Part shown: positions 1 through 64,000 of the stretch, piece by piece
Layout of the letters: each line of letters begins with the position of its first letter
Position numbering within the stretch: position 1 is the first letter of the stretch
Assembly: GCF_900086705.1 (NCBI RefSeq)
Contig: NZ_LT575483.1
Location: forward strand, 683,166 to 747,165
Reading direction: 5' to 3'
Length of the DNA stretch: 64,000 bases
Source: Massilibacillus massiliensis
Lineage (GTDB): Bacteria > Bacillota > Negativicutes > FLKF01
The notes under the pieces: model-generated
What the model was told of the DNA's origin: nothing
Seen by the model: only the letters and a program-made list of their open reading frames with translations
Database searches by the model: none
Position numbers and translations under genes: made by a program

Positions 1-287
1 TACATCGATTATGTAATAACTTTCTTACAACTTACTTCACCATTAAAATAATACTCTCGTAATACGCGCCTTTCTTCACATATTTTTCACCCAAAGATTT
101 ATTCGTAGATTTTAAAATGATCAGCTTACATTTATTTTCACTACAATCAGTAATTCTCCAAATTTCTTATTCTTGTCACATTTTACACTTTTATCCAACT
201 TAAATAAACCTAATAAAACAGCTATTTTCGCACTAAAAAACCGTAAAATTAAAACGCCCTGTATGAACTATATTGCCACAGCCTATT

Positions 288-1385
288 TTAATGAAAATTT
301 TCGAAGTTCCATTTTTTAAATTGTACTGGCGTAACCCCTGTATATTCTTTAAATAAACGACAAAAATAATCCGAACTACTATAGCCTAATTTTGCGCTTA
401 CTTCATAATTTTTATATTCTCCTGCCCCCAGTAAATATTTGGCATGTTCCATCTTCACTTTAGTGACATAATCAATAAAATTACTCCCGGTTTTCTGTTT
501 GAACAGCTTTCCTATATAATCTTTGCTTATATGCACTTCATTTGCAATATATTCAAGTTTTATATTTTCTTCTACATGTTCTACTACATACTTACAAGTT
601 GTTCCCACCACACTATCAGAACGATATAGTTCATATTTTTTTATAACGTCCAACATACGACTAATATTTCTCGAAAACTTTATTTGTAAGTCTTCTACCG
701 ACTCTGAATGACTCAAAGTATCATGAAAAATAATTTCTTCAAGCGTCCACAACCATGGGAAATTTTTATTTAACTCATGCTTTAATTGCAAAAGCACTTT
801 TTCTAATAGTATTTCTGTCTTATCCATATCTTGATTTGTTAAATTGAATAATTCTGTACAAGTTTTTTTTGCTTCATCAGTCACTCTACATTCACCAGAC
901 ATCAGCAAATCAAGCAAATTTCTCTCCTGATTCGTCGGATACAAAAATCTAAGATTGTTTTCAAATAAAATTTTTTTCTCTTGCTTCCGCTTAGTTTTTA
1001 GGTATTTCTTTTCATCCAAATATAGTTTCACTCGTTTTAAGGCGTTACTTAAAATGGTATCATCAATCGGCTTCATTAAATAATCAAAAATTCCAATTCG
1101 AATTCCTTGTTGCGCATACTCAAAATCACTATATGTACTCATAATCATTAAACAAAGCTCTAACTTTGTCTCTTTAAGTTTGTTTAAAAACTTCAATCCA
1201 TCCATACCAGGCATTCTAATATCCGTAATTACTAAATCAAACTCTTTTTCAGATAGCTTTTTTAACGCACCTACACCATCATAGGCTTCCGCTTCTATAC
1301 AAAACCCGGAAGATTGCCATTCTTTAAACTGCCTAAGCCCACATAAAGTCGATTTATCATCATCTACCAGCAACACCTTATACAA
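288..1385 (-). CDS. AraC-family two-component response regulator
   Basis: A receiver domain (about residues 1-120) with acidic pocket VDDD, phosphoacceptor Asp55 in TDIRMPGMDG and the conserved Lys in LMKP is followed by a linker and a C-terminal AraC-type double helix-turn-helix (about the last 100 residues). It should be a DNA-binding regulator activated by phosphorylation. I chose the TTG at 1385 because it sits 8 bp after a strong GGAGG; an ATG at 1406 lies upstream of that site. The gene is divergent from the acyltransferase/kinase pair at 1713-4306, so that kinase is a plausible partner, though this is inferred from proximity. The target genes are unknown. Confidence 0.88.
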   Translation of the reverse strand: MYKVLLVDDDKSTLCGLRQFKEWQSSGFCIEAEAYDGVGALKKLSEKEFDLVITDIRMPGMDGLKFLNKLKETKLELCLMIMSTYSDFEYAQQGIRIGIFDYLMKPIDDTILSNALKRVKLYLDEKKYLKTKRKQEKKILFENNLRFLYPTNQERNLLDLLMSGECRVTDEAKKTCTELFNLTNQDMDKTEILLEKVLLQLKHELNKNFPWLWTLEEIIFHDTLSHSESVEDLQIKFSRNISRMLDVIKKYELYRSDSVVGTTCKYVVEHVEENIKLEYIANEVHISKDYIGKLFKQKTGSNFIDYVTKVKMEHAKYLLGAGEYKNYEVSAKLGYSSSDYFCRLFKEYTGVTPVQFKKWNFENFH

Positions 1386-1712
1386 ATTACACCCCTCCTC
1401 TTCCATTCGTTTTATCTTCCTATAAACAAATGATACATAACCAATATTTCACTTTATCAAACAAAATGCTGTAAAATGTACCTTTCTTAAATTATCACTT
1501 CAGGTTTTCCCGTCATTTTTCAACAAAAACCTCATAACTATCACATTGTGTACCTTATTTCCCTTGAACTTAGCCTTCTTATGTTTAGCTTTTATTTCCA
1601 AATGCCTCTTCAAGTTATGTCTATTATAACATTGCAAATTATTACAGTTAAGTAGATATTATTAATAAATAAAAAGATTTTTGTCTTTTTATAAAAAAGA
1701 GGAGGCGTTTTC
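1386..1712. other. Divergent intergenic region between response regulator and acyltransferase
   Basis: This AT-rich gap of about 327 bp separates two divergent genes and must hold both promoters. A short hairpin (AAAAAGA/TCTTTTT) lies in the probable leader just before the GAGGAGG ribosome site of the rightward gene. I could not pick out a convincing -35/-10 pair or a clear operator. Confidence 0.4.
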
Positions 1713-2840
1713 ATGAAAAACACAACACAAGTAACAAATGTATCCATCAAAGAAGGTCCTATTCAAATTGGTATAGCAACCACGCCTGAGGAAAAAAGAG
1801 AAGTCTATCAATTACGTTACAAAGTTTATGCTGAAGAAATAGGCTATAATCTTGAGGATGTCGATCATCAAAACGAACTTTTATATGATGAGTTAGATGA
1901 TTGGGGAATTTTACTTACCGCTCATATTGGATTAACACTTATTGGTACAGTAAGAATAAACATTGGAAAAATATCAGATTTTCCTTCTGACTTAGTTGAA
2001 ACCTATTGCTTGGATAGATTTATGAAATTTTATAGTAAAAAAGATGATCCTCATTTTACAATCATCTCGCGAGGTATAATATCCCCACAATATCGTAGTT
2101 CTACAGCTTTATACCTACTTATAACAAAAATCTATGAAATGTGCTACGAGTATAATGTACAATTTTGTTTTTTAAATTGTACATTTCATTTAATTTCTTT
2201 TTATGAACATACTGGGCAGATTCGTATTAACAAAAATACTATAGATTCTAATGATAAAAGTCCTTTAACTAGTCTTGTTTTATTGGTGGATGATATTGAT
2301 CATTTGAGATCAGTTAGATCCCCATTATTTCGTATTATTCGTAAAAAAAATATTATCAATAAAAAAGCTGTAAATTGGTTTTATTCAGAATTTGCCCAAG
2401 AAATTGAAATAAATATTAATACTCAACTTACCAATAAGGAAACTCTATGGAATATAATTTGGCAGTATCTTGGCATCTTACCTAATTATAAAATTCCTTT
2501 TCTAAACGGGTTAACCACCACAGAATCAAAAATTTTTTTACATTTTTGCAGTACAATTGTTCATTGTCACGCAGGTGATTACCTTACATCTCGCGGCAAC
2601 ACAAGTCAAGAATTTCTTATTTTACTATCTGGAAAGGCATACTCTACACTTACTGGAACGCTCTATCCTGGACAACCCTGCGGAGAAAATGGTCTAATCT
2701 GCTTTCAAACTCATTCTTCAAATATTATATCATTGGAAAACTCAAAACTTTTAGTCATATCCTCCTATGCTTTTTGTAACTTTAGAAAACGACATCCTAA
2801 TATTGCATATAAAATACTTGCTAATATGTGTCATTCTTAA
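1713..2840 (+). CDS. GNAT/N-acyl amino acid synthase-like protein with C-terminal cyclic-nucleotide-binding-like domain
   Basis: The N-terminal 200 residues resemble the acyltransferase fold shared by LuxI-type autoinducer synthases and FeeM-like N-acyl amino acid synthases: an LRYKVYAEE segment, an acidic patch near residues 45-60, a GTVRI strand and a SRGIISPQYR segment. Residues about 270-375 look like a cyclic-nucleotide-binding beta-barrel (AGDYLTSRG, GENGL), but the usual Arg of the phosphate-binding cassette is not evident, so ligand binding is doubtful. The start follows GAGGAGG closely. The next gene, a membrane histidine kinase, is co-directional, which suggests production and sensing of a small acylated signal. 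That role is inference; the product is unknown. Confidence 0.7.
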   Translation: MKNTTQVTNVSIKEGPIQIGIATTPEEKREVYQLRYKVYAEEIGYNLEDVDHQNELLYDELDDWGILLTAHIGLTLIGTVRINIGKISDFPSDLVETYCLDRFMKFYSKKDDPHFTIISRGIISPQYRSSTALYLLITKIYEMCYEYNVQFCFLNCTFHLISFYEHTGQIRINKNTIDSNDKSPLTSLVLLVDDIDHLRSVRSPLFRIIRKKNIINKKAVNWFYSEFAQEIEININTQLTNKETLWNIIWQYLGILPNYKIPFLNGLTTTESKIFLHFCSTIVHCHAGDYLTSRGNTSQEFLILLSGKAYSTLTGTLYPGQPCGENGLICFQTHSSNIISLENSKLLVISSYAFCNFRKRHPNIAYKILANMCHS

Positions 2841-2950
2841 AAACTTCATCACTTATTATAACAGTAGGAAATATTGATATTAATGTAAAAATTTATTATA
2901 ATTTAAAACATACGTTTGCTATCTCACCTAAAAGGAGCTATTATATAAAA

Positions 2951-4306
2951 ATGAGTTATTTACAGCTATCCAATCTAGCAATAGTTTTAGGAACAATTTC
3001 AACTATACCTATATATATCTACTTATACGTAATATACCGTGAACGGTTTATGGGTATCTGGACAATGTGTTGGCTTATACTATTTACGAGATTTTTTCTA
3101 TTTGACTATGGATTGATTGATTGGAATAGCTCATTTATTAGCTCCTTATTATATCAAGCATGTTATATCATAGCCACTTTTCTTCTTGTTTGCGGCACAC
3201 ACAATTTTACAAACCGACCATTAAGAAAATATTGGTTTTATAGTGTTATAATCATAATTATTTTGAGCATTCTCTCCTCAATAAATCATTTACCATTGAT
3301 TTATAAATTAATACCTCTTACTTCATTCAGCGCCATTGCACTTATTTACACTGGATATAGTATTTTAAAAATTAACACTCAATGGTTTGGAAAATATATC
3401 ACAGGGTGTTCATTAATTTTATGGGGGCTTCTCACTTTTATAATTTCTTTTTGTTATCAAAATTTACAAAATGCAGGAATTTATTCGGCTATTAGCCTTA
3501 TTTGTGCTATGGTTCGTTTACTAATTGCGGGCGGGATACTGTTAGTATATTTTGAAAAAACTAGAACCGATTTAATTCTTAACCAAAAAGCTCTTCAAAA
3601 AGCTAACATAGCACTCCAACAATCTAATCAAGAGCTTAACCATTTCTGCCATTCTGTCGCACACGATTTTAAATCCCCATTACAATCAATTAACAAACTT
3701 TCTAAATACCTCTTACGTGATTATTCTGATAAAATTGATAGCAACGGGCAAGAAATTATTACACATATTCAAAATAAATCAGCAGAAGTAGTTAATATGA
3801 CAGATCATTTATTAGAGCTCTCTAGAATGTCCCAAAAAGAAGTTAAAATGGATAAAATCTCTTTAGAATTACTATTTCATAAAGTGTACAAGGAGCTCAT
3901 TGACATTACTCCCAAGAGAAATATAAACTTTACGACGCATCACCTACCTATAATTTACGGGGATCCGATCATGATAAAAATATTAGTGACCAATATTCTT
4001 TCCAATGCACTCAAATATACCCGTAATCGTGAGCAAACAATTATCAAAGCAACTTCTACAGAGGAAGGCAATAACTACATTATATCTGTTAAAGATAATG
4101 GTGCAGGTTTCGATATGAGTGAATCATCACGCCTCTTCAAAATTTTCGAGAGATTACACTCTGTCGATGAGTTTGAAGGAACCGGTGTCGGACTTGTCGT
4201 ATGTCAGAAGATTTTAAAAAGGCACAATGGAAAAGCATGGCTTATCGGAAGCGTAAATAACGGCGCTATATTCTCCTTTTCCTTTCCCAAAAAACCAACT
4301 ACTTAA
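2951..4306 (+). CDS. Seven-TM sensor histidine kinase
   Basis: About seven hydrophobic segments fill residues 5-200, then a short coiled coil and a kinase core: H-box SVAHDFKSPL with phosphoacceptor His238, an N-box with NILSNALKY, then DNGAGFD, an F-box and GTGVGL. It should autophosphorylate in response to a signal sensed in or near the membrane. I prefer the ATG at 2951, preceded by AAGGAG at a rather long 13-bp spacing; the frame is open upstream to 2828, overlapping the previous gene, but the N-terminal hydrophobic domain begins at the 2951 start. No regulator lies downstream; the divergent AraC-type regulator is the nearest candidate partner. Confidence 0.85.
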   Translation: MSYLQLSNLAIVLGTISTIPIYIYLYVIYRERFMGIWTMCWLILFTRFFLFDYGLIDWNSSFISSLLYQACYIIATFLLVCGTHNFTNRPLRKYWFYSVIIIIILSILSSINHLPLIYKLIPLTSFSAIALIYTGYSILKINTQWFGKYITGCSLILWGLLTFIISFCYQNLQNAGIYSAISLICAMVRLLIAGGILLVYFEKTRTDLILNQKALQKANIALQQSNQELNHFCHSVAHDFKSPLQSINKLSKYLLRDYSDKIDSNGQEIITHIQNKSAEVVNMTDHLLELSRMSQKEVKMDKISLELLFHKVYKELIDITPKRNINFTTHHLPIIYGDPIMIKILVTNILSNALKYTRNREQTIIKATSTEEGNNYIISVKDNGAGFDMSESSRLFKIFERLHSVDEFEGTGVGLVVCQKILKRHNGKAWLIGSVNNGAIFSFSFPKKPTT

Positions 4307-4321
4307 TCTACAACTTTGTAG

Positions 4322-4355
4322 TTAAGGCTAGCCAATTTAAATCGGCTAGCCTTAA
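4322..4355 (+). terminator. Rho-independent terminator after histidine kinase
   Basis: A perfect 12-bp stem (TTAAGGCTAGCC with its complement) and a 10-nt loop lie just after the kinase stop. The T-rich tail is short. Confidence 0.75.
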
Positions 4356-4366
4356 TTTGCGCAACA

Positions 4367-4452
4367 AAAAAAGCTCTAGCAAAATGCTAGAACCTTTAAA
4401 TTTCAAATGGTGCGCCTGGGGCGATTCGAACGCTCGACACACGGCTTAGAAG
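4367..4452. repeat. attL-like copy: displaced 3' fragment of tRNA-Arg(TCT)
   Basis: This is identical to 5957-6042 at an offset of 1590 bp. Read on the minus strand it runs from the anticodon loop (CTTCTAA) through the T arm, acceptor strand and CCA, then the tRNA terminator hairpin. The 5' half of a tRNA is missing, so it is not a functional gene. Confidence 0.9.
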
Positions 4453-4623
4453 AATAAAATTTTAAATTTTATTTGTTTCTTATGTCTCAATAAACCTTAT
4501 TTAACAGGGACTTTATTTGTAATCAAAATTTTTATTCCAATGATTATTTTGATTTTTTCTCTTATTGACCCACTAAAGAATTAAAAAAAATACTAAAAAT
4601 TCATATAGTCATCATAAATTTTT
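4453..4623. other. AT-rich gap inside the tRNA-Arg element
   Basis: Very AT-rich sequence between the left att copy and the DUF3791 gene. No open frame, repeat or convincing terminator was recognised. Confidence 0.4.
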
Positions 4624-4836
4624 TCATTGAATTATACTATTTCTTTCCTTAATAAAGGAGTCTATATCATTTACAATATAATTTGCCCCTGTAGTATGCA
4701 AGACTTCATAACATTCATAGAGATATTCGGATATATTATATTTGTTAAACAATTGTATGGTCTGCTTTCCTGTCATGCTTTTTTGATTCTTATATTCTTC
4801 AATACAATAAATCAAAAAAGGCAACTCTCTACTCAC
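4624..4836 (-). CDS. DUF3791 domain protein (70 aa)
   Basis: The small protein carries the family pattern FLIYCIEEYKN near the N-terminus, a TGKQTIQLFNKY helix and a conserved HTTGANYIVNDID C-terminus. DUF3791 genes often lie beside DUF3990 genes, as here. The function is unknown. The start is GTG at 4836, 8 bp after GAGGAGG, and it lies just after the preceding gene's stop. The three genes form one tight leftward operon inside the tRNA-Arg element, which suggests one module, possibly toxin-antitoxin-like. Confidence 0.8.
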   Translation of the reverse strand: MSRELPFLIYCIEEYKNQKSMTGKQTIQLFNKYNISEYLYECYEVLHTTGANYIVNDIDSFIKERNSIIQ

Positions 4837-4839
4837 AAC

Positions 4840-5079
4840 TTATCCCTCCTCAGGGAAAGTAATCTTCCCCGTTCTTCGTTCTTCTTCATACATATGATAT
4901 AAAGTTAACGGGCTGAAGTGCCAAAGTTTTGTATCTTCATCCTCAAGCAATGTATATAATTCTGATTGATAAAGCTGATTCGTTGCTTCAATTTCATTCA
5001 TATTTTCTTTTTCAGCAATCAATGAAATTAATTTAGGTAAGATTAACGTTAAGATAGCTTTAAACTGCTTATCAGACAT
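4840..5079 (-). CDS. Small uncharacterised protein between DUF3990 and DUF3791 (79 aa)
   Basis: I do not recognise a named family. The protein is acidic and probably helical, with an LTLILPKLISLIAEKE stretch and a C-terminal LWHFSPLTLYHMYEEE motif. The ATG follows GAGGAGG, and the start lies within a few bases of the upstream stop, so translation is probably coupled to the DUF3990 gene. Its fixed place between two partner families suggests it belongs to the same functional unit, perhaps as an antitoxin or adaptor. That is inference. Confidence 0.7.
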   Translation of the reverse strand: MSDKQFKAILTLILPKLISLIAEKENMNEIEATNQLYQSELYTLLEDEDTKLWHFSPLTLYHMYEEERRTGKITFPEEG

Positions 5080-5080
5080 T

Positions 5081-5569
5081 TCATTCTACCTCCTCAATTG
5101 TACCTTTAAAAATCAAGTATTCTAAGGCTTTACCTGTTGCAAATACAACTTGATCATATAATTTTTTTATTTTCAAATTTTCTAAAGTTTGTTTTTTTGT
5201 TAAAAGCCCTTCAGTATACAATGCAAACGTACGATAAATATCATCATCTGCGACAGCACCTATAATAATATCATATTGTTTACTTTTATATTCGCCAGCT
5301 CTATTCATAGATACAAAATCAAGCCATGCTTCATTAGCAAAATCAAATTTTAAGATCTGTAAATTTTCAGAAGCTTTCTTTTCATCAAAATCATATATAT
5401 TAACAATAGGCTTACCATTTTTCCGACGCTTAATCACTTTATTTGAGAAACTAACCGCTTGCATTTTATTCGTTGTCGTATAAAAACCAAACCCAAAATC
5501 TAAAAATCTATTTTGTACAATTAACTCAGGTTGTTGAACAATCATATGTGAACCATGATAAAGTTTCAT
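5081..5569 (-). CDS. DUF3990 domain protein, possible ADP-ribosyltransferase-like toxin
   Basis: The 162-residue protein begins LYHGS, then has [10 protein letters not shown] near residue 27 and a central [17 protein letters not shown]. This spaced H, then Y pattern resembles the ADP-ribosyltransferase fold to which DUF3990 proteins have been likened; the catalytic assignment here is inferred. It is the first gene of the tight three-gene operon, with a fair ribosome site (AAGGGTG). A weak hairpin lies upstream at about 5625-5655. Cargo of this kind is typical of small defence or addiction modules in integrated elements. Confidence 0.75.
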
Positions 5570-5656
5570 ATAAATACACCCTTTTAATTTAGAGTAAATT
5601 CTTCAATTTTAATTATATCATAATAAAGGCAACCTTATCTAGGTTACCTTTATTCA

Positions 5657-5782
5657 CTATACCACTTGATTAATACTATCACTATCCCCATAATACTTAA
5701 TTGGATTTAAACCATATTTAGTTATAATCTCATTCACTGCTTTATAATAACAAATACCCCTCTTAACAAAAGCGATTTCCGT
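5657..5782 (-). pseudogene. 3' remnant of an unidentified gene (about 41 codons)
   Basis: An open stretch on the minus strand encodes a credible C-terminus containing CYYKAVNEIITKYGLNPIK and ending in VV-stop. It has no start codon and is preceded by an in-frame TGA. I could not identify the family. It lies inside the att-bounded segment, so it is probably debris of the original element. The rest of the gap up to 5956 holds no gene I can support. Confidence 0.45.
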
Positions 5783-5956
5783 TCACTATATTAAGCTAAT
5801 TAACTAAACAATGTACCAATTCGTTGACCAAGTTTTGAATTTACTATAAAGATAATTTTTCTAAAAGGTGAATTGCTGTTCATCTAATGTTTCCTACTAC
5901 TAAGTCGTATCGGACTTTCGCCACCAAGTTACTGACTCCTTTACTGGATGAACAAC

Positions 5957-5983
5957 AAAAAAGCTCTAGCAAAATGCTAGAAC
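5957..5983 (-). terminator. Terminator of the tRNA-Pro/tRNA-Arg unit
   Basis: An 8-bp stem built around CTAGC/GCTAG with a 5-nt loop and a T6 tail on the minus strand lies 15 bp beyond the tRNA-Arg CCA. The same hairpin is copied at 4367-4393 by the element duplication. Confidence 0.75.
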
Positions 5984-6042
5984 CTTTAAATTTCAAATGG
6001 TGCGCCTGGGGCGATTCGAACGCTCGACACACGGCTTAGAAG
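5957..6042. repeat. attR-like copy within intact tRNA-Arg(TCT)
   Basis: Exact partner of 4367-4452. The identity ends in the anticodon loop, which is where tyrosine integrases commonly cross over in tRNA genes. Confidence 0.9.
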
Positions 6043-6074
6043 GCCGTTGCTCTATCCAACTGAGCTACAGGCGC
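5998..6074 (-). tRNA. tRNA-Arg(TCT)
   Basis: Full cloverleaf on the minus strand: acceptor GCGCCTG/CAGGCGC, D arm with AGCTCAGTTGG, anticodon loop CTTCTAA (anticodon TCT), T arm with GTTCGAATC, and encoded CCA. Its 3' half is the target duplicated at 4367. Confidence 0.95.
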
Positions 6075-6080
6075 GATTGA

Positions 6081-6157
6081 TGGTCGGAGCAGCAGGATTC
6101 GAACCTGCGACCCCCTGGTCCCAAGCCAGGTGCTCTACCAAACTGAGCCATGCCCCG
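6081..6157 (-). tRNA. tRNA-Pro(TGG)
   Basis: Cloverleaf on the minus strand with acceptor CGGGGCA, anticodon loop CTTGGGA (anticodon TGG), T arm GGTTCGAATCC and encoded CCA. It lies 6 bp upstream of tRNA-Arg and is probably cotranscribed with it. Confidence 0.95.
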
Positions 6158-6295
6158 TCAACCACAAAATATATTATATCAGTAAGTTAATTAGATGTCA
6201 ATAAAATTTATCAAACTAATATTTGGTTGATTTAACCTGTCACTTACTCTGTAATCCACCTAACTTATAACAAAAACACCACAAATTATTCTTTT

Positions 6296-7084
6296 TTATT
6301 GCAACACGATCTGAACAAGACCATGTGGTAAGTTAGTTTCTGTATCAATAAAAATCGCGCTGTAACTTGCATCACGATCTTCTTCATTTGGCAATTCTAT
6401 CTTTTTTTGCATCGAATGAATTAATCCTTTGTAACCACCAAACAAAATAATATCCTTTTTAGATTGCACATCACGAAGTTTTTCAAAAAAATCTTGAAGC
6501 TTAATTTTTAGCTCCTCATTTGCTACTCTATCCTTTAGTGCAGTAAGATATGCCATCATATTCTCTATCTTAGTCGCAGTAGCTTTACTCGCTATCTTTA
6601 TCTTTTCTTCCGCAGTTTTTCTATCTTTCGTGTAAAATTCTCCATTTAATTCCACATTGTCCTTTATCATTTCTATCCCGATATTTGGGAAAAATGCACC
6701 AAAGCATGTTTTTTGTGAATCCTTTATATACTGCACTTTATAAAGATTGCGCAAAACAATTTGCGTTTTACATACCTGCACATCATCTACCATAAATTTT
6801 TTTATCTGTCCTTGATTATCATACAAACCTTGACATAACGCACCTTTAACTGAGCTTCCCGGCAAATAATACTGCGCTTTCAATGGTTCATATGTTTCAT
6901 ACTCCCCATACTGATAGAATGGATAAATCACATTTACCTTACTTTGTTCCAAGTATCTACTTGATACTAATGCATCAGTATCAAACTCGTTTAAATCTTT
7001 ATAAAACGCTGTATTTGCCCTCGGTGATACAATTACGCTGGATATTGTTCTCATTTTATACTTGATTTTTTTGATTTCTTCCAT
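6296..7084 (-). CDS. RAMP protein, Csm5-like (type III effector subunit)
   Basis: The core motif YYLPGSSVKGAL is the glycine-rich loop of repeat-associated RAMP proteins, and a LFGGYKGL segment occurs near the C-terminus. Length (262 aa) and last place in the operon fit a divergent Csm5, the subunit at the 5'-distal end of type III complexes. I start at the ATG at 7084, 7 bp after GGGGAG; the frame is open further upstream but that stretch overlaps the neighbouring gene. It overlaps the Csm4-like gene by 29 bp, so translation is coupled. Exact subunit identity is uncertain because RAMPs diverge quickly. No array is nearby to supply a guide. Confidence 0.75.
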   Translation of the reverse strand: MEEIKKIKYKMRTISSVIVSPRANTAFYKDLNEFDTDALVSSRYLEQSKVNVIYPFYQYGEYETYEPLKAQYYLPGSSVKGALCQGLYDNQGQIKKFMVDDVQVCKTQIVLRNLYKVQYIKDSQKTCFGAFFPNIGIEMIKDNVELNGEFYTKDRKTAEEKIKIASKATATKIENMMAYLTALKDRVANEELKIKLQDFFEKLRDVQSKKDIILFGGYKGLIHSMQKKIELPNEEDRDASYSAIFIDTETNLPHGLVQIVLQ

Positions 7085-8105
7085 TTGATCGCTCCCCTTT
7101 CTGTAGCGTAATTGGATACAAAAACGCATTGCCAAAGACAATATCCCGTTCAGGATTGAATGGAGATAAAATTGATTTTACTGCTTTTTTCTCATCCTCC
7201 ACATTTATCATACTTCCTTCTGCAATAAAACTAATATACTGTTTAGTAAGATTGTTATCCCACCCACCGAGCATATGAAAGGGTCGTCTTTCCGAAGTAA
7301 ACAGCTTTAGTGTCGAAGCTGCAAAATTTATTTGATTAGGCAACAACATGCCCAAATTTATAAAATCACTTGAAGCCTGACTCTTAAAAGATATTTCATC
7401 AAACTTACGAAACGTAAATACATTAAGTCCCTGCGACGCCCTTTTTCCTAATATAACAGGTTGGTTTTCCTCCATTACGGTACGCAGCATCATCAAAAAC
7501 TTCTCGCAAAGCGCATTCTCTTTGTCTAGCTGCAAATAAAAACAAAACTCACCTACAGGCTGCTGTATCTGCTTATCTTGACTGCCGCTCACTTCAGTTA
7601 CTTCTATCGTTGGAACTGAAAAAAGTTTATTTTCTATCCCCGGAAGATCCAGACGTGCACTTTCTAGGGAAGTACGAGACTGTTGCCCACTTTGCACCTT
7701 GACGTAAGGAAACAAAGTCGTACAATACATAGGATCGTTTAAACTTTTCTCAATATCAGACCATCCAATATAATTTCGATTTCTTATTTCATTACGAAGC
7801 TGTTTTAAAGTCGCTTCTACCTTTGATTGCTCCATTTTTACATACACGTTACCACTTGCTTGTTTGTCACGTTCCACCAAACAGTCGACCAAATAATTCA
7901 CTGGTGTTGGTAAGTATCCCAATGGCATTAAATTCGAAAGTGCAAAATGAATATTTTTATGTAAAACATCTGTTACCAACGAAGTTGCCTGCTGGTCCCC
8001 ATATCGCTCCGCAAACAGTGAAACTAAAACACCAAACACACGTTGCGAATCTGGAATCTGCGTCATCCTTCCAATTGCACTAAGGTCAATTCGATAATTT
8101 TTCAA
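7056..8105 (-). CDS. RAMP protein, Csm4-like (type III effector subunit)
   Basis: The protein opens with a short beta strand then DSQRVFGVLVSLFAE, the pattern seen at the start of Csm4/Cmr3-type RAMPs, has GKRASQGLNVFTF in the middle and ends with a FGNAFLYPI strand. Csm4 caps the crRNA 5' tag and contacts Cas10 in known complexes. I use the TTG at 8105, 8 bp after GGGAGG; it overlaps the end of the Csm3-like gene by 20 bp. The frame is open to 8189 but that part lies wholly within the upstream gene. Family placement is by motif and gene order only. Confidence 0.75.
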   Translation of the reverse strand: MKNYRIDLSAIGRMTQIPDSQRVFGVLVSLFAERYGDQQATSLVTDVLHKNIHFALSNLMPLGYLPTPVNYLVDCLVERDKQASGNVYVKMEQSKVEATLKQLRNEIRNRNYIGWSDIEKSLNDPMYCTTLFPYVKVQSGQQSRTSLESARLDLPGIENKLFSVPTIEVTEVSGSQDKQIQQPVGEFCFYLQLDKENALCEKFLMMLRTVMEENQPVILGKRASQGLNVFTFRKFDEISFKSQASSDFINLGMLLPNQINFAASTLKLFTSERRPFHMLGGWDNNLTKQYISFIAEGSMINVEDEKKAVKSILSPFNPERDIVFGNAFLYPITLQKGERSNGRNQKNQV

Positions 8106-8790
8106 TATCGGAACCTCCCTCTTCAAGCATGACTGAAATTTTTCCATAACCACGACTTTTAGAATTGCCCAAACGATAGATACCTTCATTAAATTTCAGT
8201 AATTGCTCCTGAACATATTCTTTGCATAAAGTTACAGCATTTTCACCTAATAATGCTATCTTATATAAACGTATTTCTCCTTGAAAGAGCAGTCCGCTTC
8301 GTGCCGCCTTATATGTACGAGGATTAGAAACTGGTTTACCATCCTGCATGTCAATAGAGTTTTTCATATCAATAGAAAAACAGTCTTTTATGTTATAATC
8401 ATTTGCTTTGATGCTCACATCACTGAACAACAACTTCGGTGTATTGTTAAAGCCCTCAATTCCAAATAAATATTCAGCAGAAAGCTTCTCCTGAACCTCG
8501 TGATACCGTTCTCGTATACGCTTTACGTCTTCATGCCGTAACACAATCTGTTGTTCCTTATCCTGCAAATACTTCGTATATAAATCCGCAATCTCCAGCT
8601 TTTTTGCACTCGTATCATCTCGTATAATTGCACGCAAAGTCCCCTTAAGCGAGGAACCTGGAAGACACGGAAACCCCGCCAAATCTACCACCGTCTGCTG
8701 ATCTATCCCGCCAATTTCAAACGCTACCGGTGCACCGCCGATAAATAAATTGGAAAGTGTTTTTATTTTAAATTGAATGATGTTTTGCAT
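8086..8790 (-). CDS. RAMP protein, Csm3/Cas7-like backbone subunit
   Basis: A clear Cas7-group RAMP: LPGSSLKGTLR at residues 43-53, a LLFSD strand, KAARSGLLFQGEI and a C-terminal GNSKSRGYGKI glycine-rich loop. Asp30 in IGGIDQQ sits where Csm3 carries the Asp that cuts target RNA, so the complex may have RNase activity. Length (234 aa) is close to Csm3. It overlaps the Cas10-like gene by 28 bp. In known type III complexes several copies form the filament on the crRNA; here the source of the guide is unknown. Confidence 0.82.
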   Translation of the reverse strand: MQNIIQFKIKTLSNLFIGGAPVAFEIGGIDQQTVVDLAGFPCLPGSSLKGTLRAIIRDDTSAKKLEIADLYTKYLQDKEQQIVLRHEDVKRIRERYHEVQEKLSAEYLFGIEGFNNTPKLLFSDVSIKANDYNIKDCFSIDMKNSIDMQDGKPVSNPRTYKAARSGLLFQGEIRLYKIALLGENAVTLCKEYVQEQLLKFNEGIYRLGNSKSRGYGKISVMLEEGGSDIEKLSN

Positions 8791-10916
8791 GATTTAGTTC
8801 CTCCACCTTTTTGATTTTTCATCAGAATCTTATTACGTATACACATATCATGATACTGATAAAATAGCATAAGTGAATCAATATAATCTACATTCCACCA
8901 TGCATGTGCTAATCTACAAAATTTATCACTATCAAAATCCATATGATAATCAGGCTGATCTGTCTGCTGATACTCCTTTCCACTCATGATCATTTTTTTC
9001 GACTCTTTTTCTTCTCCACAAAATATTTTCGCATATCCCAAAATCATATTTTTAGCCTTTTCGATATTTATTTTTTTTGTATCTCGCAGTTTAAAAAACA
9101 TAGATTTTTCAATATGAATTTTTTTATAATAAGAAAATCTTTTTCTATTTTTATCCTTTGGAAAAAACTCCATTTTTTGAACAAATACGTTTTTAAACTG
9201 ATTATTATACAAACTATTTTCATATAAATAATCCGTCGTTTTAAAAAGCAAAATTTTTCCAGCGTTTTTTAGCTCAATCTCATTAAAGTATTTTCCATTT
9301 TTATTTTTTTCTTCAGCAATACTAAATCGCTCATCACAAAACAGCAGCATAAGCCGTAAATAGCTTTCTAAGCGTTTTTTTCTTTTCTGAATAAGCTTAA
9401 GTCTTAAAAACAATTCTTCTCCTTCTTTTTTTCCCTTAAGCATCACAAATTCAAATCCATTTTCCCCTTTCCCTCCCACCTGCTCAAGTATACCCGCTTT
9501 TAAGAGCACTTCTGCCTGATACAACTCCGGCTGCTCCATATATTTAGGAATTAAGTGATATAAAAGCTGATTCATATACTTGATATCATTTGACTCAACA
9601 CTCGGATCACACAATTTTTCTAAAAGCGTATAAAAAAATCTTGAACGGCCAAGCTCCTGTCTATATCTTTCATTATCTTGAATCCAACGTAATACACGTA
9701 GTTGATGTAAAAAAGCATACCATGCAGGTATTAAACTCAGCTCGCGGTTTATCTGTTTTTTGTCTTTATTAGCTGAGCCTTTTAACGCTCCTTTTCTTGC
9801 TTTAATCCTTGCATAATTAAGATCAAAAAATGCTAAATTTCCAATTGCAATTTTAGCATCAAGCTCGTTTTTTAAGATGAGAGGACAGGTCTCATCTTTC
9901 GCCAGCTTTAATTGACTCTCTACCATCTCTAAATAATAACGAATCGGCTCTCGATTTTGAGTGATTGCAACACCAATACTCATAGACATCTTACATTGAT
10001 CAGAAGAAAGACTATTTTTGATGTTGTCCAACAGTTTTTTGCAAACCTCAATTCCTCTGAGCAAATTTCCAATTTTCACCGCAAAGAAAATATCATCTCC
10101 CGCAACATAAAATGGAAAAATCCATCCCTGTTGAGCATTTGCGTCATCTTTTACCATATTTTTTGATACATTCGTAACCGCTTTATGTAACCCTTTTAAA
10201 GAAACCTCGTCATAAAGGAGCTTGCTTATTTTTTGATATTCATCATAATCCGACAAGCTTTTAAACATATCGCCCATGCCATCCAAATCAGCTTTAATTA
10301 CGGCAATTTTAAAGCGTTTTTGAGGATCATATTTATCTTTATCTTCATGTTTTAGCTTGTCTAATTCTGTTACAAAAAGAGGAAATTCATCTGCTATTTT
10401 GCCGTTTTTATCGAAGCTTGCCTTCTTTAGAGATTGAAAATTAAACAGTACACTTCGATTTTTCTCAATAATTTCATTGAAAATTTCAGTTCCTTTTAAC
10501 CGTCTTTTTGCTTCCTGAATCACTGCAATCTTTTCCAAGCTTTCTGTCTCTGCATGATTTTGTAAATGAAACTCTGCTTCGAGAAAAACATTATAACGCA
10601 ACAGCTTTTGACCTCCGGAATTACGATAATACCGTAAAAATAAACCATTTATCCTCTCTTTTATGCATAACTCCGGCAAATCGCAATGAAAAATATAGAC
10701 ACCGGAACAGGCAAGCAACTCCACCTCTTTTAAATTACGATCTGGAAAACAGTTCTGAATATCGGCGAAAAAACAATCCGATATTTCATGTGAGGCCTGC
10801 ATAACACTTTTTAAAGTGTTTTCCTCCGCTTGTTTCTCCTGGGTGTGGGCGTGAATGGCTTCCGTCAGAAAAGTCTGTACTTTATCAATAGAAAGTGCAA
10901 CGATGTACTTATTCAT
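8763..10916 (-). CDS. Cas10-like large subunit lacking HD domain, with AGDD palm motif
   Basis: The 717-residue protein starts directly with a palm-like strand (IVALSIDKVQTFL) and has no N-terminal HD nuclease. A second palm domain is clear: KADLDGMG at 208-215, YVAGDD at 270-275 where Cas10 has GGDD, and MSIGVAI at 312-318. Both metal-binding Asp residues remain, and AGDD-type palms are active in some GGDEF cyclases, so cyclic oligoadenylate synthesis is possible but unproven. A helical C-terminal half completes the family layout. Its start overlaps the DUF6602 stop by 4 bp (ATGA). No CARF effector is visible in the operon. Confidence 0.82.
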   Translation of the reverse strand: MNKYIVALSIDKVQTFLTEAIHAHTQEKQAEENTLKSVMQASHEISDCFFADIQNCFPDRNLKEVELLACSGVYIFHCDLPELCIKERINGLFLRYYRNSGGQKLLRYNVFLEAEFHLQNHAETESLEKIAVIQEAKRRLKGTEIFNEIIEKNRSVLFNFQSLKKASFDKNGKIADEFPLFVTELDKLKHEDKDKYDPQKRFKIAVIKADLDGMGDMFKSLSDYDEYQKISKLLYDEVSLKGLHKAVTNVSKNMVKDDANAQQGWIFPFYVAGDDIFFAVKIGNLLRGIEVCKKLLDNIKNSLSSDQCKMSMSIGVAITQNREPIRYYLEMVESQLKLAKDETCPLILKNELDAKIAIGNLAFFDLNYARIKARKGALKGSANKDKKQINRELSLIPAWYAFLHQLRVLRWIQDNERYRQELGRSRFFYTLLEKLCDPSVESNDIKYMNQLLYHLIPKYMEQPELYQAEVLLKAGILEQVGGKGENGFEFVMLKGKKEGEELFLRLKLIQKRKKRLESYLRLMLLFCDERFSIAEEKNKNGKYFNEIELKNAGKILLFKTTDYLYENSLYNNQFKNVFVQKMEFFPKDKNRKRFSYYKKIHIEKSMFFKLRDTKKINIEKAKNMILGYAKIFCGEEKESKKMIMSGKEYQQTDQPDYHMDFDSDKFCRLAHAWWNVDYIDSLMLFYQYHDMCIRNKILMKNQKGGGTKSCKTSFNLK

Positions 10917-11800
10917 TGCTTATCTTTTGCCTCCTCCGCAAATTTATTGAACATTTTAGCATACGCAATATGCGGAAATAAGAGAGGATTATTAATCAAC
11001 ATAAGTAGCTGGTTTAGCTGTAAGTTTAAGCTTAATAAAGCTATGTTGACTCCATTTTTTTCTACTTGATAATGATCTAATTCCATATTTACTAACGCAT
11101 CATTCTGCTTTATTTCAAGATTTGGTGATTTATTTACATGGTTTAAAGAAATATACCATTCATTCAAATTTTTCTTATCATCAGCAATTTCTATCTCTAA
11201 TCTTTGCTTATCAGATTGTGCCTGAATAATAAAATCAAATGGTATATCTCTAACCTTCGCTTTCCTTTTTCCATAATCTTCTTCTAGACAGCATAAAATT
11301 TTCAATGGTCGCGTTGCCGTTTGAGTAGACGGACGAGTATTCACACCCGTAACAATATCTGTGAACATCCTCGCGCAGGAAATACCTGATGTCTGTAATT
11401 GCTCAATGCTATCAATCCAACTCTTTAATCGGCTCTTTTTGACTGAAGTACTCTTACATTCAATAACAACGGCTACAGCCTCAATGGGTATAAATTTCAA
11501 TCTACCGTAACGGAAGATATAAGGCGTATAAGTTTCGTCAAAAATTACTAAATCAACTTCATTGGATACCTTTCCATTAGAATCAATAATAAATACCGAT
11601 TTTTCAATAACAAACTTTTTAGGAATAATTTGTCTAAACATCTCTTCCCATAAATCCTCACGAAAACTACCAATTGTCGGTCCATGTTCTACTCTAAAAT
11701 ACAATTGATCAACAAGTGCTTTCTCCTGCTGAATATAATTTTCAATGATGTCACCAATCGTATTTTTATCCGGAATCCCAATTTTCTTATTTTCAATCAT
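10913..11800 (-). CDS. DUF6602 protein, PD-(D/E)XK nuclease-like
   Basis: First gene of the type III-like operon. The sequence HGPTIGSFREDLWEEMF, then NEVDLVIFD with Asp83 and AVVIECKS with Glu114 and Lys116, matches the D...ExK active site of PD-(D/E)XK nucleases as seen in DUF6602 proteins. The C-terminal 150 residues show no motif I recognise. The start is ATG at 11800, 8 bp after AGAGG. Its 4-bp overlap with the Cas10-like gene suggests a dedicated effector or complex partner; that is inference. Upstream of 11800 there is no array and no convincing promoter. Confidence 0.72.
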   Translation of the reverse strand: MIENKKIGIPDKNTIGDIIENYIQQEKALVDQLYFRVEHGPTIGSFREDLWEEMFRQIIPKKFVIEKSVFIIDSNGKVSNEVDLVIFDETYTPYIFRYGRLKFIPIEAVAVVIECKSTSVKKSRLKSWIDSIEQLQTSGISCARMFTDIVTGVNTRPSTQTATRPLKILCCLEEDYGKRKAKVRDIPFDFIIQAQSDKQRLEIEIADDKKNLNEWYISLNHVNKSPNLEIKQNDALVNMELDHYQVEKNGVNIALLSLNLQLNQLLMLINNPLLFPHIAYAKMFNKFAEEAKDKQ

Positions 11801-11971
11801 CAACTACGCCTCTTTTCTTCCACTTAAAATGAACTATTCATCTCCAACCTCATCGATATACATTATATTTTAAATTTTATACCAAGGACTATTTACCTAT
11901 AATCTGTTGAGATTAATCTTAGTATATTCTATCATGTAATATTTTGTCTATATTTTCCTTACTTATCATCA

Positions 11972-12010
11972 AAAAACTGCCCTGTTATCAAAGATAACAG
12001 GGCAGTTTTT
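11972..12010. terminator. Bidirectional terminator downstream of sdhB
   Basis: A perfect 18-bp stem (AAAAACTGCCCTGTTATC) with a 3-nt loop gives A/T runs on both sides. It ends the leftward sdh/fum operon and shields the type III-like operon promoter. Confidence 0.92.
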
Positions 12011-12022
12011 ATATGCTGTCTT

Positions 12023-12775
12023 TTATTTATTGAACAAGTTTTTAATTGCTTGTTTATTTACATCTCTATTAAGTTGTGCAAGATGTTCTGTAAGTTTAAT
12101 ATGCTTAGGACAAGCTTGTACACAGTTTTGGCTATTACCGCAACTTGTGATTCCGCCTTTTTCCATTAGAGCATTTAAACGAGTTTCTTTATCAAAAGAA
12201 CCAAATGGATGCAAGTTAAATAGATGAGCCTGTACAGTCGGAGCAGGTCCAATGAAATCGGATTGAGGTCCAACATTAGGACAAGCTTCCATACAACAAC
12301 CACAAGTCATGCAGTGAGAAATCTCATATGCAGTAGCAGCTGTGTAAGGGTTTTGAATTGGCGCATCTTTTACTTCCCATGAACCATCTACACGAACCCA
12401 GCCTTGAATTCTTTTTAAGCTTTCAAACATAACAGCACGATCAATTAAAAGGTCGCGAATTACAGGAAAAGTACGAGCTGGTGATAGACGAATTGGTTGC
12501 TCTAATTGATCAATAAGTGCAGAGCACGCTTGGCGAGCTTTGCCGTTAATGACCATCATACAAGCACCACATACTTTTTCTAAACAGTTACATTCCCAAG
12601 TTACAGGCGTAGTCTTTTTACCATCTTTCGTTACAGGATTTTTTTGAATTTCCATTAATACTGCAACGATATTAAGTGCCGGACGATAATCAACTTCAAA
12701 TTCTTCCGTATAAGGCGCGCTTGTTGGAGATGCTTGTCTTTCAATAATAAGATGAACTTTTTTCTGTTCTGCCAT
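12023..12775 (-). CDS. sdhB: Succinate dehydrogenase/fumarate reductase iron-sulfur subunit
   Basis: The 250-residue protein carries the [2Fe-2S] cysteines in ECNCLEKVCGACM and a later C, then ferredoxin-type clusters CMTCGCCMEACP and CGNSQNCVQACP, giving the 2Fe, 4Fe and 3Fe centres that pass electrons between the flavin and quinone. It is the last gene of the operon, 2 bp after sdhA, with GGAGGTAAATAATC before its ATG. In an anaerobe the complex probably works as menaquinol:fumarate reductase, though direction cannot be read from sequence. Confidence 0.95.
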   Translation of the reverse strand: MAEQKKVHLIIERQASPTSAPYTEEFEVDYRPALNIVAVLMEIQKNPVTKDGKKTTPVTWECNCLEKVCGACMMVINGKARQACSALIDQLEQPIRLSPARTFPVIRDLLIDRAVMFESLKRIQGWVRVDGSWEVKDAPIQNPYTAATAYEISHCMTCGCCMEACPNVGPQSDFIGPAPTVQAHLFNLHPFGSFDKETRLNALMEKGGITSCGNSQNCVQACPKHIKLTEHLAQLNRDVNKQAIKNLFNK

Positions 12776-12777
12776 GA

Positions 12778-14532
12778 TTATTTACCTCCCTTAGCGACAG
12801 CATAGTTACGAGGACGCGGTTTAATAATGGAATGATCGAAATCAATATAGCTGATTTTTGGACAGCAAGTAGTTTCATCAAATTCCGCAATCGTAGTTTT
12901 AAGGAATTTTTCGTCATTACGATCTGGGAATTCAGCTTTATAATGTGCACCACGGCTTTCATCACGAAGACGAGCTGCTTTACATACAACAAGTGCATAA
13001 ATCATCATATTACGAAGTTGTCTTACAAACATAGCTTCTTGGTTAGCCCAATGGCCTTTATCAGCAACTCCAATATCATCCCAACGTTTCAGAAGTTTTT
13101 GTAACTCTTCATAACAAATGTCTAACTCTTTATTTACACGAACGATTGTAACGTATTTCATCATCACTTCACCAAGTTCATGATGTAATTTATACGCATT
13201 TTCAGAACCATTCATTGTAAGAATTTTTTCAAATTCATCTACAGTTTCTTTTTTTGCTTGGTCAATTTCTTCTTGTGTTAAGTCAGAGCCTTTTTCTCCT
13301 TCTTTAGCCCAACGCATAGCTTCTGGGCCAGATACTGTACCAGAATAAGCAGCGGAAAGAAGTGAGTTCGCACCAAGACGGTTTGCACCATGATATTGAT
13401 AATCGCACTCACCAGATGCTAAAAGCCCCGGAATGTTTGTATTATGCTTTTGGTCTACCCAAATACCACCCATAGAATAGTGAACGGATGGGAAAATTTG
13501 CATTGGAACTTTACGAGGATCATCACCAACAAATTCTTCATAAATTTCCATGATGCCAGCAAGTTTACGGTTTAAGTAATCTGTATCGATATGGGAAAGA
13601 TCAAGATATACTCTGTTTTCACCATTGATACCAAGACCCATTTCTACGCACACTTTGTGAATTGCACGAGCTGCAATATCACGAGGAACAAGGTTACCAT
13701 ATGCAGGGTACATTTCTTCCAAGAAATACCAAGGTTTACCATCTTTATAAGTCCAAACACGGCCACCTTCACCACGAGCTGCTTCTGACATAAGACGGTT
13801 TTTGTCTTCGCCAGGAATAGCGGTTGGATGAATTTGTACGAATTCACTGTTACCAAGATGAGCACCTTGTTGATAAACAGCAGATACTGCAGAACCATTA
13901 CAAATTGTAGAGTTCGTGCTTTTACCGAAGATCATACCAGGTCCGCCAGTTGCTAAGATAACTGCATCACCAGCAAATACTTCAATTTCCATTGAATTCA
14001 TGCTTTGTGCTACGATACCACGGCATACGCCTTCTTTATTTTTAACAATTCTAACGAATTCCCAGAATTCATATTTTTTAACTAAACCTTTTGTTTCCCA
14101 CATACGAACTTGTTCGTCTAAAGCATAAAGCAATTGCTGACCAGTAGTAGCACCTGCAAAACAAGTACGTTTATTTTTTTGCCCACCAAAGTTACGAAGG
14201 TCAAGTACACCCTCAGCAGTACGAGTGAAAGGAACACCCATACGGTCAAACATTTTGATTAATTTTGGAGCAGCATCAATCATGCCCTTGATCGCTGTTT
14301 GATCGCCTAAGAAGTCGCCTCCATAAACTGTATCATCAAAATGTTCCCAAATACTATCGTTTTGACCTTTTGTATTCATACAAGCGTTAATACCGCCTTG
14401 AGCACAAAGTGAATGAGAGCGTTTTACTGGGCAATAAGAGAATAATTCTACTTCACCGCCAGCTTCGCAAACCTTCATTGCAGCCATTAAGCCGGATAAT
14501 CCGCCACCTACAATTATAATTTTCTTTTTCAC
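12778..14532 (-). CDS. sdhA: Succinate dehydrogenase/fumarate reductase flavoprotein subunit
   Basis: A 584-residue FAD protein: dinucleotide motif GGGLSGLMAA near the N-terminus, covalent-FAD region RSHSLCAQGGINA, catalytic stretch HPTAIPG...EAARGEGGR and SVHYSMGG. It interconverts fumarate and succinate with SdhB and the membrane anchor SdhC. The start is GTG at 14532. Gene order C-A-B and the single anchor match the Bacillus/Wolinella type. It sits behind fumarase genes, so malate to fumarate to succinate is encoded in one operon. Confidence 0.96.
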   Translation of the reverse strand: MKKKIIIVGGGLSGLMAAMKVCEAGGEVELFSYCPVKRSHSLCAQGGINACMNTKGQNDSIWEHFDDTVYGGDFLGDQTAIKGMIDAAPKLIKMFDRMGVPFTRTAEGVLDLRNFGGQKNKRTCFAGATTGQQLLYALDEQVRMWETKGLVKKYEFWEFVRIVKNKEGVCRGIVAQSMNSMEIEVFAGDAVILATGGPGMIFGKSTNSTICNGSAVSAVYQQGAHLGNSEFVQIHPTAIPGEDKNRLMSEAARGEGGRVWTYKDGKPWYFLEEMYPAYGNLVPRDIAARAIHKVCVEMGLGINGENRVYLDLSHIDTDYLNRKLAGIMEIYEEFVGDDPRKVPMQIFPSVHYSMGGIWVDQKHNTNIPGLLASGECDYQYHGANRLGANSLLSAAYSGTVSGPEAMRWAKEGEKGSDLTQEEIDQAKKETVDEFEKILTMNGSENAYKLHHELGEVMMKYVTIVRVNKELDICYEELQKLLKRWDDIGVADKGHWANQEAMFVRQLRNMMIYALVVCKAARLRDESRGAHYKAEFPDRNDEKFLKTTIAEFDETTCCPKISYIDFDHSIIKPRPRNYAVAKGGK

Positions 14533-14589
14533 GCAGGTTCTCTCCTTAATCTAAGATTATCTAGTAGTACGTTTACTAGACCTGATTGA

Positions 14590-15207
14590 TTACGCAATAA
14601 AGCGAGTTAGTGAAACTACACCAATAACAGATAACAATACACACAAAGCCAATGCAGCTTTATTGAACATAGCTTGGGCACGAGGACCTTTTGCAATCCC
14701 CCAAGTCATTGTGAAAGTAAATAATCCATTAGTGAAATGATAAACAGCAGCAACCATACCGACAGTATACAATACGAATACAATTGGGTTGCTAAGATAA
14801 TTATTCATAAGAGCATAATTAATTTCCACGCCGGAACCTTTCATCATGATACGTAAGTACCCTACATGCCAGAGCAAGAATACAATCGTATACCAAGCAG
14901 TGATTCTTTGGAAATAGAATTGCCAATTGCGAACATAACCGTATTGTTGTGGGTTATTTTTCGCCTGCATAGCAATAATTGCGCCATAAATACCATGAAA
15001 CAAGAACGGAATTGCAATAAAGAAAATTTCCATAAATATCATGATGTCATGAGGGATCAGAGCTAATCTTGCTACCGCAGCATCAAAACTGCTTGCGCCC
15101 CCCAATACTGATGAAATTGTAAAAATGTGTTCTATTAAGAAGAACCCAACTGGCACTATTCCGCATAAGGAATGTAAACGACGAACATAAAAAGTTGTGT
15201 GACTCAT
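14590..15207 (-). CDS. sdhC: Succinate dehydrogenase/fumarate reductase cytochrome b558 subunit
   Basis: A 205-residue membrane protein with five hydrophobic segments and conserved His residues (RRLHSL, LIEHIF, FHGIYG, LWHVGY, VYHFTNG) that fit di-heme cytochrome b of the SdhC type. It anchors the complex and exchanges electrons with menaquinone. It lies 57 bp upstream of sdhA. The start ATG follows AGGAGG at a workable distance. A small CCCCCC/GGGGGG dyad between fumB and sdhC lacks a T tail, so it does not look like a terminator. Confidence 0.93.
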   Translation of the reverse strand: MSHTTFYVRRLHSLCGIVPVGFFLIEHIFTISSVLGGASSFDAAVARLALIPHDIMIFMEIFFIAIPFLFHGIYGAIIAMQAKNNPQQYGYVRNWQFYFQRITAWYTIVFLLWHVGYLRIMMKGSGVEINYALMNNYLSNPIVFVLYTVGMVAAVYHFTNGLFTFTMTWGIAKGPRAQAMFNKAALALCVLLSVIGVVSLTRFIA

Positions 15208-15251
15208 GCTTAAACCTCCTGTATTTTTTCATCCCCCCTAGGGGGAAAATA

Positions 15252-15809
15252 TTATAACTTACGATAAGGTGCTTGACCTTGTTCGTAGAAGTTATTACCT
15301 TCACAGTCAATTACTACGATAGCTGGGAAATCTTCAACTGTTAAAGCGGCAACTGCTTCTGGACCAAGTTCAGGATACGCCAATACCTCGTATTTTTTAA
15401 CTGATTTTGCAATTAAGGCAGCTGCTCCGCCTACTGCAGCAAAATAAGTAGTACCATTTTTTTTCATTGCATCCAACACTTCTTTGCTGCGAGATCCTTT
15501 ACCAATCATACCTTTGATCCCTTGTGCAAGCATTGTTGGTGTATATGCATCCATACGACCGGAAGTTGTAGGACCAGCTGAACCAATTGGATCACCAGGT
15601 TTTGCCGGCGTTGGGCCAAGATAATAAACAATTTGATTTTGCCAGTCAACAGGTAATTTTTCACCACGTGCCAAAGCTTCTGTCATTACTTTATGAGCCG
15701 CATCACGTGCACTGATAATTGTTCCGGTAATTAACACACTGTCACCAGCTTTTAATGTACGGGATACCTCTTCAGTTAAAGGTGTTGTAATACGAATTTT
15801 TTCAGCCAT
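15252..15809 (-). CDS. fumB: Class I fumarate hydratase, beta subunit
   Basis: The 185-residue protein matches the C-terminal domain of Fe-S class I fumarases and the related L-tartrate dehydratase beta subunit: GDSVLITGTIISARDAAHK, YYLGPTPAKPG and GPTTSGRMD. With the alpha subunit just upstream it interconverts malate and fumarate. The neighbouring fumarate reductase favours fumarase over tartrate dehydratase. Confidence 0.92.
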   Translation of the reverse strand: MAEKIRITTPLTEEVSRTLKAGDSVLITGTIISARDAAHKVMTEALARGEKLPVDWQNQIVYYLGPTPAKPGDPIGSAGPTTSGRMDAYTPTMLAQGIKGMIGKGSRSKEVLDAMKKNGTTYFAAVGGAAALIAKSVKKYEVLAYPELGPEAVAALTVEDFPAIVVIDCEGNNFYEQGQAPYRKL

Positions 15810-15824
15810 TTTTACATTCCCCTC

Positions 15825-16667
15825 CTATAAGATAACTTCTGCATGACGCATTGCATGACAGCAAATATTTACGGATACAGGTAAACCAGCAATATGCGTT
15901 GCAAACCATTCAACATTCACAGCAAGTGCTGTAGTTGTACCGCCAAGTTGTGGACCGATACCAGTCTTGTTGAGTAATTCAAGCAATTCAGCTTCTAGTT
16001 TTTGATACTCAGGATGTGGATTACGCACACTAATTGGACGTGCTAGCGCTTTTTTAGATAAGAGCGCGGATTTTTCCATAGTACCACCAATACCTACACC
16101 TACTACCATTGGAGGGCATGGATTAGGACCAGCATGTTTTACGATGTCAAGAACAGCGTTTTTTACACCTTCAACACCATCAGCTGGCACTAGCATTTTA
16201 ACACCTGATTTATTTTCACTACCAAAACCTTTAGGGGCAATTGTCATTTTGACTTTGTCACCATCGACAATACTTGTATGTAGTATTGCTGGAGTATTGT
16301 TTGTCGTATTTTTACGATTAAACAAAGGTTCGCCAACTACAGATTTACGAAGATAGCCTTCCGTATAACCTGCAGCAACACCAGCGTTCACAGCATCGAC
16401 TAAATTACCGCCTTCAAAATGAACATCTTGTCCAATTTCCATAAAAATAACTGCCATACCAGTATCTTGACAGATCGGTCTATCTTCAGCTTTTGCAATT
16501 TCGGCATTTTTAATGATCTGATCAAGTACATCTCTACCTACCGGTGACTCTTCAGTTTCTCTGCCTTTTTTCAAAGCCTCGTATACATCTTCTGGCAAAT
16601 AGTAAGCAGCGTCTTTACACATTTTAGTAATGGCTTCAGTAACCTTTTCTACGTGAATTGTACGCAA
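15825..16667 (-). CDS. fumA: Class I fumarate hydratase, alpha subunit
   Basis: The 280-residue subunit holds the [4Fe-4S] region, with Cys in RPICQDTGMAV and later CPPMVVGVGIGG. I start at TTG 16667, 6 bp after GGGAGGG; an ATG at 16724 has no such site and would add 19 atypical residues. It is first in the fumA-fumB-sdhC-sdhA-sdhB operon. The 320-bp gap upstream to 16987 is AT-rich and should contain the operon promoter, but I saw no sure -35/-10 pair or operator. Confidence 0.92.
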   Translation of the reverse strand: MRTIHVEKVTEAITKMCKDAAYYLPEDVYEALKKGRETEESPVGRDVLDQIIKNAEIAKAEDRPICQDTGMAVIFMEIGQDVHFEGGNLVDAVNAGVAAGYTEGYLRKSVVGEPLFNRKNTTNNTPAILHTSIVDGDKVKMTIAPKGFGSENKSGVKMLVPADGVEGVKNAVLDIVKHAGPNPCPPMVVGVGIGGTMEKSALLSKKALARPISVRNPHPEYQKLEAELLELLNKTGIGPQLGGTTTALAVNVEWFATHIAGLPVSVNICCHAMRHAEVIL

Positions 16668-16987
16668 TGTAAACCCTCCCAAAATATAATATATAATACA
16701 CTCATAGGCACCATAATAGCACATTTAATACGCCTTTTCAACAAAATTCTCAGTCCAGACAAGAACTGCCCAAAAGGTGTTTTAATGTGTTCTTCGTAAA
16801 ATTTCTATGAGAAGTATCCACCCATATAGAATTATAATAACCATATGTTATCATATGATAACTATTTATGTTTTTCGCATTTTCAATTAATTATATTAAT
16901 AAGTATTTGCTATAGATCACATACATTCCTGCTAAATTGCAGATATTTTTAATAAAATTTTAATATATCTTTCAATTTTGTTAAAAT

Positions 16988-17464
16988 TCAGCATACTTCT
17001 ATTAATTCTGGTAGTATACGCTCTTTTGTAAGCGCCAAACGCAAACAAGTAGGTGCTGTATAATACGGTCTGGCCACGCTTCCTGGGTTGATCACATGTA
17101 AGCCTTCATAAGAAGAGTTTTCGCTTATATGCGTGTGCCCATAAATCACAATATCCACTTCATAATTCTTTGCATTCCAAATAAGATCCTCGGTTCCCAG
17201 TTTCACATTATATTTATGCCCATGTGTAAGCCAGATTTTTCTGCCTTCTATCTCTAAAAATTCATCCACCTTAAATGGTAACGATGCGCTGTCACAATTT
17301 CCTGCCACAGCATAAACTTGCTTACCTGTATGCTTTGCTAAAAAGTCAGCATCCGTACAAAAGTCTCCCGCATGCAGCCAGAAATCTACTTCTCCTATTA
17401 CCTTTACAGCTTTTTCAATTGCACTAGTATCTCCGTGACTATCACTCATTACACCTATCATCAT
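16988..17464 (-). CDS. YfcE/MJ0936-family metallophosphodiesterase
   Basis: The 158-residue protein shows the calcineurin-like metal motifs in order: MSDSHGD, LHAGD, AGNCD, THGHKY and YGHTH. Family members cleave phosphodiesters in vitro; the natural substrate is unknown. The start overlaps the rdgB stop by 4 bp and rdgB overlaps rph, so the three are one operon. Confidence 0.88.
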   Translation of the reverse strand: MMIGVMSDSHGDTSAIEKAVKVIGEVDFWLHAGDFCTDADFLAKHTGKQVYAVAGNCDSASLPFKVDEFLEIEGRKIWLTHGHKYNVKLGTEDLIWNAKNYEVDIVIYGHTHISENSSYEGLHVINPGSVARPYYTAPTCLRLALTKERILPELIEVC

Positions 17465-18057
17465 TTTATATAATCCGCCAATTCTTTTGCCATCAGTTTT
17501 AATGCTGCGCCACGATGACTGATTTGATTTTTCTCTTCTAATGTAATTTCAGCCATTGATTTATTTAGTTTTTCTGTCAAGAAGAGCGGATCATACCCAA
17601 ACCCTCCATGACCACGCTCTTTATCCAGAATTACACCTTCACAGCTGCCATCACAAAGAATCGTTTTCCCATTGGTGTCCACAAAAGCTAAAACACAACG
17701 AAAACGAGCCTTACTACCAATTCCATCTACTTTATGTAGCTGGTCAAGCAATTTGAGGTTATTGTCTTGATCCGTCGCATTGATCCCTGCGTATCGAGCG
17801 GAATATACACCAGGCGCACCGTTTAATGCATTGACCTCCAGTCCTGAATCATCAGCTAAACAAGCCTTTCCCGTCAATTTTGCATAAAACTTTGCTTTAA
17901 TTAATGCATTTTCTTCAAATGTTTCACCATCTTCGATTGCATCAGGAATCTCCTGAAACTCTAAAAGAGAAACAACGCGCACTCCAATATGTTGAAAAGC
18001 AGCTTGAATTTCTTTTATTTTCCCTTTATTCTTTGTAGCAATTACAAGTTCTTTCAT
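17461..18057 (-). CDS. rdgB: XTP/dITP diphosphatase (RdgB/HAM1)
   Basis: House-cleaning pyrophosphatase that removes dITP and XTP. Motifs: [11 protein letters not shown] at the N-terminus, [20 protein letters not shown] in the centre and [10 protein letters not shown], then SHRGAAL near the end. The length of 198 aa is normal. It overlaps both neighbours by 4 bp. Confidence 0.95.
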
Positions 18058-18803
18058 GGTTCACGTCCTACTTTCCATACCAATTGATTCCCTAGAACAT
18101 CTTTTTGGTAATCTATCAAAGCAAAAATTCCTTTTTCAGCTTTTTCTAACAAAACATTCAGTTCCGTTCTACTAAAAGGACGTTGCTCGCCAGTTCCCTG
18201 TACCTCGATAAAATTCCCATTACCAGTCATAACTACATTCATATCAACAACAGCTTTAGAATCTTCTTCATAACATAAATCAAGGACCGGTGTACCATCT
18301 TCTAAGATTCCAACACTCACAGCTGCCAAAAAATCTTTAATCGGAAACGGCTTCTCATGATTATAAATTGTATCTAAAGCTTCAACCAAAGCGATAAAAG
18401 CGCCTGTAATTGAAGCCGTACGCGTTCCGCCATCCGCCTGAATGACATCACAATCAATCATAACGGTTCGTTCTCCAAGTGCCTTTAAATCAATCACACT
18501 ACGTAAAGCACGTCCAATTAAACGTTGAATTTCATGCGTACGTCCACTTACTTTGCCACGCATAGATTCACGCGAATTCCGCGTCTGTGTAGAACTCGGG
18601 AGTAATGCATATTCAGCAGTAATCCACCCTTCGCCACTTCCCTTTAAAAAGTTCGGTACCCGCTCCTCAATGGTCGCCGCACAAATGACTTTTGTATTTC
18701 CAAATTCAACCAAAACAGATCCTGCAGGATGTTTCAAATAGTGCCTTGTAATTTTAACCTTTCGCATTTCATCAACACTACTACGTCCATCTACTCTAAC
18801 CAT
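18054..18803 (-). CDS. rph: Ribonuclease PH
   Basis: Phosphate-dependent 3'-5' exoribonuclease that trims tRNA 3' ends. Motifs: RVDGRS at the start, [51 protein letters not shown] and [11 protein letters not shown] use the ATG at 18803 (AGGAGG, 4-bp spacing), which gives 249 aa and the usual MVRVDGRS start. The order rph-rdgB-yfcE is common in Firmicutes. Confidence 0.95.
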
Positions 18804-18914
18804 AAATCCTCCTAAAAACAAACCTTTCCATATTCTTATTTTATTACGCCTCTATAAAACTAGCAACATTGATTTAGAAAATTTTCACTCTGATTTCCAT
18901 GTTTTCATAATAAA

Positions 18915-18940
18915 AGAGGATAGCATATAGTCTATCCTCT
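18915..18940 (-). terminator. Terminator downstream of the cofE-like gene
   Basis: A 9-bp stem (AGAGGATAG) with an 8-nt loop is followed by TTTTATT on the minus strand. It separates the cofE-like gene from rph. Confidence 0.75.
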
Positions 18941-18957
18941 TCCATTTTAAAATACTC

Positions 18958-19614
18958 TTACAATTCTGCTTGATACTTTGCAAAATCTTTTATGATAACA
19001 ATCGGTGTTTTTTGTGACGCATTGCCAAATGGATTATCAATTAACAATCTAGCAACTTGTTCTCCGTCAGTACCTTCGGTAACTCCAACAATTCTAGAAC
19101 GTTTCAAATCATTCACATCCGCAATGACAGCACCAAAACAGCCTAGCCGTTCTTTTATTGTTTTCACAACCTCAGAAGGATTCTCCGGTCCGTATACAAT
19201 ATGTTTGTCAAACGGAGGCATTGTCCCTGTTACATCATCAATCAAAGCAGTCTGCTCACCACCAAGTTTATAAAAAACGCCACTTTTACCAAAAACTTTG
19301 GCAATTATGCCTATAATGAATGCAAAAAACACACGCCATTTTCCTTCTACATCCATTAAAGCCTGCATTCCATAAGGACTCGCCAAACTACCTTCTTCCG
19401 GAATAAACCGACACAAAACCCGAGCAAGAAAACAAAGTTCTAATTCCTCCGGTCTTGTAATCCTTCCCTGTGTAATTGCAACAACACTTTCAGCCACAGA
19501 GATTACATCATTTGGACCAATTTTATCCTTTGCATATTTTTCCATAATATCTACAATATCATCTTTATCCGTTAAGATACGAGTTGGAACCGGTATAATT
19601 TCAAATTCAGACAT
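18958..19614 (-). CDS. CofE-like coenzyme F420-0:L-glutamate ligase family protein
   Basis: The 218 residues match the CofE family over most of their length: [53 protein letters not shown] and IADVNDL. Many Firmicutes that make no F420 carry such a gene, so the true substrate may differ. It is transcribed with the short membrane protein gene just upstream, and a terminator follows. Confidence 0.85.
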
Positions 19615-19628
19615 CTTATCACTCCTCC

Positions 19629-20165
19629 CTAATCAACCAAAGTCACATTTGCAACTTTCGCAACTTCGCTAGCTTTCATCTCTATACGCGCCTTTTCAAT
19701 ATGCCAATCCGCACGTGTCACCATCTGATATACAACATCAATTGGCATATCTACCATATTCTTAAGCGTCTCTCTAATATCTTGATTTTTACGTGCAATC
19801 AATTTTACAATTACTTTTAAATTGATTCTTGTATTTCTTTCGATCAGAATTGATTCAAAATAATCATCTTCCCGCGGTGCATTCTCTAATTCTACTTTTG
19901 ATAGAACCTGTACCCCGTCAAATTGTTCATATGGCAAAAGATGCCGTGAATAACAATCCATAATTGTACCGAGTTGTTTTCCCTTGTTCACCATTGCAAC
20001 CTGGCAGCTCAAGGTAATGCTATCATCAGTTATATTCACTAATTCAAAAGGCGTTCTTTCCGCCACTTTTAATTCAAATTCGGCATTTCCCTTGTTCACA
20101 ATATATGCCCAGCAAACCAGACTAATTACGATCACCAAACCCACTAAACCGTATAAAATTCCCAC
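19629..20165 (-). CDS. Conserved single-pass membrane protein of unknown function
   Basis: One N-terminal transmembrane helix ([16 protein letters not shown]) precedes a beta-rich domain of about 140 residues, with TITLSC-type strands and no known catalytic motif. I use a GTG at 20165, 7 bp after TGGAGG; a longer frame to 20189 would place the Shine-Dalgarno inside the gene. The topology suggests the soluble part faces outside the cytoplasm. It lies 15 bp upstream of the cofE-like gene, which may mean a shared pathway. Confidence 0.7.
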
Positions 20166-20255
20166 GACTACGCCTCCATTTATCATCACATAAAATCAAA
20201 TTTTCAAATTGACAATAGTGTTAGTATATCAAAAAAACGAATAAATTACTATAAA

Positions 20256-21065
20256 TTAGCAATACTCTGCCAAATCTATTAGCTTAAATTCTGCTTTGTT
20301 TGTATTTAATACTAAATTCGTCATTTTTCGAGCCTTATCAACTTCGGCAGAAAAATACATTTTCAAAGAGCCATTTTCTTTGCTCTTATTTAAGTTTCCT
20401 GATTTCTTCAACAACGCAACCGCATCTTTTGCAGTCGCATTTGCCGGATTTATCAATCGCACTCGATCCCCTATAATATTTTGAATAATACTCGATATTA
20501 AAGGATAATGCGTACAGCCTAAAATCAAAGAATCAATTTCTATCTTACTAAAAAACGCTAAATATTTTCTTGCCAAATTTTCAATTTCTCGTCCTGCAAT
20601 AACTCCATCCTCAATAAATGGAACAAAATCAGGACATGCTTTTGCATAGACTTTTACACTTGAATCAAATTCTGCTGCAGCTTTACTATGCATCTGATTA
20701 TTCACAGTTCCTTTTGTTGCAATTACGCCAATTCTTTTATTTTCACTTCCATTAATCGCTTCACAAATGCCACTATTCATCGCCGTAACTAAGTATGGAT
20801 ACTGTTTCTCTGCCTCTTTAAAACCATATGTAGTCATTGTATTGCATGCAAATACCGCCATTTTCACTTCTTGCTTAAGAAAAAAATGTAATATCTGATG
20901 CATAAATTTTATGATTTCTACTGGATCACGCGATCCATAAGGAACACGTGCCGTATCCCCAATATACATAATATTTTCATTAGGTAAAAGCCTTCTCACC
21001 TCTTTGACGACTGTAAGTCCTCCGATTCCTGAATCAAAAATACCAATGGGTGCATCAACATTCAC
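20256..21065 (-). CDS. murI: Glutamate racemase
   Basis: The 269-residue enzyme makes D-glutamate for peptidoglycan. Motifs: IGIFDSGIGGLTVVKEV with Asp10, YIGDTARVPYGSR, FACNTMT with the first catalytic Cys and LGCTHYPLI with the second. The start is GTG at 21065, 7 bp after GGAGG. Phe-Ala-Cys-Asn-Thr-Met replaces the more usual Thr-Ala ending, a mild variant. Confidence 0.95.
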   Translation of the reverse strand: MNVDAPIGIFDSGIGGLTVVKEVRRLLPNENIMYIGDTARVPYGSRDPVEIIKFMHQILHFFLKQEVKMAVFACNTMTTYGFKEAEKQYPYLVTAMNSGICEAINGSENKRIGVIATKGTVNNQMHSKAAAEFDSSVKVYAKACPDFVPFIEDGVIAGREIENLARKYLAFFSKIEIDSLILGCTHYPLISSIIQNIIGDRVRLINPANATAKDAVALLKKSGNLNKSKENGSLKMYFSAEVDKARKMTNLVLNTNKAEFKLIDLAEYC

Positions 21066-21121
21066 TGCACCACCTCCTCTAAAGCTATTTCTTTGTATGG
21101 TGATCGTACTTCCTACCTCAA

Positions 21122-21523
21122 TTACACCAAACTTTTTAAACGATCAAAATATTTTTTAGGTAACCTTATGATTTTACCTGTTTCTTTACTTGTAAATACA
21201 CTTTGTGTGCGACCTTCCGCTAAAAGCTCGCCATCCGCCTCCCGCAAAACCTTATACTCAAAAATCATCTTCAATTGCGTAAGCGTTGTTGGGATTGTTT
21301 CAATCATCACAAGATCATCAAAACGTGCAGATGAACGGTATTTACAGGTTACATCTATAATAGGAAATACAATCTGATCTTCCATAAGTTCGTTTAACGT
21401 AATACCTGCTTCGCGCAAAAATTCCACTCTTCCTATTTCAAACCACCGCAAATAATTTGCATGATGCACAACTGCCATGGCATCGGTATCAAAAAAATTC
21501 ACTTTTACTCGTACTTGTCCCAT
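21122..21523 (-). CDS. YbgC/FadM-type acyl-CoA thioesterase
   Basis: A 133-residue hot-dog fold protein with VNFFDTDAMAVVHHANYLRWFE at the N-terminus, which carries the catalytic Asp and the HxxNY helix of the 4-hydroxybenzoyl-CoA thioesterase family. It hydrolyses acyl-CoA; the chain length is unknown. It precedes murI by about 55 bp on the same strand. Confidence 0.85.
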   Translation of the reverse strand: MGQVRVKVNFFDTDAMAVVHHANYLRWFEIGRVEFLREAGITLNELMEDQIVFPIIDVTCKYRSSARFDDLVMIETIPTTLTQLKMIFEYKVLREADGELLAEGRTQSVFTSKETGKIIRLPKKYFDRLKSLV

Positions 21524-21951
21524 AATATAAAATGTCCTCCTAGCAAAATTACTACATTCATCTTAACATATTCACACACTTTAGTAAGATAAAATAAATT
21601 TATTGCATAATGAACAGAGTAAAACAATCTATCCGCATTGTCAATATATTTATCAAGATTATCCGCCTAAACGGAACGATTCCCTTTACATTATAAATGC
21701 GTTATATCTTATAAAATTATGCAATCCTAAAAACAATCCATAGACTTCATAAAAATGCCGACATCGTTTTCCGTACTACAAAAGGACGAACAAGTTTCGT
21801 ATTTGCAAAAGTAAAAAAAATACCGACTCGCAAAAACCTGTAAGATTCCTTCGTTTTAGAATCAAACAGATTTTTTAACGCAAGTCGGTATCTTTTATCC
21901 CATCATCTACTACACATAGCAACGCTCATCAGCCTGCAGCCTATCTTGATA
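21524..21951. other. Intergenic region with a terminator and no gene
   Basis: This 428-bp AT-rich gap separates the thioesterase from a hypothetical gene. Apart from the long hairpin at 21812-21891 I see no open frame, tRNA or repeat. It should include the thioesterase promoter. Confidence 0.4.
21812..21891 (-). terminator. Branched terminator after the 115-aa gene
   Basis: Outer arms ATACCGACT...AGTCGGTAT pair over 12 bp with one mismatch around a 48-nt loop that holds a smaller GATTC/GAATC hairpin. On the minus strand the stem is followed by T8. It lies about 60 bp after the 115-aa gene, longer than most terminators. Confidence 0.65.
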
Positions 21952-22299
21952 CTAGTTTATATCATACTCTTCTAATTTACGATTAAAATTTTCTTGATCG
22001 CTGACATGTATGAATGGAATATCTTCAATATAGGTATTTCCCTTTAAAGTACCCGGAGTGATAACTCTTTCAACAATCAAATCCCAAATTACGGTAAGAA
22101 GGAAACTCTTAAACATTGCATGCTTCTCTTTTTTTTCATCATCGTTTTCAGAATAATCTAAATGTTGTATTCGCGGAAGACCTAATTCTTTTGCATATGC
22201 GCTGTCAATATTGCCAATCTGAGTATCCCGATACTCTTGCAGAAACTTCAAAACAAATCTCATAACGTCATACTTTGAAAGTTGTTGAACTTCACACAT
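21952..22299 (-). CDS. Hypothetical protein (115 aa)
   Basis: I do not recognise a family. The protein is charged, probably helical, with no signal peptide or membrane segment. A DYSENDDEKKEK acidic-basic stretch lies in the middle and a WDLIVERVITPGTL segment follows. It stands alone: a terminator lies downstream and a gap of 365 bp upstream. Confidence 0.6.
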   Translation of the reverse strand: MCEVQQLSKYDVMRFVLKFLQEYRDTQIGNIDSAYAKELGLPRIQHLDYSENDDEKKEKHAMFKSFLLTVIWDLIVERVITPGTLKGNTYIEDIPFIHVSDQENFNRKLEEYDIN

Positions 22300-22494
22300 A
22301 CTACATTCATCTCCATTTTTAATTGTTTTACATTATTCTTTCGACGAAATAAAAACAAATCCTTCCAGTATTCATAATACCGTATCCACCAACTTACATA
22401 AAACTTAATATCAAAATTCTACACGCAGGTTATAATTCAATTGCAGCTAAACGAATACTTTTCTATGCATATGTATAGAAAAAAACTAAAGGGG

Positions 22495-22586
22495 TATACT
22501 GTTTCTATAGATCTGCCACAAAAGTGGTAAACTCTATAGGTTTCTCTACTCCATTTAAGACCACCAACTGCGTGGTCTATTTTTTA
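22495..22586 (+). ncRNA. Candidate orphan small RNA with alternative hairpins
   Basis: A TATACT -10-like box at 22495 precedes a compact structure: CTATAG...CTATAG enclosing CCAC/GTGG (22505-22539), then a terminator stem AGACCAC/GTGGTCT (22558-22578) with a T6 tail. The first GTGGT could also pair with the terminator ACCAC, as in an attenuator. No gene follows on this strand; the next gene is the convergent chemoreceptor. No -35 stands out. The rest of the 22300-22664 gap holds no gene I can see. Confidence 0.45.
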
Positions 22587-22664
22587 TGCATTTTTAATTT
22601 TGCATAGAAGTATGACCAATAGATTAAATTTGATGTTCCTTATTTACAAAGGCTCATCATTTTA

Positions 22665-24365
22665 TTACAGAGAAAACTTTTGCAATATCTGCCTTAACTG
22701 CTCAGCCATTTTAGCAAGCACCTCACTGGAGGCCGCAATTTCCTGCATAGATGCAGACTGCTCTTCTGTCGCGGCTGATACCGTCTGCGTCTGTCCTGCA
22801 AGCTGCTTGCTAAACGCGTCCATAGATTGAACAGCACCCACAACCTGTGTGCTGTTTGCTGACATTTGCGAAGTTAACGCCGCAATACGCTCCACCTGCC
22901 CGGTCATTGCCTTTATTGCAGTATCAATTTTTAGAAAAGTCTCTCCGGTATTTGCTACCACTGCTGTACCAACATTGACTGCGGCGGCTCCTTCACCCAT
23001 AGAAGCCACAGCATTATCCATATTAACTTCATTCTCATGAATCAGCACAGAAATTTTTTGCGCTGCAGACTGAGACTGCTCGGCAAGCTTTCGCACCTCT
23101 TCGGCAACCACCGCGAATCCTTTTCCCTGTTCCCCTGCTCTTGCGGCTTCAATCGCTGCATTAAGCGCCAGTAAATTCGTCTGACTGGCCAGATTGCCAA
23201 TCACACCAACAAACTCACCAATTTCTTTAGAACCATCTGACAATTGATCAATCGATTGCTGCACCAATGCACTTCCTGCAGCAATATGCTGCATCTGCTT
23301 TGTCACCTCATCAATCGCCTTAACCCCATCCTTTGTGACACCTGTAGTTTGCTCCGCCATTTCAGTAATTTTGCAAACAACCCCGGCAACTTCCGTCAAC
23401 CCTGTTGACATATTTCCAACGACCGCTTGTGCGGTACTTGCAGCTTTTAATTGCTGCTCGGCTCCGCCTGCGACCTCTTCAATCGTTTCAGCAACGAGAG
23501 CCGCGGCTTTCGAAGACTCTTCTGCACTTGCAGTAAGCTCCTCTGACGAAGCCGCCACTTGTTCCGCGTGCGTTCCAATTTGCTGAACAATTGCGCCAAG
23601 ATCATTTTTCATTTTATTCAGTGCACCTGACAGCCGGCCAATTTCATTTTTTGATTCAACAGGCAAATCTGCAATATGGATCTTACCATCTGCCACCTCA
23701 GCTAAAGCTGCGGTTACCCGCTGTATAGGCAGTCCAATCATCCTGGCAATGCGCAGCCCAACAAAAATGGATACAAACAAAGAAAGAAGTGCTATCCCAA
23801 TGATCATACGATTCGATATCATCGCATTTCTTTCATTTTCTTCATCTGCCAATTTGGCTGCAGCGAGATGTTTTTTTTCTATATTTGCCAGTTCTCCCCC
23901 CATATTCGCAATGATCGGCTGCATCTGAGTGCTATACATGGAGAAAGCTTCCTGAGTCTTTCCGCTTAAAGCTAGTGCAAGAATTTTTTCTTTTAACTTT
24001 ACATGCGCTTTCCATTGCTCTTTCAAATTTGAAATTTTTTCCTTCTCTTCTGGAAGAAGTACAGACTGTTCATATGTCTCAAAATCTTTCAATACCATCT
24101 CCGTACGCTGTTTTTGATTCTCATTGAGCGGTTTTTTCCCAAACATCACAGTTAATACATCAGCCTGCTCAGCCCGTATCTTCGTCCTAAAGTTTCCAAC
24201 CATGGTAATCGGCAAAATTTCATTATTATAAACTTCATTTAATGCATTCGTAGCCTTTTGATTAAAATAAAAACCTGTGCAGCTGATCATTGCAATAAAG
24301 GCTGCCGTCAACATGATTAAAACAATAATTTGGATTGTTACCGTGAGATTTTTAAACCATTTCAT
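22665..24365 (-). CDS. Methyl-accepting chemotaxis protein
   Basis: Two membrane helices (about residues 10-30 and 185-205) bracket a periplasmic four-helix-bundle sensor of about 150 residues. A HAMP segment follows, then the signalling domain with the hairpin tip [20 protein letters not shown] and [24 protein letters not shown]. It signals to CheA/CheW. The start at 24365 is 9 bp after AGGAGG. Its place 60 bp behind the PRD regulator suggests that it may sense the sugar or sulfate products of the same locus, but that is inference. Confidence 0.9.
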
Positions 24366-24426
24366 TGACACTCGCCTCCTAATGTTTTTCAAATTCTACT
24401 TAAAATGCAATTATACGTTCAATCAA

Positions 24427-26373
24427 TCATGCTTGTTCCAGTTTTTCGATGAAATCTTCGTAACTCGTGCATCGCATCAGTTCATTTAACTTTTCCTTAG
24501 AATCCAATAAATCTTCCAGCATAGCAAACAATAATTGCAACTTCTCACTCTCTTTTGTATTCACAGCAAAAAGTAAAACAAGTTTTACTTTTTTACCGCA
24601 ATACCTGACTGCCTCTTTTAACACCCCTACAGCGACTAAAGTCGTCTTCGAATAGGATTCCAGCGGATGGGGAATCGCAATCATTCCATCCAGAATTGTC
24701 GAATATAAATTTTCACGCTGTACAACTGACTCAAAAAAACCCTGTTCGTCAGAAATCACATTTTCCTTACTTAAGCGCTTTGTCAGTATTTTCAAACAGT
24801 CAAGATACCCTGTTTCCTTATCAAAATATTCAAATAAATTTTTCTTAAAAAAGCTGTAATCTGATTTTTTTCGATATAGCCGATGATTTAACACAAAGGG
24901 ATTGTTCAAATACTGTCTGATTTTAGTCAAATCTTCTTCCATAATGAGTGGATTTACCTGTACCACAGGAATATGCTCCACTTTAATCGGTAAAACGGTG
25001 ACGATCAGGTCCACCTTGCCAAAATCACCCCGAACAATATTATTCAACTGATATAACGAAAACTGCCCAACAATATTTACCTGACTATTAAAATAAGACA
25101 GCAATTTTCTTTTTAAGAGTTCCGCCATACTCAGCCCGGAACCACAAATAATCGCGACCTGAATTCTCTCATAAGACTCTTCCAGTGCGACTGCCACATG
25201 CAACGCAATATAGGCAACCTCTGATTCATTGATCACAACATGGAGCCTTTCTTTGATGATTTCAATAATCAACGTAGCAATCTCAAAAGCAAAAGAATAA
25301 ACCTTTTTGATTTCTCCCAGCAATGCATTTTCCTCAAAACGATGCTCCGCCAGTCGATTGATCATTGGATTTATATGAAGAATCAGATTATTTTTGAACC
25401 GTAAATTACGGGAAAAATCCAAAGCAAACCGCGTCTTAATTTCCGCCAGAAACAAATCGATAATTTTTTCGGTTTCTTCTGCATATTTATATTCACTATT
25501 TGATACACCCAGCAACCGTTTCGCATTAAACCGCTGCTGAAAATAGGTCATTTCCTGCGCATCGATCTCCACATGAAAAAAATTCTTAATATCATCAACA
25601 AATGAGCTGACAATTCTAATGTCAACGCACTCTTCACATGGTTCAATATGACATCCCATTTGTATTCTTTTTACACTGATTAAAATATCTGTCACCAGTA
25701 CGCCTACATCTCTATCCGTCAAAGAATACCCGAAACGATTCAATACATTGACAATCGTTTCAAATAAAAACAAACCTTCCTTGTCCAACTGTTCCCCCAA
25801 ATAAATATACGGATATCGCTGCGACAGAAGAAGAAATTCTTTAATATTACCACCCCTGTTAAGTAAATCAGAAAGCAGCATTCTCTTTCCCTTTTCCGAC
25901 CCGGTCAGCAATAGTCCTTTTAATGGAGAAACAATCAGATTGACTTCTCTGCATGGCTTTAAAAACTCAATAATTTTTTTCACATCATAATTAATCGTTG
26001 TCTTAGATACAAAAATCATATTCGCTAAATTTTCCATACTAATATAATCTACAGAAAATGCCAGCTTAAAAATAATAAAAACAACGCGTTCCGATGGCGT
26101 ATTCGGTACCTTGATCAAATTTTCCCTCTTGCCAACCATGCTCACGATCACCTTTGCAAGTATATCGCGCTGTTCCTCCGAAACATAGTATCCATCGCGC
26201 TTAGAAGAAGCAATCTCCATACGAAACTGCCGTAGAACTTCATTCAATATCTTAATATCCGTTCTGATGGTCCGGGAAGTAACATCAATTCGCTCAGCCA
26301 ATTGCTTACCTAAAAGAGGCTTATTTGAATCATACAGCAACTGAAGAATCAACTTTTGTCTTTTCTGCAACAA
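24427..26373 (-). CDS. PRD-containing PTS-controlled transcriptional activator (LicR/ManR type)
   Basis: Domains in order: HTH_11 at 1-60, a second Mga-like HTH at about 85-170, PRD1 at 185-290, PRD2 at 295-400 with His333 and His392, an EIIB-like domain with Cys410 in IICGSGLSM, and an EIIA-like domain with His569 in AIPHP. Such activators are switched by HPr and EIIB phosphorylation. In PRD1 the expected His is Asp229 (VTDILISVKRI). It probably binds the shared operator found at five promoters of this locus, an inference from gene linkage. It follows the maturase gene by 40 bp and should be cotranscribed. Confidence 0.9.
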   Translation of the reverse strand: MLQKRQKLILQLLYDSNKPLLGKQLAERIDVTSRTIRTDIKILNEVLRQFRMEIASSKRDGYYVSEEQRDILAKVIVSMVGKRENLIKVPNTPSERVVFIIFKLAFSVDYISMENLANMIFVSKTTINYDVKKIIEFLKPCREVNLIVSPLKGLLLTGSEKGKRMLLSDLLNRGGNIKEFLLLSQRYPYIYLGEQLDKEGLFLFETIVNVLNRFGYSLTDRDVGVLVTDILISVKRIQMGCHIEPCEECVDIRIVSSFVDDIKNFFHVEIDAQEMTYFQQRFNAKRLLGVSNSEYKYAEETEKIIDLFLAEIKTRFALDFSRNLRFKNNLILHINPMINRLAEHRFEENALLGEIKKVYSFAFEIATLIIEIIKERLHVVINESEVAYIALHVAVALEESYERIQVAIICGSGLSMAELLKRKLLSYFNSQVNIVGQFSLYQLNNIVRGDFGKVDLIVTVLPIKVEHIPVVQVNPLIMEEDLTKIRQYLNNPFVLNHRLYRKKSDYSFFKKNLFEYFDKETGYLDCLKILTKRLSKENVISDEQGFFESVVQRENLYSTILDGMIAIPHPLESYSKTTLVAVGVLKEAVRYCGKKVKLVLLFAVNTKESEKLQLLFAMLEDLLDSKEKLNELMRCTSYEDFIEKLEQA

Positions 26374-26412
26374 TTTATAACGCTCCTCTCCCTACTCTCC
26401 CGACGTTCATTC

Positions 26413-27528
26413 CTATTTGATTGCCGGGAAATTTTTTGCAAGCATTTTTAGGCGAGGCAATACATAGGGAAAAAATTTTTTATATCCCCTGCACAATGTA
26501 TGTAAAGCCAATTTTCCCTCCACAGCCGTCTCTCTGAATCGCCTGCAGCCGCCGCGACAAACGCTATACCATCCACAGTTTTTACACAGATCATGTATAT
26601 CAAGAGAACTCTCAATAAATCTTTGCGCTTGTCGGGTATGAATAAAATCTTCTATATCTATATCATGAATATTTCCCAAAAGCCAGGCATCCTTTGCATA
26701 AAAATCACATGGATATACACTGCCATCGGCTTCTATGACCAGATTGCACGCACAACTGCCGGACATTCCGCATACCTCCGGCCCCAAACCCGCTACAATT
26801 CCAAGCAGGTTATCAAAATACTGAATACTAATTGCCTCCCCCTTCTTTAGATCACTATACCAAACATCAAATAATTCCATTAAAAACAAGGCAAATTCAT
26901 TTGCTCTTGGAGCAATCTCCGCAGCTCTGCCATCGCCGGTCTCTATATAAGGAATAAACTGAAGATATTGAATATGCTTATTCTTGAAAAACTGATAAAC
27001 TTTGCGCCCCTTCCTCGCCATTGCTCGTGTAATCACAGCCAATACATTGTAGTTTACCTGATATGCCTGCAAAAGTCCCAGTGCCTGCATCACCTGATGA
27101 TACGATCCCTTCCCCGCCTGATCCATCCGATACGCATTGTGAAGCTCAATACTTCCATCCAGAGAAAGACCGACCATAAAATCATGTCTGGCCAAAAACT
27201 GTACCCATGCTTCATTCAGCAACGTTCCATTTGTCTGCAACGCATAATACACCTTAATCTTCCGCACATTATATTTTTCAACCAGCAAAACGAATTGCTG
27301 ATAAAATGCCAGACCGATAAGTGTCGGCTCTCCGCCCTGAAAAGCAAACGTACAAGCTTCCTCCGCATACCCAAAAGCTTTCTTCACAAGAATCTCCATA
27401 CAAGACTCATCCATGCTTCCATAAGAAGAAATTTTTCTTTTTTGTGCAAGCGCATGATAAAAACAATATGTACAGCTAAGATTACAATCACCTGATGCAG
27501 GTTTCACCATAAGTACCAAAGATGGCAT
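26413..27528 (-). CDS. Anaerobic sulfatase-maturating enzyme (radical SAM, SPASM)
   Basis: The CNLSCTYC motif (Cys15, Cys19, Cys22) binds the radical-SAM cluster; C-terminal cysteines in CGMSGSCACN, YPCDF, CKNCGWYSVCRGGC and CRGY fit the two SPASM clusters. The enzyme converts the active-site Cys (or Ser) of sulfatases to formylglycine without oxygen. All six sulfatases here are Cys type. It lies between the first PTS IIA and the PRD regulator, and has its own possible promoter at 27588-27616. Confidence 0.92.
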   Translation of the reverse strand: MPSLVLMVKPASGDCNLSCTYCFYHALAQKRKISSYGSMDESCMEILVKKAFGYAEEACTFAFQGGEPTLIGLAFYQQFVLLVEKYNVRKIKVYYALQTNGTLLNEAWVQFLARHDFMVGLSLDGSIELHNAYRMDQAGKGSYHQVMQALGLLQAYQVNYNVLAVITRAMARKGRKVYQFFKNKHIQYLQFIPYIETGDGRAAEIAPRANEFALFLMELFDVWYSDLKKGEAISIQYFDNLLGIVAGLGPEVCGMSGSCACNLVIEADGSVYPCDFYAKDAWLLGNIHDIDIEDFIHTRQAQRFIESSLDIHDLCKNCGWYSVCRGGCRRFRETAVEGKLALHTLCRGYKKFFPYVLPRLKMLAKNFPAIK

Positions 27529-27587
27529 ACACTTGTGCCTCCATTATTTGCTATATGAAGCCTGCCAACGCTGTCATATTCGACTTT

Positions 27588-27616
27588 ATATTATCAAATT
27601 TTCTGCATTTAGCCAA
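27588..27616 (-). promoter_or_regulatory. Possible promoter of the maturase-regulator unit
   Basis: On the minus strand TTGGCT, 17 bp, TAATAT fits a sigma-70 promoter 60 bp before the maturase start. It lacks the shared palindrome of the regulon, so it may give basal expression of maturase and activator. Confidence 0.4.
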
Positions 27617-27667
27617 AGTAAAATCCTACCTGTCTATCGTTGAAAATATCCAATTGCTTAATCCAAT

Positions 27668-27695
27668 AACCTCAACAATATCGACTGCTGAGGTT
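27668..27695. other. Inverted repeat after the first IIA gene
   Basis: AACCTCA...TGAGGTT with a 14-nt loop. A matching repeat (48046-48072) follows the second IIA gene. The minus strand has a poor T run, so partial termination or mRNA processing between IIA and the next gene is more likely than a strong stop. Confidence 0.5.
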
Positions 27696-27730
27696 ACATG
27701 TTTTTCTTTGTTTTTTATCATAACAGCGCG

Positions 27731-28033
27731 TTATACATACGCTTCAAATACGTCAATTAGCTCTTCTACCAGATCAATCACTAATATTGCATTCATCAAA
27801 TGATCCTGGGCATGTACCGTAAGCAGCCCCAATTCCATCTTTTCATTACTTGCTTCCCTCTGGATCAATTCCGTCTGTATCTTATGCGTTTCCAGAGATT
27901 TCTTCGAAGCCTCTTTGAGCAGTTCCCTCGCCTTAGCAAAATTCTTATTCCTTACTTCCCCAAGTGCAGAAATTGCCAACCGATTTGCCTCGCCTGCTCC
28001 CAGTATCATCATCATCAGTGTTTCTTCATTCAT
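27731..28033 (-). CDS. PTS system lactose/cellobiose-family IIA component, copy 1
   Basis: A 100-residue helical IIA with the active region LLTVHAQDHLM; His78 matches the phosphorylated His of lactose/cellobiose IIA. It passes phosphate from HPr to IIB. It is 98% like copy 2 at 48111. The gene follows IIB by about 35 bp and is preceded by AGAGGTGG. Confidence 0.93.
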   Translation of the reverse strand: MNEETLMMMILGAGEANRLAISALGEVRNKNFAKARELLKEASKKSLETHKIQTELIQREASNEKMELGLLTVHAQDHLMNAILVIDLVEELIDVFEAYV

Positions 28034-28067
28034 CTTTTTCCACCTCTGCCGTCAATCGCCTTATCGA

Positions 28068-28379
28068 TTACGCCTGCTCCTTATAAAGTTTTTCTGCATA
28101 AGCGATCACTTCTTTGCCTCGCCCCATACCGTAATCCATTGGATTGATCACAGCAATCGGCTTGCCATAGGAACCAAAATCCTTCTTTAAATTATTTAGT
28201 TTATGCCCTACCTGCGGTCCAAGCAAAACCACATCAAAATCCTTGATGAAATCCTCTGTCTCCGCAATCGGATGCGCTTCAATCCGCCAGTCCTTTTGCT
28301 CCTCTGTTAACGCCGCTTTCATCTTATTCACCAGCAGGCTCGTTGATAAGCCAGCCGCACAAACTAATAAAATATTCAA
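28068..28379 (-). CDS. PTS system lactose/cellobiose-family IIB component, copy 1
   Basis: A 103-residue IIB with the phosphocysteine loop LLVCAAGLSTS (Cys7). It takes phosphate from IIA and donates it to sugar bound by IIC. The start is TTG at 28379, 8 bp after GGGGAGG. It is first in the operon controlled by the shared promoter at 28435-28492. Compared with copy 2 it differs mainly around residues 43-90. Confidence 0.93.
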   Translation of the reverse strand: MNILLVCAAGLSTSLLVNKMKAALTEEQKDWRIEAHPIAETEDFIKDFDVVLLGPQVGHKLNNLKKDFGSYGKPIAVINPMDYGMGRGKEVIAYAEKLYKEQA

Positions 28380-28434
28380 AACCTTTTCCTCCCCATAATC
28401 CTACGATAGTTCATCGTTAAATTTTCACTCTTTT

Positions 28435-28492
28435 ATTGTACGCTTCCCCTATCGTACGGACAATTAAACAAATTTCCTCACCGGTTAGGAAA
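28435..28492 (-). promoter_or_regulatory. Shared regulon promoter P1 (IIB-IIA-maturase-regulator)
   Basis: Palindrome TTTCCT-N8-AGGAAA (28473-28492), 9 bp, -35 TTGTCC (28458-28463), 17 bp, -10 TACAAT (28435-28440), all read on the minus strand. The site just upstream of the -35 suits an activator. Confidence 0.8.
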
Positions 28493-28511
28493 ACTTATCC
28501 TATCCGTATAA

Positions 28512-28545
28512 AAAAAACCGGCTATGGAGGAAACTCTCCATAGCC
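28512..28545 (-). terminator. Terminator of the porin-sulfatase operon
   Basis: A perfect 10-bp stem (GGCTATGGAG) with a 6-nt loop, followed by T8 on the minus strand, lies just upstream of promoter P1. Confidence 0.92.
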
Positions 28546-28644
28546 CCAATCCCTATATTTCCGATGCAGCAAACTGCCGTCCGGCAGTGTAATCCACATT
28601 GTACCGGACAAAACACCGGCAAACAACGACACATTTCTTTTTTC

Positions 28645-30936
28645 TTACGATTTTAAATCAAGTTGAACATATGCATATTTCCCGTTAAAGGCAAACCCTG
28701 CTTTATCTCCGTAATTCCTGCTTACAGGCGTATTCGTATCCATCCCAAAGCTCATCCCTTCTTCAGAAATAGACGGTTTTACAAAGCTGCGTTCAATTGG
28801 AGACATGGCAACGAGTTCATCATCAAAATACAAGCTCCCCGTGCCGCCGCCTGTCGTATTTTTTTCAAATACATATTTCACAACAAGCCGCCCTGTCGGA
28901 ATTGATTTTTTAGACTGTATTTTTGTAACACTGCCAAAATAATTATGCTCAAAAATCAACTTATTATTTTTAATATAAAGCGTATATCCTGCAAATCGAT
29001 CACCAAAAGCAACCAACACCCCTTGTTGCTGCTGACTCGTGCGTTCAATCGGCACCGTAATTGTATAAGACTTATTTGCAATTTTTGGTGAAGCACCTTG
29101 TGACACTTTTTCCGTACCCGGATAAAATTTATAATGGTTTCTATTGTTCCAGGCATCATTCGGCGTAAATTTAGCTGCCAAAACAGCACCATTTTTCTTT
29201 GCTTCTTCCTGCCAAAGCTGCTGCAATTGCTTTAATTTTTCAGGATATACTGCCGCCAGATCCTGTGTCTCTGTATAATCCTGGTCCAAATTATAGAGTT
29301 CCCATGTATCCTGTTCAAAAGGACGCCCTTTACGATTTGCTGTCGACCATCCATCCATTTCACTTGAAATTGCTTTCCAGCCATTTTGCACAATAGAACG
29401 ATTTCCCTGCAGTAATTTATAAAGCGGCGGACGGTTTTTTTCTATTCCCGAAGAAAACGTATTGGCAAAACTTACACCCGTAACCGGAATTTGTTTGATA
29501 CCATGATACGTTTCTGGTGCCGTAACGCCCAAAACATCAAATACCGTTGGTGTAATATCACTCACATCCACAGATTGCCCAGAAATCTGCCCTTTGCGTT
29601 TCAGCCCCTGTGGCCATTGAATAATCAGCGGTGTTCGCGTTCCGCCATGATAAGTTGACCCTTTGTATCCTTTAAATGGCGTATTACTCACCATAGCCCA
29701 GCCACGCGGGTACAACCCCTGAAACTCTTCACTTCCCATCGTATTGATGCGCTTAAGATAATCTTTGATATCGGCTTTACTGTCTCCGCCGAGCCGACCT
29801 TTTATACTGGAGAAATAGTCGCTGCCAACCTCTCCTCCATAACAGGTAGCACCATTGTCAGAAAGCAATACAATCATCGTATTATCATATTGTCCAACTA
29901 CTTTTAAATAATCAACCAGCCGGCCAATTTGTTCATCCGCATGCGTAAGAAAGCCGGCATAGGTTTCTTCAAAACGCGCGAACACCTTCTTTTCTTCCGG
30001 AGACAACTTGTCCCACACCTGTGCTTTGAGATCTCCTGCCGTCAACTTTGCATCCGCCGGAATTATGCCGATCGCTTTTTGCTTCTCAAATCGCGCTTGT
30101 CGAATCTTATCCCAGCCCTGATCATATACCCCTTTATACTGTTCAATGTACTTTTGTGGCACCTGATGCGGAGAATGCGGTGCTCCAAGTGCCACATACA
30201 AAAAGAACGGCTTATCCGGCGATACAGATACCTGATTACTGATAAAACCCATGGCTTTATCAATCGTGTCCTCAGAAAAATGATAGCCCTTTTGCTTTGG
30301 CGTCTCAATGATATGATTATCCTGCACAAGCGGCGGATCATACTGATCCGCCTCGCCTTCTAAAAATCCATAGAAGTGCTCAAACCCTTTCGCTACCGGC
30401 CAATAATCAAATGATCCCGCGGGCTTAATTTGATGCGTAGGTGCTGCATGCCATTTACCGACCGCCATTGTTGCATAGCCATGATCTTTCAAAACCTGCG
30501 CAACTGTCGCGGCTTTATCTGTAATACGTCCGCGAATATCCGGCGTTCCTTCTCCCATATCAAAATCCGCAAGATTTCCCATCCCGACTGCATGACTATC
30601 CCGGCCAGTCAAAAGCGAGGCCCGTGTAGGCGAACAAACCGGATTTACACTGGAATTGTTATAACGCAAACCATTTGCGGCAAGCTTGTCGATATTTGGG
30701 GTCTTAATTTCAGCCCCATAACAACCAAAATCAGAAAAGCCCATATCATCCACCACAATATAAATGATATTTGTTTTCGGCACAGGACTCTGCTGCTCCC
30801 AGGTTGGCGGTATTGACGTCAGATCATTGTAAACAGAAGCCGCAAAAACCGGTGAAACCATACCAGCTGTTTGCGTAACCGCTACCCCCAGTATAGAAAG
30901 CTTCCACATCAGTTTCATTTTTCCTGATTTTTTCAT
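28645..30936 (-). CDS. Exported arylsulfatase, formylglycine type (paralogue 1)
   Basis: A Sec signal peptide (hydrophobic core residues 11-33, ending FAA) precedes an alkaline-phosphatase-fold sulfatase. The metal-binding DDMGFSDFG is at 63-71 and the active-site CSPTR at 101-105, where Cys101 becomes formylglycine. VGKWH and LLSDNGA are further catalytic or metal motifs. A C-terminal beta-rich domain of about 130 residues ends the 763-aa protein. It resembles the S1_4 arylsulfatase group; the glycan is unknown. The start at 30936 follows GGGAG. It is the last gene of the porin operon. Confidence 0.92.
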   Translation of the reverse strand: MKKSGKMKLMWKLSILGVAVTQTAGMVSPVFAASVYNDLTSIPPTWEQQSPVPKTNIIYIVVDDMGFSDFGCYGAEIKTPNIDKLAANGLRYNNSSVNPVCSPTRASLLTGRDSHAVGMGNLADFDMGEGTPDIRGRITDKAATVAQVLKDHGYATMAVGKWHAAPTHQIKPAGSFDYWPVAKGFEHFYGFLEGEADQYDPPLVQDNHIIETPKQKGYHFSEDTIDKAMGFISNQVSVSPDKPFFLYVALGAPHSPHQVPQKYIEQYKGVYDQGWDKIRQARFEKQKAIGIIPADAKLTAGDLKAQVWDKLSPEEKKVFARFEETYAGFLTHADEQIGRLVDYLKVVGQYDNTMIVLLSDNGATCYGGEVGSDYFSSIKGRLGGDSKADIKDYLKRINTMGSEEFQGLYPRGWAMVSNTPFKGYKGSTYHGGTRTPLIIQWPQGLKRKGQISGQSVDVSDITPTVFDVLGVTAPETYHGIKQIPVTGVSFANTFSSGIEKNRPPLYKLLQGNRSIVQNGWKAISSEMDGWSTANRKGRPFEQDTWELYNLDQDYTETQDLAAVYPEKLKQLQQLWQEEAKKNGAVLAAKFTPNDAWNNRNHYKFYPGTEKVSQGASPKIANKSYTITVPIERTSQQQQGVLVAFGDRFAGYTLYIKNNKLIFEHNYFGSVTKIQSKKSIPTGRLVVKYVFEKNTTGGGTGSLYFDDELVAMSPIERSFVKPSISEEGMSFGMDTNTPVSRNYGDKAGFAFNGKYAYVQLDLKS

Positions 30937-31023
30937 TTCAACTTCTCCCTTATGCATTCTTATCGCTTGTATCCAAGACTGCGCACAAACATTGCATGCG
31001 TTTCATGTGCACAGCAAAGAACT

Positions 31024-33342
31024 TTATAAGCCTTGGAATTCAGTACCTTTTTTCTGCATCTCATATCGTACATAATCGTATTTTCCTGTAAATTTAAAAC
31101 CATCTTTATTTTTATATGCCGGACTGACAGGCGAATACATATCCACGCCAAAGCTAATTCCTTCCATTGAAATAATGCGAGCTACACGTGGAACCTCTTT
31201 TTCACCGACCAGCTTATCGTTAACAAATAAGGTTGCTGTTCCACCATCGCCTTTTTCTGCTTTATCAAATTTGAATTTTACAACGGCCGAACCGATTGGC
31301 AGTTGCTCTTTTGAAACAATTCGTGTTACTTCGCCAAAATCATTAAATTCATACACCAGATGATTGTTCATGACATACAAGGTATATCCGGCAAAATGAT
31401 CCCCATGTGCGACCAAAACACCTTCCTCTGATTTTTTATCTCTGGTGATTGGTACTGTAATTGTATAAGACTTATTGTATAAATTAGGTGCAGCCGATTT
31501 TCCTAAAAAGCCTGTCCCTGGTAAAAATTTCATTACATTAGCCCGATTTGCTGCATCCGTAGGCCCTGGCACCCCTTGAATCACCGCACCATGCCGCTCA
31601 GCCTCTGTTTTCCACAATGCTTGTAAATGCTTCAATTTCTCAGGATATTGTGCGGATAAATCATGTACTTCCGCATAATCTTCTGCCAGATTATAAAGTT
31701 CCCATGCAGGTTTTTCACCCTTTACTTCTTTTTGATTGATCACCGCTTTCCAGCTTCCTTCGGTTATCGAACGATTACCCGTGCCTTTTTGCAGGCTGGC
31801 TCTTGTATGCAGGAGATTGTAATATACCTGATGTTCTGATTTTGCATTTGGCTGATCAAACGTCTGTGCAAAACTCTTACCATCCATAGGCAATTGATCT
31901 ATTCCATGATACGTCGTTGGCGCATCAAGCTTTAGTACATCCAGTACCATTGGCGTCACATCGGTTACATAAACCGGCTGATTGCGCACTTGTCCTTCTG
32001 CTGCAATTTTACCAGGCCAATGCACGATCAGCGGTACTCTGGTCCCCCCTGCATAGACAGATCCCTTATAGCCCTTAAACGGCGTATTGCTGACCATTCC
32101 CCAGCCTTTCTGATATAAACCTTCGACCTCCGGACCGCCAATAGTTTCCAAGCGTTTTGCATATTTCTTGACAATAGACGGACTATTTTCTCCCTTTAAT
32201 CCATTTCCTGCCGCAAGATAATCACTGCCTTCTTCCCCACCGGCACCGACAGCACCATTATCTGATATAACGACAATCATCGTATTATCATATTGTCCGA
32301 TCGCTTTTAAATGCTCAACAAAGCGTCCAATTTGTGCATCAGCATGGGTAAGAAATCCTGCATACGTCTGCATGAACTGGGTAAATACTTTTTTCTCCTC
32401 TACAGACAAGCTGTCCCATTGCTGCACCGTCTTATCTCGCGGCGTCAGCTCAGCATCTGCCGGAATAAGACCCAGTTGCTTCTGTCTGGCAAAACGGGCC
32501 TCACGTATCTTATCCCAGCCTTGATCATACACACCCTTATACATATCAATATATTCTTTTGGCACCTGAATTGGCGCATGTACTGCACCAAACCCCAGAT
32601 ATAAGAAAAATGGTTTTTCCGGCGCAACAGATGCAGCATCCGTTAAAAACAGATTTGCTTTATCCACCAAATCTTCTGAAAGGTGATAGCCCTTTTTCTT
32701 CGGCAATTCAAACTGCTGGTTATCGTACGTAAGCTGCGGATCATACTGATCTGTTTCCCCATCAAGGAATCCATAATAACGATCAAACCCCTTTGCCAAC
32801 GGCCAATAATCATATGGACCAACCGGTGATACATGATGCAAAGGTGCCAGATGCCATTTTCCAACTGCCAACGTTGTATATCCATTATCCTTTAGGATCT
32901 GTGCAATCGTAGCGGCCCGATTCGTAACCCGCCCGCGGCTGTCCGGTACAGTTATCCCAAAGTCAACCCTTGAAACCTGCGCCATCCCGACCGTATGATT
33001 ATCACGGCCTGTGAGCAGCGATGCCCGTGTCGGTGAACAAACCGGACATACGGTAAAATTATTATAACGAAGTCCATCTTCTGCCAGTTTATCAATATTC
33101 GGTGTTTTAATCTCCGATCCATAACTGCCAAAATCAGAAAAGCCCATATCATCCAAAACAATATATACAATATTCGTTTTTTCAGTTTTCGCTGCAGGCA
33201 ATCCCTCACTGCTTCCCTTTACCAGCCCATTGTGATTCGGTGTTGCAGCAAATGTTAACGAAGGATCATTCGCCATACTCACCAACGATAGACCAAGAAC
33301 CGACATACCCCACAATAAATTTTTACTTTTATTTATCTCCAC
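31024..33342 (-). CDS. Exported arylsulfatase, formylglycine type (paralogue 2)
   Basis: A 772-residue protein with an N-terminal signal sequence (LWGMSVLGLSL core), DDMGFSDFG at 64-72 and CSPTR with Cys102. The C-terminal beta-domain includes HGDHFAGYTLYV, a conserved part of all five exported paralogues. The start is GTG after AAAGGGGG. It sits between porin and paralogue 1, so outer-membrane entry and periplasmic desulfation are probably co-expressed. The active site is complete. Confidence 0.92.
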   Translation of the reverse strand: MEINKSKNLLWGMSVLGLSLVSMANDPSLTFAATPNHNGLVKGSSEGLPAAKTEKTNIVYIVLDDMGFSDFGSYGSEIKTPNIDKLAEDGLRYNNFTVCPVCSPTRASLLTGRDNHTVGMAQVSRVDFGITVPDSRGRVTNRAATIAQILKDNGYTTLAVGKWHLAPLHHVSPVGPYDYWPLAKGFDRYYGFLDGETDQYDPQLTYDNQQFELPKKKGYHLSEDLVDKANLFLTDAASVAPEKPFFLYLGFGAVHAPIQVPKEYIDMYKGVYDQGWDKIREARFARQKQLGLIPADAELTPRDKTVQQWDSLSVEEKKVFTQFMQTYAGFLTHADAQIGRFVEHLKAIGQYDNTMIVVISDNGAVGAGGEEGSDYLAAGNGLKGENSPSIVKKYAKRLETIGGPEVEGLYQKGWGMVSNTPFKGYKGSVYAGGTRVPLIVHWPGKIAAEGQVRNQPVYVTDVTPMVLDVLKLDAPTTYHGIDQLPMDGKSFAQTFDQPNAKSEHQVYYNLLHTRASLQKGTGNRSITEGSWKAVINQKEVKGEKPAWELYNLAEDYAEVHDLSAQYPEKLKHLQALWKTEAERHGAVIQGVPGPTDAANRANVMKFLPGTGFLGKSAAPNLYNKSYTITVPITRDKKSEEGVLVAHGDHFAGYTLYVMNNHLVYEFNDFGEVTRIVSKEQLPIGSAVVKFKFDKAEKGDGGTATLFVNDKLVGEKEVPRVARIISMEGISFGVDMYSPVSPAYKNKDGFKFTGKYDYVRYEMQKKGTEFQGL

Positions 33343-33416
33343 TGTATTGCCCCCTTTATTTTACAGCCGCCAACGCAACAATCGAAACCATTACACGATG
33401 ATATCATTTTATCATT

Positions 33417-34550
33417 TTAAAAATATTGGTATATCTCCAAGCGTACAGCTTTTTGTTTCTCCCCGGTAGCAATAACTTCCCGATCATCCAACTGCAATGA
33501 CATTGTCATATTTTTCACAGGAACATATTCAAAGCCAAGTCTCCAGGCTTTTTTCCCCATAATCCAGTTGTTGGTTGCATCAATGGAAGCACTGTATGGT
33601 ATGTTCAATTTCCCTGCATAAATCCCCCATGAACCTGGTTTCAGCCGTTCCATACCTCTATATTTCAAGAACACTTTATATTCAGTATCATCATCTTTGG
33701 GCAATTCAAGGTCAGATTTTACAACTTGTCCATTAATACTATAGTAATCATTTAATTTAATACCTAAACCCAGCTCGCCAAGATTGTAGTCGTTATTTCC
33801 ATAAGAAACATTATAATAAGACAAATTTGTCGATAGAGATGGATTTACCTTATATTGCGTTTGTATCGAATAAATAAACGGGGATTTATCTGCTGGAAAG
33901 ACACTATATTTACTATACTTTGAAACAAAAATATTGCTTTTCAATCTCCCCGCAATTACTTTTGTCTTAACCTTTTCACCAAACTTCAACCGCATACCAC
34001 TAATACTGGTATTTAGCATATTTGCTCCCGGACTGATTTCCTTAAACCTTCCCAAATCGACATTTGAGTTTAAGTAAGGAAACGAAAAATAAAGTCCTGT
34101 TACATTTGCATACTCCGGATTACTGTTGTCTGCATCGCCTGTATCCAACGATGCTTTTCCCTCCGTATAAAGTGTTGCAGTCATGTTGTCATCGATTTTT
34201 GCATCCATTTTAATAAAGGATAGCATGTGACTATTATGCTCCGCCCACTTTCGATCTGTTTTATCCGTCTTTTCCTGATCTATACGTGTACGCAAATACC
34301 CACTAATTTTAAACTTTTCTGCATTCTTCTGCTGTTGTTTCTTTTCCTTTACCTCTTGTACTTCTTTCTCCTTTTCTTTGACTTCTTGCTGCACTAATTT
34401 CTTTTCTAATAATTCCAATCTTTCAGTTAATTCTTTGATCTTCATTTCCTGCGATGCATTATCCTCCGCAGGAATCACCGCCGAAGCTTGTACGATTCCG
34501 TTTAAACAAGCCGACACCACCAAAAAGCTTAAAATTAATTTCTTACTCAC
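33417..34550 (-). CDS. Outer-membrane porin with N-terminal coiled coil
   Basis: A signal peptide (LILSFLVVSACLNGIVQASA) is followed by a highly charged coiled coil (about residues 28-75, rich in KE) and a barrel of amphipathic strands ending in YQYF, the aromatic C-terminus typical of outer-membrane barrels. This design is known from diderm Firmicutes. I use GTG at 34550, 9 bp after GGAGG. It heads a porin-sulfatase-sulfatase operon under shared promoter P3, so it probably admits the sulfated substrate. Confidence 0.85.
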   Translation of the reverse strand: MSKKLILSFLVVSACLNGIVQASAVIPAEDNASQEMKIKELTERLELLEKKLVQQEVKEKEKEVQEVKEKKQQQKNAEKFKISGYLRTRIDQEKTDKTDRKWAEHNSHMLSFIKMDAKIDDNMTATLYTEGKASLDTGDADNSNPEYANVTGLYFSFPYLNSNVDLGRFKEISPGANMLNTSISGMRLKFGEKVKTKVIAGRLKSNIFVSKYSKYSVFPADKSPFIYSIQTQYKVNPSLSTNLSYYNVSYGNNDYNLGELGLGIKLNDYYSINGQVVKSDLELPKDDDTEYKVFLKYRGMERLKPGSWGIYAGKLNIPYSASIDATNNWIMGKKAWRLGFEYVPVKNMTMSLQLDDREVIATGEKQKAVRLEIYQYF

Positions 34551-34775
34551 TACGATACGCCTCCAATTCATAAAATCTCATCAACAAGCACCCCTCATTA
34601 AAGTATATAAAGATTATCCATCCCCTCCTTTTCCTGCCTGAATAAAACACTATCGTAAACACGCAAAAATGATTTATCATCAACTACCTTGAGAATGCGA
34701 ATCCCCATAGGATCTGGTGCTGCAATCGGTACATTGCTTAAAGCGCTCTTGTGGATTCGATTCATCTTCAATATC

Positions 34776-34833
34776 ATTGTAGCGTCTCAGCCACATTCGT
34801 ACCATTAAGCAAATTTCCTATGCCTTGCGGAAA
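34776..34833 (-). promoter_or_regulatory. Shared regulon promoter P3 (porin operon)
   Basis: TTTCCG/AGGAAA palindrome with 8-bp spacer (34814-34833), 9 bp, -35 TGGTAC (34799-34804), 17 bp, -10 TACAAT (34776-34781) on the minus strand. The leader to the GTG start is over 200 nt. Confidence 0.75.
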
Positions 34834-34874
34834 CTCTTATGATCAGACGCGTGTAAGAAAATTTTCATCTCGAT

Positions 34875-34905
34875 AAAAAAGAGCAGATCCACGATAGATC
34901 TGCTC
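34875..34905 (-). terminator. Terminator of the IIC-sulfatase operon
   Basis: A 9-bp stem (GAGCAGATC) with a 7-nt loop and a T6 tail on the minus strand, just after the cytoplasmic sulfatase gene. Confidence 0.9.
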
Positions 34906-34949
34906 CAATCACAAATTTTTTAATTTTCACCTTTTATCTTTTTCACTGA

Positions 34950-36416
34950 TCAGCGTTTATCTCTTTTCATCGGAACAACATCCGTTGTTTCCATATAGAA
35001 TTTCAGGATTCTTTCCCGCATGTTCAAAATAAGCGCCTGATACCGAGGATCATCAATCAAATTGTTCAACTCGTTTGGATCATCAATCAAATCATATAAC
35101 TCACTTTTTTCATAAAGTCGCTCTACATATTTATGCTGTCCGACTCTGACCATCACCGCTTTCGTATGCTCCGGTCCCTCACTGCATTGACTGCTGATTT
35201 TAGGCCAATACTGCGATTCCGGTCCGTGCCCTGCTTCCGTCGCCTGAATTTCACCATGAATTCTGCCGCCTTCTGCGAACACAGCATCTCTATGCTCTTC
35301 ACGGCCTGCTAATACAGGTACGATCGATTGACCAAATTGCGTATACGGCAACGTAAATCCAGCGATATCCGCAATCGTTGCACACAGATCAACAAGTTCC
35401 ACGAAGGCATCACTGATTCTTGCCTGTACCTGCAAGCCTGCCGGAGGTTTGATAATAAACGGCACATTACAAACTGGATTTTCAAATGTATTTTGTGTCT
35501 TCTCTACGATCCCATAATCACCTGTATAATCACCGTGATCACTGAACATCAATACGGCCGTATCATCATAAAGCCCCTTTTCCCGCAGTGCATCCATTAC
35601 CAATCCATAATGATGATCCAAACGGGAAACCATCGCATGATACGTCGCCCGCAGCTCTTTCAGCCGCTCTTCACTCCATGAACCCAGACCCTGCTTTTCA
35701 TAAATGCTTTTTAACATACTCGGCTTTGCAGCCCAGTCTGCAGGTATCGGACGAATATCTTCAATCAGCGTACGGTCAATCGAGCTGAACCATGGCTCCT
35801 CACAAACATACGGAGGATGTGGAAAAAGTAAAGTAATATAGATGCAAAATGGTTGTTCACTTTCAGCCGGCCACTGCTCGATAAATTCCAGCGCTTTGTT
35901 TACACAGTTCCAATCATACTGCACAAATCGATTATCGCGCTCACCCTTGCCTGCAAAAAACGAATAATAGGTATCGTCTCCCGGTTTACCCCGATATCCA
36001 TTTTCCCACGTCTTATTCACAGAAGATTGAAATCCGGCATTCTTAGGATAGCCGCTATAATATTCATCGCAATACGCATCTAAGGATCGATCTGCAGGGA
36101 TGACATCATTTCTGCCCAGCCATAAAACGTGATAACCTTCATTTTTCAGCGTTTTAAGCAGCATCGGATCATCTTTTTCCAGCAAATAATGCATCGTGCG
36201 ATGACCACGCGTATGCGGATACCAGCCTGTTAAAAAGCTGCATCGACTTGGAACACAAACATTATTCTGACAATACGCATTGCGAAATGAAACCCCATCC
36301 TGTTGCACTACCTTATCTAAATTTGGCGTTATCGCTGCCTGGTTTCCCAAATGCCCTAACGCATCTGCTCTCATTTGATCAGCAACAAATACCACAATGT
36401 TAGGTCTTTTCTCCAT
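34950..36416 (-). CDS. Cytoplasmic sulfatase, formylglycine type
   Basis: A 488-residue sulfatase with no signal peptide: it starts MEKRPNIVVFVADQMRADAL, with the first metal ligand Asp13, CVPSR with Cys54, and FSDHGDYTGDYG later. It lacks the C-terminal beta-domain of the exported paralogues and belongs to a different sulfatase subgroup (choline/iduronate-sulfatase-like in outline). It should act on a sulfated sugar already inside the cell, perhaps after PTS uptake. The ATG at 36416 follows GGGGTG. It is last in the IIC operon. Confidence 0.88.
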   Translation of the reverse strand: MEKRPNIVVFVADQMRADALGHLGNQAAITPNLDKVVQQDGVSFRNAYCQNNVCVPSRCSFLTGWYPHTRGHRTMHYLLEKDDPMLLKTLKNEGYHVLWLGRNDVIPADRSLDAYCDEYYSGYPKNAGFQSSVNKTWENGYRGKPGDDTYYSFFAGKGERDNRFVQYDWNCVNKALEFIEQWPAESEQPFCIYITLLFPHPPYVCEEPWFSSIDRTLIEDIRPIPADWAAKPSMLKSIYEKQGLGSWSEERLKELRATYHAMVSRLDHHYGLVMDALREKGLYDDTAVLMFSDHGDYTGDYGIVEKTQNTFENPVCNVPFIIKPPAGLQVQARISDAFVELVDLCATIADIAGFTLPYTQFGQSIVPVLAGREEHRDAVFAEGGRIHGEIQATEAGHGPESQYWPKISSQCSEGPEHTKAVMVRVGQHKYVERLYEKSELYDLIDDPNELNNLIDDPRYQALILNMRERILKFYMETTDVVPMKRDKR

Positions 36417-36519
36417 TGTACTCACCCCAATTACATTTTTACCGGCAAGAACGATTGCCTGACAAATGATTTTTGTTCATCCACCCGATGAAATTCGCAA
36501 AAATTTCAGCTCAGTTTCA

Positions 36520-38835
36520 TCACTTTGATTTTTTTTGACTTCCCTCATGCTGCAGTTCAAATAAAACGTATTTCAAATCACCAGTAAAATGGAAACCACG
36601 GTGATCCGCATAATTTTTACTTACCGGTGAATTACTGTCTTCCCCTATACTGAGTCCTTCTGCCGAAATATTCCCACCAAAAGTTTTAGAAAGTTCTACC
36701 TCTCCAACGAGATGATCATCAATAAAAATTGAAGCCACGCCCTGTGTTTTGCCCGTTCTTACAAATTGATATTTCAACGTAGTTGCGCCCGTAGGCACCA
36801 CTTGGTTTGACTCAAGTTTCGTAACTTCACCAAAATAATTTTGTTCATACACCAACCGATTATTTTTTACATAAAGCGTATAGCCGGAAAATGCGTCTCC
36901 CTGTGCAACCAAAACACCTTCTGCTTTTTTCGTATCTCTCGTAACTGGTACCGTAATTGTATACGAGGATGCTTTCAATATTTTAGGACCTGCCGACTGG
37001 CCAATCCGCTCCATTCCCGCATAATACTTAAAGCTACTTCGATTATTCAGCGCATCTGTAGGTCCTGGTTTTCTCTGTAGGATCATCCCGCGTTTTTTCG
37101 CCTCAGTCTGCCAAAGCGCTTTTAACTGCGCTAACTTCTCCGGATACTGCGCCGCCAGATCATGGGCTTCCGTATAGTCTTGATTTAAATTGTACAATTC
37201 CCAGCGATCCTCTTCAAAAGGGCGTCCTTTTCTTTTTTGCGTGGACCATCCATCCGTATAGCTTGCAACAGCCTTCCATCCATCCTGAATAATCGAGCGA
37301 TTGCCCTGCAGCAGTTTAACAATTGGCGGATGCGCTTCAGCAGGCTTTCCATAGGAAAAAGTATTTGCAATACTAACGCCGGTCATTGGCAATTGCTTTA
37401 TTCCCTGATAAACCTCAGGTGCTTTCAGATGTAATACATCCAAAACCGTTGGCGTAAGATCACTTACATCCACCCTCGCTGTAGAAATTTCTCCTCTGCG
37501 CTTGATGCCTTCCGGCCATTGAATAATCAGAGGCGTCCTCGTCCCTCCATTATATGCAGAGCCTTTATATGCCTTAAACGGTGTATTGCTTACCATAGAC
37601 CAGCCTCGTGGATAAAGCCCCTGAAAATCCGGACCGCCCATTTCCTGCAGCTCTTTTAAATAGGCCGGTATCTTAGACGTACCATCACGCACTTCGCCGC
37701 GAATGGCAGGAAAATACGCTGCGCCTTCATCTCCGCCATAACAAGTTGCTCCATTATCTGATAAAAGAACAATCATTGTATTGTCATATTGTCCAACTTG
37801 TTTAAGGTAGCTGACCAATTTGCCAATCTGTTCATCTGCATGCGTTAAAAATCCGGCATAGGTTTCTTCAAACCGTGTAACCACTTTCTTTTCATCTGCG
37901 GATAAACTATTCCACAACTTCACTTCCGGATCCCGTACTGAAAGCTCGGCATCCGCAGGGATAATCCCCAGCGCCTTTTGCTTTTCAAAGCGCGCCTGCC
38001 GAATTTTGTCCCAGCCCTGATCATAGACGCCGTTATAGCGGTCAATGTATTCTTTCGGAACCTGATGCGGTGAATGCGGCGCCCCAAATGCCAAATACAA
38101 GAAAAATGGTTTATCCGGGGACACTGAAACCTGATCCGCAATATATTTTTCCGCCTTATTCACTACATCTTCAGAAAAATGATACCCTTTCGTCTTTGGC
38201 GTTTCTATTATATGATTATCTTCCACCAATGGCGGATCATATTGATCCGCTTCTCCCTCCAGAAAACCATAATATCGCTCAAAGCCCTTCCCAAGAGGCC
38301 AATAGTCAAACGGACCGGCAGGTGTCAGCTGATGCATAGGTGCCACATGCCATTTTCCTACAGCCATCGTCGAAAATCCATTCAATTTAAGAATTTGCGC
38401 CACTGTAGCAGCCTTATCGGTAATACGCCCCCGACTATCAGGCGTATTGATGCCAAAATCCAGATCGGCGAGATTTCCCATTCCGACCGTATGACTATCC
38501 CGCCCGGTAAGCAGAGCTGCCCGGCTGGGAGAACAGATCGGACATACCTCCGAATTATTATATCGCAGACCATTCGCAGCCAATTGATCAATATTTGGAG
38601 TTTGAATTTCCGAACCATAGGAACCAAAATCGGAAAATCCCATATCATCCAGTACGATATAAATGATATTTGTCTTTTGCATTTTATTGCTTTGCACTGC
38701 CGGTAATTGTGACAAATCATCTCTTACCGGAATTGCCGCTGCGGCTACAGGAGCAGCCACAGACAGCAGATGAGCAGCAGAAACTCCTAAAACAGACAGC
38801 CGCAGCAATGCTTTTTGCGTTCGTTTATCCATCAT
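36520..38835 (-). CDS. Exported arylsulfatase, formylglycine type (paralogue 3)
   Basis: 771 residues with an Ala-rich signal peptide (LLSVAAPVAAAA), DDMGFSDFG and CSPSR with Cys101. Closest to paralogue 1 by eye: both have EGEADQYDPPL and LSDNGATCYGG, whereas paralogues 2, 4 and 5 have a GETDQ segment. The C-terminal beta-domain is present. It is the third gene of the IIC operon, after paralogue 4. Confidence 0.92.
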   Translation of the reverse strand: MMDKRTQKALLRLSVLGVSAAHLLSVAAPVAAAAIPVRDDLSQLPAVQSNKMQKTNIIYIVLDDMGFSDFGSYGSEIQTPNIDQLAANGLRYNNSEVCPICSPSRAALLTGRDSHTVGMGNLADLDFGINTPDSRGRITDKAATVAQILKLNGFSTMAVGKWHVAPMHQLTPAGPFDYWPLGKGFERYYGFLEGEADQYDPPLVEDNHIIETPKTKGYHFSEDVVNKAEKYIADQVSVSPDKPFFLYLAFGAPHSPHQVPKEYIDRYNGVYDQGWDKIRQARFEKQKALGIIPADAELSVRDPEVKLWNSLSADEKKVVTRFEETYAGFLTHADEQIGKLVSYLKQVGQYDNTMIVLLSDNGATCYGGDEGAAYFPAIRGEVRDGTSKIPAYLKELQEMGGPDFQGLYPRGWSMVSNTPFKAYKGSAYNGGTRTPLIIQWPEGIKRRGEISTARVDVSDLTPTVLDVLHLKAPEVYQGIKQLPMTGVSIANTFSYGKPAEAHPPIVKLLQGNRSIIQDGWKAVASYTDGWSTQKRKGRPFEEDRWELYNLNQDYTEAHDLAAQYPEKLAQLKALWQTEAKKRGMILQRKPGPTDALNNRSSFKYYAGMERIGQSAGPKILKASSYTITVPVTRDTKKAEGVLVAQGDAFSGYTLYVKNNRLVYEQNYFGEVTKLESNQVVPTGATTLKYQFVRTGKTQGVASIFIDDHLVGEVELSKTFGGNISAEGLSIGEDSNSPVSKNYADHRGFHFTGDLKYVLFELQHEGSQKKSK

Positions 38836-38984
38836 GTCATCACCCTCTCAATCCGCTTAATTTACGCAGATTTTTATGTAGACTATATTTTATAACATTT
38901 CCTTTTGCTCTTCCCGAATCACGCCATCTTTCTTCTCAATAGAAATTACAGGTCCCGATTCATCTTTTCAACCGTAGATTTCTA

Positions 38985-41240
38985 TCATTTTGCAGCTCTT
39001 TTTATGTCAAATCGTACATATTGGTATGTACCTTTAAAGCGAAAATCATCTTTGCTCTTTTGATAATCACTGCCGACCAGGCCATGACGGTCACACCCAA
39101 TATCGAAGGTCTCATCACTTGATTGTCCAAATGTTTTTTCTATCTGCTTCTCCCCAACACTGATGCCATTAATCCGCAATTCACCCCGACCTGTAAACGG
39201 ACCTGTTTTGGTGAAAACATATTGAACCTGCACTTTACCTTCAGGCACGGGCAGATCAGATACGATTCGCGTGACTTTTCCAAAGTAGTTATGCTGGTAT
39301 ACCAAACGGTTGTTTTTCACATATAAAGCATATCCGGTTTTTGCATTGCCAAGGGAAACGAGTACCCCATCCTGCGATTCGTTTTTGCGTTCAATTGGCA
39401 CTGTAATTGTATATGATGTATTATAAATTGCCGGGCCCGCCCCTGAGCTCATTTGATTTACACCAGCATAATATATATAGGCATCACGTTGAACAGTCGT
39501 TGGCGTATTTTCATTTTCTTTAAGTATTGCACCATGCTTCTGTGCTTCTGCACTCCACAATACCTGCAATTCTTTTAATTTTTCCGGATACTGTGCTGCC
39601 AAATCCTGCGTCTCTGCATAATCCTTATTTAGATCATATAGCTGCCACACATCCTGCGTAAACGGAGTTCCTTTTTTATGCGTAGCAACTGCTTTCCAGC
39701 CATCTTTAAAAATTGCGCGATTTCCGGCAAACAAATAATATTGAACCCCATGGAGCGAAGGCGCATCCGCATCCGCAAAAGTTGCTTTTATACTCTTCCC
39801 ATCCAGCGGTAACTGCGCTATGCCATGATAGGTTGCCGGAGCTTCAACCCCCGCAATATCATAAACGGTTGGTGTAATATCACTCACATGAACAAACTGG
39901 CTGCGTTTTTCATTCTTCGCCTGAATTCCTGCCGGCCAGTGTACGATTAAAGGTTCACGTACGCCACCATTATGTAATCCAAACTTATAGCCTTGAAATG
40001 GTGTATTACTTGCCATTGCCCAGCCTTTTGGATAAATTGCCGCAACCGATGGTCCGCCGATTTTATCTTTCAGCGGCAATAATTCTTTTACCGACGGTTG
40101 AATCCCCCTAAACGCTTTCAAATCATAATCCGTACCATTTTGCTCACCATTACCGGTAGCACCATTATCAGAAATGACAACAATCATCGTATTGTCATAT
40201 TGTCCAGTCTTCTTTAACGCATCAACAAGCCGTCCAATCTGCACATCCGCATAAGTAAGAAATCCTGCATAGGCTTGTTCAAACCGCGCAAATAATTGTT
40301 TTTCGTCCTTCGATAAACGATCCCATGCTTTTACCGTTGGATCGGCAGGCGATAATTTTGCATCCTTTGGAATAATCCCCATTGCCTTCTGCTTTTCAAA
40401 ACGTGCCTGCCGTATTGCATCCCAGCCTTTATCATAAACCCCTTGATACATATCAATATATTGCTGCGGTGCCTGATGCGGCGAATGTACTGCACCTGGT
40501 GCATAATACAAGAAGAACGGCTTGTCCGGGTTCACAGAAACCTGATCGGTCAAAAACTGCAGTGCCTTATCTGTCATATCTGCCGAAAATTGATAGCCTT
40601 CTTCTTTTGGTGTTTCTATGGCGTGATTGTCATAAATGAGTACCGGATCAAATTGATCTGTCTCCCCGCCCAGATAACCATAAAAACGTTCAAAGCCTTT
40701 TCCCAAAGGCCAATATTCAAATGGACCGGCAGGTGTCGCCTGCGGAATCGGTGCCAGATGCCACTTACCGACCGCCATCGTACTATAACCATTCGCCTGC
40801 AGTACCTGAGCCACCGTTGCTGCATTGTGATTGATCCTTGCTCTCATATTCGGATTTTTCGGTCCCAGATCCACACTCGCCAGACTTCCCATGCCAACCG
40901 CATGGTTATCCCGTCCAGTCAACAATGATGCACGCGTCGGCGAGCAAACCGGACAGGTATTAAAATTATTATAGAGCAGCCCGTCTGCCGCCAATTGGTC
41001 AATATTCGGCGTTTTAATTTCTGATCCATAACTGCCAAAATCAGCAAACCCCATATCGTCCAGTACAATAAAAATGACATTGGGCCTGCTGCTCTCCGCC
41101 TTGTTCTTCACATTCACTGCTGTGCTTTGCTCAGCTGCACTGGCAAAGGCAGTTGCTGTATACAGGTTTGCCGTCATTGCGACACTCAGGCTAACTGCCG
41201 ATAAACCAAGAAACACCCTGCTTCCCTTGTTACTGTTCAT
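38985..41240 (-). CDS. Exported arylsulfatase, formylglycine type (paralogue 4)
   Basis: 751 residues from the ATG at 41240, which follows GAGAGGGAG; an upstream ATG at 41282 would add 14 charged residues ahead of the signal peptide. The signal core is LGLSAVSLSVAM. DDMGFADFG and CSPTR (Cys99) are intact. It is closest to paralogue 5, sharing GYLGGETDQ and a GCDRHG/GCDRYS segment near the end. It is second in the operon after IIC. Confidence 0.92.
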   Translation of the reverse strand: MNSNKGSRVFLGLSAVSLSVAMTANLYTATAFASAAEQSTAVNVKNKAESSRPNVIFIVLDDMGFADFGSYGSEIKTPNIDQLAADGLLYNNFNTCPVCSPTRASLLTGRDNHAVGMGSLASVDLGPKNPNMRARINHNAATVAQVLQANGYSTMAVGKWHLAPIPQATPAGPFEYWPLGKGFERFYGYLGGETDQFDPVLIYDNHAIETPKEEGYQFSADMTDKALQFLTDQVSVNPDKPFFLYYAPGAVHSPHQAPQQYIDMYQGVYDKGWDAIRQARFEKQKAMGIIPKDAKLSPADPTVKAWDRLSKDEKQLFARFEQAYAGFLTYADVQIGRLVDALKKTGQYDNTMIVVISDNGATGNGEQNGTDYDLKAFRGIQPSVKELLPLKDKIGGPSVAAIYPKGWAMASNTPFQGYKFGLHNGGVREPLIVHWPAGIQAKNEKRSQFVHVSDITPTVYDIAGVEAPATYHGIAQLPLDGKSIKATFADADAPSLHGVQYYLFAGNRAIFKDGWKAVATHKKGTPFTQDVWQLYDLNKDYAETQDLAAQYPEKLKELQVLWSAEAQKHGAILKENENTPTTVQRDAYIYYAGVNQMSSGAGPAIYNTSYTITVPIERKNESQDGVLVSLGNAKTGYALYVKNNRLVYQHNYFGKVTRIVSDLPVPEGKVQVQYVFTKTGPFTGRGELRINGISVGEKQIEKTFGQSSDETFDIGCDRHGLVGSDYQKSKDDFRFKGTYQYVRFDIKRAAK

Positions 41241-41365
41241 TTTGCTCTCCCTCTCCCTTATATCATAATTTTTAAACGGCATGCATCAGACCGATAAACA
41301 AATCGCATGACCACACCGTCTTACCGTCATTGATCAAAGTCCTGGTACAGTCTGCAAGGATCAGC

Positions 41366-42694
41366 TTAATCGCATTTACTATTTTCTCCCTCTTCTTGTT
41401 TGAGTAGTACCTTATCATATGCCCGTAAAAATGGAATATAAAGAACTACGCTTAACACGAGCAACCCAAACCAAAGAACAACTGCCCGCCAATCCATCGT
41501 CGACAGAAAAGCCGCAAAAGGTCCTGGTGTTGTCATTGGTGCATTGATATAAATACGCCCCACCAAATTTAAATCAAATGCATAATATGAAATTAACCCA
41601 TTGAGCATTGGGATAAACACCATAGGAATAAACAAAAATAAATTTAAAATCATCGGTAAAGAGAATAAGATTGGCTCACTCACATTAAAAATTACAGGAA
41701 TAATGCCTATTTTAAATACCGATTTCATATGTTCTGATTTACCGACGATATACGCCGCGATAATCAAGGCTAAAGCTGCACCTGAACCGCCAAAATTTGC
41801 GAAAAAGATCCAATATCCGCCCGCTAAAATATGTGGTAATTCCTGGCCATTTGCCAATGCCTGCGCATTCTCTGCAAAATTCGCCATAAAAAACGGCATC
41901 GTTACTCCACCAATGGTTGCTCCACCATGAATTCCAAAAAACCATAATCCATTTAACAAAAACATAATCAATAAAATTCCCCAGGCCGAATCGGATGCAG
42001 AGACTACCGGCGAAAATATTTTCATCGTAAGCTGTGCGAGATTGAGGTTCCATAAACTCAAAGAAACTTCATTCAAAGACATAAAGAAAAACACGTTAAT
42101 AAATAAGGAAATTAATGCTTCAAACGGTGCTGCTACCATCGACGGCACACTTGGCGGCATCGTAATCTTCAGTCCCTTTTTATCAAGCATCCTTGTGATT
42201 TCAATCGTTCCCATCGCGATAATAATGCCCAAAAACATCCCCTTGGCATCAAGATAATTCATATTCATATAGGGTGCCTTGTTTACGGTTTCCACTGTAG
42301 CTGTCACACAGAAGAAGGTGAGCAAAGCCGTAATCACACCACTTAATTCATTCATCTTATATTTTCTGCTCATAAAATAAGCTACACCAATCACAGTAAA
42401 AAGTCCCAAAACTCCCATTGACATCTGATACGGCAGCATAAGTACATTTGCATGAGCAGCTGCCCAGGTCTTCCAGCTTACAAGCAGAGCCGTAAACCAA
42501 TTCGTTCCCTCCATCATTTTTGCATCTACCGGCGGCTGTGCCACAATTAATGCAACCCCGCCTAAAATTGTCAATGGTGTAACCGCCATTAATCCGGCTT
42601 TCATCGCATCAATATGTGCTTCCTCTCCCACACGAGCTGCCAGAGGAACCAATTTCTCCTTTATCGTATCCTGCCATCCTGAAAATAATGCCAT
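41366..42694 (-). CDS. PTS system lactose/cellobiose-family IIC component
   Basis: A 442-residue membrane permease with about ten hydrophobic segments and family signatures such as FGIHGGATIGGV and a NVSEPILF motif. It imports and phosphorylates a disaccharide or beta-glycoside with IIA and IIB. It is the only IIC in the window, whereas IIA and IIB occur twice. AGGAGG precedes the ATG. It heads an operon with three sulfatases under promoter P4. Confidence 0.94.
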   Translation of the reverse strand: MALFSGWQDTIKEKLVPLAARVGEEAHIDAMKAGLMAVTPLTILGGVALIVAQPPVDAKMMEGTNWFTALLVSWKTWAAAHANVLMLPYQMSMGVLGLFTVIGVAYFMSRKYKMNELSGVITALLTFFCVTATVETVNKAPYMNMNYLDAKGMFLGIIIAMGTIEITRMLDKKGLKITMPPSVPSMVAAPFEALISLFINVFFFMSLNEVSLSLWNLNLAQLTMKIFSPVVSASDSAWGILLIMFLLNGLWFFGIHGGATIGGVTMPFFMANFAENAQALANGQELPHILAGGYWIFFANFGGSGAALALIIAAYIVGKSEHMKSVFKIGIIPVIFNVSEPILFSLPMILNLFLFIPMVFIPMLNGLISYYAFDLNLVGRIYINAPMTTPGPFAAFLSTMDWRAVVLWFGLLVLSVVLYIPFLRAYDKVLLKQEEGENSKCD

Positions 42695-42812
42695 TTCTTT
42701 ACCTCCTGTTATTTGTTACTCAATCACAAACATGACGTCTTTAGCTTGTTTATAGGTTCACCCTGTCTTTATGTTGAAAATAAAATTCTTATCAGACATC
42801 GCTGCTAGTCTT

Positions 42813-42870
42813 ATTGTATAAGCTCCTGCGCCTGCGTACAATTAAACAAATTTCCTATGTATTGAGGAAA
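42813..42870 (-). promoter_or_regulatory. Shared regulon promoter P4 (IIC operon)
   Basis: Palindrome TTTCCT-N8-AGGAAA (42851-42870), 9 bp, -35 TTGTAC (42836-42841), 17 bp, -10 TACAAT (42813-42818), minus strand. Confidence 0.8.
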
Positions 42871-42968
42871 ATCCCCCTACTTTACTACACACAACTTCTT
42901 CATAACAGATGATTACAGCGGCCAAAATTGACTTTTCAATTCACCGCCGGAGCTTATGCGTTCTATAT

Positions 42969-43000
42969 AAATTGGACAGATCCATGGACCTGTCCAATTT
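42969..43000 (-). terminator. Terminator after sulfatase paralogue 5
   Basis: An 11-bp stem (AAATTGGACAG) around a 10-nt loop that can extend the pairing; the minus-strand tail is only moderately T-rich. It closes the IIB2 operon before P4. Confidence 0.7.
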
Positions 43001-43009
43001 TCCTGCTGT

Positions 43010-45259
43010 TTATTTTTTATCCTGCTCCAATTCAAACAACACAAACTCGTATTGCCCGGAAAACGGGAATTCACCTTTATCTTTATAATCCGCACTTACC
43101 GGAGAATATCGGTCACAGCCAATATCCATTGCTTCTGATCCAGTCAGTCTGAAACGTTTCGCAATCTGCGCTTTACCTGCTAAATTTCCATTCACGTACA
43201 GGTATCCAATCCCGGAATTTTTATCCGTCTTCTCGAATTTATAGCTGATCAATGATTTTCCAAGTCCAATCGGTACCTCAATACGATTTACCGTTCCAAA
43301 GTAATGATATTCATAAATCAATTTGTTATTTTTTATAAACATCGTATATCCATAGTTAAGATTGCCCATGGAGAAAAGTACCCCTTCATCCGCTTTGCTT
43401 GTCCGATCGATCGGAACCGTAATCGAATAAGATTTTCCCGGGGTATTTGGCGCAGCCCCCATGCCGATAGAGCCTACACCTGGATAATATTTGTACACAG
43501 TCTGCTTGGACCCGGCATAAATCGAATTAATTTCTTGCAGCGGCGTACCATGCCTGTCGGCTTCCGATTGCCACAGTGCCTGCAATTCTTTTAGTTTTTC
43601 CGGATATTTTGCAGCAACATCCACTGTTTCTGCGTAATCTTCCGTCAGATGATACAACTTCCATTGATCCTGGGAAAACGAGGTCCCTTGCTGATGAATT
43701 GCAATCGCTTTCCAGCCATCTTTATAAATTGACCGATTGTTATGGTGCAGATAATACTGCGCTCCATGCGTGGATGGTGCATTTTGCCGCTGAAACGTAG
43801 GCACTAAACTAGTCCCATCGATCGGTAATTGTTGAATACCATGAAAGGTATCCGGTGCCTTCACGCCGGCAATATCCAGCACTGTCGGCGTAAGATCTGT
43901 TACATGCGCATACTGCGTCCGCACATGATTTGCCTTTGTTTTTATGCCTTTCGGCCAATGAATAATTAATGGTGCTCTCGTTCCTCCAGCAAATACTGTT
44001 TCTTTAAAGTTTTGAAACGGCGTGTTTGAAACGTTTGCCCAGCCTCTTGGCACAGCACCGCCAAAATCAGGTCCGCCCAAATCTTTACTATGCTTCTTCA
44101 AATATTCTACCGATGGTATCTCTCTATGATATGCTTTGATATCAAAATCGTTGCCGTTTTCTCCGCCAAGCGCTGTCGCTCCATTATCAGAGATAATTGC
44201 AATCATTGTATTGTCATATTGACCAGTTTCTTTAAGCTTAGCTATAATTTCGCCAATTTTTGTATCTGCATAGGTCAAATACCCCGCATAAACTTGCATA
44301 AATCTGGCGCTAACTTTTTTTTCATCCTCCGTAAGCGACTCCCATGCCTTCACTTTTGCATCGCGCGGCGTCAATTTTGCATCCGCGGGTATAATCCCCA
44401 AGTTTTTCTGCTTTTCAAACCGCGCTTCGCGAATCTTATCATACCCCTGATCATATACACCATTATACAGTTCAATATACTCTTTTGGAGCTTGCAAAGG
44501 CGTATGTACTGCACTAAAAGCAGTATAAAGGAAAAACGGCTTATCCGGCGTTACCGATACCTGATCCGTAATAAATTGATTTGCCATCTTTGCTATATCC
44601 GCAGTAAACTGCGTATTCGTCCTATCAGACGAACTAATTTGATGATTATCGTAAATCAGCAACGGGCTATACTGATCAGTTTCTCCGCCCAGGTAACCAT
44701 AAAACCGTTCAAACCCTTTAGCCAAAGGCCAGTTGTTAAATGGACCGGCCGGTGTTACCTGCGCAATCGGTGTCAGATGCCATTTGCCTACCCCCATGGT
44801 ACTGTAGCCATTCGCCTGTAAAATTTGCGCTACGGTTGCAGCCCGATCTGTAATCTGCGCACGAAAGTTCGGATATTTCGGTCCCATATCCAAATTCGTA
44901 ATATATCCCATGCCAACAGCATGATTATCCCGCCCGGTCAGGAGCGAAGCACGCGTCGGTGAACAAACCGGACAAACATTAAAATCATTATAAACCAGTC
45001 CATCCGCAGCCAGTTTATCAATATTCGGCGTTTTAATCTCAGACCCATACGCGCCAAAATCACTAAATCCCATGTCATCAAGAACGATATAAATGAAATT
45101 TGTTTTTTCTTTACCAGCGCCGTTAAAGACCGGTGTCGAGATATCCTGCTTCATCACAGCCGCCTGAACCGAAGGCACAACTACATTTAAACTGACAGCG
45201 ACAGCAACGCCTAAAGCCGACCAGCGCTTAACCTGTCCCTTTTTCAATACTGGTTGCAT
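43010..45259 (-). CDS. Exported arylsulfatase, formylglycine type (paralogue 5)
   Basis: 749 residues with a signal peptide (ALGVAVAVSLNVVVPSVQAA), DDMGFSDFG, CSPTR with Cys99 and the shared C-terminal beta-domain. AGAGGGGG precedes the ATG. It is the last gene of the operon IIB2-IIA2-chr-chr-GH1-sulfatase, so it is tied to cytoplasmic glycoside cleavage. Confidence 0.92.
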   Translation of the reverse strand: MQPVLKKGQVKRWSALGVAVAVSLNVVVPSVQAAVMKQDISTPVFNGAGKEKTNFIYIVLDDMGFSDFGAYGSEIKTPNIDKLAADGLVYNDFNVCPVCSPTRASLLTGRDNHAVGMGYITNLDMGPKYPNFRAQITDRAATVAQILQANGYSTMGVGKWHLTPIAQVTPAGPFNNWPLAKGFERFYGYLGGETDQYSPLLIYDNHQISSSDRTNTQFTADIAKMANQFITDQVSVTPDKPFFLYTAFSAVHTPLQAPKEYIELYNGVYDQGYDKIREARFEKQKNLGIIPADAKLTPRDAKVKAWESLTEDEKKVSARFMQVYAGYLTYADTKIGEIIAKLKETGQYDNTMIAIISDNGATALGGENGNDFDIKAYHREIPSVEYLKKHSKDLGGPDFGGAVPRGWANVSNTPFQNFKETVFAGGTRAPLIIHWPKGIKTKANHVRTQYAHVTDLTPTVLDIAGVKAPDTFHGIQQLPIDGTSLVPTFQRQNAPSTHGAQYYLHHNNRSIYKDGWKAIAIHQQGTSFSQDQWKLYHLTEDYAETVDVAAKYPEKLKELQALWQSEADRHGTPLQEINSIYAGSKQTVYKYYPGVGSIGMGAAPNTPGKSYSITVPIDRTSKADEGVLFSMGNLNYGYTMFIKNNKLIYEYHYFGTVNRIEVPIGLGKSLISYKFEKTDKNSGIGYLYVNGNLAGKAQIAKRFRLTGSEAMDIGCDRYSPVSADYKDKGEFPFSGQYEFVLFELEQDKK

Positions 45260-45360
45260 ACCAATTCCCCCTCTTATCGTTTCTCATCCTACATGACAAC
45301 CAAGCAAACAATTCATAAAAATCCATACAGTACGAAAATAATTTTAAGAATTTTCTATTT

Positions 45361-46797
<1,437 letters not shown>

Positions 46798-46832
46798 TTA
46801 ACTTTACATCATTTTCTGTTTATGCAGACTGC

Positions 46833-47378
46833 TCAAAAAATAAATTCACCGATGATGCCTGCACCAATCAACAAGAGAATAGGATTCACATAACCTTTTA
46901 TCAATAGCCAGAAACTAATTACCATAAGAATTGTACTTTTCATATCAATCCCTCCTGAACCACCGATAATTCCATTGCTAATGGCAAATTTAATCGCTGC
47001 ATATACAATTGTGCCAATAATCGTAGCCCGTAAACCATAAAATACCGATTGGAGCAGCCGATGATGCTGAAATTTAAGAAATAATTTTCCCAGAACTAAA
47101 ATCACAAATAAAGACGGCAGCGTAATAGCAACACACGCAGTCACTGCGCCCATAACGCCGGCCATCTTAAACCCAATGACAGACCCGCTATTGGCAGCAA
47201 TTGGCCCTGGTGCCATAGCCGCTACCGCAATAATATCGGTAAGTGCTCGCACATCCAACCATTGATGCCGCGTTACCTCGCTTTCAATGATCGGAATAAT
47301 CGCATAGCCTCCGCCAAAACCAATAAACCCTATTTTAAAAAAAGTAATAAAAATCTCCATATATTCATGCATATTCAC
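46833..47378 (-). CDS. Short-chain CHR (chromate/sulfate) transporter, subunit 2
   Basis: 181 residues with the CHR signature FKIGFIGFGGGYAIIPIIE and MAPGPIAANSG, and about five membrane segments. Short CHR proteins work as pairs; the partner is just upstream with a 4-bp overlap. The family moves chromate and probably sulfate. Placement in a sulfatase operon suggests handling of released sulfate, which is inference. Confidence 0.88.
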   Translation of the reverse strand: MNMHEYMEIFITFFKIGFIGFGGGYAIIPIIESEVTRHQWLDVRALTDIIAVAAMAPGPIAANSGSVIGFKMAGVMGAVTACVAITLPSLFVILVLGKLFLKFQHHRLLQSVFYGLRATIIGTIVYAAIKFAISNGIIGGSGGIDMKSTILMVISFWLLIKGYVNPILLLIGAGIIGEFIF

Positions 47379-47986
47379 AAGTCTGCTTTCTCTTCATTTA
47401 TCTTCTGCTCCTTTTTGTTTTTCAGCACTTGCATGTTAAACACAAAAACGCCCAAAAAAGCGCCGGACAGAATAACAAAAATAATATTAATCTGTGGAAT
47501 AAACAACAAAACGGCCAAACTGACCAGACAAATCAGCCAGCTGCTTCTATCAATCAAAGCAGAATGCGACATTTTATAAGCAGCCGAAGCAATCAATGCC
47601 ACAATAACCGGACGAATCCCCGCCAGCGCTGCCAGGACATGTACATTATGCTGAAAAGAAACAAAGGCAGTTGCCAATAGAATCACAATCGCAAAGGTCG
47701 GAATGACCATGCCCAGCATGGCTGCAAATGCGCCCGGAATACCGGCAACCTGATAACCGACGAAAATAGCAGAATTTGTCGCAATCGCCCCCGGTGCGGA
47801 TTGTGCCAACGCAAAAATATCAACGATTTTATCGCCTGCAATCCATTTCTTTTTTTCCACAATCTCACGTTCCAGTATAGGAACCATCGCAAATCCGCCC
47901 CCAAAGGAAATCGGTGACAATTTAAAAAAACTCCAAAACAACGCTATACATAATAAAAAACACTCTTTTTTTTCTTTAACTTCCAT
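47375..47986 (-). CDS. Short-chain CHR (chromate/sulfate) transporter, subunit 1
   Basis: 203 residues with FFKLSPISFGGGFAMVPILE and SAPGAIATNSAIF, the same signature as its partner but with a different N-terminus, and about five membrane helices. It lies between IIA2 (125-bp gap with a hairpin) and the second CHR subunit, under promoter P2. Confidence 0.88.
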   Translation of the reverse strand: MEVKEKKECFLLCIALFWSFFKLSPISFGGGFAMVPILEREIVEKKKWIAGDKIVDIFALAQSAPGAIATNSAIFVGYQVAGIPGAFAAMLGMVIPTFAIVILLATAFVSFQHNVHVLAALAGIRPVIVALIASAAYKMSHSALIDRSSWLICLVSLAVLLFIPQINIIFVILSGAFLGVFVFNMQVLKNKKEQKINEEKADL

Positions 47987-48045
47987 GAATCTAACCTACT
48001 CATACTTAAATTTGGCAGATTTTCTTCAAATCGCCCTCATTCAAT

Positions 48046-48072
48046 AACCTCAACAATAACATTGCTGAGGTT
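48046..48072. other. Inverted repeat after the second IIA gene
   Basis: AACCTCA...TGAGGTT with a 13-nt loop, the counterpart of 27668-27695. It probably modulates read-through into the CHR genes. Confidence 0.5.
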
Positions 48073-48110
48073 ATCATCCCTTTCATCTCCTTATCAGACC
48101 AATGTCGCAG

Positions 48111-48413
48111 CTATGCATACGCTTCAAATACATCAATTAGCTCTTCTACCAGATCAATCACTAATATTGCATTCATCAAATGATCCTGGGCATGTACCGT
48201 AAGCAACCCCAATTCCATCTTTTCATTACTTGCTTCCCTCTGGATCAATTCCGTCTGTATCTTATGCGTTTCCAGAGATTTCTTCGAAGCCTCTTTGATC
48301 AGTTCCCTCGCCTTAGCAAAATTCTTATTCCTTACTTCCCCAAGTGCAGAAATTGCCAACCGATTTGCCTCGCCTGCTCCCAGTATCATCATCATCAGTG
48401 TTTCTTCATTCAT
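48111..48413 (-). CDS. PTS system lactose/cellobiose-family IIA component, copy 2
   Basis: 100 residues, differing from copy 1 only at residue 38 (Leu to Ile) and the last residue (Val to Ala). The active His78 region is identical. It serves the same IIC by all appearances. Confidence 0.93.
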   Translation of the reverse strand: MNEETLMMMILGAGEANRLAISALGEVRNKNFAKARELIKEASKKSLETHKIQTELIQREASNEKMELGLLTVHAQDHLMNAILVIDLVEELIDVFEAYA

Positions 48414-48447
48414 CTTTTTCCACCTCTGCCGTCAATCGCCTTATCGA

Positions 48448-48759
48448 TTACGCCTGCTCCTTATATAGTTTCTCTGCATAATCAATGACTTCCCTGCCTC
48501 GCCCCATACCATAATCCATTGGATTAATCACAGCAATCGGCTTATGATACGAATCAAAATCCCGCTTTATATGATTCAGTTTATGTCCTACCTGCGGTCC
48601 AAGCAGCACCACATCAAACTCCCTGATGAAATCCTCTGTCTGCGAAATCGGATGCGCCTCAATCCGCCAGTCCTTTTGCTCCTCTGTTAACGCCGCTTTC
48701 ATCTTATTCACCAGCAGGCTCGTTGATAAGCCAGCCGCACAAACTAATAAAATATTCAA
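48448..48759 (-). CDS. PTS system lactose/cellobiose-family IIB component, copy 2
   Basis: 103 residues with Cys7 in LLVCAAGLSTS. It differs from copy 1 at about a dozen positions in the second half (for example SQTEDFIREF for AETEDFIKDF). TTG start after GGGGAGG. First gene of the operon with the CHR pair, GH1 and sulfatase 5. Confidence 0.93.
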   Translation of the reverse strand: MNILLVCAAGLSTSLLVNKMKAALTEEQKDWRIEAHPISQTEDFIREFDVVLLGPQVGHKLNHIKRDFDSYHKPIAVINPMDYGMGRGREVIDYAEKLYKEQA

Positions 48760-48814
48760 AACCTTTTCCTCCCCATGATCCTACGATAGCTCATCGTTAA
48801 ATTTTCACTCTTTT

Positions 48815-48872
48815 ATTGTACGCTCCCCCTATCATGCGAACAATTCAACAAATTTCCTCACCGGTTAGGAAA
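48815..48872 (-). promoter_or_regulatory. Shared regulon promoter P2 (IIB2 operon)
   Basis: Palindrome TTTCCT-N8-AGGAAA (48853-48872), 9 bp, -35 TTGTTC (48838-48843), 17 bp, -10 TACAAT (48815-48820), minus strand. Confidence 0.8.
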
Positions 48873-48949
48873 ACCTACGGTATCATAAAAAATCCACTGT
48901 TGAAAAAAACCTGCCAAAACATATAAATCCTGCTTCTCATCTAATATCA

Positions 48950-49002
48950 AAAAAAAAGAGCAGAATGATGCCATAAAACATTCCATCGCATCATTCTGCT
49001 CT
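48950..49002. terminator. Terminator after the second maturase
   Basis: A 14-bp stem (AGAGCAGAATGATG) with an 18-nt loop and a long T run on the minus strand. Confidence 0.9.
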
Positions 49003-49018
49003 TTTATTCTATTTTGAC

Positions 49019-50272
49019 CTAATACCCAGCTTTTTTTATCGCGATTGGCCCTTTTATCGCATCCTTTACCCGGGATGCCGGAAGACCGTTTTCAATCAAT
49101 TGCCGCATCACTTTCATATAAGGATGAATATGACGGAAATACTTCTTATATCCCGCACACAGATAATTTAAGCCTGATTCCCCTGTTGGTGTCGTCAAAA
49201 ATCTATGTTTCGGGCACTCACCCTGACAGGCGAATTTCGCCTCACATTCCAGACAATACTCCGGTAATCCTGCACTTTTTTGCAATCCGAATTTCTGTTG
49301 CTTATCTGCAACAGCCATTTCCCCAGGCGCAGCAGTCAAAATATTTCCCAAATAGTAATCAGGATATACATAATGATCACAAGCATACACGCCACCATCA
49401 TGCTCCATAACAACAGATTCCCCGCAATGCTCAGCAAATACGCAAACCGTGGAAGCCAATCCCATCCATGAAGTCAAAGCCCACTCAAAATTCATTACAT
49501 AAATCTTTCCTACATCCTGACGCACCCATCGATCAAAAACTTTAATCAGGAAATTTCCGTATGCTTCCGGCTCAACCGTCCACTCCGTCACATCAGCCTG
49601 CATGATTTCCGACTGCACTGCCGGCGGTACTGCCAAATGCAAGCCCAGTTCCCCTGCCGCACAATCCGGATTCCGTTCCACAATAGGAATAAATTGCATA
49701 TATTTGACACCGGCATTCTTAAAGAACCGATAGATATCATCCGGACGATATGCCGCTTCCTTCGTAATGCAGCATAAAACATTGTACTCAACCTGATGCT
49801 TTTGCAGCAAGCGCAGCCCTCTCATCACCTGTTGAAAGGATGGCGCGCCGTCATTCTGGCGCCGATAGCGGTCATGAATAAAATCCGGCCCATCCATACT
49901 CAACCCAACCAAAAAATTATGCTCCTTTAAAAAAGCACACCACGCATCATCCAACAGCGTCCCATTCGTCTGCAGCGAATTCGTGATCTTTTTTCCGCCG
50001 GCATATTTTTGCTGCAAAACAACCGCCCTTTGATAAAATTCTAAACCTAAAAGCGTTGGTTCCCCGCCCTGCCAGACAAATGCAACCTCCATAGCTGGCT
50101 GTGCCTGAATATATTTACGAATAAACACCTCCAGAACCTCATCCGACATACAATAATTCTCAGTCTGTGGAAACAGCGCTGTTTTTTCTGTATAAAAACA
50201 ATACGTACAATTCAGATTGCACCTTGGTCCAATTGGTTTCGCTAACATATGAACAGATTTTTGTCCTTGCAT
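49019..50272 (-). CDS. Anaerobic sulfatase-maturating enzyme, second copy
   Basis: 417 residues from the ATG at 50272: radical-SAM Cys18, Cys22, Cys25 in CNLNCTYC, and SPASM cysteines in CVFAEHCGESVV, YACDHY, CLECEAKFACQGECP and CAGY. It is diverged from the 26413 copy, and the exact sulfatase each one serves is not evident. The frame is open upstream to 50392 but that part covers promoter P5, so the shorter start is preferred. It is a single-gene unit ended by a terminator. Confidence 0.92.
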   Translation of the reverse strand: MQGQKSVHMLAKPIGPRCNLNCTYCFYTEKTALFPQTENYCMSDEVLEVFIRKYIQAQPAMEVAFVWQGGEPTLLGLEFYQRAVVLQQKYAGGKKITNSLQTNGTLLDDAWCAFLKEHNFLVGLSMDGPDFIHDRYRRQNDGAPSFQQVMRGLRLLQKHQVEYNVLCCITKEAAYRPDDIYRFFKNAGVKYMQFIPIVERNPDCAAGELGLHLAVPPAVQSEIMQADVTEWTVEPEAYGNFLIKVFDRWVRQDVGKIYVMNFEWALTSWMGLASTVCVFAEHCGESVVMEHDGGVYACDHYVYPDYYLGNILTAAPGEMAVADKQQKFGLQKSAGLPEYCLECEAKFACQGECPKHRFLTTPTGESGLNYLCAGYKKYFRHIHPYMKVMRQLIENGLPASRVKDAIKGPIAIKKAGY

Positions 50273-50363
50273 GCTCCCTATCACCTTTCCAAATAAACAC
50301 TGATCTCTGAGACCTTTAACGATTTGCACTATATTTGATCTTATCATCCCTGTACTAAAAACT

Positions 50364-50431
50364 ATTATATAAATTATTAAAATTTTTGACAATTAAATAT
50401 TTTTCCTCTTTTTTCTATCCAGTTTAGGAAA
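50364..50431 (-). promoter_or_regulatory. Shared regulon promoter P5 (second maturase)
   Basis: -10 TATAAT (50364-50369), 17 bp, -35 TTGTCA (50387-50392), 9 bp, then AGGAAA and TTTCCT half-sites on the minus strand separated by 18 bp (50402-50431) rather than 8, exactly one helical turn more than the other four. Confidence 0.7.
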
Positions 50432-50540
50432 AAGGAAAAATAATCAAAGAGGATGTGAGAAATACTTTCTTTTAGAGAATTATAATTTATTAGTTTTATT
50501 TTCTTATAAATAAATCTATCAAATAAGACATTATACCTAT

Positions 50541-50631
50541 TTGTTACAGCACATTTTCATGCTATTATGAAGTCAAAGGTATTACTCTTCTATTTTTACT
50601 ATCTTGCGACATGCAAGATAGTATTTTTTTT
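50541..50631 (+). ncRNA. Candidate short transcript with own promoter and terminator
   Basis: TTGTTA (50541-50546), 16 bp, TATTAT (50563-50568) is followed about 30 bp on by a 10-bp hairpin ACTATCTTGC/GCAAGATAGT and T8. The predicted RNA is only about 55 nt and has no gene in it. It may be a decayed leader or a small RNA. Confidence 0.4.
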
Positions 50632-50670
50632 AAAGGGCATTCACGCTGAAAATCGTGAATGCCCTTTTTA
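50632..50670 (+). terminator. Second hairpin terminator
   Basis: A perfect 14-bp stem (AAAGGGCATTCACG) with an 8-nt loop and a T5 tail directly follows the previous hairpin. Downstream, on the minus strand, a short open stretch ends at about 50671 and reads like another gene remnant. Confidence 0.75.
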
Positions 50671-50781
50671 CATCATCCGTTCAGAATAACGTGCAGACGC
50701 TTTGCCTTGCAACTTCCTTTTTGAATATGCTTTAACGATAGAATCTATTTGTTTTTCAAAAATAAGCCCCAAAACGTAAAA

Positions 50782-50884
50782 AATCACCCACGACAAAGAA
50801 CTCGCTTCATACCGTGCCGAACTTATTGCAGAACAAAAAGGGCAATCAGCTTTACAAAATTTTCAAAATCAAAAAAAGGCATAA
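50782..50884 (+). pseudogene. 3' remnant of an unidentified gene
   Basis: An open stretch of about 33 codons with credible coding character (KELASYRAELIAEQKGQ) ends in TAA but follows an in-frame TAA and has no start. The family is not recognised. It is probably debris of the element that ends at tRNA-Arg(CCG). Confidence 0.4.
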
Positions 50885-50999
50885 AAAAAGCCGCCCAACA
50901 TGGACGGTAGATTACATATTACTTTTATTGCTTTTAAGCTACATCCAGTTGACATACGACAATTAAATTAGTATAATATAAACATAGGAAGTGATACTA

Positions 51000-51251
51000 A
51001 TGCCGGAAATAACAAGATTCTACGGAATCATTATTAAAATCTTTTTCCGCAACGAACACAATCCCCCACATATCCACGCTGTATACGGCGAATATAATGG
51101 CGTTTTCGATATCTCAACTCTTGAAATGATTGAAGGCGACTTGCCAAGCAAGGGCGTTAAACTCGTTCAAGAATGGGGCGCGCAATATAAAATTGAACTC
51201 CAAAAAATGTGGGATACTAAACAAGTTAAAAAGTTACCTCCACTAATGTAA
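51000..51251 (+). CDS. DUF4160 protein, putative toxin partner
   Basis: The 83-residue protein has the family pattern ITRFYGIIIKIFF, NPPHIHAVYGEY and a C-terminal W-x-x-N/K-L-P tail (VKKLPPLM). DUF4160 genes usually lie next to DUF2442 genes, and the pair is thought to be toxin-antitoxin-like. I use ATG 51000, after AGGAAG, rather than a GTG at 50991 that overlaps that site. The DUF2442 partner follows by 50 bp. Confidence 0.8.
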   Translation: MPEITRFYGIIIKIFFRNEHNPPHIHAVYGEYNGVFDISTLEMIEGDLPSKGVKLVQEWGAQYKIELQKMWDTKQVKKLPPLM

Positions 51252-51301
51252 AAATAAGCCGCAAGTTTTTGGCTTGCGGCTTGTCAAAAGGAGTGAAATA
51301 T

Positions 51302-51739
51302 ATGTTATCTATCAAAGTATTGAGCGTAGTTCCTTTAAAGGATATGTATCTTCTTGTTTTCTTTGAGAATGGTGTTGTTAAAAAATTCGATGTAAAGCCT
51401 ATCATAAAAGACTTTCCGGAATTCGAAACATTAAAGAATGTTGACTTGTTTAATCTAGTAAACGTCGAAACTGGTGGTTATGGAGTTTCATGGAATGAGG
51501 ATTTAGATTGTTCTGAAGGTGAACTTTGGGAAAACGGCGTTGAAATTCCCCTCTCCCTTTCCGACTTTGTTAGTTTTACTAAATATAACGTCGTCAATAC
51601 TAAAGAAGCATCCGAAATTCTTTCTTGCTCACGACAAAATATCGAAGCGAGTATTAAGCGAGGACGCATCTCCCCTATCAAAGAATATCAAAAAACTAAA
51701 CTTTTTGTAAAACCAGACATTTTGAAACTTTCAAAATAA
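51302..51739 (+). CDS. DUF2442 protein with C-terminal helix-turn-helix
   Basis: 145 residues. The first 80 match DUF2442 (VVPLKDMYLLVFFENGVVKKFDV, GYGVSWNEDLD). The last 50 form an excisionase/MerR-like helix-turn-helix (NTKEASEILSCSRQNIEASIKRGRISP), so it may bind DNA and repress its own operon as antitoxins often do. The ATG at 51302 is 8 bp after AAGGAG. A weak dyad follows the stop. The HTH fusion makes it longer than plain DUF2442 proteins. Confidence 0.8.
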   Translation: MLSIKVLSVVPLKDMYLLVFFENGVVKKFDVKPIIKDFPEFETLKNVDLFNLVNVETGGYGVSWNEDLDCSEGELWENGVEIPLSLSDFVSFTKYNVVNTKEASEILSCSRQNIEASIKRGRISPIKEYQKTKLFVKPDILKLSK

Positions 51740-51828
51740 AAACAGCCGCTCGATGTTACCAGTATCAAACGGCTACCCTCGAAAGGATTGTAAAACTTTA
51801 TCCAACTATATGATACCATACAGTCCTT

Positions 51829-51857
51829 TTCGTATACATAAAAAGGACTGTATTTTT
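51829..51857 (+). terminator. Hairpin between DUF2442 gene and recombinase remnant
   Basis: An 11-bp stem (ACAGTCCTTTT) with a T6 tail ends directly at the recombinase ATG. It is terminator-like and would hinder expression of the remnant. Confidence 0.7.
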
Positions 51858-51858
51858 T

Positions 51859-52296
51859 ATGATTAACGCAGTTTTATATGCTAGATATTCTAGCGACAAT
51901 CAACGTGGAGAAAGTATAACTGCACAATTGCGTGCCAGACATGCATATTTATTATCCGGATTGGCTTATTGTGGGGAATGTGGTGCACCAATGCATGGCA
52001 AAACAACGACAAGTCATACGCCACATTACCGTGAGAATCAATATTACCTTTGCGGCACCCAGTCCCGCAAAGGTAAATCTGGTTGTGCAAATAAAGCCGT
52101 TAATTTAAACGAACTAGAAAGTCTAATTTTAAACAAGTTAGAAGCTGTAATAGACAGCTATCATTCCGCTATAAAAACAAAAAGCGCGGAAAATATCCGC
52201 GCTCTAATTAGTAATTTTATTAATAAAGTTGTAATTCATAAAGAAGAAATCGTGATCGAATTTAAAATTAATTATTTCGATACATATGGTGCGCCT
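51859..52296 (+). pseudogene. Internally deleted large serine recombinase
   Basis: The N-terminal 26 residues keep the resolvase start with the nucleophile region LYARYSSDNQRGES. The frame then jumps straight to the C-terminal zinc ribbon (LLSGLAYCGECGAPMHGK, later CGTQ and GC) and a coiled tail. About 250-300 residues of catalytic and recombinase domain are missing, so it cannot be active. The frame stays open into tRNA-Arg(CCG) and runs to 52476; the part beyond 52287 is tRNA read as protein. This marks an integration site at that tRNA. Confidence 0.85.
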
Positions 52297-52361
52297 GGTA
52301 GGAATCGAACCTACGCCCCTGGCTCCGGAGGCCAGTGCTCTATCCACTGGGCTACAGGCGC
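52287..52361 (-). tRNA. tRNA-Arg(CCG)
   Basis: Minus-strand cloverleaf with acceptor GCGCCTG, anticodon loop CTCCGGA (anticodon CCG), T arm GGTTCGATTCC and encoded CCA. Its 3' end abuts the recombinase remnant. Confidence 0.95.
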
Positions 52362-52438
52362 TTTAAACAGCTACGAAGGATATTATATCATAATTAAGTG
52401 TCTCTTGTCTAGTTTAATACACCATAGAAAACTACAAA

Positions 52439-52472
52439 AGCCGTTTCAGATAAATTTTCACCTGAAACGGCT
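52439..52472 (-). terminator. Terminator after the zinc-ribbon gene
   Basis: An 11-bp stem (AGCCGTTTCAG) with a 12-nt loop and TTTT on the minus strand. Confidence 0.85.
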
Positions 52473-52485
52473 ATAAAGCTATATC

Positions 52486-52890
52486 TTACTTCTCTGATGT
52501 GGGCGTTTGACAATTAGGACAAGATTTCCAATCACGCTGTAACTCTATACCACATTCGGCGCAAGTTGGTTTTAAAGAAAAACCACAATACGGACAAAGT
52601 TTATAATCTTCTTCTACTTTTCTTCCGCACATTGGGCAGTCAATTTTTGTTTCAACAAATTCTGCATCTACTTCAATCGTAACTTCTTCAAGTTTATTAC
52701 TTTGATTTCTATTGGATTTCATAACTTGTTTTCGTCCAAAAATTAAATAGGCAGGGAAAAATATTGCCACCATAGCGATGTTACCAACAGCCCAAAACAA
52801 AGCCGTCCCCATGCTATGTCCAAATTTTTTAGCATCATTATATACCCAGATTGCGACCAAAGCACCAATGATATGAATAATTGAAACCAT
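52486..52890 (-). CDS. Membrane protein with double zinc ribbon
   Basis: 134 residues: two hydrophobic N-terminal segments (IIGALVAIWVY and ALFWAVGNIAMVAIFFPAYL), a linker, then two zinc ribbons with CPMCGRK...CPYCG and CAECGIE...CPNCQ. The ribbons should lie in the cytoplasm. The function is unknown. AGGAGG precedes the ATG. It lies between tRNA-Arg(CCG) and the niacin transporter, with its own terminator. Confidence 0.75.
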   Translation of the reverse strand: MVSIIHIIGALVAIWVYNDAKKFGHSMGTALFWAVGNIAMVAIFFPAYLIFGRKQVMKSNRNQSNKLEEVTIEVDAEFVETKIDCPMCGRKVEEDYKLCPYCGFSLKPTCAECGIELQRDWKSCPNCQTPTSEK

Positions 52891-52944
52891 AAAACCCTCC
52901 TAAAGGCAAAACTCAACAATATTTCTACTAAGTATACCATAATT

Positions 52945-54300
52945 TTAACGAATAGAAAACTCTGGCTTATCCTCTTCCTCACTGATCTCATCCAGTGGTT
53001 TGCCTTTTGTTTCAGGACCTAAAATCGCAACAATTACAGCGACGGCTAACATTACACTTGTAAACATTAAAAATATATCCTTGAATCCTTGCTGCACACC
53101 AAGCATAACACCAACTATCGTAGGTGCTAAGATTCCACCTATACGCCCGATTGCCGCTGCCCATCCAGATCCCAAAGCTCGTATGCGAGTTGGATACATT
53201 TCGGGCGTATAGGTGTATACAACGCCCCAAGCACCTAAATTGAAAAATGACATTAAACTTCCCCAAATCAATATAGCCGATGTCGATTCTCCTCGACCAA
53301 AGAAATAAGCACAGATTGCACAACAACTTAAAAAACTTACCAAGGTTCCTTTTCTACCAATCCGATCCACTAAATACGCAGCTGCAAAATAACCCGGTAA
53401 TTGCGCAAGCGTCATGAGCAAAACATACTCGAATGTTTTAATTTCGGTAAACCCTTGTGTTACCATCAACGATGGCAGCCAAGTAAAAATTCCATAATAC
53501 GAATATACAATGCCAAACCATAAACACCATAACATCAAAGTTCGTTTTCTATAGGCAGTAGTCAAAATCTCTTGAAAAGAAACTTTAGCTGCTACTATTT
53601 TATCTTCCTGTTTTTCTTTTGTAAATGGAGCGGATTTTAATCCGGCAGAGGCTTCTATCTCTAAAATAATTTTGCCCGCTTCTTCTATTTTTCCTTTATT
53701 TAATAAGTAACGAACAGATTCTGGTACAGCCCGCCAAATATAAAATACATATAACGCCGGAAGCGCTCCAATAATAAAGGCAACATGCCAGCCAAATCTA
53801 GGAATCACTAAATAAGAAATAAGTGCCGCCACTAACCATCCAACACCCCAAAAACTTTCCAAAAGCACGATAAATTTCCCCCGCTTTGCCGGTGGTGAAA
53901 ACTCTGTAACTAAAGTAACTGCCACGGGCAATTGGCCGCCCAAACCAAAACCAACTAAAAATCGAAATATAAGTAACATTTCAAAATTCCAAGCAATACT
54001 GCAAAGGCCTGTTGCTACACTATAAATGACTAACGTAGCAGCAAACATTTTCTTTCTGCCAAAACGGTCTGCAAATTCACCAGCCAACACTGCTCCAAGA
54101 GCCATACCGACTAAGCCAATACTGCCGATATATCCCATCTGCGCTGTAGTCAATCCCCATGCTTTTGCTAATGTCGGTAAAACAAAAGCAATAATACCAG
54201 TATCCATTGCATCAAACATCCAACCTAGCCCCGTGATACATAATAATCGATAATGAAAAGCACATACTGGAATTTTTTCTAAACGACGAATCATATCCAT
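52945..54300 (-). CDS. niaP: MFS transporter, probable niacin transporter NiaP
   Basis: 451 residues, about twelve membrane helices, with MFS signatures GEFADRFGRKK and VDRIGRKG. The opening GWMFDAMDTGIIAFVLPTL matches the NiaP branch of aromatic-acid/sugar symporters. The niacin role is supported by the linked NiaR-type regulator and by a dyad close to its promoter. Other aromatic acids remain possible. Confidence 0.82.
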   Translation of the reverse strand: MDMIRRLEKIPVCAFHYRLLCITGLGWMFDAMDTGIIAFVLPTLAKAWGLTTAQMGYIGSIGLVGMALGAVLAGEFADRFGRKKMFAATLVIYSVATGLCSIAWNFEMLLIFRFLVGFGLGGQLPVAVTLVTEFSPPAKRGKFIVLLESFWGVGWLVAALISYLVIPRFGWHVAFIIGALPALYVFYIWRAVPESVRYLLNKGKIEEAGKIILEIEASAGLKSAPFTKEKQEDKIVAAKVSFQEILTTAYRKRTLMLWCLWFGIVYSYYGIFTWLPSLMVTQGFTEIKTFEYVLLMTLAQLPGYFAAAYLVDRIGRKGTLVSFLSCCAICAYFFGRGESTSAILIWGSLMSFFNLGAWGVVYTYTPEMYPTRIRALGSGWAAAIGRIGGILAPTIVGVMLGVQQGFKDIFLMFTSVMLAVAVIVAILGPETKGKPLDEISEEEDKPEFSIR

Positions 54301-54304
54301 ATTT

Positions 54305-54367
54305 ACACCTGTCTTTACACTAGTTTTGTCACCTATTCATTATACCTATGTTCGTTTAGATTGACAA
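54305..54367 (-). promoter_or_regulatory. niaP promoter with possible NiaR operator
   Basis: -35 TTGTCA (54362-54367), 17 bp, -10 TATAAT (54339-54344) on the minus strand. Just after the start site lies GTGTAAAGACAGGTGT (54305-54320), which resembles NiaR sites of Firmicutes from memory. A repressor there would block transcription. Confidence 0.6.
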
Positions 54368-54376
54368 GAAAAAAAT

Positions 54377-54404
54377 AAAGTTGATATAGCGCTATATCAA
54401 CTTT
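54377..54404 (-). terminator. Terminator after niaR
   Basis: A perfect 14-bp dyad (AAAGTTGATATAGC) with almost no loop, followed by ATTTTTTT on the minus strand. It ends 10 bp before the niaP -35. Confidence 0.8.
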
Positions 54405-54509
54405 CAAACAGTAGCCAAAACAAAAAAATCATATCTATATATCAAAATAGCTAAATCTATTTCATTTACAAACCAGTACAAAGATAGGTTGCCTGATTTT
54501 TTTACCAGC

Positions 54510-55031
54510 CTACTTATGTAATATATTTTTTTTCATTAACTCTTTTTCTATTTCTTTTAATATTTCCGTATTGGGGACTTCTATTGTATGCAGATGTACA
54601 CCATCCGTAACGATCGACAACAAACCTGCACCGCAATTTTCTAGTCTTTCTAAAAAACTGCTGATCTCACGTCTTGAAGAAATCATCAAATCTGCTCTAA
54701 TTTCACCATATAGAGGATGTTCAACAATAATATCTCGTATCTTTCCTCCATTATCAATCACAATTTCTAACTCCATCGCGGTATCTTTTTTCTCATGACA
54801 ACAAGCAATTGTAGCAATCACACTTTCGTGATTCGTTCTTTTTTCATTTGGAATTAGGTAACCTTGCGGTGTTGCATAAACTTCTGTTCCCATAGCTCTT
54901 AAAATACCAATATCTCCGACAATCACCTGGCGACTTACACCTAGCAACTGTGCCAAAGCCGTACCTGTGATCGGACTTTTACTTTCAGAAAGTTTTTTTC
55001 GTAAAACTTCCCGCCGTTCATTCGTATTCAT
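54510..55031 (-). CDS. niaR: NiaR-type niacin-responsive repressor (HTH_11 plus 3H domain)
   Basis: 173 residues: an HTH_11 motif (SPITGTALAQLLGVSRQVIVGDI) and a C-terminal 3H domain with conserved His in ACCHEKK, VEHPLYGE and DGVHLHTIEV. Known members repress niacin uptake and NAD synthesis genes when niacin is plentiful. The ATG at 55031 follows GGGGAG. It lies directly upstream of niaP with a terminator between, so they are separate units. Confidence 0.9.
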   Translation of the reverse strand: MNTNERREVLRKKLSESKSPITGTALAQLLGVSRQVIVGDIGILRAMGTEVYATPQGYLIPNEKRTNHESVIATIACCHEKKDTAMELEIVIDNGGKIRDIIVEHPLYGEIRADLMISSRREISSFLERLENCGAGLLSIVTDGVHLHTIEVPNTEILKEIEKELMKKNILHK

Positions 55032-55264
55032 TTTACACAACTCCCCACTCAATCATTCATTTTATAATCCTATTATGTACATCATATATTTACAGATGCT
55101 TTGAACAGCTGCCCCATGACAAAAATAATTTTCATTATACTCTTTTATAGCTTTCTACCATTAAATTCACAAATCCTCTTTATTATAAATTCATCAATAT
55201 AAACAACAAAGCGAGCACTTGGTCTAGCCAAATACTCGCTTAAAACATTCAAATATTTACTTAA

Positions 55265-55340
<76 letters not shown>

Positions 55341-55428
55341 ACATAGGGAAAAATGAAGTTCCGTACTATCGTTTGGAACAAAGCGAATCACATAAAATCA
55401 ATTCTGATTTTGGTTCTTTGCTTTTTTT

Positions 55429-55503
55429 TGGTGACCCGTACGAGATTCGAACTCGTGAAGCCGCCGTGAAAGGGCGGTGTCTTAACCGCTTGACCAACGG
55501 GCC
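55429..55503 (-). tRNA. tRNA-Glu(TTC)
   Basis: Minus-strand cloverleaf: acceptor GGCCCGT, anticodon loop CTTTCAC (anticodon TTC), T arm AGTTCGAATC, encoded CCA. It is 3 bp from tRNA-Asn. Confidence 0.95.
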
Positions 55504-55506
55504 ACT

Positions 55507-55582
55507 TGGCTCCTTGAGTAGGACTCGAACCTACGACCGATCGGTTAACAGCCGATTGCTCTACCAACTGAGCTATCAAGGA
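55507..55582 (-). tRNA. tRNA-Asn(GTT)
   Basis: Minus-strand cloverleaf: acceptor TCCTTGA, anticodon loop CTGTTAA (anticodon GTT), T arm GGTTCGAGTCC, encoded CCA. First gene of the Asn-Glu-Val unit. Confidence 0.95.
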
Positions 55583-55732
55583 AGGAACATTTATTATTAT
55601 ATGTTATGTTAAATGAAAAAGCAAGTATTTTTTTTATTTTTATAAATTTTTGCAGGTTTTATGATTTTTTTTTCGAATTTTACCTAATACTAGCAATATA
55701 CGCTAAATTTAAATCCTAAAGGAGTTCATGAT

Positions 55733-56845
55733 ATGGATTCAAGAATAGAAACTCTTGCCAAAAATTTAATTCACTATTCCACAAGCTTAAAAAAAGGCGA
55801 AAAAATATTAATCGAAGTATTTGATGACGCACATCCACTTGCAAAAGCACTTGTTAAAGAAGTATATAAAGTCGGCGGACAGCCTTTTATAACCATAAAA
55901 AGCAATGAATTGCAACGTGCTTTAATTCAAAATGCGACGCAAGAGCAATTAACGTTGATTGCCGATTATGAAGCAGCGCGTATGAAACAAATGGATGCTT
56001 ACTTAGGCATTCGCGCAAGTGCAAATGTGAGTGAACTCTCTGATGTTCCAACCGAAAAAATGAAGCTTTATCAACAATATTGGCAAAAACCTGTGCATAG
56101 TGACATTCGCGTACCTAAGACCAAATGGTGTGTTATGCGGTATCCAAATGGTTCGATGGCACAACTTGCAAATATGAGTACAGAAGCTTTCGAAGATTTT
56201 TATTTCAATGTATGTAATTTAGATTACGCTAAAATGGATCAGGCCATGACTCCATTGGTTGATCTCATGAATCGCACAGATCAAGTGCATATCATAGGTC
56301 CAGGTACAGATTTACACTTTTCCATCAAAGATATTCCAGCAGTAAAATGTTCTGGACTTCGCAATATTCCTGATGGAGAAGTCTATACATCTCCGGTAAA
56401 AACCAGTATTCATGGTAAACTTTCTTACAATACCCCAGCCGTATATCAAGGTGTCACTTATGAGAATATCAGCTTAACATTTGAAGATGGAAAAATCGTT
56501 AATGCGACAGCAAATCACACCGATAAAATTAATGAAGTTTTTAATACGGATGATGGAGCACGCTATGTTGGCGAATTTGCACTTGGTGTAAATCCATATA
56601 TCACGACCCCAATGAAAGATACTTTATTTGATGAAAAGATTCAGGGAAGTTTTCATTTCACACCAGGTATGGCCTATAAAGAAGCAAACAACGGGAATGT
56701 TTCCGCAATTCATTGGGATTTAGTTTGTATTCAAAGACCAGACTATGGCGGCGGTGAAATTTATTTTGATGATGTATTGATTCGAAAAGACGGTCGTTTT
56801 GTATTAGATGAACTCCAAGGTTTAAATCCTGAAAATTTAAAATAA
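55733..56845 (+). CDS. M29-family aminopeptidase
   Basis: 370 residues of the thermophilic aminopeptidase family (AmpS/AmpT type). Metal-site residues are visible in RNIPDGEVYTSP, YVGEFALGVNP, FHFTPGMAY and SAIHWDLV. It removes N-terminal residues from peptides in the cytoplasm. AAAGGAG precedes the ATG. The family is usually about 370-410 aa. It stands alone and ends at a strong terminator shared with the convergent speE. Confidence 0.93.
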   Translation: MDSRIETLAKNLIHYSTSLKKGEKILIEVFDDAHPLAKALVKEVYKVGGQPFITIKSNELQRALIQNATQEQLTLIADYEAARMKQMDAYLGIRASANVSELSDVPTEKMKLYQQYWQKPVHSDIRVPKTKWCVMRYPNGSMAQLANMSTEAFEDFYFNVCNLDYAKMDQAMTPLVDLMNRTDQVHIIGPGTDLHFSIKDIPAVKCSGLRNIPDGEVYTSPVKTSIHGKLSYNTPAVYQGVTYENISLTFEDGKIVNATANHTDKINEVFNTDDGARYVGEFALGVNPYITTPMKDTLFDEKIQGSFHFTPGMAYKEANNGNVSAIHWDLVCIQRPDYGGGEIYFDDVLIRKDGRFVLDELQGLNPENLK

Positions 56846-56852
56846 ATACAAT

Positions 56853-56897
56853 AAAAGCCCTGCAATACATTTTTACAGAATGTATTGCAGGGCTTTT
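56853..56897. terminator. Bidirectional terminator between aminopeptidase and speE
   Basis: A perfect 17-bp stem (AAAAGCCCTGCAATACA) with an 11-nt loop and T-rich flanks on both strands. Confidence 0.93.
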
Positions 56898-56908
56898 TAT
56901 ATTCACGA

Positions 56909-57742
56909 TTATTTAATTAGTTCTTTTACGAAATTAGGTAATGCAAAACAGGCTTTTTGCACTGCTTCTGTATGATATCGCATTTCTAATCTCTGACGAT
57001 TCGTTAGATCTGCATCTTCTGGTTTATATTTTTTAGAACCAATCGTAAAGCAATGCATACCGCCCGGATAAATCGGTATATATGCCAGATACATATCATG
57101 TATAGGGAAAATAGACTTTACATCTTTGGCAATCTTTTTGATTAAAGGTTGATGATAAAATGGTGATTCAGTTTGTTGAACGAATAAACCATCTTCTTTC
57201 AAAGCTTTATGTACATTTTTATAAAACTCATGCGTAAATAAACCTTCTCCCGGACCGATTGGGTCAGAACAATCTACAATAATTACGTCATATTTATTTT
57301 CCGCTGCAGCCATATGTGCGATACCATCACCAATTTTAAGATCAAGTTTTGGATGATTTTCACGCATTGCCACACTAATTTCCGGCAAATATTTTTTTGC
57401 GGCCTCTACTACCATCCCGTCTATTTCAACCATTTCTACTTTTTCAACACTGTCGTGACGAACAACTTCACGTACAACACCACCATCGCCGCCGCCAATA
57501 ACAAGAACTTTCTTAGGATTTGGATGAATGTAAAGCGGCACATGACTAATCATTTCATGATAAACGAATTCTTCTGCGATGCTTGTTTGAAATACACCGT
57601 CTAATACCAGCATTCTGCCAAATTGATAAGAATCCACTACCGCAATGTCTTGAAATTCTGATTTGCCTGCAAATAAAGTTTCCTTTACGCGAGCTGTTAA
57701 ACCCAAATGTTCAGTTTGATTTTCAGTACACCACAATTGCAT
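56909..57742 (-). CDS. speE: Spermidine synthase
   Basis: 277 residues; transfers an aminopropyl group from decarboxylated SAM to putrescine. Motifs: YHEMISHVPLYIHPNPKKVLVIGGGDGG, VEIDGMVVEAAKKYLPE and VIIVDCSDPIGPG with the catalytic Asp region. The ATG at 57742 is 8 bp after GGAGG; a longer frame to 57757 would contain that site. It follows the ilv-leu operon by about 130 bp. Confidence 0.95.
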   Translation of the reverse strand: MQLWCTENQTEHLGLTARVKETLFAGKSEFQDIAVVDSYQFGRMLVLDGVFQTSIAEEFVYHEMISHVPLYIHPNPKKVLVIGGGDGGVVREVVRHDSVEKVEMVEIDGMVVEAAKKYLPEISVAMRENHPKLDLKIGDGIAHMAAAENKYDVIIVDCSDPIGPGEGLFTHEFYKNVHKALKEDGLFVQQTESPFYHQPLIKKIAKDVKSIFPIHDMYLAYIPIYPGGMHCFTIGSKKYKPEDADLTNRQRLEMRYHTEAVQKACFALPNFVKELIK

Positions 57743-57873
57743 AATTTCTACCTCCATAGATGAACAAACTTTATTCGACCAGGGTCTAGACCGTTACGCC
57801 CAGCTCCAAGTCGTCATAAGCAGCAACCACACGATTTGCTACAATAATATTCACTACTGTACTCTATTATCGT

Positions 57874-59541
57874 CTATAAGTCAACAAATTCATTAATTTC
57901 TGCACCAGCTTTTGTCATAGGTTTTACAAATTCATCGTCAACATTCATCACGATAACTTGTGGTGTATCACTTGCAAGTGCTGCCTGAAAAGCATTTTTA
58001 AAAGTTTCTGGTGTATCGACTGCCACACTATGAATGCCCAAACTCATCGCATACATCGCAAAATCCATACTTTTTGGTAACTCACAAGCAATATAGCGTT
58101 CTTTATAGAAAACCTTTTGCAATTGTTTTATCATGCCTAAACTATTGTTGTTAACGATAATAGAAATAATCGGTAAACCAAGTGTTGCAATTGTATAGTA
58201 CTCATTTCCCGTCATTTTAATACCACCATCACCGGCAATGTGAAGAATTCTTCTCCCGCGATCAGCAACAGCAATCTGTGCTCCCATTGCTGCCGGCAAA
58301 CCAAACCCCATCGTGCCAAGTCCTCCTGAAGTGATCCAGGTACGCGGTTTTGTCATCTTCAAGTGCTGCGCAGCCCACATCTGGTGCTGCCCAACATCTG
58401 TAACAACAGCAATATCATCTTCTTTTATCACCTCAGCAACATACTGCATTGCCCATGGCACATTTAAAGAGCTTTCATTATATATTAGTTCATACGTTTT
58501 TTCCCATGCTTCTATTGTATTCCACCATGCAGTGATCTCCCCTGCTGTGGTCATCTGCATCAAGGTCTGTAAAATCAGTTTCATATCTCCGGCAAGACCG
58601 ATACTGCTCATCACATTTTTATCGATTTCCGCTGGATCAATATCAATATGAATGACATGTTTATCTTTAGAATATTTATCACGATTGCCTGTTAAGCGAT
58701 CACCAAAACGACTGCCTACAGCAATGACAACATCTGCTTCAAAGACAGCATGATTGGCTACTTTTAAGCCATGCATTCCAGTCATCCCCAAGGACTGCTT
58801 ATGCGTTCTGGGAAAGCCACCAATTCCCATTAAGGTCGTTACAACTGGCAAATGACATTTTTCTGCAAAAGAAATGAGCGCATCACTTGCACAGGCGGAA
58901 ATTACACCGCCCCCTGCAACAATAACAGGTTTTTTTGCATCCTGAATGACCTTCGCAGCTTTTTGAATTAAATTTCCTAGTTCTCCATTGTGGTTTATCT
59001 TGGGGTAAACTTCAGTCACTTTACTTTCAAATTCTATGATTTCATTTAATATATCACGCGGGATATCAACAAGCACCGGCCCAGGTCTTCCGGAAGTGGC
59101 TACTTTAAAGGCCAATCTTATCGTTTGGCAAAGCTTACTCGCATCTTTGACTTGAAAATTATGCTTTGTGATTGGCATACTCACACCCATAATATCAATC
59201 TCTTGAAATGCATCGCGTCCCAAAAGAGCTGTTTCCACTTGTCCTGTGATTGCTACAACCGGCACAGAATCCATAAAAGCAGTTGCAAGACCTGTTACCA
59301 AATTTGTTGCACCTGGCCCGGAAGTAGCCATACAAACACCAACTTTTCCACTCGCGCGTGCATAACCATCTGCGGCATGTGCAGCACCTTGTTCATGAAA
59401 CGTCAGTACCTGCTGTATGTTCGATTCATCGTATAAAGCATTATACAGGGGTAATATCATTCCGCCAGGATAGCCAAAGACGGTATGAACACCCTGTTCT
59501 AATAGACATTTTACGACAGCCTTTGCACCTGTTATTTTCAT
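57874..59541 (-). CDS. ilvB: Acetolactate synthase, large subunit
   Basis: About 555 residues with the three TPP-enzyme domains. Catalytic Glu50 lies in TFHEQGAAHAADGYAR, and the TPP motif is AGDGGIKMTGNEY...NNNSLG. It makes acetolactate and acetohydroxybutyrate for valine, leucine and isoleucine. It starts at ATG 59541 after GGAGG. In this operon it is last and far from its small subunit ilvN, which is first. Confidence 0.94.
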   Translation of the reverse strand: MKITGAKAVVKCLLEQGVHTVFGYPGGMILPLYNALYDESNIQQVLTFHEQGAAHAADGYARASGKVGVCMATSGPGATNLVTGLATAFMDSVPVVAITGQVETALLGRDAFQEIDIMGVSMPITKHNFQVKDASKLCQTIRLAFKVATSGRPGPVLVDIPRDILNEIIEFESKVTEVYPKINHNGELGNLIQKAAKVIQDAKKPVIVAGGGVISACASDALISFAEKCHLPVVTTLMGIGGFPRTHKQSLGMTGMHGLKVANHAVFEADVVIAVGSRFGDRLTGNRDKYSKDKHVIHIDIDPAEIDKNVMSSIGLAGDMKLILQTLMQMTTAGEITAWWNTIEAWEKTYELIYNESSLNVPWAMQYVAEVIKEDDIAVVTDVGQHQMWAAQHLKMTKPRTWITSGGLGTMGFGLPAAMGAQIAVADRGRRILHIAGDGGIKMTGNEYYTIATLGLPIISIIVNNNSLGMIKQLQKVFYKERYIACELPKSMDFAMYAMSLGIHSVAVDTPETFKNAFQAALASDTPQVIVMNVDDEFVKPMTKAGAEINEFVDL

Positions 59542-59566
59542 GATGATTACCTCCATTTCGATATTT

Positions 59567-60634
59567 TTAAATACGTTCGGCGATCTTCTCTGCCATTTCT
59601 TCTGTTGTCACTTTTTTGAAACCAGCTCGATATAAATCCGCCGTACGATAGCCATCTTGCAATGCTTTTTCTACAGCTTTTTCAATATCTGCCGCGGCTT
59701 CTTCTTCCTGTAAAGAATATCTGAAAAGCATCGCAGCTGATAAAATTGTCCCGATCGGATTCGCAATACCAAGACCTGTGATATCTGGTGCGGAACCATG
59801 AATCGGCTCATAAAGGCTCGTCGATTCACCGATACTAGCAGATGGCATCATGCCAATAGACCCGCCAAGCACAGCTGCTTCATCACTAAGAATATCACCA
59901 AATAAATTTCCCGTCACAATAACATCAAAATTTTTCGGATGAATCGCGAGCTGCATCGCACAATTATCCACATACATATTAGACAGTTCTACATCTTGGT
60001 ATTCCTCGGCTACCTTTGCAGCAGTTCTCCGCCAAAGTCTAGAAGTTGCTAATACATTGGCCTTATCGACAGATGCCACTTTACCTTTGCGATTCTTTGC
60101 AGTTTCACAAGCGAGGCGAACAATACGATCTACTTCAGGAACACTGTAATTTTCTAAATCCCATGCACGTTCCGTACCATCCATGATTTCTGATTCACAC
60201 TTCTCCCCAAAATAAATACCACCGATTAACTCACGCACAATTACGATATCAATTCCACTGACAATTTCCTTTTTAAGCGGTGAATATTCTGCCAAAGCTT
60301 CTGGTACTTTTACCGGACGCAAGTTTGCATATAACCCGAGTGCTTTTCGTAAACCCAAAATTGCCTTTTCTGGACGAAGCGCCGGGTCAACACTGTCCCA
60401 TTTATCACCGCCCACGGCACCGAACAATACGCCGTCTGAACTTTTTGCAGCCTGAATCGTACTCTCTGGCAAGGGTGTTCCGTGTAAATCGTAAGCGGTT
60501 CCACCCGCATGATGTTTTTCAAACATCAGCTCTATCTGATGTTTTTGTGCAACCTTTTTCATAACAGCAACTGCAGCATTCGTTATTTCTTCGCCAATTC
60601 CATCACCAGGAATTACAACAATTTTTTTTGCCAT
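59567..60634 (-). CDS. leuB: 3-isopropylmalate dehydrogenase
   Basis: 355 residues, NAD-dependent oxidative decarboxylase of leucine synthesis. Motifs: VVIPGDGIGEEI, the substrate loop ending LRPVKVPEAL, SVDKANVLATSRLWR and PIHGSAPDITGLGIANPIGTI. It lies 1 bp after leuD. LeuB and tartrate or isocitrate relatives are separated by context. Confidence 0.95.
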   Translation of the reverse strand: MAKKIVVIPGDGIGEEITNAAVAVMKKVAQKHQIELMFEKHHAGGTAYDLHGTPLPESTIQAAKSSDGVLFGAVGGDKWDSVDPALRPEKAILGLRKALGLYANLRPVKVPEALAEYSPLKKEIVSGIDIVIVRELIGGIYFGEKCESEIMDGTERAWDLENYSVPEVDRIVRLACETAKNRKGKVASVDKANVLATSRLWRRTAAKVAEEYQDVELSNMYVDNCAMQLAIHPKNFDVIVTGNLFGDILSDEAAVLGGSIGMMPSASIGESTSLYEPIHGSAPDITGLGIANPIGTILSAAMLFRYSLQEEEAAADIEKAVEKALQDGYRTADLYRAGFKKVTTEEMAEKIAERI

Positions 60635-60635
60635 A

Positions 60636-61124
60636 TCACTTGGACTCCTTCACATAATTGACCAACCCACCCGCTTTGGCAATATCTTGTATAAAGCCTG
60701 GCAGAGGTTGTGCATAAAATACATCACCAGTCGTTAAGTTTTCAATTTTTCCAGCACTTACATCTATGCGAAGTTTATGTCCAGCTTGAATTTTTTCTAC
60801 ATCATCACCAATTTCCAAAAGAGGCAAGCCAATATTAATTCCATTACGATAAAAAATCCGTGCAAAATTTGCCGCCACGATCACCGGTACACCAGATGCT
60901 TTAATCGCTATCGGTGCGTGTTCACGCGAAGAACCACAACCAAAATTTTTACCGCCAACCATGATATCGCCTTCCACTACATTTGCTGCAAAAGTTTCAT
61001 CAATGTCTACCATACAATGAGCTGCCAATTCTTTTGGATCAAAAGAATTTAAATAACGAGCCGGAATAATTACATCGGTATCAATATTATCACCATAACG
61101 CCAAACTTTTCCTTCTAATGCCAT
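60636..61124 (-). CDS. leuD: 3-isopropylmalate dehydratase, small subunit
   Basis: 162 residues with GDNIDTDVIIPARYL near the start and GKNFGCGSSREHAPIAIKA, the swivelling domain of aconitase-type enzymes in its short, archaeal-like LeuD form. It works with LeuC. It is spaced 1 bp from both neighbours. Confidence 0.95.
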   Translation of the reverse strand: MALEGKVWRYGDNIDTDVIIPARYLNSFDPKELAAHCMVDIDETFAANVVEGDIMVGGKNFGCGSSREHAPIAIKASGVPVIVAANFARIFYRNGINIGLPLLEIGDDVEKIQAGHKLRIDVSAGKIENLTTGDVFYAQPLPGFIQDIAKAGGLVNYVKESK

Positions 61125-61125
61125 A

Positions 61126-62385
61126 TCACTTTACCTCCTCTGGAACTGCAATTTTCCCCATAATCGCACTTGCTGCCGCAACATGAGGCCCAGCCAAATA
61201 GACTTCACTATCCACATGCCCCATACGGCCTCTAAAATTACGGTTCGTCGTGGAAACACAACGTTCGCCTGCCGTCAAAATTCCCATATGCCCACCCATG
61301 CAAGGCCCGCAAGTAGGTGTACTTACCGCAGCTCCGGCATGGATCAGTGTTTCAATATATCCGGCTTTCATTGCATCCAAATATACTTGTTGACTGCCCG
61401 GAACAATAATGCAACGCACATCTTTATGCACCTGATGACCAGCTAAAATTTCCGCGGCATGTTTTAAATCTTCTAAACGACCATTCGTACAAGAACCAAT
61501 AACGACTTGATCAATTTTTATTTCTTCAATATCACAAACACGTTTCACATTTCCCGGCAGGTGCGGAAAAGCAACAACCGGTTTCAAATCTGAAAGATGG
61601 ATAACAACTTCTCTTGTGTACTTTGCATCTGTGTCCGGTGTCACAATTTCATACGCCGTTGTTACACGGTCTTTGATATATTCGATTGTTTTTTCATCTA
61701 CAGGAAAAATACCATTTTTACCACCAGCTTCAATCGCCATATTGGCAATCGTAAAACGATCTGTCATCGTCAAAGATGCAACGCCTTCACCAGCAAATTC
61801 TAAAGCCTGATATCTTGCACCATCCACACCAATCATACCGATTAAAGTTAAAATAACATCTTTCCCATTGATGCCTTTAGGCAGTTTACCCGTTAACGTT
61901 ACTTTTATCGTTTCAGGCACTTTAAACCAGCATTCCCCGGTTGCCAAGGCCACCCCAAGATCAGTTGTCCCTACACCAGTCGCAAATCCACCAAGTGCTC
62001 CATACGTACACGTATGTGAATCCGCACCAATTGTTAACAAACCAGGTGCGACCAGCCCCTTTTCCGGCAAAATTACGTGTTCAATCCCCATGCGTCCAAC
62101 TTCAAAATAATTTACGATATCATATTGTTTTGCAAAATCGCGCACTGCTTTTGTCATCGCAGCAGTTTTTATATCTTTATTTGGTGTAAAATGATCCGGC
62201 ACCAAAGCAATTTTGCTGCGATCAAAGACAGGCTTGCCGATTTTTTCAAATTCTTTAATTGCCGGTGGAGCTGTAATGTCATTGGCAAGCACCATATCTA
62301 ATTTGCAATTAATCAATTGTCCCGGCACAACAGAATCTAAGCCTGCATGTTTCGCCAAGATTTTTTCAGTCATATTCATTCCCAT
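61126..62385 (-). CDS. leuC: 3-isopropylmalate dehydratase, large subunit
   Basis: 419 residues from ATG 62385 (GGGGAGG, 7-bp spacing). The [4Fe-4S] cysteines are in VIGSCTNGR and [23 protein letters not shown] binds substrate. It isomerises isopropylmalate with LeuD. The small-plus-large pair is of the short, archaeal-type class. Confidence 0.95.
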
Positions 62386-62506
62386 ACAAAAGCCTCCCCA
62401 ATTTTTGCATCTATACACTAACTTTTAAATACACTTTATTCTTAAAAAAATGAGGATGCTGCCCAGCAACACCCCCATTTTCCTAACACATCTATAGCAA
62501 AAATGC

Positions 62507-64000
<1,494 letters not shown>

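Follow-up and report, generated by a model that had tools for sequence, protein, structure and literature searches.

CelR, the activator of the cel locus in Streptococcus mutans and Streptococcus pneumoniae, comprises, in order, HTH and Mga domains, two PRDs, an EIIB domain and an EIIA domain, and its site in S. pneumoniae is reportedly a TTTCC-N10-GGAAA dyad. MtlR of Bacillus subtilis has the same domain set and serves the mtlA and mtlR promoters: a short palindrome, with conserved flanks reaching towards the -35 element, lies upstream of that element, and the protein activates its own expression (PMC3217849). The half-sites of MtlR are TTGTCA and TGCCAA (PMC10992428), and its target is the mannitol PTS. 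The LevR-type activators also combine PRDs with PTS-like domains in the control of PTS operons, but they work with sigma-54 and carry an AAA+ domain (PMC10864463). Lastly, a pneumococcal accessory island links a sulfatase and a sulfatase-modifying factor to a cellobiose-family PTS; there, however, control is by a ROK family protein, only one sulfatase is present and no shared PRD operator is described (PMC3283741).

The locus considered here, which likewise couples a cellobiose-family PTS to sulfatases and their maturases, lies in a window (the whole stretch of DNA analysed) of 64,000 nucleotides from Massilibacillus massiliensis, with all of its features on the minus strand. As with CelR, the regulator gene is found among those for lac/cellobiose-family PTS components IIB, IIA and IIC and a phospho-β-glucosidase-like enzyme; relative to that of CelR, the regulon is larger by six sulfatases, two radical-SAM maturases, a CHR pair, a porin-like protein and, probably, a methyl-accepting chemotaxis protein (MCP). 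Downstream of promoter P1 are IIB1 (28068–28379), IIA1 (27731–28033), anaerobic sulfatase maturase 1 (26413–27528; TIGR03942 above the curated cut-off), the PRD protein (24427–26373) and, probably as the last gene of the operon, the MCP (22665–24392). P2 precedes IIB2 and IIA2 (48448–48759 and 48111–48413, together 48111–48759), two adjacent half-size CHR (chromate transporter family) genes (46833–47986), a GH1 glycosidase resembling phospho-β-glycosidases (45361–46767) and an exported sulfatase (43010–45259; CSPTR). P3, after a leader of ~200 nt, serves the porin-like gene (33417–34571) and two exported sulfatases (31024–33342 and 28645–30957; both CSPTR). The porin-like product has a signal sequence; 'porin' was the call of the preliminary description, and searches of Pfam and NCBIfam gave no match to it. 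P4 drives the IIC gene (41366–42694), which completes the set of PTS components, and three sulfatases: two exported (38985–41282, CSPTR; 36520–38835, CSPSR), and one without a signal sequence (34950–36425; CVPSR). P5 precedes maturase 2 (49019–50273), which is likely to start at the ATG near 50273 rather than at the TTG at 50392. Of the proposal of one regulon of about 17 genes, the single regulon is supported, but the count rises to 18–19.

The domain organization of the PRD protein places it with the activators introduced above. Pfam matches, all above cut-off, are to HTH_11 (residues 5–62), Mga (95–170), PRD (308–394) and PTS_EIIA_2 (523–647), the last of the EIIA-Mtl/Fru kind; the order is that of the MtlR/LicR/CelR type. 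Pfam did not detect PRD1 or EIIB in this protein; both regions can be aligned to their counterparts in 14 relatives, and a PTS_IIB match is present in 13 of the 15 family members. Across these 15 sequences, His333 and His392 of PRD2, Cys410 of the EIIB-like region and His569 of EIIA are invariant, and they correspond to H335, H394, C413 and H577 of CelR (PMC3478281). Both the domain order and these residues thus fit what is described for CelR and MtlR (PMC3478281, PMC8560693). The exception is PRD1: where CelR has H226 and H283, both phospho-histidines are replaced, by Asp229 and Arg281, and the same substitutions occur in Propionispora sp. 2/2-37. Most relatives retain histidine at both positions, and in some one or both are missing; accordingly, we read the degenerate PRD1 as an unusual variant within the family, which would not exclude the protein from the MtlR/LicR/CelR type. 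An AAA+ domain was sought in it and no match was obtained, and the promoters are of the sigma-70 rather than the sigma-54 kind, which sets it apart from LevR. Moreover, the palindromic operator lies upstream of a sigma-70 promoter, and P1 stands ahead of the regulator's operon, the arrangement predicted for autoregulation. As judged from the sequence, the protein is an activator of the MtlR/LicR/CelR type.

All five promoters of the preliminary description are present where it had placed them. P1 (28435–28492) has the operator TTTCCT-N8-AGGAAA at 28473–28492, a -35 element TTGTCC at 28458–28463 and a -10 element TACAAT at 28435–28440. The same operator is found in P2 (48815–48872; operator 48853–48872, -35 TTGTTC) and P4 (42813–42870; operator 42851–42870, -35 TTGTAC), whereas P3 (34776–34833) departs from the consensus in its distal half-site, TTTCCG (operator 34814–34833), and in its -35 element, TGGTAC. 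P5 (50364–50431) carries TTTCCT-N18-AGGAAA at 50402–50431, followed by TTGTCA and TATAAT. Consequently, the half-sites TTTCCT/AGGAAA and the TTGTNN-like -35 that had been ascribed to all five are borne out for P1, P2, P4 and P5, and the -10 elements, TACAAT at P1–P4 and TATAAT at P5, for every one. The exact spacing also claimed holds for the 17 bp between the -35 and -10 elements and for the 32 bp that separate the proximal GGAAA and the -10 element, both invariant in the five promoters, and the distance of nine nucleotides between AGGAAA and the -35 element of P1, P2 and P4 is kept in P3 and P5; it fails for the dyad itself at P5, where the half-sites are 18 rather than 8 bp apart, one extra helical turn. 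In essence, what P1–P5 share is a TTTCC/GGAAA dyad that continues, through conserved nucleotides (TTTGTTTAATTGT at the sites with N8), into a poor -35 element. Thus, as in the MtlR promoters, a short palindrome lies upstream of the -35, although the half-sites differ and the MtlR palindrome is apparently about twice as far from it; in comparison with CelR, one site here has a spacer longer by one turn. As described previously, terminators lie just upstream of four of the promoters: P1 (28520–28545), P3 (34880–34906), P4 (42969–43000; a hairpin with a weak T-run) and P2 (48959–49000; a strong hairpin and T-run).

P1 and P2 stem from the duplication of a single promoter (27661–28515 and 48039–48892 are 92% identical over 860 bp), and so the independent examples number fewer than five. 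This duplication raises the question of whether the likeness of the promoters as a whole mainly reflects recent copying within one locus, with little regulatory meaning. However, P3, P4 and P5 have only the operator, -35 and -10 elements in common, their spacers and flanks having diverged, and the same columns of the element are conserved in two other genomes; we regard such an explanation as very improbable indeed.

The element is highly specific to the locus. Exact matches to TTTCCT-N8-AGGAAA-N9-TTG are P1, P2 and P4, where shuffled sequences lead one to expect 0.00. When the whole 4.0-Mb genome is scanned with a sequence model trained on these same sites, P1–P4 are recovered with E ≤ 2e-13 and no other match falls below E 0.04; plain pattern searches agree that the element is confined to the locus. 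It is, therefore, not a motif common at unrelated promoters, the finding that would have told against the proposed regulon. Other genomic matches with three mismatches were set aside: two are inside coding sequence, one overlies a start codon together with a ribosome-binding site, and promoter context is missing from all three. Likewise, a CcpA cre was rejected by inspection, because the core of a cre is missing from the dyad and the site is confined to the locus.

P5 scores poorly under the N8 model (E 4.4), and its -35 and -10 elements are the best of the five (11/12). It might, then, be a different element with an N18 spacer, constitutive or read by another protein, which would leave maturase 2 outside the regulon. 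Yet the long register recurs in Propionispora sp. 2/2-37, where a homologous but rearranged locus has six operator promoters, one of them degenerate: an N18 site precedes the GH1 gene and a nearly equivalent N17 site precedes pgi, both in a 32–33 bp register, and the GH1 site keeps the same TTTAATTGT extension. Moreover, the Propionispora ortholog of maturase 2 has an ordinary N8 operator. We consider it rather unlikely that P5 stands apart, and retain it as a regulon promoter.

A scan of genome contigs with the single PRD protein of the window returned no relative, and a second, with a two-sequence alignment, returned Propionispora only; among 380 genomes of the class, two have the PRD ortholog, and only those two have more than one full site. 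In a third genome, the operator precedes an ortholog of IIC (72% identical), and it is absent from IIC genes of 42–43% identity. A PRD ortholog was not found in this third assembly, which is 84% complete and in 280 contigs, and a sulfatase search of it, run without a positive control, gave no match. Further afield, TTTCC/GGAAA dyads in the 32–33 bp register adjoin distantly related PRD-EIIA genes; they are found upstream of such genes, with zero control matches upstream. The pattern TTTCC-N7-10-GGAAA-N8-9-CTATG occurs at 24 distinct sites in 60 genomes, 11 of which adjoin PRD genes; a -10 element at 32–33 bp accompanies 10 of these 11 and none of the remaining 13, although PRD-adjacent sites from sister species are related and the statistics overstate their independence. 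The strict dyad is absent upstream of most of the distant PRD-EIIA genes examined, and from all six PRD relatives carried on plasmids in Bacilli and the gammaproteobacterium Pantoea, so it is not universal in the family. Nevertheless, the same dyad and register beside other PRD-EIIA genes point to proteins of this family as those that read the site.

The PRD protein at 24427 had been put forward as the regulator, and site specificity, conservation in Propionispora, co-occurrence across the 380 genomes and the dyads beside other PRD-EIIA genes all lend weight to that assignment. Very probably, this protein recognizes P1–P5, which would be the activator-dependent sigma-70 promoters of a single regulon. 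The operator could instead be read by another DNA-binding protein encoded elsewhere, such as a repressor or global regulator, with the PRD protein acting on other sites or none: its binding is a prediction, and the third genome has an operator where no PRD ortholog was detected. However, sites outside the locus would be expected of a global regulator, and the genome searches found none; no further regulator gene was recognized among the ORFs scanned from 22665 to 50392; the same-register dyad marks other PRD-EIIA genes; and an activator, rather than a repressor, is the better fit for a site whose end lies 9 bp ahead of a poor -35 element. Recognition by another protein is, we think, quite improbable.

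Under recognition by the PRD protein, a dimer would sit on the dyad, centred near -54, and touch RNA polymerase at the weak -35 element; at P5, the distal half-site would be contacted one helical turn further out. Import of a desulfated β-glycoside by the lac-family PTS (IIA/IIB/IIC) would cause the regulator to shed inhibitory phosphates, while HPr maintained the activating ones, and the activated protein would turn on the porin-like gene, the sulfatases, maturases, PTS and GH1 glycosidase, its own gene (through P1) and, probably, the chemoreceptor. As the histidines of PRD1 have given way to Asp229 and Arg281, control would pass only through PRD2 (H333/H392), C410 and H569. More tentatively, PRD1 may be fixed, with Asp229 standing for the activating phosphohistidine and Arg281 for the inhibitory one, in a protein that governs the sulfated-glycan regulon in its entirety and recognizes two operator registers exactly one helical turn apart; we hold this fuller picture to be possible but doubtful. 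If true, such an activator would represent partly hard-wired PTS control.

Almost certainly, the shared site at P1–P5 allows one sugar-sensing activator of a known type to turn on the cluster as a unit, which makes this switch a convincing further case of a kind already described. A specific candidate regulator and operator can now be named for a sulfatase-rich glycan locus of the Negativicutes, a Firmicute lineage with an outer membrane, in which we found no such regulon reported in the literature searched. A single switch would tie six sulfatases and two radical-SAM maturases to a PTS and probably a chemoreceptor. Furthermore, the fixed 32–33 bp from GGAAA to the -10 element, which recurs next to several PRD-EIIA genes, offers a simple means of predicting the family's targets from sequence. 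Inclusion of the MCP gene in the regulon is probable: in Propionispora sp. 2/2-37, its ortholog (65% identical) lies downstream of the operator-driven pgi gene. Within the P1 operon, a separate promoter for the regulator could be present in the 203 bp that divide IIA1 from maturase 1.

Direct reading of the sequence places all five putative operator promoters on the minus strand where the preliminary description had put them: P1 at 28435, P2 at 48815, P3 at 34776, P4 at 42813 and P5 at 50364. Likewise, the terminators described before four of them are present as hairpins immediately upstream of P1, P2, P3 and P4, the last with a weak T-run. The palindrome and exact spacing said to be common to all five hold for P1, P2 and P4, which carry an exact TTTCCT-N8-AGGAAA-N9-TTG that never arose in dinucleotide shuffles, but not throughout: the half-sites of P5 are separated by 18 bp, and P3, with a -35 of TGGTAC, has one base altered in its distal half-site. 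What is constant in all five is the register, 32 bp between GGAAA and the -10 hexamer. In an alignment of eight promoters, the unvarying columns are TTTCC, AGGAAATTT, TA-AAT and a number of positions where the extension runs into the -35. The fourth base of the -35, A in the sigma-70 consensus, is T in every aligned operator promoter, as would be expected for activator-dependent promoters.

The identity of P1 and P2 reflects a direct duplication (27661-28515 and 48039-48892; 92% identity over 860 bp) that holds promoter, IIB and IIA, leaving four independent promoters in the window. In Propionispora sp. 2/2-37, a single operon reads IIB-IIA-CHR-CHR-maturase1-PRD (CHR, chromate transporter family); from this gene order, the promoter-IIB-IIA block was probably duplicated in the window lineage and the ancestral operon split.

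Searches covering the whole 4.0-Mb genome, as the preliminary description had proposed, confine promoters of this type to the locus. The dyad alone, without mismatch, occurs only at P1, P2 and P4, and AGGAAATTTGTTTAATTGT at up to three mismatches finds the five locus sites and three further matches. The latter were rejected as promoters for want of promoter context, two lying inside coding sequence and one overlapping a start codon. A 66-position model made from the eight promoters recovered P1-P4 at E ≤ 2e-13, with the next match at 0.044; as its training set includes the locus sites tested, it is this gap, not the E-values, that carries weight. Neither pattern nor model revealed another promoter of the P1-P5 type in the genome.

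The homologous Propionispora locus (L049, L046-L048) is rearranged and encodes a PRD protein 80.5% identical to that of the window. There, N8 operator promoters precede the porin, maturase 2 and IIB; an N18 form precedes GH1, an N17 form the phosphoglucose isomerase gene (pgi), missing from the window locus, and a degenerate form IIC. In a third genome (G001), an IIC gene (product 71-72% identical to that of the window) is preceded by a once-mismatched operator with a 17-bp spacer and TAGAAT, and followed by a porin-like gene; where IIC genes elsewhere share 42-43% identity, the operator is absent. The window belongs to the Negativicutes, and of the 380 genomes covered from that class, just two have a PRD ortholog; only these have more than one operator site at two mismatches.

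The dyad also recurs beside other PRD-EIIA genes, relatives of the regulator with 22-29% identity to it. TTTCC-N7-11-GGAAA stands immediately upstream of seven distant ones (control, 0), and over all DNA, window and Propionispora locus included, it occurs 28 times versus 4 for the control. Many PRD-adjacent dyads have CTATG in the -35 position, 8-9 bp downstream: at loci L117 (near 9469), L118 (near 9165), L120 (6543), L122 (6722, 6893) and L082 (1106), with CTGG instead at L116 (near 8656); the -10 usually lies at 32-33 bp. In 60 genomes, TTTCC-N7-10-GGAAA-N8-9-CTATG gave 25 matches versus 2 for the reversed control. Eleven of 24 distinct sites adjoin a PRD gene, and a -10-like hexamer follows at 32 or 33 bp in 10 of these 11, versus 0 of the other 13 (binomial 4e-15, a figure that treats the sites as more independent than they are, some being orthologous). 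The sulfatase-locus promoters keep this 32-33 bp register, so dyad and register are traits of this regulator family in this class; the flank TTTGTTTAATTGT is specific to the sulfatase locus. The trait is not universal: the strict dyad is absent at most distant PRD genes examined and at 6/6 plasmid relatives.

The streptococcal CelR site is reportedly TTTCC-N10-GGAAA, which probably makes this a known class of operator; in the literature searched, we found no description of the sulfatase regulon, the one-turn-longer operator or the PRD1 substitutions described below. The candidate activator (24427-26373, minus strand) has HTH_11, Mga, PRD and EIIA-2 domains, and its PRD1 and EIIB-like region align with 14 relatives, among which H333, H392, C410 and H569 are invariant. 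PRD1 carries Asp229 and Arg281 in the window and Propionispora proteins; most relatives have His at both positions. The pneumococcal CelR equivalents are H226, H283, H335, H394, C413 and H577; that protein is activated by HPr-dependent phosphorylation at H226, H335 and H577, and H283 and H394 are targets of the cellobiose EII domains (PMC3478281, PMC3585215). Read against CelR, Asp229 may stand in for an activating phosphate, and we infer that Arg281 represents loss of an inhibitory phosphorylation site. With domain roles and phosphorylation logic established for the family (PMC3478281, PMC8560693, PMC3217849, PMC10864463), a dimer would bind the dyad, centred near -54, and contact polymerase at the poor -35; transport through the lac-family PTS would release it from inhibition.

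By gene order, the proposed regulon counts 18 genes rather than about 17, or 19 with a methyl-accepting chemotaxis protein (MCP). P1 would drive IIB1, IIA1, maturase 1, PRD and, after a 34-bp gap, probably the MCP; P2, IIB2, IIA2, two CHR genes, GH1 and a sulfatase; P3, the porin-like gene and two sulfatases; P4, IIC and three sulfatases; and P5, maturase 2. IIA1 and maturase 1 are 203 bp apart, which leaves room for a possible second promoter for the regulator. The MCP gene (22665-24392) directly follows the regulator and is included because its Propionispora ortholog follows the operator-driven pgi, which suggests that chemotaxis to the substrate is co-regulated. Judged by eye, five sulfatases have signal-like N-termini and one does not, making desulfation ahead of uptake, with a last step in the cytoplasm, likely. 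The GH1 enzyme retains S-x6-K-x-Y, a pattern of phospho-beta-glycosidases. The two half-size CHR genes (46833-47986), conserved in both sulfatase loci, could possibly export released sulfate. The porin-like gene (33417-34571) is without a Pfam match and is 22% identical to its Propionispora positional counterpart (L081, from 16058). Beside the locus edge lie a plus-strand promoter that matches the sigma-70 consensus perfectly (50949-50977) and a recombinase-type zinc-ribbon gene (51859-52476), which may be a mobile-element remnant.
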